Positions 1 to 64,000 of a DNA stretch of 64,000 nt are shown one piece after another; the stretch's first letter is position 1, and every line of letters begins with the position of its first letter. Position numbers and translations under genes: made by a program. Below the pieces are notes generated by a model. That model was not told the origin of the DNA, searched no databases, and was given only the letters and a program-made list of their open reading frames with translations. The stretch is from Rhytidiadelphus loreus. Its lineage: Eukaryota > Streptophyta > Bryopsida > Hypnales > Hylocomiaceae. The stretch spans positions 63,197,093-63,261,092 of the forward strand of contig OX344763.1 of the NCBI GenBank assembly GCA_947034895.1. Direction: 5' to 3'.

Positions 1-1497
1 AATGTTGGAAGAAGAGGTTGAGCTTCTGCCAACACTTCAGGAGGGGACCCGAGGGAGTCCGTACAAATCTCTGAGCTTATTAACAAAGCCTCTATTAGTT
101 CAGAACGCTCTCCTCCTACAAACAATTGACGAGATGAATGTTTCGGTTGTGACTCTAGATCTCGCAATAATTTTGCAATGGACCCAATAGTATGGTTAGA
201 GTCTGTTGGAAAGATGTCCAAGCCATAGTGTGCATATCGCACATCTCCATGACCATGAGCAATCATGCCTGTAACAATGACAAGCATCTTCATGAAAGAA
301 TCATTTCCCTTACTCTTGTGAGAGTAATGAGGGGAAGCAGTCTTGGAGTGATCCATTTTGTTATGGATTATAGTCAGAACCTTGTCAGGATACATCTCGG
401 ACATTGAACGGTTTCCATAATACAAGTCCATGTGCGCCTTCTATCCCAATAGGTGCACTCTCAATTTGTTAGACCACACGTCTTGCGCTCGTGAGTTGCC
501 TATATCTATCGCAGGTTCCACAACGAGCAAAACTATCTCCTCTAGCCTTGGGAGCACTCTGGAAAAGATTGACGTCGAATGTTGCTCAATCCACTAGCCG
601 AAATATGTTGCAATTGAAGTGAACAATTGACATTGTTGATTTGTGGCAACTTGTCCTTTCAACGAAATCAGACGAAATCAGACTATGGAGGGGACTTTTT
701 TCCTAGACTCAAGGGTCCTCGATTTGTGGGGCATTGTGTTCGCTTCATTCTCCACTAATAATCGAAGAGTTGATGTGGCTTGCAAAGTGTATGTCTGAGG
801 CTTCTTCATTCCAAGGTTGCCATGGTGCTCCGGTTTTTGGTCATCTTTTGCCATCTTCTTGTATCTATAAAAGGTAGCCTTCGATACTCCATGGATGGCG
901 CACCAAGCAACCGAACAAATTTCATGGTTTGCCAAGGTGATCATGTCCCTTCTATTGGAATCACTGTGGGTTTGCTTGTGCACGTCAAGCAAACGTGACT
1001 TGTGCTAGAACACTCCACCGTCAATATGAAGTAGAGACTGAATGGCTTGAATCTGACCACGTGGAAATGGTTGCAAGCAATTCTTTTGGCAACATTTCAT
1101 ACTAGAAACATCAACAATTGCTTGCTCTGTGAGGAGGGTTTCTTTTTTCGGGAGATTGGTAGGCTCAGTCCTCTCACGTGAGCTTTCATAGGAACGAACT
1201 CCAGTCCGAACATGCCGCCTTGAACCATTTAAAGAGACTGCAGTATTGAAAAGATGCGTTTGCTCGTGATCATGTAAGCTTGCACCATTAAAGTAGACTC
1301 TGGAAATGTGCCAAGAGTGCATGGACCACATCCACTCCAACGGAACATCTGCCTTACACAAAGACTCTGCAATTCGAATTGCAACCCGGTCATCACCGAG
1401 TGGTTGTCCGTCCATGTCAATGACGAGATCTGCATCAACACTATGACAAATTCCTTTTGCCACCTCTACCCCCTCTTCATTTTTGAGTGTGACGCAT
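1..1497 (-). pseudogene. DUF7869-like transposase fragment of element I
   Basis: This is a broken relative of the transposase at 15769-12909. Read on the minus strand from about 1497, it begins TKCVTL and continues with CHSVDADLV, the CLQPFPRGQ block and a helix-turn-helix-like GVSKATFYRYKK. Then come the MPHKSRTLES block, NKMDHSKTASP, and GMIAHGHGDVRYAHYGLD near 230-300. It runs off the window edge before the conserved DN...GHTHDDID part. There is an in-frame TAG at 1007-1005, and the reading frame continues across it. Further stops and frame changes follow below 678. By family knowledge this is a putative DDE-type DNA transposase. The family name is from memory of the motif pattern; the relationship to the second copy is clear by eye. 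It lies left of the family I palindromes, just as the other copy lies left of family II palindromes. Confidence 0.72.
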
Positions 1498-1640
1498 TTC
1501 GTATACCAAGAAGCTCAAGGAAATTCCTCACAGGCTACGACACCCAGCGGCAAAGTTGGCACTCAAACTGTAAACTCGTTGGCATCTGAAGTATCCATTC
1601 TAAACGTGAAAGAACACTAGTTAATTAATACTATTGTGAG

Positions 1641-1929
1641 TATCCTCGAGGCGAGGATAATAAATAAGTACGACACATTGACAAAATCAGGAGCAAAGTG
1701 ACCTCCACTGGAGGGTAAAATTGAAAACCATTTTGTGGTCATGTATAAGAATCCATCCACCTAGACTAAAGAAGTGGAAATGCAACGAATTAGCACAACA
1801 GAACCATAAAATAGAATTTAATCTAATATCTTTGCATTCCTTTGAATAATTAAGAACATTATTACTTCATCTATCGAACACTCATCCCAAGGAGTAAGAA
1901 AATCAAAGGTATCTTCGATTCGAAGATAC
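1641..1929. repeat. Two family I palindromes upstream of the transposase fragment
   Basis: At 1641-1659 the arms are TATCCTCG and CGAGGATA around AGG. At 1909-1929 a variant has arms GTATCTTCG and CGAAGATAC around ATT. Both stand alone and lead into the dense array that starts at about 2112. They match palindromes at 9.1-11.3 kb and 27-30.5 kb. Confidence 0.85.
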
Positions 1930-2111
1930 GAGACGGCAAAGATTGAGAGATATTATGCATTTCCACACACAACATTGGAGTGTCAGAGTGATTATGTATA
2001 TTAGCTTTGTATATCATATTAAATGTCAATGAATGTCTATGCTTGTCTATGGTTATCATTCACATTCTATGCACGCCTTTGATTATCATTCACATTCTAT
2101 GCATGTCTTCG

Positions 2112-2371
2112 ATTACCCTCGATCCGACGATAATCTTCATGCATGTTTGTGATTATCCTCGGCTCGAGGATAACCACCAACATGTCCGTGATTATCCTCG
2201 AGTTGAGGATAACCTCCAACATCCCCGTCATTATCCTCGAGCCGAGGATAACCTCCAACATTATTGTGATTATCCTTGAGCCGAGGATAGCCTCCATGCA
2301 TAACTGTGATTATCCTCGAGCCGAGGATAACCTCCATGCATGTTTGTGATTATCCTCGAGCCGAGGATAAC
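2112..2371. repeat. Iteron-like array of seven family I palindromes
   Basis: Seven palindromes start at about 2112, 2152, 2191, 2230, 2269, 2309 and 2349, a period of 39-40 bp. Each has the form ATTATCCTCG-N3-CGAGGATAAC with few substitutions; the first is the most diverged. The 17-18 bp spacers are also alike (AACCTCCA...), so the unit is a tandem repeat whose palindromic half is best conserved. Open frames read through the array as repeated DYPRxEDN, which I take to be a by-product. The regular spacing resembles plasmid iterons or parS/parC centromere clusters; that comparison is inference. Confidence 0.88.
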
Positions 2372-2399
2372 ATTCATACATGTATGTGATAAACAAATT

Positions 2400-5300
2400 T
2401 ATAGTTCCGACATTTACGGCGCGAAAATTGGTTGTTCTTTATTGAACATTACATACAAAGAACAACATTTGAGACGTGACACCGATCTTTTGAATACTCC
2501 AAGAATCGGAGGACATTGTAATACTGCATGTACCTTTGCTTAACACTGAGGAGCAAGAGCAGGAATCTAGCATTCAGTGAGAAGGGAAGAAGGGAAATAA
2601 AGGAACTTATGACAACCCGTGCGAAACTAAGCCACCTAATCACATAAACATGTAAATGAAATGCAAAAACATAAGTTCAAAGGCCTTGCGGTAGCAATGT
2701 CTGCAAGAGGCCATGGAGGAGGGAAAACTGGAAAACAGAAGAGAGGAAATGAGGTGCTCGAGGAAGAGAGATGATGCACACACTAGCGGGAGAAAATGAG
2801 CGGGAAATACAACGGCATTTGAATTCTTTATGATTTTATGCGCGTAGGGGAGAAGTACCTCCTTGGATTAGGGGGCTGTTGACATTCTCATCGCCCAAAT
2901 AACGACAACGACGTGGAATATGAAGGAGCTTTTCATTAATAGAATTGGGATCTGTTGTAGCCGATCTTTTTAAGATTGGCATAGGGGGATTTATAGTTTG
3001 TGGAATTTTTGGCAGTCACCTTTTCTCGGAGAATGTGGAGATATTCTTTGTAAGCACAATGGAATTTTGGATTTGTCAAATTTGGCAATTTTTACACCAT
3101 CCGCCAAACAACTTTCTTTTTAAAATAGTTTGTTTTTAAATCTGATTTAGATCAATGTATAGGGGAGGTAACCACACCAATTTGGCACATGTTTGGTCCA
3201 ATGTGCATTGGCTATAAACGGAATTGTACCTAATGTAAGCTTTCAATAGGGAATGAAGTTAGGACTTTAGGGGTTTTGGATCAGGGTTCTCTAGACTGCC
3301 CGGGTGGGCGGGTGGGACATCCCTAATTCAGGGCTTTTCTTGCCTAACTTTAAAATCATGTTAAGATACTACTCAATATCTGTAAGCAAAATACAGATCA
3401 TCTCATTGCTTTTTGCCCATCATAAAAGCTTCATTTATCAAAGGTAATTAAGGTACAATAGAAAGTTTTGTAATTTGTAATCAGGATCCACAGATGGAAA
3501 GTCCAATAGAACAAACACAACTAATAGATCAAGTTTCTAGAAGTAATGTAAAGTAAACTTTTTAAGATCTATCAAAATCATATAAGCTAAAAACATATGA
3601 TTTTAAGTCCCTAAAAAGTAGTGATATGTCACAGCTTGGGAAGAGCCACATGATGAATTATTGACCAAAGTTGTGGACCTCACCTGTCCCCATGACCCAC
3701 CAAACATCCAAATGTTAGTCGATCGTAGACAAGGTGTCTACAACCACGCAGCAGCTTGTTATCACTTATTCACAGTAAATAAAAAATAAAAAACAACTCA
3801 AGTCCACAAGCAAATAAACTCAACCAACTACTGTGCCACAAAATCATTTGGCTAAAAGTAACCTGTGTAGCTGCCATCGAGTCTCAAGTCTCCAATCTTT
3901 AGCAATACAACAATAATCGTGTGGGCCAGACTGCAACTGCACGTTCGCATCCAAAAATATGCAAAAAGTGCCTCACAAACCGGCCTTATAAGTCCACCAG
4001 ATCAAGCACATGAATGGGCTGGTCTTCCCATGAGCTGGCACTCAATCAAATGAGGTGGCAAGGCCATGGTATGGCCAAATGGAGGTACAGCCTTGAAGGT
4101 GAACCAACTCGTTCATTTTTTCCTTTTAAGAGCCACTAAACTCACTTAAAGTAAGCATTAGTGAGTGGTTTAGTAACTTATTTAACGCTTAATCAACCTG
4201 ATAAGTACATCAGGTGAATGATTATTCAGTACATGCTGAAGGGAGGGAAGCTATGGAAATAAGGGCCTGCTAATACAAAGCAATTACCAAATTTCAAAAA
4301 TCAAAAAGCTTTCATAAATCCACCTAATATCCAAAGAAGTGGTATTAATTATTTAATGTAAGGAATTAGGTATATAAGGGGTCTAGTTCACCCTTATCCT
4401 ATAATTTATTTTTTCCTCCGGTATTTATAAAAGGCATGAGCCATTCTTATTGTACCGTATTTTTTCTATATATGAAAGCTATAAGGGGTCTAAACTCATA
4501 TCATACATTCTTTTTTCTATTTTCTTTTTTCTTTTAGCTACATTGGATCAAAGCCAAAAAGAAAAACTTTTTCTACACAAAGCCACTTAGCACAACATGA
4601 CTTAGGGTTTAGGGTTTAGGATTTAGGGATTTAGGGTTTATTGGTTTAGGAGGAACAACAAAGTCTTTATGAAATGTGAATTATATGTTTACGAATTCAA
4701 TGTTCTTCAACATTGTGATTTTGCAAATTATATTGACAATTCATATTTGTTTTTGAAATTCCAATATCCATAAATTGAAGGTTGTTTCTTATTTAAAATT
4801 TATTGGGTTTCTTTTAAAAAAAAATTAAAGCGGATGATTGAACATAAGACTTTTTATTTTGAATATTATTAGTTTCAATTAATAAACAATGTCGAATGAT
4901 GTGGACTCCTAAATGACCATATACATTCAAAATTACCCAAAATATTGCACAATCTCTAATTTAATGTCGTAAAAAATATACACAACTTTGAGCTTCATTT
5001 TTCAAAACAAAGAACAATGTACGATTGTGAATTTTTTGACATTCAATTATAAAAAATAAAAAATTGTTATATTTTATTTTCCATAATGTTGTAATACATT
5101 CTATGGAATTTGCATTTATAGATGAGCACATTAAATACTTGTTATTCTTCTTGTAGAGTATGTTGGAAACCAAAGCAGAAATAAAGCCATTGATGTTGTA
5201 CTTTATAGAATTAAAATCACAAAAGCTAAAAATTTTAATGAGGAAAACTATAGGACAATAACAAAATAATATACTAGTTAAATTATGATAAAAAATTGAA

Positions 5301-7930
5301 AGAATAATGATTCTTCAACATAGTATATTATTTTGTTCAATTGTTTTTTAAATTAGAATGATTTGTGGGCAAAAACCTAAAGTTGGCACAACACTATTAA
5401 GATTTCCAAAAAAAAAAGCCAAAATCTTTTATGAAGATGAAGGAAATAAAAAGCAAATGTTTAAAATATTTCAAAAACAAAGTAGGAGACCAGAACTATA
5501 CAAAGTAGGACCCCTATTTTTACAAGCTTGGTAATTATGTGAAGAGTAAAAAAATTCAAAGACCTTCAGGTTCTAAGAAGTTATTAGCTCCACCTTCATG
5601 GCATTCCAAGCCATGATTTGAAGCATAATTGGCTTAAAATGGGACTACTTGGTTAGGACATTGAAATGAATGATGAACTTTGCATTCATTTGCTACCAAT
5701 CATTATTATTAACTCCATCATGGTTTAGAGACTTGAACCACTTCAATGTCTCATAAATACTCATTATGAGAGGTTCACCTCCTAGAAATGAAATGAAATG
5801 AAATGAGAGGTTCACCTCTAAATTGTATGAAAATACTATACTCTACAAGTTTTATAAATTCTTTACATCTTGTTTACTTAAAACTCATAATTATTCAAAA
5901 AGTGCAAGATTAGGTGTATCAATGAAAGATCTATCTTCTAACTACTATGAACAATTTTGAGTGCTACACTTTTATAATTTTGTCATGATAACTTTTCAAT
6001 AAACAAAATATTATATCGAACTAATTCTTAATCTTTTTAACATAGAATTAAGGAATAAAACAAGCCAAGAATACTTTGTACTTAGAAAACTAAACTTAAT
6101 GCACAACAACCATAGAATTCTAATGAAGAGGGTCAAGTTAACAAAATGTACAAGTTCCATTCTTTCTCTCATTCCACCCTAAACCCTATTCCATAAATTC
6201 AGCAGTAATAGTTCTTTAAACTACTTAACATAAATACTTAATTTTAATGTTTAGATGTGAAGTACCAAACAAATGGCACCAAATTAATTCACACAAGAAT
6301 CATAGATTCAAGTTCAAAATATTTCCAACTTCTACATTTTATTTCTTGTCCCATTTAATGGTTATTCCATATTTTTTTAAATGTTAAATCTTTATAAAAT
6401 GGTGTGTAGAGCTTTACGGGTTAGAATCATCTAAAAAGTAAAAGTTCTTTATAATTACAGAAAAACAAATGGTAAAAACTAAATAGTTTTTATTGAAATA
6501 TTCTTTTATCACGACAATAAATTTATAATTTTAGCTAACTTTAACCCCTGAAGGACCAAGGCCATTCTTCTGTCAAAAACTACTCAAAACTGCCAATTCT
6601 GCTGCATTCATCCAAAAAAACAAAAAAAATACTTTTTTTTAGAATTTTGAGATTGTTCTATATAGAAAACTTAACCTTGTAAAAAAAAAATTTGAATTTT
6701 TTTAAAAATTGCATTCAAAATTGCATTCTACAAGTTATTTTTTCAAGAAGATGCTCAAATTGCCTGAAAAACAAGATTGTTCATAACTTTCACATTACTA
6801 ATCCAAATGGAATGAATCAAAGCTTCACATATAGACAAAAATATGATCTTCAAGAAGAAAAAAATTTTAAAATTAATTTCAAATTTTTGTATATTTATTT
6901 TTTTGCCCATGACGTGTAAATTATGTTTAAGATGCCATAACTTTTGTTCCCGAGCACCAATTGAAATAAAATTTATATTCCCTCGAAGCTAATAAGTTTT
7001 CCTATCTTACGAGAAAGTTTCAAAAAGTTTTACTAAAAATTGAGATCATAGGAACCTGCCCGAAATCCATTTTGTCCCTTGAGGGGACAATGGTCCTTTA
7101 GGGGTTAATAAACTTTGTATTTCATATAAAATTTTAGTATATTAATGGATGAATGTTCATATTTGGATCAATACAATTTCATTGTATATTTCCACTTTGT
7201 CACTTCATAAAAAATGTGAAAAAAAAGTTGAATATTAACTCTGGAAAACATTGTGTGGGAGAAAGATGAGGCAAGAAAGTGTCTAATGGATGACTTACAA
7301 GATTAATATAGAAGTGCACTAATGAAGAATGTACCTATTAATCCAACAATTAGATTGTTGTAAGGATGTTGTAAATCTATAAAGTCCAATAAATGACTTC
7401 ACAATAGAAACACAAAATGCACCTAAAGTAGGTACACTTAAAATTGCACAAATAAGCTTACAGAGCACGTTTTAGAAATTAGGTGTAGTTACCTTATTGA
7501 TTCAAGAATTAGAGGATTTTGGTGACTATAGTAGTATGCTCTAAAAGCGCCCATCTTCTTCAAATGGCCATATAATTCGCTAGAAAATGGAGATGAGGTA
7601 ATCCTTAAATGGATCACTTTAGCCATTTTATGCATTAGAAAAGAAATCATTTTTTTTATTGCAATAGCCAATCATTGTGTTTGATTTCCTCACATATCTT
7701 TACACATTGCAAGTAGACGGATTTGGAGAGACCTATGGCCACAAATAGGTGTCTAGGTTCCAAATCTTTGAAAATTTCCAAGTATTTCAAAAATACTTGG
7801 AAAAATACAAAACCACTTCTATTAAGTTCCACATCTATTTTTTTTTCTCTGAAAAAAGATCCCAAAATATTTCTATCCACAGAAGCCTGAATATTTCTAT
7901 TCCCAAAATATTTCCAAAATATTTCTATCC
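2400..7930. other. AT-rich non-coding stretch with one telobox string
   Basis: I see no gene here. Open frames are short and AT-driven, without recognisable domains. A plant telobox run (repeated TTTAGGG variants) lies at 4602-4655. A short AAATG tandem run between two copies of GAGAGGTTCACCTC lies near 5767-5817. The stretch corresponds in position to 16.7-19.9 kb of element II, which is likewise AT-rich and empty. Confidence 0.6.
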
Positions 7931-7934
7931 ACAA

Positions 7935-9060
7935 ATTTCTGCCCTGACCTACCCCATCCGAACGTTCAATGCAACTTCCGAGTTGCTAGCTTCCGTACTC
8001 ATCTTCCTCCCTCGTTCCGTGCTCACCTTCCTCCTCCCGTTCCGCGCTTACCATCTTCTTCCCGTTCTGCGCTCACCATCTTCTTCCCGTTCCGCGCTCA
8101 CCTTTCTCTTTCCGTTGTCGTCACAGAAACAATTTCCCGACGCGACCCCACCGACTCCGCGTACCTCCGTTGCTCCTGTTGTGCGTCGTACTCCTCCTGC
8201 TGTGCATCATCTCTGCCTCTCCTACCTTAGGGTTTCCTCTCTCTCTCTCCTTCCTTCTTCTCCTACTCCATTATGCATTTCTCCCGCGCTCCTGCGATCT
8301 GGAGCCACTTGTTCAAACTTGTTGCGACCCCAATTTTGCCACATCCACTTGCATTTCTTACTTCAGGCAACATTAGGTGAATCTCTTGCAGGTCGCTGTT
8401 GATTAGGGTTGTTGCCTTGGTAGACGAGTAATGTTATGCATTCTCATTTGCTAGTTCAGTTGCTAGTTTTGTATTCCCATTAGTGTTTTGAACTCTGCGT
8501 GTTCAATTTTGGAGGCGCTACAAGAGATTGCGCTGGGTTCAATAGGCCTATTTTTTTTTTAATTCTTCTGAGTAAACTTCTATCTCTGAATTGCAATTTT
8601 TGAGCTTTGCATGTGTATAGGGTTTTCAGGTTTGCATTTGATTTGATTTGCATTTGTAGTGCTGAAGTTCTTGTAAACCTGGATTGGCTTTCAAAGTTTT
8701 TGGTACTATTAAACTAATTGTTTAGTTATTAACTTTTTGGTATTGTTAAACTAATTGTTTAGCTGGAAACTATAGCTGGAAACTTAGGGTTTCTAGAGTT
8801 TCCAGCTATAGTTTCTGGAATTTGCATCTTCAGTTGGCCTACTTGTTTTATCTATTCCATTGTTGTATACATCAATTCATCACCTTGTTGCAATTGGAAT
8901 GCAACTATAACTGGCCTAGGTTTTAGATTTTGGGTGTGAAATTTATATGTCTTTGTTCTTGGATTAGGGGTTTAGAACGTGCGTAGGATACATTGAATTT
9001 TGAAAAGTGGATAATTTCATTGGATTTGAATATCGAATAGGGTTTTCACCACAATATTCA
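7935..9060 (+). promoter_or_regulatory. C+T-rich leader region upstream of the ParB-MTase gene of element I
   Basis: The base composition changes abruptly from AT-rich to a C+T-rich tract (about 7940-8360) with TTCCCGTTC and TCTCTC runs, followed by T-rich sequence with TTAGGGTTT and TAGGGTTT strings. This is typical of plant 5' untranslated regions and first introns. Open frames in it are proline/serine/leucine-rich translations of the CT tract and are not convincing genes. A near-identical 29-bp direct duplication lies at 8697-8725 and 8734-8762. A comparable leader stands at 19.98-21.9 kb in front of the element II module. Confidence 0.5.
8766..8815. repeat. Perfect 18-bp inverted repeat (hairpin) in the leader
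   Basis: Arms at 8766-8783 (GAAACTATAGCTGGAAAC) and 8798-8815 are exact reverse complements separated by 14 bases. The stem could form in DNA or in a leader transcript. It shares nothing with the CG-centred palindrome families. No terminator or microRNA role can be argued from the sequence alone. Confidence 0.8.
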
Positions 9061-9083
9061 TCAATTTTTCATGATTAAAAAAG

Positions 9084-9708
9084 ATTATCCTCGGGCCAAA
9101 GATAATGGTCAGAAAAGTCGAGGATAAACTGCAGCCTAAAAAACCACAATACCAATTAAATAAGTAATTTGAGTAAAATTTATCTTCGTCTTGAGGATAA
9201 AAACCTCAAAGCAAGACGCATATTCTATAATAAAATTAGAATAGCCGAAAGTTATCTTCGGCACAAAGATAGAAACGCAACAGAAAAACACAAAATTTTA
9301 TAATTAAAATAAACTCAGGAGTAGTTATCCTCGAGGCGAGGATAATTGACCTCGAAACAAGACGCAAATTTTATAACAAAATTAAAATAAGCAAAAGTTA
9401 TCCTCGGCTCGAAGATAGAAATGCAATAGAAAATAACAAAATTTTATGTTTAAAATAAAGTCAAGCGTAGTTATCCTCGCCTCGAGGATAACTAACCACA
9501 AAAAAAATACAATGTAATGAAAATAAAATAAGAGATCCTACAGCATTATATTCATCCCAAAGATACTGAATCGTGATCTTGACTTGCAAATAAAGTCTGA
9601 ATATTGATCAGTGCTTTTTCTATGATATATAGCCTGTTATGATCATTATTCAATGGATTTACATTAGTCAGAATTTCTTTTGTCTATTATCTTTGAGGCG
9701 AAGATAAT
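9084..9708. repeat. Cluster of family I palindromes just upstream of the ParB-like start
   Basis: Sites lie at 9084-9106, 9180-9200, 9252-9272, 9325-9345, 9398-9418, 9471-9491 and 9687-9707, with a half-site at 9117-9129. Consensus arms are TTATCCTCG and CGAGGATAA around three bases; CTTCG/CGAAG variants occur. From 9180 to 9471 the starts fall 72-73 bp apart five times running, so this is a second regularly spaced array, about double the 39-40 bp spacing at 2.1 kb. The cluster ends 57 bp before the likely start codon at 9765, in a position suited to autoregulation or nucleation. Confidence 0.85.
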
Positions 9709-9764
9709 CTCATGAAATTACAATTATAAACTTAATGGTTTACTATACACAGATCCATACCAAC

Positions 9765-12115
9765 ATGGCTGCAGATTCTGAGTATGACTACTCAGCTACA
9801 CTCCCGTTTCTTGAGCCATTCAACAAGTGGGTGGATGAGGAACCCTTCATAACGGAGATGCCAGAGCTCTACGGCAAGCTCTGGCAATTCAAAGCCGTTG
9901 TTGACTCTTGGACATTCGGTGTCAACTAGTCCAAAGACTACATCTACCTTTGCCACCGAGTAAATGACAGCGGGATATACTTGAATTGGAACCTCAGTGA
10001 GAAGGTCGCACTCGTGGAGAACCACCAAGACAAGTACATTGTCATCACCCTACAAGGATACGACAACGCTGGGAGGGAAACAAAACATACCCATTCCATT
10101 GTCTGCCATGAAGATGACTCTGTGGGAGTTGTCGACTTCGACAACCTCATCGCCGACTTGCATTCGGCAAACCTCAATACTTTGGCTGAAGACTTTATTT
10201 CAAGGTACCACCCCTGGCTGAGAAGGAATGCCAGGGCCATGGCGAGGAAAATTGGGTACATGTTCCACAAGCTCACAGAGCATGCTAAGGAACATGTCCA
10301 CAAAGGACCTACTCGAGCGAGTCACGGTCGTGGTCAACAAAGGCAGGAAACTACCGCTGAGACCAAATCAACGTCAGGAGTGTGTGGCCGTACAGGGAGT
10401 AGAGGAAGTGGGAGAGGAACGGCCCGCCCTCAGGCCCTGAAGAAGAAGAACTCGGACACCAGTACCGGTGAGCCCAATAAGAAACGCAAGAAATCTATAG
10501 CAAAGACTCGCCCAGCAACTGGTGGCAGTTCAGGCTTTATACTCACAAATGTGAATCCAAGGAAGCCATCAGATAAGAAGCCGATCGAAAAACATAAAGT
10601 GGCTAAAGCGTATCAATCAGATTTTTGGAAGGAAAATGGCAAGTGCTTCATTTTTCATCCCAAAATCTTCACAATAAGCATCAAACAATGCTTCCTGGCC
10701 AAGGAAAGATACATTATCCGAAAGCTTGAAATGAGAATGGTGTTTGAGATGAGAGACATCCTTGTTCATCTTGGCTTTGAGCAGCAAAGACAAAAACTTT
10801 GCTTGACACCTATGGATGCCAATAAGAAACTTCTGAAGGAGCGTCCAAAGGATTGGGATTCTATCAAGAACGAAGGCTTCTACATTATTAATGGCCAGCA
10901 TAGTGTCACTACTGCCAAGCTTCTACAACAAGAAGGATGCTGTAAGACTTGGAAGATCGAGTTGCAGACGTGGGAGGCTATAATTGTCTGGACTAGAGAC
11001 CCTAAACAGCTCACAGCTATATCGAAATGGTGCAATGCCTCCAATCACCTCGTTCATAGTCAACCAATGTGGGGGAACCAAATTTCCACATGTAGGCAGG
11101 TTTGGAAGGAGCTCAAGTGGCCTACCAATATTGAGAATGAGGGATTGGTGAGGCGGAACAAAGCCGTCTACAACCTTGCAGCATACAAGGTATGTCCTAT
11201 TATCTTCAAGGCGAAGATAAAATGTATATGTTCATGATCTAGTTGTCTTAATGTATTGCCTCTTTAGCGTTTATTATCTGTAATTTAATGTTCGGTGATC
11301 TCTGTCACAATTATCCTCGGGTTGAGGATAATGGTTAGAAAATCTGTTTGCATTGAGCTGTGAGCTTACTGCATTGAATATCCGTCTCCACAGGATTTTG
11401 TCAACGCTGTCATGATTCGGTATGGCAGCATCAACCTGGACAAGAAGGGAGCATAGGTCAAGCTCGCATCGGATGTCAAGAATGAAATTCGAATTATTAC
11501 CTTGGCCAATGAGACTTACCAGATGTGGGAGGAGTTCCTCCAAAAACACATGGAAGGATCACTGATTCATCCCGTGACGCGCAAATCATTCAAGAGCGCA
11601 AAGACCTTCAACAAGAAGAATTTCTCACTGAAGAGGGAGTTCTTCAAGCATATGTGACACTTCACAGACAATGATCTGAAGGATTACATCCTCCATCTGC
11701 TTGGGAGAACAGAAGGTCGCACACGGGACTACCCAAAGGTCTCAAAGTGTGCATCAAAGATCTTGTGCGAGGACAATTATAAAGTCGAGCACTGGGTAGA
11801 GCGGAGGAAGCAAAAGAAGGTCATCATGGAGGAATTCATGGCCCTCAATAAGTCCTTGAAATTCAAAGATAGACATGGGGAAGTCATTGACGTGGCGTGG
11901 AGGCAATGAAAGCGCGACAACATATTTTCCTCGGCATCATGGGACTTCCTCCTCATCGCCACACCCAACCAGTTCTTCGTCAAGCGCCTCACCAATGAGG
12001 CAAAGAAGAAGACTGCAATAGACTACAAGGACAACCCAAAATTGTCGATGGTCTATAACATGTTCAAGACTTTTTTGAAGATGAAGAAGCAGGTGGAGCC
12101 AGTGGATGGGGATGT
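9765..12115 (+). pseudogene. ParB-MTase fusion gene of element I, 5' part (ParB-like domain)
   Basis: Exon 1 runs 9765-11189 and opens MAADSEYDY. After an unrecognised N-terminus and a basic linker, a ParB-like region follows, with the signature IINGQHSVTTAKLL near residues 373-386. It corresponds to the G-x-H-R-x-x-A box of ParB/Spo0J proteins, with Ser in place of the usual Arg. A GT-AG intron spans 11190-11393. Exon 2 continues from 11394 and is cut at 12115 by element II. In-frame stops are TAG 9927-9929, TAG 11454-11456, TGA 11655-11657 and TGA 11907-11909, with no frameshift, so this copy is decayed. The frame resumes at 26362 after the insertion. ParB proteins bind palindromic parS sites and hydrolyse CTP; whether this divergent domain does so is unknown. 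Confidence 0.7.
11200..11331. repeat. Two family I palindromes inside the ParB-gene intron
   Basis: TTATCTTCA-AGG-CGAAGATAA-type at 11200-11220 and TTATCCTCGGG-type at 11311-11331 both lie within the intron 11190-11393. One is 11 bases from the donor and the other about 60 bases before the acceptor. Apart from splice signals they are the most structured part of the intron. Confidence 0.85.
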
Positions 12116-12359
12116 AACACTATATTCAATATTTTGAGAGGTTGAGGGCCTCTCAAAATAATATTGAAAACTTAGATGCTAAAAAATGTATGTAGTTTTA
12201 GCCAATTCAAGTTGGCAAACACTAAATATATTAGTAGTACTAGTGCAATTTCCATTAAAATGAGAGTCTTTACGAATGATCATATGTTTGAATAAATTTA
12301 TTATGGTGTAAAATAAATGTTTTTATTCCAATAAATGAAGAATATGTCATTTGTTGAAC

Positions 12360-12600
12360 ACCAAGTCAGGAGCTCGATGGTTGGTTGTAATTAGTTCATT
12401 ATCTCATTCAAGTGTTCCGGGTTCGATTCCCGTTGAATTTGTATGAGCGCATGGGGGATAAATTTGACTTGGTCCTACTAAGTGAGCTTTGTAGGTAGGA
12501 AAATTGTAACAACCAATTGCCCCTAGCCAAATTGTAACAAGTACTTTACACAGTACCCAAATAAATAGTGGATTTTTCCACTTCACTTTTTTTTAAATAA
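12360..12600 (+). mobile_element. Probable tRNA-derived SINE
   Basis: An exact pol III B box, GGTTCGATTCC, lies at 12420-12430 within CCGGGTTCGATTCCCG. An A-box-like AGCTCGATGGTTGG is at about 12370-12384. The body continues to a T-rich tail ending about 12597. No clover-leaf anticodon arm is convincing, so this is a tRNA-like promoter with a SINE body, not a tRNA gene. It sits between the left end of element II and the transposase. Confidence 0.5.
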
Positions 12601-12908
12601 TTACTAATATAATTTCAAATGAAAGATATATTCAATGATAAAGAAATAAGAAAAGAATTTGAAAAACTATAATAAATAAAACACGGCAATATAATAGGAT
12701 ATATATAAATATGATATGTACATTTCATTGTCTTCTAAAACAAAACATATATTTCAAAACATCTATGTAGGAGCAAAGAATAAATTAAAAAAATAAAAAA
12801 TAAAACTTATACCACATAATTTAATATATAAATTCCATCTAATATATAAATGAAGAAGATGGTAAAAACAAAATTAACCAACTCTACACCATAAATTCAC
12901 ATAGAACT

Positions 12909-15769
12909 TTACATATCAAGTGTAGTAGTGTACGAAGCAAGACTTTGGTTGATGACTTCAATTTGAGCCGCTGGAATCTTAATCATGCACTGCATGGTAT
13001 TTCTTCTAATCTGAGACTTCCATGTTGTCATCAAAGCGTTACTTTCCTCCCAAACTGGCGGCTCAGCTTCATCAACCTTCCAACGCAAACCTCTTTCACT
13101 ATCCCACCCACTGTAGTTGTTTTGAATGTCCTCATTTCGGGATGTTGGACGAAAGTATTGAATGAGTATGCAATTTGGTTTCTTAGGATTACAGAAAGGA
13201 TCAGACAAAGCCCTTGCGATCCAAACTGGTTGAGTATCACCATCTGCAGGTTGAATTGCAACAAAGTAGCCTTCGAAGAGATCTCTAGCGACCCTAAAGG
13301 ATGGTTCTAGGCGACCTCGTAAAGGCCCGACGTAGGCGTCATCTTCCTTGAATTCTTCACGAACTTCACCATCTTCATTTAATTCGTCAGCAACAGTTGC
13401 TTCAACACGAGTAGTCGGCCTAAAACCATCCTTTAAAACCAAAGAAGAAGGTACTGGTTCTAGCAATGCTACCTTCACACCACACCAATAGTGTATCAAA
13501 TGCTCATACCGTCTTTGATACTCTCCACTTACATCTGAATCGCACAAGTTCTGCCAATATCTCACGAATCCAGATATTCCTTTCACAATGTCCTCCATGC
13601 CTCTCATTGCCCTCTGCGGAATTGGCAACGGTACCCCACGAGGCCACAAACTCTGTCCTTCAGCATCTTCTTTCCACAACTTAATACCTCTACCTTCTTC
13701 CTCTAGCCATTCTACGTCAGTGCACAATAATTTGTACTTCATGACTAGACACCCCGCCGAATCTAGGTAGAACTTCACTTGTTGTGGCTTGGTGTGTCCA
13801 ATGAGTCTATCATCACCATCAAAAAATGATCCTTCAATAAATCCCTTGAAATCGGGCACCTCTTATATAAGGTGAGGGATAGTGGGAATGGATTCCACAT
13901 CCATGAAGGACTTCATGAGAGTAGGGATTGTTGGAAAACTCTCCTTCTTCAATAGCATGCTCCATCTTCCAAACAATGCATCAATGTCATCATGTGTGTG
14001 GCCAACAATCATGAAATTCACATACACTTCACAAAAAAATTTGTTAGCCACAAGTAGAGACCAAAAACCAAAAACCAATCTGTTTTTGTTGTCCCCTGTG
14101 GTGTTATCCATTCGCACATTAAGAATCGGTGGCAACGGTGATGTAGGAACCAATGTGTCTATGGATGGGGGTAGCAAGGCTTTGCACATCTCTGCGCCTT
14201 TCAAGACCACATCAAACAATGATGTAGACCTTGAATTCATGAACAACTGCCGAAAAGAAGACTTTGGTGGTTGTTTGAGGTCCCGCAACAACTTCGCCAT
14301 TGAACCAATGGTATAATTCGAATTTTGAGGGAAAAGGTCTAAGCTGTAATGTGCATACCGCACATCAATATGACCATGTGCAATCATGCCAGTCATAGAC
14401 AAAGGCAACTTCATAAGGCTATCCAACTCTTTACTCTTATGAGAGAAGACCGGAGAAGCAGTTTTGGCATGATCCATCTTGTCATGCATAATTGTCAAGC
14501 ACTTGTGTGAAAAATTATACGATCGATACCGATTTGCATAGTACAATTCCCTATGTGCTTGAGCAATAGCCACATGTTTGTCAAGTAACAACTGCCACTT
14601 CAAACAAGTTTGTGATCCAGCTAAAGTACCCTTTACAAGCTCTCGTAGTTTGTCACATTTTGCACAACAGGCAAAATTATCTCCAGGCTTCTTTACATCG
14701 TACTTTGGGAACCTGGAAGATGTAATCTTGCTCAAGTTTGATGAAGAGACCTCTTTTAGTCCGAAAGCAACATTGGTTTCATTAATTTTTGCCATCTGTC
14801 CCTTCGATTGAAATGTTACCGGGAGAATCATGGAGACGACCTTGTCTCCTGACTTGAGAGTCCGAGTACGATGTGGCATGTGATCCGCCTCCTTTTCAAG
14901 GATGCACTTCAACGTAGTAGTTGCTTGTTGAGTATGCATCCTAGTCTTCACCAGCCCAGTATTGCCATGAACTGTCGCTTCACGACCGTCCTTCTTATAT
15001 GCTTGGTAGCAGTAGAAGGTAGACTCTGGAACCCCAGAAATAAACATCCAAGCTCGCATGCAAACATCTATCCAATCAATCGTCACCATCCTTCTCCTTG
15101 TAAAGTCACGATGCATTTGTCTATGCACCTCAGTCTTCATAAAAGCTCTGTGCTTAAATGTCAAATTCTGGTACATGCGTTTGGGAAAGGCTCGAATTTT
15201 CTCTCTTGGAAATGGTTGAACGCAATTTCTGCTATAGCAAACCTTGTTTAAAACCACATTAATAGAGTCTTGAGTGAGTAGGCCTCTTGTTTTTATGCAT
15301 GTCTCACGTGGCGGGTTTTGAATCGCACTTGAATACGGTCGAACACATGTTCTCGATGGTGGGTTCAAAAGACTTGCTTGCAAACGATTATAATTATCCC
15401 GGGCTTCATGGTCATACAGAGTTGCTCTTCGGTAATGCACAAGTTTAATTGGCCAAACTATCAATGAGTACACTTGCTCTTCAGGGATGTCCTCCTCAGA
15501 ATACGATTTACAGAGGTGTACAGCCACATGATCATCACCAAGCGGACCATTTGCACCAAGCACCAAGTCCGAGTTGACGCTATGACAGGTACCTTCACCA
15601 ACAAGTATTCCATCCACGTTGTATAGAGTTACACACTTCGTGATCCAAAGGCGAGTAGGTGACGTGGAAGACCTTCGCAAATGGGAACATCAACAAGTGT
15701 TCCATGAGGCACTTGTTCCTCAGTGTCCATGAAGTCCATGTCAGTGACATCCTCAGCCGTGGAATTCAT
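12909..15769 (-). pseudogene. DUF7869-like transposase of element II
   Basis: The minus-strand frame from 15680 to 12909 is open except for one TAA at 13865-13863, after which it continues in the same frame. A plausible ATG lies at 15769 (MNSTAEDVTD), but its frame differs, so a small indel near 15690 or an unseen intron is implied. Order of motifs: TKCVTLYNVDG near the start, CHSVNSDLV, NCVQPFPREK, and a helix-turn-helix-like GVPESTFYCYQ. Then MPHRTRTLKSGDKVV, a CCAKCDKL cysteine group, KMDHAKTASPVFSHKSK, GMIAHGHIDVRYAHYSLD, and finally DNTTGDNKNR and VGHTHDDIDALFGR. The last two acidic blocks resemble the catalytic core of the DUF7869 family, from memory. The region after the stop (GHTKPQQVKFYLD onward) is the usual C-terminal extension. 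It probably mobilised element II when intact. Confidence 0.72.
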
Positions 15770-15900
15770 GATATCTGTATATTACAGTGTCAAAATGAAC
15801 ATTGATAAGAATTGAATTCATATAAAAAGATAATAATAAAGATTCATAATAACAAAGATAACAGCACTATCAAATGAAATGGGACTAAATCTAGGGGCAA

Positions 15901-16594
15901 ATCAGCTTGAGTCGAGCTGATTTGTAGATCCCACATTATATCCAATATTCACTCTAAATCAAAATTAATCAATTCAAAATGATTCCATTATATTGCAGAA
16001 CACCACACTCAATTCCAAATAACTCCATTATTGTATATTGGAGGACAAGAGAAAAAATCCTCAACCAGGACTTGTCAAAACGTAATGTAGGTTCGGAGGC
16101 TTATCAAACAGTTAGAAAAATGCAGTTGTAAGCTGTTTCATATATTTGACACACCTTTACGATGAACAATTATTACCTCTTCTAAACCACATCCTCCAAT
16201 AGCTGTATATCAGCTCGACTCGAGCTGATACGCAATGCCAAATTATTAGTCTCATTTTACACTAGTACACGTTCACCTATTATTCATGAATTTGCATATT
16301 AGCTCGAGTCGAGCTGATTTGCACATTATGTATATAATCCAAAGTCATTCAATATTCTTACAAAGTCTCTCAAGTTTAAACTATTCACAACGCCATGTGT
16401 ATGATACATTTTGACTTTGGAATGAGCTCGCCGATGTTAATTATACAATAATATTTGCAAATCAGCTCGACTCGAGCTGATTAACAATACGATTATGTAT
16501 CATCGGGATGATACCACTATTCACAGGATTTGATATTCCTTCCACATTGGATTTGGATATGTATATACTATACATTAGCTCAAATCGAGCTGAT
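15901..16594. repeat. Cluster of five family II palindromes upstream of the element II transposase
   Basis: Sites at 15901-15921, 16209-16229, 16298-16318, 16461-16481 and 16574-16594 have arms ATCAGCTCGA and TCGAGCTGAT around one base; some begin ATTAGC. They share the CTCGA-TCGAG core with family I but differ in the outer bases. They lie 130-830 bp upstream of the transposase start. The family I array at 1.6-2.4 kb holds the same position relative to its own transposase. Confidence 0.87.
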
Positions 16595-16599
16595 ACGTT

Positions 16600-19500
16600 C
16601 TCCCAAAAATTCTACATTAAATATATTTCTATTAATAGGTCCCTTGTTTTGCAGCGCAATAAACGGAGTTACGTTCACACTACAATAATTCAAATCTGAA
16701 GGTATTTGCTTGGAGAGACGTCCTAACTGAAGATGACATCAAAAAATCCTTACAAAGTGAGTACAACATCATAATCGTTCCTGAAATTCACAGAATAGAA
16801 GTATGCACATCAATATGAATAAGAATTCAGCGAACACAAATCTCAAAAACAATTCTGCGAATTTCATGAATGTAAAAAAGTGCACTAACTAAGGACTTCG
16901 GTACGACTTACAGTAATCGAAGTGCGGTGAAGCAATTCCTCTTTGAATGTGATGGAATACAAAGCAATGTCCTCCTAAAGACCTCCTTCTAGCCTCCTAA
17001 AGACATACACAAAACCAATCATGACAAGTTGAATACAATCTAGAAAGAAGAAATGCGCACACATGTTCATACAATTGAAGAAGAAAGGGGAAATGAGGTT
17101 TGGAGGTGCGGTGATGACGTACACCTCAATGTATGGCGGGAAGAAAAATGCGCCATCTTCATGAACGTTTTGAAATGAGAATTTCTAAAAGTCGGGATCC
17201 CTGAATACCGTGGGCCTTCCCACCTTTACCCCACAAAACGACATAAAATGATGAGTACAGTAGTTGACCCCACGAAAAATGTGGTGTCACCAAGGTTGAT
17301 GACATTCTTTTTATAAGAAAATGTTCACTTTTCCTAATTGTCGTGGCTTTACTTTAGGTCCGCGGCCTCTTGGTTAACTACAACGTCAATATAATGGAAT
17401 CTTGAAATTACATGTATTAAAAGCAATATTGCAATTGCCCACGACAGCCTTTTCAATTTTTAGTAAGCTGGAATATCTTTGGTCCAACTTTTAAGAAAAT
17501 CAGAACCTTTCGGGATACTCCCCTCCAAAAAAATTCGAAACAATCCAAATCTTGTCCAAATAAATCGATAATGAAGGGTTTGCAGTGACTTTTACTAGTT
17601 ACTGGATTAGGGTATAGGGTTTAGGATTTAGGGTTTAGGGTTTGGAGTTAGGGCTTCTCATTGTTTTGGATTGGCTTTGGAAATTATCAAAACACTTGCA
17701 TACTACAATAAAAACACAATTTAGGGGTTAAGAAAAAATTAGAAATTGAGCGAGAAAAGCTTTGAAACAAATAAATGCAAGAAATACTCCTTTTCAATAG
17801 TCAAAGTTCATTTTTATTTCTTCCATTATATTTAGTTAATCAATAAAGCATTGCAAGAAGTATGAGTGCTCATGCTTCAAAGACGTCAGCATTACTACGA
17901 ATTTCAATCTAGACATTATAATTTCTTTTCTTTATCCAATGATTTTTCGAACACGGAATTCCACAAATTTTGATCATACATAGAGAGGGTGATTTACTAT
18001 TCAATTTCATATGTAATGATAGAGCTTCTATCCAAACAAACAAGTGTTTTTGTTATTGATTATTCTCCTCTACACTGGTAGAAAAAGATAAATCAATCAA
18101 CTTCTGGAATACAAAGCAACCAACTCAACAATTAAAAAAAATATGCACTTGGTGGTCACTTTGAATGACCTTGTACGTGGAAGTAAATTTCGCATGAACA
18201 ACCTTGTTTGGTACTTTAATGACCAAAAAAATATAATGTTATGAAATTCACGCAAAAAATAATGGGAAACATGTTGTGCAAGTTGTAATTATTCCTAAAC
18301 TCATGAATTCAAAAATATATGCACTTGGTGGTCACTTTGAATGACCTTATACGTGAAAGTAAAAATTAGGACAATCTACATTGCCCTCCATGAACTTTGC
18401 TGTGCATAATGTCTTTAAAGAACACAAAGTCATGAAATTCAAAGTTGACCCTGTACATGAAATTATAATTTACAGATACGAATGAGTCATTTTACATTAT
18501 AATTCCGAAATACTAAAATTGAAATTCATGTGAAAACCTACTACATGAACCAAGTAGTTGGAATGATGCCAAATGAATTATGTTTGGTAAATGTCATTAT
18601 TTAATGTTATACAATATAAAACCAAAAATGATTTCCAAGGTCACCAACATATTAACTGTTTAATTTTGTCATAATATTGTGGTTGCCTCTGTCATAAGAT
18701 AGTTAAACATCAACCAATTGCTTCTTTGATATGGGAAATCTGATTCTGTATAAACAGTAGTGAAGTTAGTCATTAAAGCACCCTCGTGCAGTGCAAGCAT
18801 ATTAGGGTAGCACGTAGAGAATTCTTTTAAGTTCATGAAAGATAGACAAAAAAAACTATCCATGCAAGAAAAAAGTGCAACTATGCGTCTTAGCTCCAAA
18901 TTTGGTATGAGATGAATTTTTCTTTGACAATAGCATTACATCCAATGTTGAATGTTTTAGAATTTTATTGCTTGAAGGTTGAACTGAAGTTGAATGATTC
19001 GTTTAGTCAAAAAAAAAATGCTTCAATCTATGGATTGTACTATTACTTGCTTTAAGTTTATTTGTATGTACGAGAAGGTCAGTGTAGGTATTTATTAAAG
19101 GATATTTGCGAAGGTGGTCCACAAATATCGGTCTCGGTATGAGCAGGTCAACAATATACACTGCAGGTTCGGAGTAGCCAATTCAATTCTAGGCATAATA
19201 CTGGATAGGTTCGGGAATCATGGACTAGTGTTTTTTTTTTGGCGATGAAAAGACTAAAAGTACAAGAAAAAATCTTCCGCACTAGGCACTAGCACCCTAG
19301 AAAAATTTGGAGACAAAAAAGGTAGAAAAGCCAAATCTAAATCTTAGATCACATCCTAATAGCTAATGTGTCAACCATGAATACTATGATTTGCCACTTT
19401 GTTGCCACCTTTGTAGATGTTGATTCAACAATTTTTCATATTTTGTCACCTAAAATATAACAAAGTTAAATATATGAATACAAATTGTAGCCACATATAC

Positions 19501-19980
19501 GCAAGTACCTTCATTGTATTCATTGTATACAGGTGGTGTAATCATAAAACATCAAGGTTGCACCACAAACTACTGAAATAATTGTCGTCCTACTTATTGC
19601 TATTGAAGGACTAATGAAGACTTTGATAAGCATTGCCATGTTCATGTGTTTTGACACAAGTGTGGCATGGTTGTTTTAGAAGTAATGATTTTTATGCATT
19701 TTGGAAATGTGGATTCAAGAATTATGCATTATGTATAGCAAGTTCTTTAAGGGTTAATTTGGTTCTTTTTCATTTTGCATCATTCTTTGAAATCTGGTTG
19801 CCTTTTATTGCACTAGTCTGTCTAAGAGCTGAAATTGACAAAGATGTTTTTTTAGGTTTTGTTTTGAAGGCATACAACTCACAAAGTTTCCTAACTTGAA
19901 GCAAAAATGTACACCAAAAATAAATTTGGAAGCACCTAACATCATCCACATTTATTAAAATTAAAAAAAAAACACTGATT
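16600..19980. other. AT-rich non-coding part of element II
   Basis: No gene is supported. Short open frames lack any domain. A telobox run lies at 17606-17645. A diverged direct duplication near 18140-18175 and 18305-18345 shares ATATGCACTTGGTGGTCACT, followed by TTGAATGACC. Confidence 0.55.
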
Positions 19981-21950
19981 CCGGACAGGTTCGGGTATTG
20001 TGGTCCATCCGGGTATTCCAGACACGTCCGGATATACTGGACAGGTCCGGGTACACAGAGCTAGGGTTTGGCGCACATTTTTTTTTTCTTCTTGTTTTCT
20101 TGCACACTTTTCCTCACAGTGTTTCCTATTTAGGTTATTGTGGTGTTCCCGTATACCTGTTGTTTTCGTATACCCTTGTGATTCTGTATACTCCTGTTTT
20201 CGTGCATGCTTGTGAGCGTTACGGTTTGGCTTCTTCAGTTTTTCTTCGAATCTTCAACGTGGACATTCTGCTGCGGTTTCCGTATACTCGTGTTTTCGTG
20301 CATGCTTCCGATCGTTAGGTTTAGGGTTCGATTTCTTGGAGCCTTAGCGTTTGCGAGCATTACGTTAGGGTTCTTGGAGCCTCAGCATTCTTGGAGCCTC
20401 AGTGTTACGGTTTGGCTTCTTCTTTGGGTAGAACGTTGGGTTAGGGTTTGATTTCTTCTTCGGGTATTCTACGCAGACCTTCTACTGCGAATGGTGGTGG
20501 CCACTTTCGAAGGACGGTGTCGACTTGAGGAGGAGGAGCGTAGACGGAGGTTTAGGAGCGCAGACAGAGGAGGAGCACAGACGGAGATTTAGGAGTGCAG
20601 ATGGAGGAAAAGAAGGAGGTCACCATCGGAGCGCAGGTCAGTTTTGTGTTTTTTGTTTCAATTGTGTGTGCGGGGGATTGATTCCTTGGCGGTGTGTGCG
20701 GGGGATTTATTGCTGGGCTGTGATTGATTACTGGGCTGTGGGGGGGGATTGAATGTGTGTGCACGGGATTGATTGTTGGGCTGTGATTGCTTGCTGGGCT
20801 GTGGAGAGGGGATTGAATGTGTGTGCAAGGGATTGATTGTTGGGCTGGGGGGGGATTGATTGCTGGGGTTTGTGGGCTGTGTGGGGGGGGGATTCAATGT
20901 GTTGGTTTAGGGTTTGCTTCTATGTCTTGAAAGGGATAAACACTACCTGACCTAGGGCTCAGGTGCATTGGGGTCGCCCCTAAACCCTGAAACACCTGCC
21001 ATAGTGTAGCTCTCACGAACTGTTCATTCACAGTCAAGTTTCTTTGATGTTATCGCAATTGCTGTGAACGTCTTGTGTTGTAGGAGTTGACTAAAGGGAT
21101 AGCAATGTGTTAGTAGTTTCCAATATTACAATGTATGTTTTGGTGGATCTTTTTTCCAATTTAAAGTTCGTGGGCGTTGAATTTTGATTGGTTCCAAATG
21201 TTGCGCATTTAGTTTCAATTTCTGGACGTTGTATGACCTTCTATTATAATGTGTGATCGCTTGTGAAGCTCTTAGGGTTTTCAATGTGGCCTTGTATTGT
21301 GTAGTTTTGCAATTTCTTGGTTTGGTGATTTTGCAATTTCTTGGTTTCGTGGTTTTACAATTTCTGTGTGTCCGTGAATGTGTGATTTTTTGATTGTCTG
21401 ATTTAATAATGTTTCAGGGTTTGAATATGTGAGTTTGTCAAGTGTGAATGTGTGATTTTCGTTGTAACAGTGTGAGTTTCTTTGTGAATTCAAAGTTGGT
21501 TTCTGAAATGTATGATTGTGCGAATTCTAGAAGTATGATTCTGTGAACTCTAGAATTGTGCAAGAGTTCATATGAGCTTCTGTATTTATTTAATAGCATG
21601 TTTTTTATGAATGTTGAGTGCTAAATTTGTTGTGGATCTTGAAAATGTGGCAGGATTTAGAGCTCCATTTGTCTTCTGAGTATTTGAAGATTGACAGAGA
21701 AGGATATTTCTTGCTAAGTTTGCACGTGAGTTACAATTCTCATTTGTCAAGCAAATTTTGAAACTATACAATGTATAGCTTAGGGTACTACACGTAGGGT
21801 TTAGTGTCAATGGTTCAGCCTGCCACTTTAGGGTCTTTTACTAAAGGCTTAGGTTTTAGGGTTTAGGGTTTCCAGTCCTAAATGGATCTAAACGTGGTAC
21901 GAAAACAAAAACAGTCTCCGAACCCTAAACCCTAAATCCTACTGGTGGAT
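19980..21950 (+). promoter_or_regulatory. Leader-like region of the element II module
   Basis: T-rich and GGGTT-rich sequence with several TTAGGGTTT strings resembles the leader at 7.94-9.06 kb. It includes a GGGATTGATTG-type minisatellite (20680-20905, about 64-bp period) and telobox strings in opposite orientation at 21851-21870 and 21921-21938. Open frames read repeats and are not taken as genes. No ParB-like coding sequence is found between here and the MTase-like gene. Confidence 0.4.
20680..20905. repeat. G-rich minisatellite, about 64-bp period
   Basis: Units contain GATTGAATGTGTGTGCA and TTGTTGGGCTG. The former recurs at 20747 and 20811. Copies are imperfect and drift into G runs at the right edge. 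Confidence 0.7.
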
Positions 21951-22045
21951 GTCACAAAGTCTAGACAAGCATATTCTGCCTACAATAGCCACTCTCGAAT
22001 CCACCACAGACAATTACATGATAAAGAACACACCAGCCACTGCAT

Positions 22046-22058
22046 ATCAGCTCGATTC
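22046..22058. repeat. Family II half-palindrome before the MTase-like gene
   Basis: ATCAGCTCGATTC is present but the right arm is lost (TACCGAACG follows). It lies about 43 bp upstream of the MTase-like frame. Confidence 0.6.
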
Positions 22059-22100
22059 TACCGAACGTAAGACTCCGACAAGAATACTCATTCCGAATGG

Positions 22101-23843
22101 ATGAAGTATGCATGGATGTCGGATACTCCAACGAGAATGGGGCTTGGTGTGATTGATTTTCGGAACTTGCCGGGGATTGAAAAGAAGGACAAGTCAACTG
22201 TCGATAATCCATTCTTTGTCAAAGTCATTGCATCCTTGTGCAAGGCTAAGCAGCCATTACTTGACGAAGTTCTGTCGTGGCTCTTCATCTGCGCAGATGA
22301 AAAAGAACAAGCTCAAGTACTGAAATTCATGGAATCGAATGAGGTGCTAAGCTCGTATACTGTTGATTTTTCATTGTACAGCGCGGGTAAGATTGAACGA
22401 TTATGCGATCTTCCAGCATCAAAGATGCCTAAGAAAGTGTTTCTCATGTTTTTACAATGCGCCAACAACACAAATCTTGTCGAAATTCTTGAAGAATTTG
22501 TGTGCCCTGATACTACTCGTTACATGAAGGCAAAAGCATACAGCGAGCTTGAATACCATATTTACAATACGGAATTACACATGGACTTTTATCTATGGCT
22601 CATAAAAAAGTTCAACAACCCAGACATGTGCGTATTCTCAGGATTCGCGGAAGGCAAATTTGCATGTGCAGCATTGGTATGAACAAGCTATGAAATTGAG
22701 GTTTCACCCCTTATTATTCTGCAATTGAATAGACGTTATGCTCATATGTATGATCAGCTCGATTCGAGATGATTTGGTAGGCGGATCTTCACGTAGTCTG
22801 ACAATCTGAATTTGTGCGTGTAGATGAGCTCGGTCGATGTTTACGCATCTAGTCCATCCAAACTCGCATCCTGGTGGTCTGACATCTGTACCAAGGGATT
22901 GACTTTAGATAAGTCAATTTTTTTGGAGAGCGGGTATCGTGTAAAAGCACCCACCATTCCTCCTGGATCACAGACCCCTTCATCGTCACGTCGTATACTG
23001 CGGTCTAGTCAGGAGTCGCCTCGCACTCAGCTAAGGAGGCCGCCTGCTCCGGTAGTCGACGAAGTAGAAGAGTTATCCTTGGATGACGGTGATGATGCAG
23101 ACGATAGAGAGGACCTCAATGTAATGGAGGTCGAATGGTTGGATGATATGCCAACACCTACAAGTCGCATGCTCGGAGATGTCCTTGGATCCTCTAGTTC
23201 CTCGATGCTACCTCCGACATCACAGACACCATCTGGGGGGCCGTAGAGGAAGAAGAAATGTGATACCATCACCAACGTTGTGAAGCAGATGGTTGATATG
23301 AATCAGAGAAATTCAGAGGCGATCAAGAGAATGCAGGAGCTGAACGAGGTGTCACAGAAACAAACAGAGCTTGTTTGGGCGACATTGCGAGCCAAACAGG
23401 CCGAAGAGTGTCAATTGAACATGGAGATGCATAAGAGCACTCAAGCGTGGATGTAGAGGGAGTCACAACAGAATAGGGACTTCTTCCAAGCCCTATTGGA
23501 CAGGAATGTGGTTCCACTGATTGCTTCAATTGCGCCGCCCAAATCGTCAGTGCAGTTGTTGCTTGGGGGACAACGAACTACATCCAACGTTAGTGGTGCA
23601 TCAAGTCATCCGGAGCCACTGAGACAATCTCCACCGCTGCCTACCAATGCCCCACATTCACCACCTCTTCCTCCTATGGAAGATCCATCTCCAAATGAGC
23701 TCGTAGGTGGATTGGAGGTGCCGTCATCCTCCTTAGCGGAAGTTGCCGTGGTTGGGTACAACCTGACCGTGGATGCTTCCAACGTGGAAGTCGGAAGTAG
23801 TGTGCAACCCGCCGATGATCCACTAGCAGGTTGTGTCCAATGA
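22101..23843 (+). pseudogene. MTase-fold protein with coiled-coil tail, element II
   Basis: Exon 1 (22101-22676) has the order of a beta-class N6/N4 DNA methyltransferase. A motif IV position reads GVIDFRNLP in place of DPPY. A strand with SWLFICADEKEQ and a YILFAR-like KVFLMFLQC follow. At the end is MDFYLWLIKKFNNPDMCVFS, leading to FAEGKFACAAL where DPFxGxG is usual. Both catalytic and SAM motifs are therefore altered. A GT-AG intron (22677-22823) carries a family II palindrome. Exon 2 (from 22824) encodes ASSPSKLASWW, a Ser/Pro linker, an acidic patch (EVEWLDDMPTP) and a coiled coil rich in Q, E and K. Stops at 23244-23246 (TAG) and 23454-23456 (TAG) align with glutamine codons in the copy at 57.3-55.5 kb. 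The MTase assignment is at fold level, by eye. Confidence 0.6.
22753..22773. repeat. Family II palindrome in the MTase-gene intron (element II)
   Basis: ATCAGCTCGA-T-TCGAGATGAT lies within intron 22677-22823. The inverted copy has a perfect site in the same intron at 56655-56675, and element I has two family I sites in its equivalent intron. Confidence 0.88.
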
Positions 23844-23866
23844 TCACCTGTTCATTGTTTTGTAGT

Positions 23867-23887
23867 TTCAGCTTGAATCGAGCTGAT
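23867..23887. repeat. Family II palindrome between the MTase-like and HAD genes
   Basis: TTCAGCTTGA-A-TCGAGCTGAT lies 24 bp after the stop of the MTase-like gene and about 180 bp before the HAD gene. The inverted copy carries the matching site at 55525-55545. A weaker half-site is near 25264-25284, after the HAD gene. Confidence 0.8.
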
Positions 23888-24069
23888 TTGAGTGGTTGTA
23901 CGGCAGGTGTAGAGTTTTATAGATATAGCATTCATTTTTGACAAACCACCATACCCAAGGGTGTGGGACCTAGAGTTCAGATGTTTTGATCTCAATTTTG
24001 TATACTTAAACTCATTTGAGAGCATATAATATATGATTTTCTCACGGACCATTATGTACTCTATATTCA

Positions 24070-25094
24070 ATGGCAGGCCCTCTGAATCTTCCAAATGTGA
24101 CTGATTATTGTCAATCTCCCTGCATTCAGTCTAGCATGCAAGCTCCTCCGGATCTGTTGAACATCAATGATATCTCAGCACTCACTAACTGCTCCAATGA
24201 ACTTATCATCCAAACTTGTGATTTGGATAATGCACCTGCTAGACTTGTAGATGCGCATCACTCTTCGGGTTCCTCGGAGAGGAAGGTACAATAACCTCCT
24301 ACGATTTTATCTGCTCTAGGATATTTTGTCATCGCGTTATGTTGTCAATCGCCTTTGATGTCTTCTATTATTTGTTTCTCGTGTACGTAGGAAACCAATA
24401 TCCTGATTGTAATTGGCTCCGCAATTCGTCCGTTTCTTAGCAGGAATGCGATCCTAAAGTAGCTCTTGAGGAAACCTTTGAGACCATCCATCATCCATTG
24501 AGGTCCGGGGTGGTGAACAAGTGGGTCAACGTCGTCCTGGACCTCAATGGGATTCTATGTGTAGCCGAAGATTGGAAGTCCAAGGGGCCGGTGGCACAGT
24601 TCAACCACTACTCTGAGCCGCATTCTGCGACTGTTGCCGCGATTGTGGGGCCGAAGGCGGTGTACGTCCAGCCCAATTGCTCTACGTTTCTAATTGAGTT
24701 AGAGAAGATTGCGTTTGTTTCAGTGTGGAGCTCCATGAAGAAATCCACCACTGATGAGATTTCCAAGTACCTATTCCGTGATGGAATAATGCCCATTCAT
24801 ATTTTGGGACAGGACTCCTGCAAAACTGTTAAGGTCAAAGATAGGGCCGGAAGATTGACATCCTATAAGGAACCAGGGACTCAGAAGGATTTGTTCCTTA
24901 AGAATATGGATTCACTCCTCTCGGGGTTCCGAGGGTGGTTTACTTGCGAGAATACCATTATAGTGGACGATAGCCCCCGAAAGCACATCATGAACAAGCC
25001 GGAGAATGTAATACTTCTGGATTCATGGTCAAATCGGGGAAATAGGGACAAGGACTCATTTCTCATAAATGTCCTATTACCCTGGTTCAAATGA
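24070..25094 (+). CDS. NIF/FCP1-type HAD protein of element II, apparently intact
   Basis: Exon 1 is 24070-24285 (MAGPLNLPNV...), then a GT-AG intron 24286-24443, then exon 2 24444-25094. Joined in phase 0 this gives about 288 residues with no internal stop. The domain has HAD motif I as VVLDLNGILC, a motif II position VSVWSSMKK, a helical cap stretch, and motif IV as TIIVDDSPRKH, then LLDSWSN and a C-terminal PWFK. This order is that of the FCP1/SCP (NLI-interacting factor) phosphatases of Ser/Thr residues in RNA polymerase II tails. The second Asp of DxDxT is replaced by Asn, as in some plant members with D-x-NG, so catalysis is uncertain. It is the only gene of the module that is still open while its neighbours carry stops. 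A paralogue is at 29069-29854. Confidence 0.7.
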
Positions 25095-25446
25095 TTGCAT
25101 GTGAACCGCAGTGAGGGGCTAAGGTCTTTCTAGTCGAATGGTCTTGGGAGAATTGGGTGTAGAATGCTCTGCGATGAAGGGGGGCGGCGGGAGTATGACA
25201 GGCTCTTGGAAGTAGTTCGTAGGTTGGCTAGTGTTAGTTAGTGCTAAGCTTAGAGATATGTAGTTCAAATTGGGTCGAGCTGATGTGTGATACATTGTTG
25301 TACCTTGACGTATCTTTTCGCACTCATTGTACCTCATTGTTCCTCTACGAATGGGTGGAATGTGGATTTACTAATTTACACTTGTTGCAATCCAAACGGC
25401 CAGCACGTCCACGTCCCCCGCATTACATGGTCACCTCCAATGCCAT

Positions 25447-26034
25447 GTGTCGGCTGACTCTATTTTGGACTACAGCCAATATGTCATCCTTAGTACTGGG
25501 AACTTTTTGTGCTCTGCTCCCACTGTCAACTCGTCTATGGAATTTTCTGTGGTGCCCATTGAAGACGGGGTCGTAGATAGTCCTTCTGATCGAAGGCCGC
25601 GCTTGCTGGTGTCTTGTTCACCACCGCCGTTGCGCTCTAACGACTGTAATGGGTCGCCTAAGTTGACGTCTGCATCAGGCAAATTGACATAGAGAAAACT
25701 CTACGAAGATGCCAACTATCCAATGTCTATGCCGGAGTTGAATCTACAGGTTCCCTCTCATGCATGTCAAGATGTTCTAAAGGTCTCAGTTATTCCACCC
25801 ACACTCCCTCGTCACAGTGGACCATCTCATGTGAAGAGGTTCAGAAAAAGACATGATGGACAATCATGTACTAGCCAGAGCTCTAGTTGGAGTTGGGATT
25901 CTTGGGAGCGGAGGTCTTTGCAAGCGCAGCGGAGGGAGCAATCCTGCCAAGAGGGAGGATCTAACAAATCTTATAGTCGAGGACCTGAGATTCGAAAGGC
26001 CATGGAGAAATTGAGGACTACCTCAAATTGTTGA
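25447..26034 (+). pseudogene. Small Ser/Arg-rich ORF of element II (unknown function)
   Basis: The frame reads VEDGVVDSP-like acidic sequence (actual local string EDGVVDSPSDRRPR), then Ser/Pro-rich sequence, a TAG at 25690-25692, RKLYEDA, and a basic Ser/Arg-rich tail (KRFRKRHDG). The open frame begins at a GTG (25447), so the real start or an upstream exon is unknown. The paralogous region in element I (30159-30969) has GMVDSPLSRGP and KKLYADD in the same order. Conservation of the pair argues for a real fourth gene of the module. I do not recognise a domain. Confidence 0.45.
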
Positions 26035-26996
26035 TAGATGACTGTAGTAGAATCCCGATTGGTAGTCTTGGATACATATTGCGTAGAAGTATGTATATGA
26101 ACCTTGTCCACAATATGTCGTATATATATCATTCTTCGTCTTTGTTGTGGCACTCTTCTTCTTTTATACATGATATGTGTGAATATTTCTGAATTCGTTC
26201 CAAATCATTGTGATTTTTGCTGTCATTTACGTGCTTTGTATGTCACTCCATTGCATTTCTATTTTCATGAGAGAAATTATCCTTTAAGTTTAGAATTTCT
26301 GTGATTGCTAAGACTCTCATTTCCCTGGAAAACTCTCATTTTAATGAATATAGTGTTATGTGTTCATTCGGGGTCACCAATGCTATCCCCAAGCTCTTGT
26401 GACCACCCACGTGTGGCCCTACGTCATGAGAGACCTTCATCTCGCCATCATAGATTTCCGAATCCTCCCTAGACCAAATCCAAGATCCGGTAACAGTCCG
26501 CCGTGCTTGCCATTGCTGAATTTCTTGACAGATTACGTGAAGTCGGTGTTGTCTACTCCGGATGTTTGGTTATGGATTGTGGGAAATTCATATGATATGG
26601 ACGCGGCAAAGAAATTTGCGGCATCGAAAATGACAGGATATGAGGTTAAGGTGTCCACGTACCTACCAAGTAAGGCCAAGAGGATGGACAACTCGACCAA
26701 CCGTGTGTTGGCGCCCCTGGTAAAGCTTCTATTTGTAATGAAGAAATGGGATGACGGGGAGCCAAGATATAAGGATGTAATAAAGAAGGTCTATGCCATA
26801 GATGACATTCCTTACTACACGGATTTTTAGAAGAATACCGAGGCGAAATATAGAGTCCATGCGAGTGAGCTTAGGATGGAGTTCTATATTGACATTCTCC
26901 AGAGTTTTGCCATGACTAGAGAAAACGTCATCGGCATTTACACAGGCTCAAAGTTTATGATTGCTGCCAAGGTGAAACTCCATGTTCTGCTTGTCT

Positions 26997-27150
26997 TTAT
27001 CTTCAGCTCGAAGATAAAAGTGTCTTATTGCTAGTTATCTTTGGCTCGAAGCCTCGAACTCAAGATATCTTTGTCTGTTGGTATTGTATTATGTGCAAGT
27101 TACCTCGATGTATCTTGTATGTTGGTGTGTTATCCTCGAATCGAGGATAA
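26997..27150. repeat. Family I palindromes in the MTase-gene intron (element I)
   Basis: TTATCTTCA-GCT-CGAAGATAA-type at 26997-27017 and TTATCCTCG-AAT-CGAGGATAA at 27130-27150, with a half-site near 27034, all inside intron 26972-27199. The intron is equivalent in position to the element II introns that carry family II sites. Confidence 0.87.
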
Positions 27151-28070
27151 ATTCTCAAGGGTGGATAATGAGTATTAACGGCTGCTTGTTCTTCTACAGA
27201 TGTATGGTCTCTACTATTATGGCCTTACTGACAAGCATGCATCCCAAAAACTTCGAGAAATGGCAAAGTATGGCAGTAAATTAGACATCAACGATTTCTG
27301 CCATGAAAACTCGCCATATCTTCTAGGTTATGAGCGTCCTCGTAACCTTCAAACTCCAGATGTGGACTCGGAGTCCACACCCTCAATTGATGGCAATGCG
27401 GGAGCCTCAAGCGCGGAACGGGATTTTCCTGGTGACAAGGGTGCTTCCAACCTCGACATCAATGAATACGGAACAAACAACAATATTGTTCGAGGAGGAA
27501 ATGTAGAAGATTCCCACGTACAGGACCAGGGCCCCGAATCTGCCTCCAAAGGAATCGAAGACTCCGGAGCGGGTACGCGGAAGAAAAAGAAGATCGGAAA
27601 GAAGCCCATGGGGGAGATTATACCAGACATCATCATCAGCGATGTGGAGGATTCCTATTCCGATATGGAGGACTTTAACTATGATGGTCCGGATGATGGT
27701 GGCGCGGGTCCGTCACGTGAAACCCATGGTCCGAATGCATCTGCCGAGGCACACCCTGGCCATGTTACCAAGTCTAGGAAGCCTTCAGACCCAACTCATG
27801 TTCCTCTCTGTCCTGTGAAGGAGGAGCTGAAGGATTTTTGGAGGCAGAGAGAGGAGAGGAAGGCCTTTAAGAGGGCAGAGCAATCAAGGAGAAGGATAGA
27901 GGAGCTGGCGGAGAAGGAGGCATTGAAGAAGGAACTTGAGAAATTGCGTGAAGAGAATGTTTCTCTGAGAATGCGATCACAATACCCCTCTACCTCTCAA
28001 CCTGATGCACATGACGCTGGTGGTGCTTCAGGAGCCTTAGGTCAACAGACTGCCGATCCCATCGCTGAGG

Positions 28071-28273
28071 ATTATCCTCGAGGCGAAGATGTTCCTCTCC
28101 CACCTGCCGAAGAGGATATTGCTCTCCCTTCTCCTCCTCCAATGGAACAAAAGCAAGGGTCCAATCTTCCAGTTGATAGATCAGATCAACAGATTCAGGA
28201 AGAGATTGCTCCCTCTGGAACTGGAATAGAGGGAGCTGATAGTGTTGTGGATTATCCTCGAGGCGAAGATAAT
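28071..28273. repeat. Two family I palindromes in frame inside coding sequence
   Basis: Copies at 28071-28093 and 28251-28273 (ATTATCCTCG-AGG-CGAAGAT...) lie in the C-terminal exon and are both read as DYPRGED, followed by V or N. They are 180 bp apart, a multiple of three, and do not interrupt the frame. The flanking protein sequence is low-complexity acidic and tolerant of insertion. Confidence 0.85.
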
Positions 28274-29068
28274 TTGAGTGAGCCCTTTGCATTGGAGGCG
28301 CAAGCGGAGTCGGTTCCAGAGACACAAAATGAGCATGATATTGTTCCAGATCCCATCCCCCCTCCGACTGAGCCGCAAGTATCGGAGGTGGAGGTAGAGT
28401 TTGAAAATCTCTCGGACGACGACGACGAGACTGTAGACTACGGGGAATATTTGGATGAGGGCGCCGGGAACCTGGAGTTCGGTTAGGTACACTCCCCTCC
28501 ATCATCAGACCCCTACGATATTTTATGATTGAGTCTGTCGAATGTGATGTGATGGATGTTTGTTTTGGCTTCCATCATGTTCATATTCCCAGTGAGAGAT
28601 TCTCATGTCAATTCCTTCTATCTAACAGGAGGGAGTGGATAGTCTTTGATTGTGAAGCGTGGACGAATTGCCACTCTGTGATTGCGTTTGTAGCATAGTG
28701 TTGATACTGGAACGGACTGTAGTTGGTACTTGTATACAATCGGCAAGAGATCAACAAAACCATTAGATCGGGTGTATCATAAATTATTTTGAAATAAATA
28801 TATGTCAAACTTCTCTTCAATGTGTGTAGTGTCTAATGAATTGATATTGTCCATGTTTGTGCCCAGCGCGGACAACTTAGAAGTGTGCACCGCCCGTTGG
28901 CACTCAAACAATCACTTAACGGAGGGGTTCTGTAGTTGCTTAGTGGGATTCAATGCTTTTCTTCGTTTTATGGGTCGCATGATTCTGCCTTTCAAGAGGT
29001 AACTACATCTCTTTCGTGTTTTGTTTACTCAAGTAGTAACGGCAGGTCGCAAAAAGAGAGTGCCGCAG

Positions 29069-29854
29069 AGTGTGTCCTCGTTAGTGGTCCAACTGCGACA
29101 GAAGTGGTTGAATATCGTGTTCGATTTGAACGGAATACTGTGTGAGAACCAAGGTCAAGGGCCCTATAAGAAGAAAAAACATTACATAGTCTGAGATAAT
29201 ATATTCTCCCATCAAACCCTCACTCTCATTGGGACAAAGGTCGTCTTCGTTCATCCCGATGTGCGTGAGTTCTTAGATGAGGTTTCAAAGATTTCAAATC
29301 GCGTTGTAGTTTGGAGCTCGATGTTCAAGAAGACGGTGGAGCTCGTTGCGAGTTTCCTCTTCCAGAATTGCAAGGCTCCCTACCACATCCTAGATCAGGA
29401 CAACTACAGGAGGGTAGAAACCTCCGAAGGGAAATTTCTTCATCAGGCTGGGAGTCCGTGGAAGAATCTGCTCTTCAAAGTGCTTGATGAGGAATTGTTC
29501 CTGGACCCTCGTGATCTCAACTCCTTCAACAAGGACAATACCATTCTCATTGATGACTCTTCGCAAAAGGGTGTTCTCAATGAGAACGGGAATTGCATAT
29601 ACCTTGAGAGTTGGAACCCGTACATGCGTGGAGACAATGTGCTTGTTGGCACTCTCATTCCGTGGCTGAAGAAACTACACAAGGATTGTCCACTCGGACA
29701 CCTCCATAAGTTCGTAGATCAGAACTGCATAGGTGTGGCGCCCTTGGTCGCATTAGACGATAAAGCCCAACATATATTGAAAGGGATGAGGATGTCCGCC
29801 AAGGCATTCGAGTCACGATTCGTGTTGCGGGGGATGAATCTAGTGATTGAATAA
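29069..29854 (+). pseudogene. NIF/FCP1-type HAD gene of element I
   Basis: This is a paralogue of 24070-25094. Motif I reads NIVFDLNGILCE (from about 29115), the motif II position reads VVVWSSMFKK, and the motif IV position reads TILIDDSSQK. YLESWNPYMRGDN and PWLKKLHK follow, then a C-terminal extension the element II protein lacks. An in-frame TGA at 29192-29194 lies just after motif I, with the frame unchanged on both sides, so this copy is broken. The exon likely starts after the AG at 29067-29068. A first exon may lie in 28802-29000, but the phases do not join cleanly and I do not assign it. As in element II, motif I has D-x-NG in place of D-x-DxT. Confidence 0.62.
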
Positions 29855-30048
29855 GAGAGACAAAGGAAGAAATAGACTTCTAAGTGTCTCAGTCAATCAT
29901 AGAACTCGTTGTACATTATTTTTGTGAATACGGATTTTTATGTACATTTTATTCTTATACATGAAGAAAATTTTGAAATTTAATCAAGATTTTTGGCCTC
30001 TTTGGAGGATACTGTTTTGTTCAACATGTGTTTGTCTTCTATGTTGAG

Positions 30049-30069
30049 TTATCTTTGGGTCGAGGATAA
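30049..30069. repeat. Family I palindrome between the HAD gene and the basic ORF
   Basis: TTATCTTTG-GGT-CGAGGATAA-type site. It occupies a position comparable to the weak family II half-site near 25270 in element II. Confidence 0.75.
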
Positions 30070-30158
30070 TTGTGGAGGATGTGTGTTCACTGCCATTGCT
30101 ATAGGTCGGAGGATCCGTTCTACACTTTCTCCAACGGAGGGAACCACTGACGAGGAGC

Positions 30159-30969
30159 TTGTTGTCTGGATCGGACGTGTTACTTTCAATGAGGTCCGGC
30201 TTGATTGGAGGGAGCTTCGTGCTGTCCTCCTATTCTAAGCCTTACCTCCTAGGCTCGGCCACCGATGTAGCTTCAGCGGCCATCGACTTCTCGAAGGGGA
30301 ATGTGGAGGAAGGCATGGTAGATAGCCCACTCAGTCGGGGTCCCGTGAGGACCCCGATTTGCTCATTGTCGTCAATGAAAAGGGCGTGCTCCACCCCAAG
30401 TCGATTGCATTCACAGTTGCCAACTTTGCGAACCCCAAACACCTCGCACAAGAAATTGTATGCAGATGACAGAGCGGGGTGTCGATCCTCGTCTCGAGGA
30501 TGGAGTGTTGTTGCTAGTGACAATCGCACATCACGATGTCTAGAGCGAAGAGCTCAATATGGATCCCAAGGATGGGGATCGGATAAATGAGGTACCGTTG
30601 GATGCATGCAGTGCACAGCAGGTTCCATGCCTCGTAGAGATGCCTATCTCGTTCCCCTCAAAATCCATGGGCGGAGTATCTTTGCCTTCCGCTGTACCTA
30701 TTTTCCGTCGAACAACTCTTCGAGACATACGGCGGACAAATTACACACGATCGACAACAACTGCCGATCCGTACATAAGCACTGTGAATAGATCGATACC
30801 ACGGCCGCCTCCTCGAGGTTCTAGGTCTCTTTCCAATACGGTGATTCCGCGACGTGAACGAAAGCGGAAGAGAGAGGCTAAGGATTTAATGATGATGGGA
30901 ATGTTCAGTACTTTCAATAAAGACAGTGGATCACCCAAGCCTTCTCGATGCGATTATATCTTCACATGA
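30159..30969 (+). pseudogene. Small basic ORF of element I (unknown function)
   Basis: The first part reads GMVDSPLSRGP, a Ser/Pro-rich stretch and KKLYADDRAG, paralogous to 25447-26034. The second part, in another frame from 30559, is Arg/Ser/Pro-rich with a strongly basic run (RRERKRKREAK) and ends at 30969. The frame change between the parts means either one indel or an unseen intron. A truncated family I palindrome (30485-30501) falls in the first part. No domain is recognised; a basic tail could bind nucleic acid, which is inference. Confidence 0.4.
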
Positions 30970-31440
30970 TTGGCCAAGTTAAAAGCCTTGGAGGCAGCCA
31001 AGGAGGCAACAAATAGCAGTTCTTAATCCAAGAATGATGGTTTGCCCAGTGATCCTCGTTCATAGTGGTCTTCTTTTAGTGGAAGGATCATTACTATTAA
31101 TAGAATAGTCATTCATATACAAAAACCAATTTTTAGTAAGGGTGAGTGCTCTCTATGCCCATAGCCTCTACATTTTTACACAAGACATTCAATCATTAGA
31201 ATTAGCAAGATTAGATATACCGAGATTTCATTTCCTAGGAAGTGAAGTATATAGAGAAGTGAGAGAAGTTGATTCAAGTAAATTCATGTTCTTCAATGTA
31301 AAGGGACCCACTTTTATAAATATTACATCTTATTACACAACTCAGTGGAATTGCATTTTGCACATTCATGTTTCTTAATTGTTTTGGTGTGGGATTGCTC
31401 TAAGCCTTCTAACGACTTGCCTATTTTTATCTTTCCGTTC
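30970..31440. other. Junction between element I and retroelement
   Basis: I see no supported gene. The right end of element I should lie here, but with the left end outside the window I cannot match terminal repeats. A short frame at 31142-31378 has no recognisable feature. Confidence 0.4.
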
Positions 31441-32580
31441 AGCAATTTATCTTTGAAAGGAAGGGCCTAAAGTTCTCAAAATGACCATATTGTCTCAATT
31501 TAATGAATATGGCCTTAAGTGAGAAGAAAGAGAAAGAGAAGAGCAAGAGGAGCGACCGGAAGTCGAAGCATCGTAAGAAGTATTCGGATTCAAAAAGCAG
31601 TTTTGAGACATCCGGTTCAGAAGTTTCCGATCCAAGTTTGTCCAGCTTGAACAAGGAACGGAATAGTTCACCCCCTCGACGTTCATCAAAAAGGGGACAA
31701 CGAGAGAAGACCATTGTCAAGGTCAAGATAGAGGATGTGGATTCCAAGAAGATGATGAAGAACATTCAGGAGTCTCTGGAGACGATCAAGGTCAACCATG
31801 CTGAGAATCGGAAACCAAGACGGATTGTTCTGACTTCCTGATCCAACGTCTGGTGTGGGAAATGTGGAGAACCGGGTCAATATCCGAGGGAATGTCCGAG
31901 ATCCACCTCAAAACACATTCATTATGTGTATCCGGAAGAAGAGGAGATTTACTACACCATGGCAGCAAACGAAGAGGAGGAAGTTTATCAAGTTCAGCCG
32001 ACGTACACCAAAGGGAAAGGGATCGTAGTACCAATCCGGTCCAACATGCTAAACCGGAACTTTTTGCCAAGACCAAGTCAAGGTGTGATGGTCTAGCAAC
32101 CAATGCGAGCAGTAGGATATCTGGATAGGCAAGTGGTGATTTGCTATGGTTGTGGAGAACCAGGACATTATGCCAATAGTTGTCCTAACAAGGGACTAGG
32201 GCAAGGTGCGCCACGGATTCTTCCTTGCCAGAATTGCCAAGAGTACGGACATCCAGAGGAACAATGTCCGAAGCCGGTGCAACCGCGACCAATTTATAAG
32301 CAAATGTAGATTCTTCCGCGAGAGCAGACGGCGCTCAACTACGCCCACACTGCTAGAACAGAGAATCCAAAAAAATGACGGTGCGAGGTGGAACTGCTAG
32401 TAGGAACGGAGAGCATGGTCAATCGAGTATCCACTCGTAGTTCCACCAAGACTCAATCTGGACAAGCTGCCAAGAAGAGCAAGAAAAGGTCGAGAAGGAA
32501 ACCGAAATCTAGTAGTGATTCTGATCGTCTTTCTCAAGACCGAAAGCGGAGGAAGTTCACTCTGAGGAAGGGGTGAACCA
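31440..32580 (+). pseudogene. Ty3/gypsy gag C-terminus with zinc knuckles
   Basis: A Lys/Ser-rich basic region opens at 31503. Then come three knuckle-like motifs in one frame: CGKCGEPGQYPREC near 31857 (His replaced by Gln), CYGCGEPGHYANSC near 32142 (complete CCHC) and CQNCQEYGHPEEQC near 32225. Stops lie at about 31839-31841 (TGA) and near 32095 (TAG), but the frame is kept. Gag packages element RNA through such knuckles. The 5' part of gag is missing, so this element is truncated on the left. Confidence 0.75.
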
Positions 32581-32836
32581 GAACCGGATTCCGATAGATA
32601 TATGTGCAGAGATTCGAACGAAAATCTCTGGACCGGATATGGTACGGAATCAAAAGAAAGTCAATTTCAGTGACATTCTGGTAATCATCAATCTGGATGT
32701 GAGTACTCACAAGTACAACATCATCCAGAACATCAAGGATCAGAAGGCGAATGTGACCATCGAATAGCTCCTGCATGACAATGTGGCATACCAAAAGCTG
32801 ATCTGAGACGCCTGGACCCGGAGACAGAAGAAGAGG

Positions 32837-33733
32837 GTGAAGCTTCTAGCAATGGCAGTTAACTTCTCTCAACCGGAAGATTCCGAAGCTCTAGAGGTCA
32901 CTATGGAGATAGAAGGATGTTTGATTCCAAAGATTCCCATTGATGGCGGATGTGGAGTCAACTTGATGTTGGAGGACATGGCATTTGACTTGGGCTTCAC
33001 TACGTTTGAAGCAACGGAGCAAGTACTCCGGATGGCGGATCAGTCTCGAGTGAATCCGGTTGGTCAACTTTCACAAGTACCAAGCCGGATTGGAGGAAAA
33101 GACTACTTGTTGAACTACGTTATCATTCGTGTTCATAAAGGCAGACCTTTTCCGATGCTACTCGAAAGACCGTGGTTGTACTTTGCCAGAGTACTTGTAG
33201 ATTGGGGAGCCAAGGAACTAGTGGTAGGGGAACCTTCCAACCGGATTCCTTGGGCCACAGAAAAACATTTAGGAGAAACCAGTGATTTGAACGGATATAC
33301 AACGGATTGGTCAGATCCGGAAGATTCCGCCACGAGCTATTATGTAGATCCGTTTGAGTATCAGTTTGAGTCAAACTATGGATTCTCCAATGCTGTTTTA
33401 GAACATGTTCCAGAAGATATTCCGGAACCGGTTCTGGAAGATAGGTCCCTGGAAGAGTCGAGTATTCCGCTCACGGCAGAATGGATCACTCAACAGATCA
33501 GGACCGGAAATCTTCCTACTGGTAGGAGCGAGACGGAAGAATTGGATTGGGGAGCTTTAGCTTCTTTTTCGGAAGAGGTCTACTTCGAAAAGAGCAAACC
33601 GGTTGTCTCACCCACTGAGTATGAGAAGGAGGAAGTTGAACCCAACAGAAGTTTTTACCTTAACAAACTTCTGAAGGACACGGAGAAATCCGAGAATATT
33701 TGGATATTTTTGCATGGGAGCCATCTGACCTGA
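32837..33733 (+). pseudogene. Ty3/gypsy protease region
   Basis: A retropepsin-like core is seen: IPIDGGCGVNLM carries the D-x-G catalytic position as DGG. The hydrophobic flap-like strands and GRPFPMLLERPWLY follow. This pattern is typical of plant gypsy polyproteins. An acidic linker runs to 33733. The frame before 32837 carries stops, and another stop separates this part from RT. Confidence 0.72.
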
Positions 33734-33831
33734 AGGGAATTCCATCTCATCTAGGTGAGCATCGTATTGATTTGATGGAAGGATCCGTTCCGGTTCGGTA
33801 GTGACAGTACCGACTCAACTCCAAATATTCA

Positions 33832-35206
33832 TTGATGGTGAAGGAGGAAATCGACCGGTTATTGGAGGCTGGATTTATCTATTCGGTCCACAATTTTGAG
33901 TGGGTTTCTCCTATAGTGGTGGTGCCAAAGAAAGTTGGAGCGGATGGGAAAGTCAAGATCCGGGTCTGTCAAGACTTCCGAAAATTGAACACTGCGACAA
34001 AGAAGGATTATTTTCCTCTTCCGTTCACTGACATCATTTTGGACCACGTAGCTGGATACGAGTGTTACAGCTTTTTAGACGGATTTTCCGGTTACAACCA
34101 AGTATCTATCTAATGGTGTGATCAGTTGAAAACCACATTCACGATAGAATGGGGGACTTTTGCTTTCACCCGGATGCCGTTCGGTTTGTGCATTGCACCC
34201 AAAACTTTCCAAAGATTGATAATGGACATTTTCAAGGATTTTCTTCGGCATTTTATTGAAGTATTCATAGATGACTTTGCATTTTTCAATGACCGGAATA
34301 GTCATCTTGAATGCTTACGAAAGACATTTCAAAGATGACGAGAAACTAGCTTGAAACTACATCCTAGAAAATGTTTTTTCGGGATGGGATCCGGGATCCT
34401 GCTTAGTCACATAGTAAGCCGGACCGGATTGCAAGCGGATTTGGAGAAAGTGAGAGTGATGCTCTCTCTGCTACCTCCAACCAACATGAAAGAAATCCAC
34501 GGATTTCTTGGATGTGTGGGTTACTACCGCAGATTCATTGATGGCTATGCCAAGAGGGTTATTCCACTTACGGAACTACTGAAGAAAGATACGGAATTTG
34601 TTCGGATCGGAAGAAGACAGGAGGCCTTCGAAGATCTGAAGACCTAGTTGTCCAAGGCTCCGATCCTTTCCATTCCGGATTGGACGAAAGAGTTCCATGT
34701 TACCATCGATGCATCTGGTTGGTCTATGGCCGTATGATGTGGAGAAGCGCGAGAATCCAATCTACTACGCTAACAGACAAATGAGTTTGGCAGAACGGAA
34801 TTACACGACCATAGAACGAGAGGCGTTAGTAGTGGTGTATTCGTGTAAGAAGTTCCGCCACTACTTACTTGGATACAAGGTAATTTTTCATACGGATCAT
34901 GATTCTTTGAAATACCTTATAAACAAACCGGATTTGTCTAGCTGGATTGCTAGGTGGATTTTGTTTTTACAAGAATTTGACTATGAAGTTATAGTGAAAT
35001 CCGGAAAAGCAAATGTGAACGCGGATTATTTGTCGAGACAGAGAGGACAAAAATCTGTAGCGGATATTTCCACTGAGTTTCTGGATGAATTTCTAGATCC
35101 TTTATCGAATCCGGTATTGGAAGGAAATCCGGATTCTCCTTTGATAGATGTCTTTCATCTCAATACTGAATCTGTTTCCAAGTTTCAAGATATCATATAC
35201 TCTTAG
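33832..35206 (+). pseudogene. Ty3/gypsy reverse transcriptase and RNase H
   Basis: RT motifs in order: VSPIVVVPKK, RVCQDFRKLN, YFPLPF, FLDGFSGYNQV, then TAA at 34111-34113. After that come FAFTRMPFGLCIAPKTFQR and VFIDDFAFF, the YxDD-type active site as FIDD, and HPRKCFF. GFLGCVGYYRRFI ends the fingers/thumb region. Frame is held through 34647, then shifts by one. RNase H shows TIEREALVVVYSCKKFRHYL and FHTDHDSLKYL, and ends near SGKANVNADYLSR. Several stops make it non-autonomous. Confidence 0.85.
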
Positions 35207-35269
35207 TACAGTCTAGATATCCGGAACAGATGAGTATAGAGGAAAAATAAATCTTTCAAAGAAAGGTGG

Positions 35270-36084
35270 CTCTTTATACTTTGGTTAGAGGAGTCCTCTT
35301 TAAGTTAGGAGCAGATGACATTCTCAGGAGGTGCTTAGAACCTCCGGACCGAAAGAAGGTAATCTGAGCCCTTTATGTCGGAAGTTTTGAAGGACACTTT
35401 GCCTTTGTTAGTACGGTGAACCGAATCCGATCAGCCGGATACTGGTGGCCGTACTTACACCGAGATGTTAGGAGTTTTGTACGGAGTTATGTACGGAGTT
35501 ATGATCAGTGCCAACAGACAGGAGCACCATCCTTCCAGAATCACTAGCCGCTTACTCCTATCATTCCCTTAGTACCATTCGAAAAATGGGGTATAGATTT
35601 TATAGGACCAATTTTTCCGGTCAGCACACGGAAAAAGAGGTACATTATTCTAGCCACGCATTACGCAACTAAATGGGTGGAGGCCAAAGCGACACGGAAG
35701 AATGATGCATAAACTTCAGCAAACTTTTTGTTTGAAGATATCCTCATGCAATTTGGTCACCCACTGGAACTAGTCAGTGACCAGAGAACCCATTTCCTCA
35801 ATGATGTCATTGTCGACCTAACCAGCAAGTATCTTATCAAGCACCGGAAGACGACTCCATACAACCCGAAGGCGAACGGATTGACGAAGCGGGCCAACGG
35901 AATTATTGGTAAGATTTTGAACAAGATGGTTTCCGCTCACAAGATGGATTGGGACCGGAAACTACCTTTGGCAGTCCATGCATACAACAACACCAAGAAG
36001 ATGACAACCGGAAAGACACTATACTTTTTAGTATTTGGACAGGAAGCAGTTCATGGAGTGGAATTAGAGGTGGAAACATTCTGA
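35270..36084 (+). pseudogene. Ty3/gypsy integrase, degenerate
   Basis: The zinc-binding part is reduced: GHFAFV and YWWPYLHRDV are clear. The first cysteine of the CxxC pair is Tyr (SYDQCQ), beside a 12-bp tandem duplication near 35481. The catalytic core has GIDFIGP and LVSDQRTHF with both Asp residues. The final Glu position, expected after NPxANG, reads LTKRANG, so Glu appears to be lost. Stops at several places (for example TAA near 35710). The last frame ends at 36084 (VELEVETF). Confidence 0.78.
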
Positions 36085-36499
36085 GTCTTAGCAGCCCGGA
36101 ATGTAAAATCAAGAATAGACACACTTCCACGACTCCTTGCCATTGAAGAACTGGAAGAGAATCGAATGAAGCCTTGGAGAGAACCCTGGGAGTGCAAACC
36201 AAACAAAAAGAAGATTACGACCGGAAACTTCCAGCGGACCACGGAGTACACGAGGGAGGATTGGTACTCCTTTATGACAACTGACACAAGGACTTTCCAG
36301 GTAAATTACATACAAGATGAATGGGGCCTTACCGAATCATTCAAGTCTTTCCGAACAGATCTTTGCAGCTTGAAAATCTGCAAGGCTAGTGGCTGGATAC
36401 TCGGGTGAATGGATCGAGGGTGAAGAAATATAATGCAGCTTCTTCATTAGATGACGCTCAATAGTGTTTGCGGGGACGCTCACAAATGAGGAAGGGATA

Positions 36500-37090
36500 A
36501 TGTTGCAACGAGAATTTTTAGTTTTGTCAAATTATCTCAAAAATTGGATCAGAAGTTCTTTGCAGGAACTCCTATCCAATCTAGGGATAAGTTAGAACCG
36601 GAAATTAGATGAAGAATAGAGTTAGAGATCTAACCGGATTCTACACAGACACGGAATCTGTCTGGACCGGATTGGTTTGGATCGGATTAGGTTTGTCTGG
36701 ACCAGATTGGTTCTGTCCGGATTAGTTTTGGCAGACCGGATCTGGTTGGAGCGGATTAGGTTAAACCGGATTAGGTCATCATGACCTAATTTGGCGGCCC
36801 TGAGACTATATAAGGGGAGACCTCGCTAGTTAGTACCCCTTTTTCAACCTTGTGCGCTAAGACTCGTTTTCACGCCTGGGTTGTTTTGTGCCTCCTCTCT
36901 ATGATTTTCCTTCAGATTTGTGAAGTAGGGCGTCAATAGTGAAGATTTTTTTTGTACGCTGTGGGGTTGGATATCCGCAGTTGCAGTTTTGTTGCTTTCC
37001 GGTCGTGACCAGTGAAGGAAAGTGAGGAACGGGACGTGCGGCTAGGAGTGGAAAGTGAGGTAGTCTCGGTGAGGTTTCTGAGCGCCTCAG
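36500..37090 (+). repeat. Putative LTR with promoter, between pol and a gag-like region
   Basis: A purine-rich tract (GAGGAAGGGAT) just before TGTTGCAACG near 36500 fits a polypurine tract and LTR start. Inside are many CCGGATT strings, a perfect 10-1-10 palindrome at 36770-36790 (arms ATTAGGTCAT and ATGACCTAAT) and a TATA box at 36806-36815 (CTATATAAGG). The right boundary is not defined; no clear primer-binding site was found. A second full LTR was not located, so this call rests on position and promoter signals. Confidence 0.45.
36770..36815 (+). promoter_or_regulatory. Palindrome and TATA box in the putative LTR
   Basis: The perfect palindrome 36770-36790 ends 15 bases before CTATATAAGG (36806-36815). 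This spacing suits a factor-binding site next to a core promoter that would drive the gag-like region downstream. Confidence 0.5.
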
Positions 37091-37100
37091 AACCGCGCCC

Positions 37101-38492
37101 ATGCCGCAGCTACGCAGATCCAGAGTCAACTCTACCACAACAGATGTGAAGCTCCGAAAGGTGGTTCCGATCATCCCTTTGACGGAACCGGAAAAGACCG
37201 CGCTAATGGAGGATCTCGCGACCATGGGGTGCGCTGGTTTGGCTGATAAACCGTGGGGGTTTAAGGAGGAGCGGGTTGTCAGAGAGTTGTTGGGGAAGTT
37301 ATCGAATTAGTTTGATAACACTGCCAGAGGGAATCCGGCCCGCTAGAAGGAAGAGAAGTAGAGGGAAGTCTATAACTTCCAGTTGGGAGGTTTAGGGATG
37401 GCTAACCGAAAGGACAAGTATATCAAGGACAAGTTTTCGGGACTAGCGAACTCGAAGGACAGATACGCGGTTGATGATTGTGTGGATGACCGGAACCGGA
37501 ACTTATTCAAGTTCCTCATTTCGATCCTCCATCCAGAGAAGCCGACGAGGGTGATGATAACCCTTGGCAACACATTCTTCGGCACGCTGACCGGACAACG
37601 GAAGGCGGATTGGGCCCGGATCATCTGTGATCTGATGTCCAACCTTGTGCCCTAGGTAGGGAAGAATAGGCCCACGCCTTTGTCGCCTTACCTCCTCTAC
37701 ATATATCATCACAACCAAGTCCTCACCGATACAGAAGAAAAGACCCGGTGATCCCAGGAGTCCATTTTGAAGTATGGGGAGTCGAAAACGGATGAAGAAC
37801 CGGAAGAAGAAGGATCTGGAACGGAACCGGAAGATGAGTAGACGGATGACGAGGAGAAGTCGTTGAAGCGGACCAAACGGCAGAAGACAACGCCTCCACA
37901 CGAAAGAGGAATGCCTCCAAGTGAGACGTCGGAACCGGAACGCCAACCGAATAAGAAGCCGGTCACAGAGGAAGGTAATCCGGTTGACCCTTTCGACGGC
38001 GTGGTTGAGACCTTCTCCAACATCTGGGGAGATTGGGAATGTAAGAAGATCATGTTGGAGAAGATTGGTAAGCTAGTGGGAGCCCCACCGGACAGTTTGT
38101 TACTCGGAAGGGTAGCTGACTGCATCAGTGATCTGGAGGAAAACCGGAAACTGAGAGCTGAGAACCATCGACTCCAGGAGGAAGTTGACATGTTGAAGGG
38201 GGAGATCGCCACCTTCAAGGAAGATATGGCCACCACTAGGGAGATGGCGGATGCAACCCAGAAGACAGCAAAGATGATGAAGGAGACTTTTGGGGAATCC
38301 GGAATGTTGGTAGCCAAAGCGAAGCTGTTTGATGAAGGGTGGCTGGTGGACAAGAAGTTATCCAGTTCCCGGATGGTTCGGATCTTGACGGACTTCGTCG
38401 AGCAATTAGAGACGGTCATGATGGGAGCCCAAGAAGTTGCGGACCGGATGGAGATGAACAGCGTGAAGTTGATTGGAACAGGGGGAATGCTT
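37101..38492 (+). pseudogene. Gag-like region of a retroelement
   Basis: Successive frames read MPQLRRSRVNSTTTD, then ILHPEKPTRVMITLGNTFFG, then an acidic/basic linker. From 37863 a long frame follows with a coiled coil (LRAENHRLQEEVDMLKGE) of gag type. In-frame stops occur (for example 37308-37310) and the frames change. It follows a putative LTR, so it may start a second, tandemly joined copy of the element. It stops at the left end of element III at about 38492, and a possible continuation lies at 53425-53717. Confidence 0.5.
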
Positions 38493-38559
38493 GTATACGA
38501 GCGTAGAGCGTAGAGCGTGGATTTAGGAGTGACAAGCGGCACTATTTGAAGAGAAACTA

Positions 38560-39020
38560 AAAAAAATTGAAGGGCTAGATTGTTATTTAATATGATATGA
38601 TTTTAAAAGATAGATGGAAGAAAATGGCAAAATTGGATGAAAATGGATGGCAACTATGAATGAAAGACGATGGCAGAAATGGAAAAAAGTGGATGGCAGA
38701 AATGGATGAAATTGGATGGCAAGAATGGATAGAAGTGGACTTAGAAGCAGATGGATGTGGGTTCAAAATGATGGAAGTAGCAAGAAATTATGGATGAAAG
38801 TGAATGAAAAAAATGAATGAGAATAGACAAAAAAAATGAGTGACAATGGATGAAAAAAATGGATGAAAGTGGATGTAAAAGTGGATGAAAGTGGATGAAA
38901 AGATGGATGCAAGCGGATGAAAACAATGGATGAAAGTAGATGGAAACAATGGATGAAAGTGGATGAAAGCAATGGATGAAATTTCCTAAAATATTGGATG
39001 ACAATGTATGATTTAAAAAA
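38560..39020. repeat. GGATGAAA minisatellite, left subterminal region of element III
   Basis: Imperfect tandem units such as GATGAAAGTGGATGAAA and AATGGATG repeat throughout. Open frames on the minus strand here (Phe/His/Ser-rich) are translations of the repeat. Long MULE terminal regions often hold subterminal repeats. Confidence 0.8.
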
Positions 39021-39588
39021 ATGGAATGACAAAATAGTTGGAATTGTGTGGACCATAATAAAACTGTTGATGGAAAATGTAGATGTTAGAAATCTGGTAT
39101 GAAGTGGTTCAGTGCAATTCTGCATAACCACAAGCATGTTCAACGAATGTAATGTCCATTGTAACAATAAGAAAAATTGTAAGTGTGAAAGAGTGCATCT
39201 AAATACTCACTCCAATTCTTGAAAATCGTGGATACGTGGTCAGAAAGTAGACACGCATCATAGGCGTCCACTTCCATAAATGCATGAGTACGTTTTGGCA
39301 ATGGCGGACGATGGCAAACAAGGGTCACTGAAATGGTGTAAGGCCCAACTAGTACTGTGTCTTAGAGATTTGATGACAAAAATATCTAGAATGATATAGA
39401 AGAAGTGAAAGAGAGTACAAAACACGGAAATAAGAGACTATCCTCCCACATGGAGCTACGTGAATTGAACCATGATACCCACCCCTTTCATTCGTCATCC
39501 AGAGTTCGCTGGCGTCGAACTGCCCTCACTGTCTGATGTTGAACTAGCATGACTATCTGATGCTTCTGAACTTGACTCTACGGCCTGA

Positions 39589-42500
39589 TCAAATAGAAAG
39601 TGAAGAACGCGAGGATCTACGTGCTCTAGAAGACGGCTTGGGGTTTAGGGCAACATAATCCTGTGAGCAAGCCTCTACATACACGGGCAGTTCGAATGAT
39701 TTTGGCGGGCTTGGAAAAAATCCACGGTTTGCAAAAAACGGTACATGTCTCAAGTCCTGGGTTTTTCTACAAAATGCAGTGAACATTATGTTAGATCATA
39801 GTCATTTCTGTAACAAAGCATCATTAAATACAAGGTAATCAAGGCAAAACTTACTTACTAAATCGTAACGTTTTCACTATTTTTTGAACCGGAACATCAT
39901 CACTGTCCACATCTATTGGTGCAGTAGGAAGTGGCGATGCGGCGGTCGACACTACTGTGGTCTGCATTACTGGAGCAATGACGACGTCGAATATTGCCTT
40001 GTCCTCCTCGAATGCCACAATGTGACGACGTGTAGCTTGGCAAGCTTGAATGCAGGCACCTACATACATGTAAAATATATGTGAGAAAGAACTGGCAACG
40101 AAAATGTCTTTGTACTAATCATGTAAACAAAGCATGACAAGAAGTCTATGTCACCTGTAGCAGCGATGCAGTCCACCACAATGTCCCTAGGTTGAGAGCA
40201 TGCTTCAACAAGCATTTGCATGAATTGGCGGGCCTTTTCACGAGGTCCACGCCAAGGTATGTTTCCATTCATGGTAACATCCTCTTTGTTACAGAAATTC
40301 TGTAGGATGTCATCACAGGCAACATTGACCCCAACTGCGTCATGAGAGGGGACAAACTGGAAAGCGTACTCTGCTTCCGTCTTTGGTCCACATTCTCTGA
40401 TGACAAGAGAAATTGCAAAATGCATAGTCTGTAAATGAAGCAAAATTAGATACGCTGCTTACAAAAAACGAAATCTGTAAAGATGTAAAAGCACAGAATT
40501 GAAATTACAAGGGAATTACCGTCTTCGTTGGGTCAGTAGGGGACGTCAAATGTAGATGGTTCATGCCAAATCAAGTGAAGAGTATCTTAAAACCATATTC
40601 TTTGCAACATCCAAGGAGGTGACTTCGGTGAGGTTGAGAAGGGGCTGGATACATGACTAGAAGTCCACCATTGTCGTGGAGTTATTCTTCTGCAAAGTCA
40701 AATATCGGCATCAACCAATTGTCGTGAAACTGGTTCCAGGGAGGGATCGGTCCAGGTGGAGCTGAAATAGTAGGAACATGGAGACCCTCTGGCAAATCCG
40801 CAAACATCAAATCCACTACACATTGTTTACCACTCACACCATTTAAGCGCCGTTCTTTGTCTTTGGAATGCTGTACAATGCAATTATGTAGATATGGTTT
40901 AGAAATTGGATTATAGTACTGAGCAATGCAACACGACTGCCTTCCTCAGTTTACAATAGTGCATGGCACCGATGCACAATGGAAGGGATACGAAGTCCAA
41001 TTGAAATACGGCCAAAAAATGATCATAGCATGAGAACAGAGAATGCGTTTACCGAGGACAAGAAGGCCTTCACGTCGTCAAAGGCCTTAGTATTACCGGG
41101 AAGAATACTAAAGGACAAATTCAATATGCACTCATCCGTATCCGGAACAGGGTTGATAGTATGTGCTGTTGGCGTCAGCCCATGCACGATGCGCTCCTGT
41201 GTGAGTGAGAAACCAGATGACCCTTCCTTCATGTTGGCCATGCTCATTGCTGGTTCTTGTGCAATTCCTTGCACAGGATCTTGCACTGGCGTTTCAACCT
41301 TCCTCTTGGAGCCCTTCTTATTTGCCTTCTCCTTTTCTTTTTCCGCTTGGGCCTCTAACTTCTTTCTCTTGTTCTCTTCGGTTTTCTTCTTGGCTTCTTC
41401 TAGTCTCTCCACCTTCCTCTTGTCCGAGGCGTCCCGTTTCTTCAGTGCTTTGTCTCTGGCCTCCGGATCCAATCTTTTGAACTCATCAAACTCCGGCTCC
41501 ACAGTTGCTGACTCCTTCAGCGTCTGAAAGAGTGCTTCTTCTTCAGGTGGAGTGATTCCGAAGTTGCATTCAAGGTACCACGGACACGCCTGCAAATGCG
41601 AACTTGTCCAATTCTTCATCTGCATAGGAGAGAACATGCAGTTGGCCGATGTACGATCTAACCACATCGTCAAAAACGGAGGCAAATCTGCCTTAGAGAT
41701 GGCCTTCTTTGCATACAATTTGAATTTGAAATACCTACACTCAAAGTCGAGTATCAATTCTTAATGTCCATAGAGCTCACAATGATGGTACACCGTGATG
41801 CCACACAACAACACAGTGGCACCTGGCACAAAGTTGACAACGTATTAAAAAGGATACAAGAGGGTTGTAGGCGGTGGTTAGAGGCTGGGACCACCAATGA
41901 AGTAAATATCTCCATTTGAAAATACAGGAGAACACAGAGTACTAGATATAAATGGAGAAGCTTGAAATTTAGTCTATTACCTGTATATTACCCTCTTCAC
42001 AGCGAGTAAAGAACCTCTGAAATCTTTGAATGAGTCCGATTTCTTAAACACATCCGCTCCCTTGAACATTCTCGTGTATGCATGATCCCATAGTTTCATC
42101 CTCCACCCCTCCAAGTAGTCGCTCAATGTTTGAGGCTCAGTGGACACCTCCATGTCCATTGAAATGTTGTTTGCTCGCAAAATGGATTCAAGAAGCTCAT
42201 TGGCTCCTTCCTCAATCTACAAAGTATAAATATCAGTGTTCAAGTACGAGTTGAATTGAAATGTAAGAATACATTGGAATCCATATGGAACTGATAGTAT
42301 GATTTGAAATTTGAATAAAACACGTGAACTGGCTTTATATCATCCAAAAGTGCAGGTAGTACATATCCCTGCATACCAGCAAGCTTTGGCCAGAAAAAGC
42401 TGCAACTTGTCTTCATTGACTGGACGGGGTGGGAATTTCCGTGCCTCCCGAGATGGAGCAGACGCGTTCATCTACCTAAGCCATCTCACCTTGAAAGTGG

Positions 42501-45500
42501 GGCTGACGTTGGCGGTGGCAATTAGCTGAAGCTTTTCAAGGGTGAGTTCCAAGGTGGAAAACATGCTCCAGTGCCTCTCAATCTGTCCAGTATACGAAAA
42601 CATGAATTTGTAGTTCACGAAAAAATAAGTGTGTCACATTGTACATAATCATGCAAATGTATAACAAATGTACCTCAAGTAACCAATTCTCTCCAAGCGC
42701 AGGTGACGCTACCGCCACGATTTTAGATAGTTTCTTGTACAACTTCTCAGTCGAATCCTTGATGGAACATCGCATGGCATCTGCAACACCGGATGGCTTT
42801 ACCTCGTCCTTTGGAGTATCTTCGTAGTACTTCCGGACTGCTAGGTCTGTAACAGCTGCAATATCTTGCTGGAAACCAGAAAACAAGTGATTAGACACCA
42901 ATACGTCATTGGTAGGATTGTCAATCCGGAGCTTCAACAAAAGTAACAAATAATTAATGAATTCTCAAAATCAATTCCTGTACCTTGAAGATGAATGAAG
43001 TGAACACCTCTAGAGGCATCTTATACCAAGTCTTCCGTGTAGTTTGCTGGCATGTTCGAACCTCCTCGGCACTCAAGAGCTCATTGAACTTCTCAATCTC
43101 TATAACCCTATACTTCTGAACTTTGTACAGTGTGTGCACTAGATTCGTCTTCACGTGAGAATGTTCCGTGCTCCTGCCACAGCATCACATCATCGAATTA
43201 AATGAAATGAAAAGAAAGATCCAAACAATGCAGTAGAGAAGCAGAAGAACGTAAATCAAGCCATAGTAGGAAAGACTCACTTGTTAATATCGTGCATAGC
43301 CTGCATGGCCACACCAATTCTGTGTCGTGTATCCAAGACAATTGAGTCCACGCATATGTGCCAATTCACATCCAACGAATGAAGCCGGGAAATGTGGTTC
43401 ATCCAAGCAATTCGTCTGTGATTTCCATCACAGACAAAGAACTTGGAGTCCCCTAAATGCGCCAGTGGACTGCTCTTCAACTGCAAGCTGAATTGGTCAT
43501 TGACAGAATTCCATAGGGGCCCCCATGCTTCCTTCTCAGATTCAGTGAATTGAGCCGTTTTGCCTTGCTCATCTGCAATGGATACATAGAAGACCCTTGC
43601 TCCCTCATCGTATCCGTTTGTGAACTTATTTTCAAGGAGAGTCAAGTTGCATGCCAATGTCGGCCGGACCATAGGCATCGGCACTAATCTGCATAAGGGA
43701 ATTCTCATGCGTGAGAGCTCAGCAGGTGACAATCTCAAACTCAATAAGACAGAAATGGTATCCATTTTTTGAGCGCGCCTGATGTCGTCTTCCATGAAGT
43801 CTTCGTGGATTCCAGAAATTGTCCCTTCCGACTTATCCTCCATATCCGTGTCGAAGCCAAGCTCTAGTTCTTGTCAGTCATCATGCATCACGGATCCAAC
43901 AGATTTCGGAGGCGTCTCAACAGGACGCAACTCTTCATTATTCTGCACCACATTGACAAGGACAATGTTGGTGTGCGAAGACAATCAAATTCAATTCCTC
44001 GAGCTGACATCATTGGATGAAGGCAAAATGAAAAAAAACATTGTCATCAAAATAGAGTACAATTGCAATTGAATATACTGTTCAAATCACAGCTACGATA
44101 AATCCAACGCTGATTGAATACAAATCGATGATAGCGAGCTTCAAACGGAGCAATCGCATGTCACTGACAGGGGTCTATAATCACCACAATAGTAAATGAG
44201 AACATCCCAATCAGATTCTACACACTAGGAATCCAATATCACGGAGTCCTCGCTACCTAATGATGTCACTGTCAAATGACTGGGCGACGCCACAAAACCA
44301 TCATGAAGGTCATCAGAGTTTTCTTCCAAGTCCCTAAGAAGATTATCTAGACTTACAACGGACCAAGGACGTGGAACTTGTGGAGGATCCAAGGGGAGCA
44401 TGTCAACGACAATGTCAAGATTGGCTGACGCAACCACATGCTCTGGAGGTACAAGATTCTCAACGATAGCATCTGCATCATTGAGCGGATACTCCATCGC
44501 AGCCGTCGAAGACTCAACAACGGCGGAAGGATCGTCAACAGAAACCTGCACATGTTCGAAGACAATAACATTAGGCCTCTCAAAAATAAAATTGGAACAA
44601 TCTAAATAAATCGATTAACCGACTCAACTCAAACCCTATCTTGTAGTGACCCATTTCATTTCAACAACAAATAATACGAATTTTCCATGCAAATCCACCC
44701 CAACCCAAAAGACTCTGTCGACACCAAGACCAACCAAAGCAACCCTCCAGCAAATATAAAATCCCAGTGTGCACCAAGATCCAACCCTCCCTGCATACAC
44801 ATCAACCCCAGACCAGACCAAGGTACCCCAAGATTAAACACCCATCCTTAGCCGAGTGCAATCCCAGCCTTGCCAATAGGATTTGACGGCACCATAAGCA
44901 CCCAGACAATCCACCCTCCACGCACACCCACCCCTTCCCGTAAACCTCGATCAACACTGAAACCTCCCACCCAACCCACCTCGCATCCATACCCTTCCCA
45001 ACCCCGAGCTCCCTCTCAGCACCGAGACTGCCCAGCTCACCCCTCACCCCATACATACCCGCCCCACTCTCAAGCACCCTCTCGGCACCGAGACTGCCCA
45101 GCTCACCCTGCAACGCATGCATACACGCCCCGACCTTCCTCTCGTCACCCAGATTGCCTAGTTCACCCCTCCCACATACACAAAATCCAGAGAGCATCCC
45201 CTCACTCCCCTTCCCACATACACACAATCCAGACTGCTTCCCCTCCCTCCCCACCCGAGTGCAGACCCAACCCTGCCAATCAGAAAACGCGGCTCCCAAA
45301 TCTGAAATCCCTCCCGCCCAGCAAGCACACCCTCTCCAACCCCGAGCTCCCTCTCGGGACCGAGACTACCCAACTCACCCCTCTCCCCATGCATACCTGC
45401 CCCGCCCTGAATCACCCTCTCGGCACTGAGACTGCCCAGCCCACCCTGCAACGCATGCATATACGCCCCAACCCCGACCTCCTCTCATCACCCAGACTGC

Positions 45501-46624
45501 CCAACTCACCCCTCCCGCATACACACAATCCAAACTGCTTCCCCTCACTCCCCTTTCCACATATACACAATCCAGACTGCTTCCCCTCCCTCCTCTTCCC
45601 GCATACACACAATCCAGAGAGCATCCCCTCCCTCCCCACTCGAGTGTAGACCCAACCCTGCCAATCAGAAAATGCGGCTCCCAAATCTGAAATCCCTTCC
45701 GCCCAGCAAGCATACCCTCCCCAACCCCAAGCTCCCTCTCGGGACCGAGATTGCCCAGATCACCCCTCTCCCCATGCATACCCGCCAAATCCTCAAGCAC
45801 GCTCTCGGCACCGAACTGCCCTGCTCACCACGCCCCGCATGCACATAATCTAGCTTGCAATCGAACCCCCTTCCTAGAATACACAGAATCCAGCTTGCAA
45901 CCAAACCCTCCCTCCCGTATACCCCGAATCGTCCCTTCCCTATACAGAGATTCCCAGCATTTATCCCGAACCCTCCCTCCCCGCATACACAAAATCCTAG
46001 TGTCCCTCCCCACCCTGCCCTAACCGCATACATAGAAACCCAGTGTCCCTCCCGACCCTGCCCTACCCGCATATACAAAATCCAAGTGTCTCTCCTGCCC
46101 CTGCCCTACCCGCATGCACAGCAACCCCGTATCAACCGAGGGTACCTAAAAATGGAACCCTCCTACCCACCCGAGTTCATTCACAGCCTTGCCTCGAAGG
46201 ATCTCATGGCACCGAGAACCCTCCGTCGTGGTATTTACTGAAATCCTGGAGGAATCCCAAACCCTCCTTTGCCGCCAAGACAGCAACCTTCAATCATCCG
46301 AACGGACCCCAAGCCAGCCATTCCCACCCTCCTACAATAGATACCCACACTTACCCTGGAGGTGTTCTCTGCACCGAAACAACACAATTCCAGATTTGCC
46401 GAACACACGCCAAGACTTAGCAACCCGATGTTTTCCTGCCTATACCATCCCCACTTCCCGTGCTTGCATTTAAACCCTAAACCCAACGCGCATTTTAATT
46501 GTAAATTCCAATTACGCACCTCATAGGCCGCGTTTGAATTCGGTCCACTTGATGCCGCAGTAGAGATTTTGGGAGTAGCTTCAACACCAATTTGACCACG
46601 CCTTGAGCGGAGGTTACGCTCCAT
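39589..46624 (-). pseudogene. Multi-exon ParB-MTase fusion gene of element III
   Basis: Exon 1 (46624-46520, MERNLRSRRG) has a GTGCGT donor and is followed by a 1.97-kb intron. Exon 2 starts at 44545 (VSVDDPSAVV). Exon 3 (43942-43281) holds the ParB-like box FFVCDGNHRRIAW near 43401-43440, with the G-x-H-R pattern intact. Helical exons follow near 43180-42985, 42870-42670, 42580 and 42180-41990, then a Lys/Glu coiled coil (41757-41023). The MTase fold spans 40870-40520 (CVVDLMFADLPEG at the DPPY position, then NGGLLVMYP), 40428-40155 and 40059 onward. Its motif I is rebuilt across intron 40154-40060 as VVDCIAATG, then ACIQACQATRRHIVAFEED. In-frame stops are TGA 43876-43874, TAA 40684-40682 and TGA 40573-40571. 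The domain order matches phage and bacterial ParB-MTase fusions. The exon list is approximate between 43.2 and 41 kb. Confidence 0.68.
44840..46150. repeat. Pyrimidine-rich minisatellite with family III palindromes in intron 1
   Basis: Tandem blocks repeat CATACACACAATCCAGA, CTGCTTCCCCTCCCTCC and CACCGAGACTGCCCAGCTCA. Palindromes with arms CTCTCGG and CCGAGA(G) around two bases lie at 45013-45029, 45079-45094, 45351-45367, 45417-45433, 45736-45752 and 45802-45817, some with one mismatch. Open frames on both strands here are repeat translations (Pro/His on plus, Gly/Arg on minus). The array lies in the first intron of the ParB-MTase gene. Confidence 0.75.
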
Positions 46625-47214
46625 TGCCACCCAATTTGTTGCACCAAATCCTCGAGTCCAGTGCACAGTGAAATTACGTGACCGCATGTACCGACAAAAG
46701 CCACCAAATCAATGAACACAGTCCTCCTGAGAACCCTTAGTGGCGACGGAGGGGTCGGTGGCATAGAGGTTTTCGAAGAGGGACTCAAAAATCCAAACCT
46801 ACTAACCAGGGGTCTAAGATTCGTATTGTTGAGGAATGCGTGACATCATGGACCAAACGGCAAGGTCAGGTTTTCCAAATTCGATAGGGAGGTCAGGACT
46901 GGTCTACCCTGTGGTGGGATCCCCTTTGTCATTGTTCAAAGTACAGCCTCTAGTTTATTTTAACTGTCAGTAATTACTAACTGTCACCGTCATCTTATTC
47001 GTGATATACCATACTGACATGGATGTAGCTTGCTAATTCCTGGAATAAATGTAGAGTGTACTTCTTCAATTCTAAATTTCTAGGAGTACCAACCAAGGAG
47101 TAGTACTTGATGAAGGACCATTAAATAGTAATTAGTGACTACCGTTGTAGTCATGTTTTTCCAGCGTTTAGTTGGGGCACCATACACTATATGTAGGATT
47201 GACACAATTCAAAT

Positions 47215-50200
47215 TTGAGAGAAGTACAAAATCGTTCTTTGAATTTCTCAGTCCCTTTGGGCTGTGATGATACATTCATTTCATGCATTTCAATTGCCGT
47301 TACTTGGATGGTGCATCGTCAAGGTGGTAATCTATTATTTCCGAGGTTTGCACGGCGAGTTAGAATGGCATTTGATTCAATGGTAGTTGTGAGGGCACTT
47401 GGAGTCTTCGTTCCAATCTCTTTTCTTGTTGGTGACATCGGATATGCGGTAGTGAGTTCATCTCGATTGAGCTCTCGCTTTCTTCTTACGGAGAACTCCC
47501 TGGAAATTGATGAGGAGGTTATTGATAATTCGAGTGGGGACGTTACGCATACAGTGGGTCAGGAGGTCGTCATCGTTGGCCCTATTAGGCATTGGAATTT
47601 GCGTCCAGGCCGGTATTTAGCGTATGGATTACCTCTATCCGTTGATGGAACTTTCACTCTAGGAGGTACTACAAGAGTTTCTAGCACTAGCAATTTACAG
47701 ACACCGTTGTTGAATACTGTGAAGATTGAGCCTGGAATTGATGTCATTCACATTGACAACCATGATTCTGATGGCTCGGCGCCACGTTCCAAACCCTTGA
47801 AATCTGGTTCTTCTCCTTTAGTTCATGGGCTTAAAATGTCTTCTTCCCTTTCTCCAGCCTCTATGGCACCTTCTTCATCTTCTCAGCAACCCTCTATCAT
47901 TCCTTATCTACAGAAGTTAGTCCGTACAAAGGGGTCTCGAAATCCGTTTAAAAAGGTCGATTGGAATGTAATTCGAGTGTTCGTTGTCCATTTTGTTCCT
48001 TCTTTGTATAACGGTGATGTGATATTTGAATTGCCCGTACTTCGAGATCACTCTGGGTTTTACTCTCAAGCAAAGCTTCTCGCTGGAATGGAGAAGCGCT
48101 ACGATGGTCACGTCTGGTCAAATCTGCATACAACAAACATCAAGAATGGAGACGGTCTGACATTTAGATTATCATCTTGTGTGGGTCATCTTCGCTGTGT
48201 GAACTCATCTTGTGACTACCTAACTCGTGAGCACCATGTAGCCCTCATCAATGAGACCGAATGGGATGGTTGTTCTCCTGTTCCATTTGAGGTTCAAGGT
48301 AGCCCTCCACCGGAATCAACGATCATGTGCAAGATTTGTTGCATTGCTCCATCTTGTATCCGTACTTGTCCTGCCAAAGTATATTACATAGTTGGCTCAG
48401 CAGATATGACTCGAGCTTGTGTTCATTTTGGTTCTCATGATCATCTTGTGAGAGTTGGAGACTGTCGAGACTCGAAGGACAAGACTCGTTCTATGATTTC
48501 GGATCAAGTTGAGCGAAATCCATTTGCAACAAATTCTGCTATCATCTTAGAAGCAAGCAAGGAGTTCTTGGGAGGGATGCTTCTCCGAGCGGAAGGTGCT
48601 GCGCCCACTGCATTTGGAATACATGAATTGACGCCAGTTCTCGAGAAATGCAAATTCATGAGTTCCCCAAATATTCGAAACGAAGTCACCACATTCAAGT
48701 ACTTCCGCTGTTTTGGAGTCATGGACAGCATCACGAAACTTCGGGGTTGCAGCAATTGGGCATTTGTTCAAGAGAACAAATTCCCTGGGTAGGGATCTGA
48801 CTCTGATAAAGTGTTTGTGTTCAAAATGTCAGAGGTTGGTCTTGGGAGTGGCGTAGACCTAGTAATGCGCATGCAGCCGAGAAGAGACTTAGAAGATGGT
48901 TGGATCATGTTCGATCATGTGAGGCGGGTGAAACAGTGGACAACAATAGCATATCATGTTTATGACACGACATATTGTCGTATAATGACTATTGCGGTGT
49001 CGGATATGCAATCAGAAGATGTAGTTGCTCAGTGCGCATTTTGGAAGAATTTGAACACCATTATGGGCAGACATGGAATTCCATTGCCTTACTTCAAGGG
49101 TTTCATGGCTGATTCGGCACAAGCGAATTGGAATGTGGTGAGGATTGTTTATGGCAGTGGTGATCCTGCTGCACCCATGTCGAATAGGGAGTGCACATGT
49201 TTATTTCACTGGACTCAGTCGTTGGAGAAACACACTAAAGCGGACATTCGCGGTGACCTCCAAGATCAACATCGGAAGTTGTGCAAACAGTATAAAGATG
49301 CAAACTCCTTAGAGGAGTCAGAAATTAGGTTCCATGCCATTCGAACATGGTGGCATTCTTCAGGAACCACAACAAAGGATGGTCTTCGCCGACTGGAGTT
49401 GTGGTTAGCCTTCTGGCATTTCAGATACAGACAGTGGGGAGCCTTCATGGACACTGTGAGTTTTTTTACTTTATGAACTAAGTTTGTTCACTCGTGCACT
49501 TCACTACCTAGTTTCTTACTTCAGTGGTTTAGATGACCTTCATTGGGTGTCTTTTTTAATTATAGTTGCTGCTGTATGTTTGATGAGTACCACATCCATT
49601 AATGTGGAACCCCGAACTCTAAGCCCCTACATACTTCTCTGCCTTTATTGCCAATATGACTAACGTCAACTTTGTGGTACAGGGATTGTCTCAAAATGAA
49701 CTCGTGCAGGTTCCTACTTGCAACCTTGCTGAGACGGTCCATAATAAATGGATGCAACAATCAGGAAAACGTGGGAATGATTTGTACGTAGCTACTGTGG
49801 ATGATTATGTTAGGGCGTTCATGCAGATGGTTAGATACTATCAATTTTTGAAAGGTGAGAGACTAGGTAATGGTCCAGGAAAAGAAGAACTACTGCTCCG
49901 TTCCGCCCAAAGGTACGCTCAACATACCGGTAATCCAAAGGGCCTAAACAATGTCATGGCAACAGTGCCAGGCATTGGAAAATATTGCAATTGACAGCCT
50001 CATTTAGAAGGTAAAGAAGTTTTTGGATCAGAGAAGCGAATGCCCAATCTTCCACCTGGTTTTGAGCAAGATTTACACCGACCTGACAAAGTAAATTTCT
50101 CTCGACCCCGAGTAGGAACGAGGAGCACCCATGCCCACGTATTACGTACTAGCTTGGAGACCATTACTGAAGATGTGTTGCCTCCGGCTAATTATGAGGA

Positions 50201-51152
50201 TACGGTATTCTTGGAGTCCCGTGAGCCAGTGTCAACATGTGAAGCAGTTGGAGACTCTCGAGTGAAAAGGGTTCAAGAAACAACTTGTGTCGAGTCGGAA
50301 TGGCATATTGCCCGCTTGAGCAAGATGTCGTCAAAGGCATGTTTTGCATTGCAAGCGATTACTAGAAAAAAGTGCATAGCAAAGATAGTGCAAGGCAATA
50401 GGGGAACCGCTGCACCTACATACACAGGCAATATGGACAATTACAAGAAGAATAGAATTGAGAAGATGCAATTCTTCTTTTGCAACGACGACATCTCGCG
50501 ATGCATGAAGGGTTCACTTCGAAAGTGGGTTCTCTCAAAATCGGAAGTGCTAGACATTTGGCCAGTACAAGTGGGAACTAGTCTTACGCCCAAGGAAATT
50601 TTGGACCTCCAGAATGCAGGTTTCTGTCTACCGCAATGTCTTGAAATATCTCCCCGCAGGCTATTTGGAAACCATGTTGTACCAGCTGATATTTCGGGAG
50701 TTCGAGTTCCAAACTCTCCCACAGAGCATCCAAGTACAAGGTCAAGTAAGAAAATTTGGAGAAACCCCAAATCCCCTACAACTAAACAAGCAAACAACTG
50801 CGCTTCAGCACTTACCTTGAAGGCAGTGGTTCGTCAAGTCACTATGGTACCGGAGCCCAGCTTTGGATGCATCATCATCCTTGACTCAAGTACATCGCTT
50901 GTCATTGAACAGTACATGATCAGTATAGGATCATTCCCTGATTGTTCTTGCCCTAATTTTAAGGAGATGTCAACAAAGGCTTTAGGAAAAAGAGGACAAT
51001 GGGCAAATTGTAAGCATTTGTACTTCTTGTTTGTTGGTGTCTGCCAATTACATGCAGAAGTAGATGTGTTTATTCATGCTCCAAGCTTTAGCTTTGACGA
51101 GGTGAAACGTCTTTTTCAGAGTGGCATCTTGAATCTGAGACACATTCAGTAG
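47215..51152 (+). pseudogene. MULE-type transposase with GCM/WRKY-like and SWIM zinc fingers
   Basis: One long frame with one GT-AG intron (49456-49682, phase 0) and two in-frame stops (TAG 48790-48792, TGA 49992-49994) but no frameshift. The N-terminal half has a GCM/WRKY-like DNA-binding domain: DGHVWSNLHTTNIKNGD, LRCVNSSCDYLTREHH and later Cys/His residues near CVHFGSHDH. The DDE part includes GWIMFDHVRR, YFKGFMADSAQANW and CTCLFHWTQSLEKHTK. The C-terminus has a SWIM finger, CSCPNFKEMS to WANCKHLYF (CxC...CxH). The start at 47215 is the open frame limit; an ATG-rich stretch near 47299-47370 is an alternative. Such proteins cut and paste elements with long terminal repeats, which fits its place in element III. 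Confidence 0.8.
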
Positions 51153-52760
51153 ATGTAAAAAGGTGTTTGCCACTAGAGATAGCTCAAAACACATGTGGGT
51201 GATGTTCTTCAAACGTGTTTCATGTAACCTTTGTAGTGAGACTAAAAGGGCCACTACTTGATCTGAGTTCTTATTTATTTTCTGGAAGTTGCAGAAGAAA
51301 TCGTGAGTGCCACTGTTTCTACCTCTAGTATCATCCATTTACATTTCTAAGTGTTATAAATGTTCATTACTGGTATTCAATATAGATATTGTCTCCCTAA
51401 AATTCAATTGAACAAATGCCTAATTGGAAACTGGAGATTGAAAATGGACTTCCAGAAAATTCAAGTTCTTGAATGATAATGCTAGGACTACGGGATGAGA
51501 TTATGCAAAAGGAGAGCACTATAAAGGAGCCTCTCGGTGCCGAGAGGTACATCATGGTACAATTAGGTTTGCATAGAACGTATCCTTTGAAGCTGTAAAT
51601 GAAGTAGAATTAGTTGTGGAAGACAATCCATTTATGATCACCTCCAGTACTTTTTAGTATAGTACAATTCTCTTTCTATACAATCCGAATGTGTAGTGAT
51701 GATCCTAAACCTTGGTTCCCAACCAAGGTCACAAGCATTTTCATTGTGTACATAGTTGTCAATATTGGAAGCACACCGTAGTCTTAAATTTGAGACCCGT
51801 ATGACCAATGTGGTATGAACTCAATTTCTAGCTGCACAGTCAAGTAAGTATTAGTTTTGAGAATGTAAATCTTAACAAATGTATCTAGGTTGAACTCTGA
51901 AGTACTCTTGAGATTCAGTAGCCTAAACAATTCTTACAAACATAAATGTGTATATATTTTGTACCATGGATGAGTGATCTCACGGTATTAGGTCCACGGT
52001 TATAGGTATACATTCTCACCTAAACCGCAGGGAATGGATCTTTTTGTGTCCTAAGTCCCGGAACCCTTAAATCCTAATGCAAAGTAACCGCGGATGATAG
52101 CAAAACACATGGTTTTCTGTCCACGGTGGATAGTCATATGCCAAGATACAAAGGATTCATGTATTAGACCACCCCTGAAGTTTAGTTCAAATCCATCACT
52201 AAGTCTTAGCGCAAAATAGTTGCTTGAACAATTAATTAAAAATTCTATCACTAAAACCCTAATTCAAATGTCTCTTGATGGTTACTTCTATAGAGGACTT
52301 CCATCCTCCCTAATACCAAATTGTATCATGCGTACAAGATATGATTAGAAATGAAATCACTATAATCTTAAACCACAAAAAACAAAACGTATGAATCCCA
52401 TTGTAGAAGGACCTGAATGTTATTATCACTATTGCAGGCAAGGTTGGGACCAAAAGAACTCACCGTTGCACCCCCACATTATAATCCTCAACTACATGTG
52501 GTCTGAACCTATCTAAAAAAATTTCACCCCTTCAAATGGTAGTCTAGTATAAATTAAAACATCTAAAGATCAAACACAGTTTCTGTTAGTTTTGTGAAAC
52601 TAACGACAATTCCCTAGAGCATGCTTATTTTGCCCAAAAATAGGCCAACAGTTCATCGATTGTAATGATATTATTGAAATCAGTGTGGAAGAATTCTTCA
52701 TCTTTAATCCTTTGCCCTATCATATATTACAACCCTATTCTGATATATATACGTACTCCC
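51153..52760. other. Non-coding right part of element III with one family III palindrome
   Basis: No gene is supported. At 51530-51547 the site CCTCTCGG-TG-CCGAGAGG matches the intron-1 family III sites and is the most complete of them. The rest is AT-rich. Confidence 0.6.
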
Positions 52761-53390
52761 TTTTTATCATTTTCTTTCATTCATATTTCTACCCAATTTC
52801 ATGTACTTCTTCAAGTCACGTGCATCCCCATTTTCCACCCATCATCATCCAGTTTGTAATCTTCTTTCATCCATTTTAACATCTAATTTCATCCATATCT
52901 GTCATCTACTGTCATCCATTGCTCTCATCTACTTTCATCCATTTTTTACATATATTCTCATCCACTGTTTTCATCTACTTTCATCTATTTTCTTCATCTA
53001 CTTTCATTCCTTTTTCCAATGGGATTCATCCATATTAACATCACTTTTCATTCACTTGTTGTGGTCATATTGAATGCCAACCAATTTATATACTTCTATA
53101 CATTTTCTAAAATCTACTAAAAATCACACTTGCTTTGACCTTCAGCTACTTTCTGAAATTTCATTCACCCCGGACCATTTGCAATTGTCCCACCAATTCT
53201 CCTCTCTTTCCCTACGAAAATGTCATCAAATGTTTTCATCCACCTCCTTACATCATTTGAATTATTTTTTTCATCTTTTTTCTAAAACATATTGACCTTA
53301 AACCCTGAAATCCACCTTCATTCAGTTTCTAAATTATTCTTTATACCATTTCATCAATTTTTTCCCTCCTTTTCATTTAATATAGAAGCT
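52760..53390. repeat. TTTCATCC minisatellite, right subterminal region of element III
   Basis: TTCATCCA/TTTCATCTACT-type units are the reverse complement of the left-end GGATGAAA units. Together they form long, diverged terminal inverted regions. Open frames here are repeat translations. Confidence 0.78.
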
Positions 53391-53424
53391 TCACGCTCCA
53401 TGCTCAAGCTCTACACTCGTGTAC

Positions 53425-53717
53425 TAGCTTCGTTGACCGGAACAATACTCTCAAGGAGTATCCACCTTTTGGATATCTCCTTGCCAGAGTCGTTTCCGGG
53501 AGGAACGGAATTAAATAAGGGGAAAGATGTTACTCCCCAATCGAAGAAGGAACAGAAGGCAGGGAGGACCGGATCGGCCGAGCACATTGAGTTGGATTCA
53601 TCACGAGAGCGACTGGATCCTGCTGCTAGCGAGAGGGCCAAGAACCTACAGGAAACCTTTGACAAGCTTCCGCCCGAGGTCATTAGTGTTACATTAAACG
53701 TGGATATGGGGGCTTAA
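53425..53717 (+). pseudogene. Retroelement gag-like C-terminal fragment
   Basis: The frame reads LASLTGTILSRS, LPESFPGGTELNKG, a charged linker and LQETFDKLPPEVISVTLN, and ends at 53715-53717. It resumes retroelement-type sequence directly after the right end of element III. It may be the other half of the gag-like region ending at 38492, but without a target-site duplication I cannot show that they were joined. Confidence 0.4.
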
Positions 53718-54950
53718 TTTTGTAAATTGTTAGTTAGGAACCGGACCGGATTAGATCCTGGTCGGTTAGGTAGGGACCAGACTAGGTTAGTACCCGGTTT
53801 GCTAGGGTTTAGTACCGGATTAGATCCGGTTTTGCCAACGAGGCTTATCTCGAAAGTTCTGCGAGGGATTTCTAGGGTGCTTTTCGCTTTTTGGATCTTT
53901 ATAGTGTATATAAAATCATTCTCTACGAAGGAGAATGGGAGTCATTCCTTTTGTTGAAGTTCTTTTGTGTATTCTATTTGCTCCTTGTTTTGTGTTCTCC
54001 TGTGTTTGGCAGGGCAGTTTAGTGAGGAGTTAGGAGCGCACTTAGAGTTTTGATTAGGATTTCTCCCCTTGGTGTTCTTGTTTTGGTTTTGAGTACATGA
54101 GGGCGGGTAAGTAAAAGTTGGGAGTATATTCCAATGCCTCAGTTTTGCTAAGAATTAGTATTCCGGTTGAGAGAGCCGTTGTTAGGCTAGGCGAATAGGG
54201 AGGGATTTCTTAGGCGCGCTAGAACTCCTGGGTGGGAAATCTGGTTGAGTGCCCAAATTCTTATGAGGTCTCATTGTTGTCGCAACGAACGGAAGAATCT
54301 TAGTTGAAGCAAGAATGGACGGATAGACTTGCAACCACCTAGCTTCATACGGCTGGAACTTGGCATCAAGGTCGTTGTAGTATGAGCAGATCGTACGGGG
54401 GGTCTTTGTGTGATTTGTAATCTAGATTATTTTCTGAGTTACTATGAAGAATCAAACTGGATCCGGATTAGAGTAGGAGACTGGAGGATAGGACAGTGGG
54501 TCTTCAGCCACTATAAGTCATGGAAGGAGCGGCGGGCCTGCCACTCTCAAAATCAAGTAGCAAACCCTCTGATGGTAAAATAGAGGTTAAATTAAACTAG
54601 ATAGGTTACTTGAGTGAGTGGAATTAGACCAGAACGGATAGGTCTAAGAGTGGTACCCAGGACCGAAAGTTAGGAAGTCCTGGTTTTGTTGCAGATTGAT
54701 GGACCGGATTACTTCCTGGTCCGGATTATGTCTTGGATCGGAAGTTGAAGAGAGTCTAGGAGTAATTTCTGTTGGTTGTGTTGTTTTCCGGTTGTAGTAG
54801 TAGGACTGGAAAGGTGGAGTTTGAGACTAACTGAGCTTAGAATTATAAATAGGATAGGTACTTCACAGAATCTCGTGGGTTCGATCTTTAGAGTCACTTT
54901 TGTTATGCTCTAGAGTGGTTTTTGGGAGTATAATAGGGAAATTGCTTATC
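53718..54950 (+). other. Retroelement 3' or LTR-like non-coding region
   Basis: Dense in ACCGGATT-type strings (GGACCGGATT, ATCCGGTT), like the putative LTR at 36.5-37.1 kb. No open frame is convincing. It probably derives from the same class of retroelement. Confidence 0.45.
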
Positions 54951-54952
54951 CT

Positions 54953-55315
54953 GTGCTGCGACACCATCCCGTCCGCTGTCCTCGCCTTCCGTCCGCCCGT
55001 TCGCGCCGTCTCGTCCGCGGTCCACGCTTTCCGTCTGTCATCTGCGCCATCTCATTTGTCATCCGCGCTTTCCGTCCGCCGTCCGCGCCTTCCGTCTACC
55101 TGACAACGGCTCCTGTCCACCCACGCACGCCTTCCGTCTGCCGTCCGCAGTGTTCGCCCGCCCGCTTAATCGCGCTGACCGCCATCCGCACCGTCCGTCT
55201 GTCCGCTCATCCGCGTCGTCCAAACGGCCGACGGATGCCGTCCACATCATCCGCATGTCCCGAAAATCTGGATGTGTGGACGTCCAAAAAATGGACGTGA
55301 TTTTGCCCCGGACAT
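54953..55315. repeat. CCGTCCGC-rich low-complexity block
   Basis: Repeated CCGTCCGC, CTTCCGTCTG and TCCGCGCC strings form a sharply GC-rich block beside AT-rich sequence. Open frames in several phases are Arg/Pro/Ser translations of the repeat and are not genes. It borders the inverted element II fragment. Confidence 0.65.
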
Positions 55316-55329
55316 TGAAATTTGTCAAC

Positions 55330-57350
55330 CCTGCTGCCATTGGATATAGAGTACAAACGGTCCATGAGAAAATTATATATTACATGCTCTTAAAATGAGT
55401 TTTAGGATACAAAACTGAGATAAAAAAATTTAAACTCTATAGCCTACACCCCTTGGGAATGGTGGTCCGCAAAAAATGAATGCTATATCTACAAAACTCA
55501 ACACTTGCCGCACAACCACTCAAATCAGCTCGATTTGAGCTGAAACTACAAAACAATGAACGGATGATCATTGGACACAACCTACTAGTGGATCATCGGC
55601 GAGTAGCACACCACTTCCAACTTCCACGTCAAAAGCATCCACAGTCAGGTTGTATCCAACCATTGCAAATTCCGTCACGGTCGATGAAGCCACTTCCAAT
55701 CCACCTAGGGGCTCATCTGATGGTGAGTCATGTATAGTAGCTGACGCCGACAGATCATCCGTCGGAGGAAGAGGTGGAGAATGTGGTGCATTGACAGGTA
55801 GAGGTGGGCATTGGCTCAGTGGCTCCGGATGGCTTGATGCTCCACTGACGTTGGACGTAGTCGGATGTTCTCCGAGCAACAACTGTGGTGACGACTCCAG
55901 CGGCACAATTGAAGCTATCAACGGAATCACATTCCTTATCAATAGGGCCTGAAAGAAGTCCCTATTCGTCTGAGACTCGTTCTGCATCCACTGTTGCGTA
56001 CTTTTATGCATTTGCATGTTGAGTACCCGTTGTTCCGCTTGTTCTGCTTACAATGTCACAAGAGCGAGCTCTGTTCGCTTCTGCGACAATTCATTTTGCT
56101 CCTGCATTCTTGCGATGGCTTCGGCATTTCTCTGGTTAATATCCACCAGCTGCTTTACGACGCTAGCCATGGTATCTTGTTTCTGTCTCTTCTGCGCCCC
56201 CCAAATGGAGTTTGTGACGAAGGTGGCAGCATCGAGGAACCAAAGGATCTGAGGACATCGCTGAGCATGCGACTTGTAGGCGTTGGCATATCATCCAGCC
56301 ACTCGACTTCCATCAAATCAATGTCTTCCCCATCGTCTGCGTCATTCGAAGATAACTCCTCAACATCGTCGACTACTGGAGTAGGTGGCCTCTTCAAGTG
56401 AGTGCGAGGCGACTCCTAATTGAATCGCAATATATGGCGTGACGATGAAGGGGTCTAGGATCTTGGAGGAATGATGGATGATTTCACAAGATATCCACTC
56501 TCCAAGAAATCCGACTTGTCTAAATTCAATGCCTTAGTATAGATATCCTGCCACCAGGATCCGAGCTTTGATGGACCTGATGCATAAACATCAACCAAAC
56601 TCATCTACACGACCGAACAACAAATGTGAGATGAAGGGTAGAATCATGTACCAAATCAGCTCGAGTCGAGCTGATCATACATATGAAACAACAACAATGA
56701 TCATAAGTCAATACAATCACCATGACAAAATTGGTTGCGACCATTATTTCAGGACTAGTTCGTACCATAGCAGTGCATGTAAATTTGCCTCCTGCAAATC
56801 TTGATAATACGCACATGCTCAGATTGCAGAACTTCTTAATGAGCCATAGATAAAATTCCATCCATAATTTCGTATTGTAAATACGGTACTCAAGCTCGAT
56901 GTATACCTTTGCCTTCATATAGCAAGTAGTTTCAGGGCACCCGAATTCTTCTGGAATTTCAACAGGATTTGTATTGCTAGGGCATTGTAAAAATATGAGC
57001 AACACTTTCTTTGATGTCTTTGACACTGGAAGATTGCACAATCGATCGTTCTTGCCCGCACTATACAATGCAAAATCAGCAGTATATGAGCTCAGCACCT
57101 CGTTCAATTCTACGAAGCTTAGTATTTGAGCTTGCTCTTTTTCATCTGCACAGATGAAGAGCCACGACGGAACTTCTTCAAATGCCGGCTTCTTTGCTTT
57201 GCACAAAGATGTAATAACTTCAACAAAGAAAGGATTATCACCAATTGATTTATCCTTCTTCTCAATCCCCGGCAAGTTCTGAAAATCAATCACACCGAGG
57301 GCCATTCTCCTAGGTGTATCCAACACCCAGGCGTACTTCATCCATTCCAG
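55330..57350 (-). mobile_element. Inverted fragment of an element II relative (MTase-like gene, broken)
   Basis: Minus-strand sequence matches 22.09-24.08 kb throughout, including the intergenic part and both palindrome positions (56655-56675 in the intron, 55525-55545 after the gene). The MTase-like exon reads MKYAWVLDTPRRMALGVIDF from 57341, then MEFYLWLIKKF. The second exon follows from about 56605. It lacks the two TAG stops of the element II copy (both are CAG here) but has its own one-base deletion near 56195 and a TAA in the coiled coil. It breaks off at 57350 against gag-like sequence and at about 55330 beside the CCGTCCGC block. HAD gene and ends are absent. Confidence 0.8.
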
Positions 57351-58610
57351 CGAGAAGACGAGTCAACGGATTACGAGACCGGGTTGATCATGCTGCAATG
57401 CAACTGCACGGATGACGAGGAGTTGGAGACGCAGGAGTCTAAGAATGAGGACGAGGACGTCAAGCCAGAAGTGAAGGAAGAGAAGGTGGAGCCGGAACAG
57501 AAGCTGACACAAAGGGAGAAGCACAAACGGAAGGAGGCATCTGCAAGTCGAAGACAGAAGTCTACGGATCTGGCGGCCAGAGGTAAATTTTCGGGTCCCT
57601 TCCTCATACAGGATACAAAGGAATGGGAAGGACCACGCTTCTTCGAGTGCGGAGAAGAGTGGATCCGGACCGCAAAGATGTACCACGACAGGCTCGCGGA
57701 GATCGTACTCCGGTCCGCGGACGTGATGGACTGCAAACTGGAGAACCTTCTGGACGTGTTGAAGACGCTACCGCCCAAGTCGGAATGGAACGAGATGAGG
57801 ACAAAAATCCGGAAACTGAAGACGGAACAAGAGGAGCTCAAGGGAAAGCTGAGCTGGACGGAAGGGGAGCTGCACCACTCTCAAGAGGTGACGCAAAAGG
57901 CCTATCACGCGTTCTAGACCTTCCAGAAGTGGATGGTGAGTCCGGCTGACTTCTACCACAAGGTGGCCCTTTATGACGTAATACAGAAGACGTTTGCGGC
58001 CCTCACCAACACGAAGATCGTCCGGATTATGGTGGAAATGTCAAGCAGAATGGAGGCGTCGTTGAAGGAGTTCTGGTCTATGATAGCAAACCTGGATCCG
58101 AACAAGCCTCTCGACTTCGGTGGATTTCCGGAAGTCCCGGATGTCATCGCCACTCCGTCAACTCAACCCCCCATCTCACCCATCAAATGGCAAGGTCAGT
58201 TTGGATTGCTGATCAACATCGTCACCGGAGGATAGAGCCCGTCACTTCAGGATCTAGGTATGCCGGTCCGGAGTAGCCTGGACGCTTGAATCGAGCTTGT
58301 ACAAAATCCGGCGTGTACACACCCGGAGCAGTTTGAAGATATCGAACCGCCTCCGCCTGCCCCAATGCCGACGCCGGATCCGGTCCCCATTGAGCTCTCG
58401 GAGGAAGTAGAAGTAGAGGAGGATCCGCAATCTCTGGAGAAGGCGAACCGGACTTTAGTCCACACGGACGAGACGGATTCCAACAGTCCCCCAGTCCGAA
58501 AGACTTCCATCATCACTCGGGCATCACTCCGGACACCCCAAGGCAAGACTAGCACTCGGGGTCAGCTAAGGTTTGATAGTAGCTCCAAGAAACCGCGTAA
58601 GGGAAAGTAG
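57351..58610 (+). pseudogene. Gag-like retroelement region
   Basis: The frame starts at the junction (REDESTDYETG) and runs through a Glu/Lys-rich part, EWEGPRFFECGEEWIRTAK and a coiled coil (IRKLKTEQEELKGKL), to a TAG at 57915-57917. The next frames carry FYHKVALYDVIQKTF, a proline/acidic part and a basic end (SSKKPRKGK) at 58610. The CCGGA-rich style matches 37.1-38.5 kb. No knuckle, protease or RT follows. Confidence 0.45.
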
Positions 58611-60830
58611 GTAGTTAGACTGGTAGTTTTCCAGTTACCATTTTGTTAGACTAGGAGTTCTGGGTCTTCGTACAGAACTCGGATTTCGGATTTTCAGGGT
58701 TGAGTTTCAGTTTAACTTATCCGCCCGGATTTTTAGGGCAGTTTAGGATTGGGCGAAGCGGTACTTTCCGCGGGTTTTTTAGCATGTTGTTTTTCTTTAA
58801 AAGGAAGGGACCGCTTGTGGTCCTTCATTCCTTTTCTTGCTATTCCTTATTTTGAGCAATAAATATATGTTTGCATTTTATTGTCTTTTTACTCATTGCC
58901 TTAGTTTTCTTGTGGGTCTTTGCTTTCCTTCTCCTTGGGAGTTTTAAGGTTGCTTGGGCGCATACTTGACGGTTTTGGCTAAAGGGTAGAGAGGTGGTAA
59001 GGAGGAGTCCGGATTCAGAGTTTCCCGAGTTTGTGAACTGTGTGTTTGTCCAAAGAAGGGATTTAGAATTGTGAAGGAGTTGTGCGGAGTCCGGCGTTGG
59101 TGGTGTAGGTGCGAGTCCGGAAGGCCAGGGAGGGTTCCGTGTAGAGATAAGCGACCGTCTATGGAAAACCCCCACTCACTCGGAAAACTCTGCCAGTTTA
59201 CAACACAAGTTGGAGTTCTGGTACCGGACCCCGTCTCAATTTCCGGGTAAGTTCTGTATCTGTCGTTGTAGTAAGGGGGGTCGGGTTGTATTCTGAGTGA
59301 CTTGCTTCTGGAGGAATCCAAAGTTGTGAGGATAAGCTAGTCTGTACTTTGTTTATGACAAAAAGTTCTTTGGATCCGTGACATTAGGAAGTTAGAGTTA
59401 AAGTAAGATACAAAGAGTGGTGTTGTCCCTACCCCTCTTAAAAAGTAAGAAAGGACCCTCTGAGCGTAAAACAGAGGTATCAAAAACCGTGTGTTTGAGT
59501 TACAGATCTGGAGATGGAAATGATCCGGATCCGGTAGAGAGTCCGGGAAGTTATAGAATCCAGGTGGGGAGTGAGATTTGAAGTTATTCACATAGAACCG
59601 GATTAGAAGGAGTTTAGAACACCCTCTGGGGTTCCTTGGGACGATTTTCCGTGTCATCTTACCACGTTGTTGTGGTTAAGAGCGCTTACTACCGTATTGC
59701 GCGTACGACTCCTAAGATGACTTTATTGCTATGTTATGTTTTTGTATTTTCTATTTCTAAAGTTTACTCTATTGTTCTAAGGTAGCAGATTATCTCATGC
59801 CATTTCTAAAAACCTAGGACTTGCTCAATTTGGACTCTCTGGTAGCCCGTTATAGGCGGATGAAGTATTGGTCATTTGGCTATTAAACTTCATCCATGGT
59901 TTTCTATAGGCTTCTAATTCCAATTGGAGGCGAAATTTGACCTACGGACTTGACTCTAAAGGTTCTAACTAAATCCTAAGTTTTGACTTGGTTGGACGAG
60001 CGCCCCCAAGTTTCATCCGTTTGGGGCTTGAAACTTCATCCACCAATATCTCGGCTGTTTTAACTCTGATTCCTACGTGTCTTATGTTTTTGGAAACCTC
60101 TCGGGATCTACTCTAAGCCTATTCACTCAAATTTGACCTGACTTGGACCTAGTGACATCTAGCTCTCGGCCTACCTTCGGCCTTGGCCCCTACCGGTTGG
60201 AATGTTGGGGGGATAGTTAGGAGTTTATCCCGACGTGGAAATCCATGCCCAAGCTTGTTAAATTCCCCCCTTCCTCCATGGTGAGCGGTGAAGGTGCAAC
60301 CCCCCCAAGTTAGCGAGAGTGGGTCTCGATCCTTGTGGCCGAAAGATAAGCCTTCTTCCTCGAAGGGATTTCTTTTACCTTCCTTCCTTCTCTTCAATCC
60401 ACGTGCCCCATTAAAGGGGTTTGGTTGGATCTTCCTTCACTTGTTTTAGAAAGTCAAAGTGTTGGTTAACTACCACTTACGCCTGGAAGAAAATATCGTG
60501 CACGTAAGTTTATCCTAATGGTGGAAGGGATTCCCCCCTTATCTCTACTATGGTCCTTCCCTCCTATCTAAGCCTTCATCCCCTCCTTCCTTCTTCCATT
60601 CGAAGGTGATTGCTTGTGGTTGTGATGCAAGAAGTGGTGGCATTGCTATGGCGTTGGGCGCGGCTTCTTGGTCTTGACTAGCTTCTTAGTTACTCTATGC
60701 TCATAGGCGAGCTCTCGTATTATTCTTTCTATCCTACGTTCCCTCCCTTGTTTTTCCTATCTCCTCCTTAGTTTTCTTCTACCTCCTAGTCCATTCTATT
60801 TTTTTTAGTTTAGGACTGCCTGGCTTGGCA
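58611..60830. other. Non-coding retroelement-like and unassigned sequence
   Basis: ACCGGA-type strings continue to about 59.6 kb. From about 59.7 kb the composition changes and no gene or repeat is clear. Open frames are short and unconvincing. Confidence 0.4.
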
Positions 60831-61870
60831 AGTTGGACTCCAACCCCGCAACTGGAGACCCCAACCCCAATGCTAGACCCCGACCCCGTGAACTGCAGAC
60901 CCCAACCCCAACGCTAGATCCCTCCCTAGCAGCTGAAATCCCAACCCTGCTAATTGGAGACCCCGACCCCGGCAACTAGACCCCGACCCTGTAACTGCAG
61001 ACCCCAACTCCGGCAGCTAATACCCCGACCCCGTGAACTGCAGACCCCAACCCCAACGCTAGATCCCTCCCTAGCAGCTGAAATCCCAACCCTGCTAATT
61101 GGAGACCCCGACCCCGGCAACTAGACCCCGACCCTGTAACTGCAGACCCCAACTCCGGCAGCTAATACCCCGACCCCGTGAACTGCAGACCCCAACCCCA
61201 ACGCTAGATCCCTCCCTAGCAGCTGAAATCCCAACCCTGCTAATTGGAGACCCCGACCCCGGCAACTAGACCCCGACCCTGTAACTGCAGACCCCAACTC
61301 CGGCAGCTAATACCCCGACCCCGTGAACTGCAGACCCCAACCCCAACGCTAGATCCCTCCCTAGCAGCTGAAATCCCAACCCTGCTAATTGGAGACCCCG
61401 ACCCCGGCAACTAGACCCCGACCCTGTAACTGCAGACCCCAACTCCGGCAGCTAATACCCCGACCCCGTGATTGGAGGCCCGACCCTGACCCGCGATTGG
61501 AGGCCCTAATCCCAACAACTGGACCCTGACCCCGGCAGCTGATACCCCGACCCCGTGAACTGCAGACCCCACCCCCCGGCAACTGAACCTCCAACCCTGC
61601 GACTGGAGGCCCGACCCCGGCAACCCGCAACTGGAGACCCAACCCCATGACTGAGACCCCGACCCCGTGAACTGCAGACCCCACCCCCCGGCAACTGAAC
61701 CCCCAACCCTGCGACTGGAGGCCCGACCCCGACAACCCGCAATTGGAGACCCAACTCCATGACTACAGACCCAACCCCATGACTGAGACCCCTACCCCGT
61801 GACTGCGACCCCAATCCAGCAATTGGCTCTACCCTTGACTGAGACCCAACCCCGCGACCAAAAACTCAAC
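60830..61870. repeat. Satellite, exact 145-bp period, with diverged right part
   Basis: CGACCCCGTG starts at 60881, 61026, 61171, 61316 and 61461, each 145 bp apart, and the units between look identical by eye. Each unit is itself built of smaller ACTGCAGACCCC and CCCCGACCCC pieces. From about 61470 the order breaks up into a shuffled, diverged version to 61870. Minus-strand open frames (Gly/Ser/Val-rich) are repeat translations. Confidence 0.9.
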
Positions 61871-63650
61871 CTTTTGGTTTGGATTTAGCAAAAAAAAAAA
61901 CAGCTATCAACTAAACTAAGTAAACTTTGACGATGGCTAGACTCCCCTAAACTTGAGTGACCATTTTGGACGCTAAACTTTGAATAGTTCCCAAATGTTT
62001 TGGAAACTAAACTTTGGAACTAACCAAGGGGAAAGTGCAAGGCTTCGCCGTCAATTTGGTTTTAACACCAAATTTAGGACTGCCGTCCCCTAGAGGTTCA
62101 AAGCTCCGCCGTTTGGTGAATTTTTAACACACAATTTAGGACTAAACTTGGACAAGGAAAGGTGGGGTTTGGTTGCCCCGAGGGGAACTACTCCACTCTT
62201 TTCCAAACATAGACAGAAAGACTTGGTTAAATGAAAAATAAGAGACTTGGTTAGTAACGGAAATGTAGAGAATACGTGGTTAGCAAAAGGAAGGTTAGTA
62301 TCACATGGAAGACTTAAAACTAGAGGCCCCCCAAAGCGGCATCGCCAAGGTACGGTGGAGGGTGGCTCTAGGGTTAGTACGAGATATATAAGAAGGACGG
62401 TTGGAGACACTTGGATAGAAGTAAGGCCTCAAAGAACATGCAAGAGTTACAAAGGCAAAAAGGAAGGACCCCCACGGACCTTCAACACTAAAAATGAAAC
62501 AACAAAAAGGAGCAAAGTGCTCCAAAAACACCGTAGGGAATTTTGGCAAACACCAAAACATAAAAAGAGGTCGGACCCACGGACCCAAAACAAGTATTGG
62601 GGGTGTTTTGGGAGGGAGAAGGGCCCCCTTTTATAGGTTTCCAAAGGCCCACCCCCCACCCCCTTGACTAGTAATCTCATCCATCCGGATTTTCATCCTT
62701 ATCTCTTGAGATTTTCACCTAATTTTGGATTTTACGTTGGTCCTAACTTCTAACTTTTGGATTTTAACTCCGAATTGCAAACGGATTGCGCCAATGGCTT
62801 CAAAAGGCCATTTTTAGTCTAAGAAACCCCCTAACCCCTATTTTTGTCGCGAAAAACCCATTGAAAACTAGCGCCAACTAGAGCCAATTAAAAGGGTAAA
62901 AAACTAACTTTTTGAGTTTACCTCTTTTGGCCTAGATAACTAGCTAGGGTTGTTGGGAAGGCTCTAGGGAGTAAAAAAAGACTCCTTGATGTCTTCATTC
63001 CGACTTCGTACGCTCCCGAGACGCTAGTCAACCCCGCAAAGATCTTGCCGAAATTAATAATTGGGGGAATGTTGATGATTTCGGCTGCCTCCTGCTATTG
63101 GAACACCATGAAATTTGTCGGGGCGCGTTATTAACGTAAAAGATGCTAATCTAATTTTTAGTGAGATTTTACCGCAGCCTGGGCATTTTATATGAATTTC
63201 TCGTCGTGGCTTTTGGTGGTTGACCGCTCGGAAAAAGATCCTCTGGAGATCAGAAAAAATCGAGACTTTTTGGGGAACCTTTCATGGAGTTACCCAAGCC
63301 ACGTGCCAAGTCTTGGACTAATCTGGCACATAGTCGGTGGCGAGGCGAAAACTGACTTCGTTTGAATTACCGGTAGTCAGGGAATCTTTCACACGTGAGG
63401 GAATCTTGGCGAACGGATTTTGTTGTGGATACCCTGACATGTTCCAGATCCAAGAGCACCATCTAGCGGCCGTGGATTCCTCCATGTGGCCTATCTTGGA
63501 CAAGTGACACCTGCAAGCTAACAATTAGGGTTCCTAATATTTCGTCAATAGAATGGGGAAACTAGAACCTATCTTTGGAGATTTATGTGGGGACTTTCCT
63601 AACTCTCCAGGGACCAATTTAGCCTATCACGGTCACGTGCACTGGATTTG
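61871..63650. other. Unassigned sequence
   Basis: Open frames at 62247-62636 and on the minus strand show no domain and have no homologue in the window. I see no gene, palindrome family or terminal repeat here. Confidence 0.4.
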
Positions 63651-63850
63651 AGCTATTTCGAGTAAGTTTCCGGTAGCCCTATTGTTTCCTACTATTTACG
63701 AGTTCTAACCTATATACAAGTAGGGTTCGTGGGTAATCTAGGGGTAAAAGAGCTATTTCGAGTAAGTTCCTGGTAGCCCTATTGTTTCCCACTATTTACG
63801 AGTTCTAACCTATATACAAGTAGGGTTCGTGGATAATCTAGAGGTAAAAG
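63651..63850. repeat. 100-bp tandem duplication
   Basis: Two units begin AGCTATTTCGAGTAAGTT at 63651 and 63751 and differ at only a few bases. A decayed start of a third (GGCTATTTACGA) follows at about 63850. Confidence 0.88.
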
Positions 63851-64000
63851 GCTATTTACGACCAAATGCTATACTAGTATGTGACATACCTATTTTGGTT
63901 CTACACTCTTTTTTGGGCTTTTCGTAATATTTTATGCCTTAATTTGTAATAAACTAAAAAAAAGAAAACTATGAGTCCCAAGTGACGAATTTGGGGCTCA

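What the first reader, a model, noticed from the sequence alone, without database searches (positions are those of the whole stretch)
1641..56675. Three element-specific families of CG-centred palindromes, candidate parS-like sites
Element I has TTATCCTCG-N3-CGAGGATAA, element II has ATCAGCTCGA-N-TCGAGCTGAT, and element III has CTCTCGG-N2-CCGAGAG. Each family appears many times in its own element, and I did not see family I or II sites outside elements of their type. They cluster near transposase and ParB/MTase genes. ParB proteins recognise palindromic parS sites, so ParB divergence paired with site divergence would form a lock-and-key identity system. Such a system could serve silencing escape, copy recognition, segregation or modification.
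Basis: partly seen in the sequence, partly recalled or inferred. Interest (0 to 1): 0.92.

Follow-up and report, generated by a model that had tools for sequence, protein, structure and literature searches.

The report
Giant moss transposons with private address codes
Related giant jumping genes in what looks like a moss genome each scatter their own 21-letter palindrome through their non-coding parts, and these palindromes change together from family to family, as expected if each family makes a protein that recognises only its own kind.

Summary
Elements I (about 18 kb) and II (16.5-17.6 kb elsewhere; a 14.2-kb copy is nested in element I here) are related TIR transposons with 4-bp target duplications. 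They share a DUF7869 protein (putative transposase), a divergent ParB/DGQHR-like plus methyltransferase-like gene, and a CTD-phosphatase-like gene. Motif I occurs exactly 1781 times in the 407-Mb genome, motif II 145 times, reversed controls 0 times. In nine fetched copies, I sites (165) occur only in I and II sites (58) only in II. Both fit one 21-bp frame, X5-YZCG-N3-CG-Z'Y'-X5'. Fifteen further loci show more versions of it, each tied to a ParB/methyltransferase-like clade. Sites at matching places (intron 1, after the methyltransferase-like exon) change in concert with upstream sites: arm identity 0.88 within a locus, 0.66 between clades; 0 of 1307 permutations reached the observed statistic. 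One DUF7869 stretch without a detectable ParB module has no such sites. Best reading: an element-encoded reader recognises its own family, like Arabidopsis VANC anti-silencing. Canonical parS partition is not supported.

The parts
1..31516 (.). Element I (continues 1868 bases left of the window); interrupted at 12116-26357 by element II. Right TIR near 31490-31516; the left TIR was not seen in this copy
   Evidence: blastn to five other copies; TIR AAGGCCATATTCATTAAATTGAGA in four other copies
12116..26357 (.). Element II, 14,242 bp, nested in the MTase-like exon of element I; TIR AACACTATATTCATTAAAATG; 4-bp TSD ATGT at 12112-12115 and 26358-26361
   Evidence: alignments of five I copies overlap by 4 bp at the insertion
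3..1514 (-). Element I DUF7869 protein (putative transposase), broken into several frames
   Evidence: 90-93% to the intact I copy
1640..2370 (.). Family I palindrome cluster, 40-bp spaced array, 5' of the DUF7869 gene
9085..9707 (.). Family I palindrome cluster, about 73-bp spacing, 5' of the ParB-like gene
9930..11234 (+). Element I ParB/DGQHR-like exon (NGQHS box)
11200..11331 (.). Two family I sites at the place of intron 1, between the ParB-like and MTase-like exons
   Evidence: the same place in other copies
26354..26827 (+). Element I MTase-like exon, 3' part (the 5' part lies before 12115, split by element II)
26997..27150 (.). Family I sites after the MTase-like exon
27179..28483 (+). 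Element I coiled-coil gene (reading by eye); sites at 28072 and 28252 lie in it and encode DYPRGED
29195..29851 (+). Element I NIF/CTD-phosphatase-like gene; a site at 30049 follows it
   Evidence: PF03031 4.5e-08
12912..15689 (-). Element II DUF7869 protein in two frames (13866-15689 and 12912-13862)
   Evidence: PF25273 3.9e-33
15901..16594 (.). Family II palindrome cluster (5 sites), 5' of the DUF7869 gene
22071..22679 (+). Element II MTase-like exon, 3' part. No ParB-like exon was found in this II copy
   Evidence: 70% to the II copy of L013; among window ORFs of 60 aa or more the II ParB query hit only 9930-11234
22753..23887 (.). Family II sites 22753 (after the MTase-like exon) and 23867
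24441..25091 (+). Element II NIF/CTD-phosphatase-like gene
   Evidence: PF03031 6.5e-14
55334..57347 (-). Reversed remnant of an II-type element (MTase-like ORF 56604-57362) with family II sites 55524 and 56655
38594..53374 (.). Element III: tentatively Mutator-like, with GGATGAAA-type repeat arms; possible 9-bp TSD ATTTAATAT; SWIM-like protein ORFs at 47203-51149 (+)
   Evidence: Mutator/SWIM reading by eye, Pfam found no family in these ORFs
43280..43873 (-). Element III ORF with a ParB/DGQHR-like box (CDGNHRR)
   Evidence: phrog_1033 ParB-like E 0.44 only; Pfam none of note
45013..45751 (.). Family III near-palindromes inside a duplicated minisatellite; one further exact site at 51531

Best explanation
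Each family of these giant DUF7869 transposons encodes a site-specific DNA-binding protein, most likely the ParB/DGQHR-like plus MTase-like protein. It binds as a dimer to a 21-bp palindrome, X5-YZCG-N3-CG-Z'Y'-X5', placed in most non-coding intervals of that family's elements (5' of both divergent genes, introns, after later genes). Binding marks the element as self, across its length, in trans on all copies, most likely to keep it from being silenced. This would work like the VANC proteins of Arabidopsis VANDAL elements but uses an unrelated, bacterial-type protein. When a family shifts specificity, its sites shift together, so related families stop recognising one another. Shown here: element anatomy, site specificity, concerted divergence, match to protein clade. 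Inferred: which protein binds, dimer binding (from symmetry), and the anti-silencing effect.
For: Exclusive segregation of 165 I and 58 II sites among nine copies; 1781 and 145 exact sites genome-wide with 0 control. The template (CG at 8-9 and 13-14, 7 of 9 arm pairs) finds 83 sites in 15 loci against 1.64 in base shuffles (max 7 of 50), and only 1-7 with any other dinucleotide in place of CG. Arm types by clade: ATCAG-CTCG; TTYAG-CTCG; TTYAG mixed CTCG/CGCG; TTTAG-TGCG; TTTAG-CGCG; ATCAG-CGCG; TTATC-YTCG and TTATC-ATCG upstream of other DUF7869 genes. These groups agree with the ParB-like and MTase-like trees. A site lies in intron 1 in 21 of 22 loci and after the MTase-like exon in 20 of 22 (shuffles 0.46, max 3, and 0.51, max 4). 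These sites match the same locus's upstream sites (0.877) better than other clades' (0.661); 0 of 1307 permutations reached the clade-level value 0.8755, the best being 0.869. 22 of 25 sites of one I copy and 14 of 14 of one II copy are non-coding. Half-sites co-vary at positions 6/16: C-C 94, T-T 30, C-T or T-C 33, other 8 of 165, copies related. ParB-like (29%) and MTase-like (26%) exons differ more between I and II than DUF7869 (49%) and NIF (35%). A 12.7-kb stretch with a DUF7869 gene and no detectable ParB/MTase/NIF homologue has 0 template sites.
Against: No residue set in the ParB-like or MTase-like exon follows the twice-arisen ATCAG arm (1 and 0 columns, not above other clade pairs). 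ParB homology is weak: no ParB family among the Pfam matches shown for 46 members (25 of 27 families shown), PDB profile search none, DGQHR TIGR03187 E 0.0085 in 1 of 46, phrog_1033 E 0.17. The ParB-free control is one stretch of unknown element borders, and tblastn there also missed its diverged DUF7869 gene, so a diverged ParB could be missed. No binding, methylation or expression data. Clade match alone is expected from shared descent of whole elements. CpG o/e of about 0.8 in the elements gives no sign of heavy past CpG decay.
Confidence: 0.47

Rival explanations
1. Operator sites of an element-encoded repressor or activator: the protein autoregulates the element's genes (copy-number control) rather than opposing silencing. 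Binding is the same; the output differs.
For: Sites cluster 5' of the divergent DUF7869 and ParB-like genes; the DGQHR hit points to a family that includes DndB, a repressor (recalled).
Against: Sites also lie in introns and after later genes, spread over the element; 13-35 sites per copy at up to 3 mismatches are more than operators need.
Confidence: 0.2
2. Another element protein, above all the coiled-coil protein encoded between the MTase-like and NIF-like genes, is the reader; the lock-and-key reading stands but the ParB/MTase-like protein has another task.
For: Coiled-coil proteins of I and II have no significant similarity; sequence has a basic, leucine-rich stretch (by eye); no covariation was found in ParB/MTase-like exons.
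Against: No known DNA-binding family was found in it (window 27200-28486); such fast change can also mean low constraint.
Confidence: 0.12
3. Recognition and target sites of a working self-modifying methyltransferase: the protein writes 6mA or 4mC (or blocks 5mC at the conserved CGs) at its own palindromes.
For: 46 of the 50 Foldseek rows shown for the MTase-like exon model are METTL3-14, METTL4, M1.HpyAVI or MTA1/AMT entries, though many are the same protein, no E is below 0.016 and mean pLDDT is 43. CG is the favoured dinucleotide at 8-9/13-14. Ectocarpus authors propose self-modification for such proteins (passages of PMC12477816).
Against: The expected DPPY-type catalytic motif reads DFRNLP / DFRILP and motif I GGKF / GSKF, suggesting a non-catalytic fold; placed by eye.
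Confidence: 0.1
4. Transposase (DUF7869) binding sites, as in subterminal repeats.
For: One site cluster lies 5' of the DUF7869 gene in I, II and L038-L041.
Against: Sites are internal, in introns and between genes, not at the termini; the DUF7869 stretch without a detectable ParB module has none (L037, 4.7 kb, also none); DUF7869 changes least of the genes compared.
Confidence: 0.08
5. Host transcription-factor sites or chance tandem duplication of a neutral hairpin.
For: Part of the sites are in tandem arrays.
Against: Non-tandem sites in introns changed in concert with upstream sites; families differ; 0 expected by chance.
Confidence: 0.04
6. True parS-like partition or copy-segregation sites, as the first reader suggested among other options.
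For: Palindromes plus a ParB-like domain.
Against: Dispersed integrated transposons do not need partition; the box is GQHSV, not the arginine box of CTP-binding ParB (ParB motif recalled); no ParA-like gene was noticed in the elements (ORFs read; no ParA search was run).
Confidence: 0.02

Closest known systems
ParB-like + N4C/N6A methyltransferase accessory proteins of giant transposons: Ectocarpus Sola1-1_Ec32; green and red algal cases cited there (PMC12477816, passages and part of its reference list)
   Same: Giant (over 10 kb) DNA transposon; ParB-like and MTase-like domains in one protein; gene on the strand opposite the transposase; authors guess that it binds its own transposon
   Different: No binding sites were described in the passages seen; here are the candidate sites, in several families with concerted divergence. 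Here the ParB match is weaker and the MTase motif altered. Host is moss-like, putative transposase is DUF7869
VANC / VANDAL anti-silencing of Arabidopsis (PMC5735166, passages; PMC10398659, abstract and outline)
   Same: Short family-specific motifs, often tandem, in non-coding regions; motif and protein diverge together among related elements
   Different: VANDALs carry VANC, not a ParB/MTase-like protein; motifs are 8-9 bp; here no binding or demethylation has been shown
Bacterial ParB-methylase fusions such as Bce_0392 (mentioned in PMC5512222, passages)
   Same: ParB-like domain and adenine-MTase-like domain in one protein
   Different: There the ParB domain is reported to have non-specific nicking activity; family-specific palindromes are not mentioned in the passages seen
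Canonical ParB-parS partition (recalled)
   Same: Palindromic site with a ParB-like domain
   Different: No partition context; the box lacks the arginines; many sites across dispersed elements

Membership tests
ParB-like/MTase accessory proteins of giant eukaryotic transposons | ParB-like and MTase-like domains in one gene | tested here: inconclusive
   Adjacent exons with a GT..AG intron (by eye); one Physcomitrium model (P0119, 1042 aa) runs through both. The identity of both domains is weakly supported
ParB-like/MTase accessory proteins of giant eukaryotic transposons | Carried by a giant DNA transposon, opposite strand to the transposase | tested here: met
   TIR, TSD, 16.5-26 kb copies; ORF strands. 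That DUF7869 is the transposase is inferred
Sola superfamily | 4-bp target duplication | tested here: met
   ATGT, GAAG, TATC, TCGT, CTAT. The 4-bp rule for Sola is recalled
Sola superfamily | Homology of the transposase to Sola transposases | not testable with these tools
   No repeat library; DUF7869 is not annotated as Sola in the calls made
ParB/Srx-DGQHR domain | Profile match to ParB or DGQHR models | tested here: inconclusive
   TIGR03187 DGQHR E 0.0085 in 1 of 46; phrog_1033 E 0.17; no ParB family in the 25 of 27 Pfam families shown; PDB none; ParB AF2 model unusable, pLDDT 31
Canonical CTP-binding ParB | Arginine-rich GxRRxxA box | tested here: not met
   Box is GQHSVxA, nearly invariant in 46 sequences; ParB box recalled
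Beta-class N6A/N4C methyltransferase | Fold | tested here: inconclusive
   46 of the 50 rows shown (329 matches in all) are of this class, but best E is 0.016 on a low-confidence model
Beta-class N6A/N4C methyltransferase | Catalytic (D/N/S)PP(Y/F/W) motif | tested here: inconclusive
   Likely equivalent reads DFRNLP or DFRILP, placed by eye
VANC/VANDAL | Family-specific short motifs in non-coding regions, diverging in concert | tested here: met
VANC/VANDAL | VANC protein homology and Mutator-like transposase | tested here: not met
   Genes with a family match are DUF7869 and NIF; no VANC-type model appeared for the ORFs scanned
VANC/VANDAL | Binding and loss of DNA methylation in trans | not testable with these tools
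   No wet data

The most novel reading that the evidence does not exclude
A eukaryotic transposon superfamily carries a self-recognition code: a 21-bp palindromic frame with separable outer (TTATC, ATCAG, TTTAG/TTCAG) and inner (CTCG, TTCG, ATCG, CGCG, TGCG) words read by its own ParB/DGQHR-MTase-like protein. Families diversify by switching words, giving an independent, bacterial-derived counterpart of VANC anti-silencing and supplying the missing binding sites for the ParB-MTase accessory proteins known from algal giant transposons.
Probability: 0.42. Interest if true: 0.88.

Novelty: new variant of a known kind. Interest (0 to 1): 0.78.

Why it matters
ParB-methyltransferase proteins have been noticed in giant transposons of brown, green and red algae, and their role was a guess (PMC12477816, passages seen). 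This gives them candidate target sites in a land plant, in many families whose site sequences change together. That makes a direct test possible: express each protein, map its sites, swap domains. If it is anti-silencing, it would show that a VANC-like lock-and-key escape evolved more than once from unrelated proteins, and it would offer sequence-specific epigenome tools.

Tried and rejected
Residue covariation in the ParB-like and MTase-like exons with outer arm (ATCAG versus TTYAG) or inner word: columns shared only by the two ATCAG clades were 1 and 0, no more than other clade pairs, so this was dropped as evidence. ParB structure: AF2 model with pLDDT 31 was useless. Sequence searches for ParB in Pfam, NCBIfam and PHROGs and PDB gave only weak hits or none. 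Literature searches for DUF7869 (0 papers), ParB with moss or Physcomitrium and family-specific palindromes with anti-silencing showed no earlier description of these sites in their listings; only open-licence PMC papers are held. Family III as a third member of the same system: its motif has a different frame (CTCG-N4-CGAG), 5 of 6 near-sites are in one minisatellite, and its element seems to be of another superfamily; kept as weak. Genome-wide counts of family III and of TTTAGCGCG-N3-CGCGCTAAA were not obtained, and an own-genome search with the II ParB-like exon did not complete. Sampling and dropped rows: the ParB tree left out copy Ic (short fragment); 15 of the 90 places listed (1049 candidates) were read for the II branch; the 92 family I MTase-like matches scored (of 1030 candidates) were 85% or more alike, so no intermediate between the I and II branches was sampled. 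On re-check I lowered the best explanation from 0.50 to 0.47 and the novel case from 0.45 to 0.42, because the coiled-coil gene proved to diverge faster than the ParB/MTase-like gene.
Full report
What the window is. The window is G000:C3:63197093-63261092 of an unnamed 407-Mb eukaryotic genome. Named homologues of its DUF7869 protein are from the mosses Ceratodon purpureus and Physcomitrium patens, and named homologues of its ParB-like protein from Physcomitrium patens, so I take the host as a moss; the tool does not name it.

Check of the sites. Motif I occurs 7 times exactly and 21 times with up to 3 mismatches; motif II 3 and 9 times; 100 shuffles give 0 for both. Motif III occurs once exactly and 6 times with up to 2 mismatches, against 0.07 expected. 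Five of those six are in a GC-rich minisatellite whose halves are a 79% duplication. Genome-wide, motif I has 1781 exact places and motif II 145, with none for the reversed patterns. One search lists only the first places: of the 62 distinct motif-I places listed (my hand count), 60 fall in five stretches that I fetched, all of which hold element I copies.

Anatomy. Comparison of ten stretches shows element I as an about 18-kb unit (one copy is 25.8 kb) and element II as a 16.5-17.6-kb unit. In the window, element II (12116-26357, 14.2 kb) sits inside the MTase-like exon of element I, flanked by the 4-bp duplication ATGT. Both have related TIRs (AAGGCCATATTCATTAAATTGAGA and AACACTATATTCATTAAAATGGGAG) and 4-bp target duplications in other copies too. 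Both encode, left to right, a DUF7869 protein on the minus strand and, on the plus strand, a ParB/DGQHR-like exon, an MTase-like exon, a coiled-coil gene and a NIF/CTD-phosphatase-like gene. Identity between I and II falls from 49% (DUF7869) through 35% (NIF) to 29% (ParB-like) and 26% (MTase-like); the coiled-coil proteins show no significant similarity at all (best E 0.24). The window's II copy has no ParB-like exon that my search could find. Element III is separate, about 38594-53374, with a possible 9-bp duplication; I call it Mutator-like from a SWIM-like stretch read by eye, while Pfam found no family in its ORFs.

One frame, many words. Motifs I and II are both 21 bp and share CTCG-N3-CGAG in the same place; the outer five bases differ (TTATC, ATCAG). 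In nine fetched copies the two families never mix: 165 I sites and 58 II sites at up to 4 mismatches, all in their own kind, none in about 22.7 kb of flanks. A search with the II MTase-like exon found 90 scored places at 60-100% identity among 1049 candidates. I fetched about 4.2 kb around 15 of them, chosen to spread over identity. The template N5-NN-CG-N3-CG-NN-N5 with at least 7 of 9 arm pairs gave 83 sites against a mean of 1.64 in base shuffles within 200-base blocks (max 7 of 50), and 1-7 sites for every other dinucleotide in place of CG. The words differ by clade: ATCAG-CTCG (II; L030; L029 with a single strict site); TTYAG-CTCG (L021, L024, L032-L034); TTYAG with mixed CTCG/CGCG halves (L022, L031); TTTAG-TGCG/CGCG (L023); TTTAG-CGCG (L025; L027 and L035 with a more variable first base); ATCAG-CGCG (L026, L028). 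Regions 5' of four other DUF7869 genes add TTATC-YTCG (L039, L040) and TTATC-ATCG (L038; L041 with only 2 sites).

Clade match and concerted change. Maximum-likelihood trees of the ParB-like (20 rows) and MTase-like (21 rows) exons agree with these groups: the II, L022/L031, L026/L028 and L024/L032-L034 groups are strongly supported in both; L025 joins L027/L035 only in the ParB tree, and L021 joins L024/L032-L034 only in the MTase tree. ATCAG appears in two separate places, so it arose twice or was exchanged. Across 22 loci, under a looser rule, a site lies in intron 1 in 21 and just after the MTase-like exon in 20; shuffles of the same intervals give 0.46 (max 3) and 0.51 (max 4) loci. L026 lacks both sites and L029 the second. 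These sites match the same locus's upstream sites at 0.877 of arm positions, against 0.661 for other clades. With clade-level pooling the observed value is 0.8755; none of 1307 sampled label permutations reached it, though the best came close (0.869), as some clades have similar words. Intron borders GT..AG around the site can be read by eye in several loci. 22 of 25 sites in one I copy and 14 of 14 in one II copy are non-coding; the three coding ones sit in the I coiled-coil gene. Within family I, position 6 and its partner 16 vary together: C-C 94, T-T 30, C-T or T-C 33, other 8, as expected of a two-fold symmetric reader, though copies are related and these counts are not independent.

Who reads the sites. 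A 12.7-kb stretch with a diverged DUF7869 gene (L042 plus L036) has no detectable ParB-like, MTase-like or NIF homologue and no template site, and 4.7 kb of a second (L037) has no template site either. The borders of that element are not known, and the same tblastn search also missed its own diverged DUF7869 gene, so a diverged ParB-like gene could be missed. With the fast divergence this points away from the transposase and towards the accessory genes. The direct test, residue covariation of the ParB/MTase-like exons with the outer word, was negative, and the coiled-coil protein remains a rival.

What the proteins are. The ParB-like identity rests on an almost invariant (N/D)GQHSVxA box in 46 homologues, a DGQHR hit at E 0.0085 in one of 46 and a ParB-like PHROG at E 0.17; Pfam and PDB profiles gave no ParB match. 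It is therefore at best a distant ParB/DGQHR-like domain, not a canonical ParB. For the MTase-like exon a poor AlphaFold model (pLDDT 43) still ranked METTL3-14, M1.HpyAVI and MTA1-type entries in 46 of the 50 rows shown, all with E above 0.01; the expected DPPY motif reads DFRNLP or DFRILP, so catalysis is doubtful. A Physcomitrium gene model (P0119, 1042 aa) spans both parts.

Mechanism. I favour an element-encoded reader that marks all copies of its family along their non-coding parts and counters silencing. VANC proteins work this way, with 8-9-bp motifs in tandem repeats of non-coding regions that change between related VANDALs (PMC5735166, passages; PMC10398659, abstract). Autoregulation is the main rival; a different reader, self-modification, transposase binding and partition are less likely. 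None is tested biochemically.

Relation to what is known. Ectocarpus Sola1-1_Ec32, 21.5 kb, carries a ParB-like plus N4C/N6A MTase protein on the strand opposite its transposase. Its authors note green and red algal counterparts and suggest that they bind and modify their own transposon (PMC12477816, passages). The moss-like elements here look like the same kind of accessory system, with what may be its first described set of family-specific sites, as far as my searches go (listings only).

Noticed in passing
29195-29851 and 24441-25091: Both element types carry a NIF/CTD-phosphatase-like gene (PF03031), an unusual transposon passenger that might act on RNA polymerase II or chromatin.
   Followed up: partly
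L002 (I_a 15042-15494); window 28072-28272: In family I some palindromes lie inside the coiled-coil coding sequence and encode the repeated peptide DYPRxED.
   Followed up: partly
32807-35203: Ty3/gypsy-like fragments (RNase H PF17917 1.6e-24 at 34697-35206; RT- and protease-like ORFs by eye) beside element I.
   Followed up: no
4602-4650 and 17607-17643: Short TTAGGGT (telomere/telobox-like) arrays inside element I and inside element II.
   Followed up: no
60836-61814: Long GC-rich minisatellite of 20-145-bp units (ACCCCGACCCC type).
   Followed up: no
L042+L036 and L037: A higher-scoring DUF7869 clade (about 1083-aa ORF, several copies with equal scores) lacks template palindromes in the stretches read; its accessory genes, if any, are unknown.
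   Followed up: partly
43280-43873 and 47203-51149: Element III, tentatively Mutator-like, also carries a ParB/DGQHR-like ORF (CDGNHRR), which would mean that this module was taken up by more than one transposon superfamily.
   Followed up: partly
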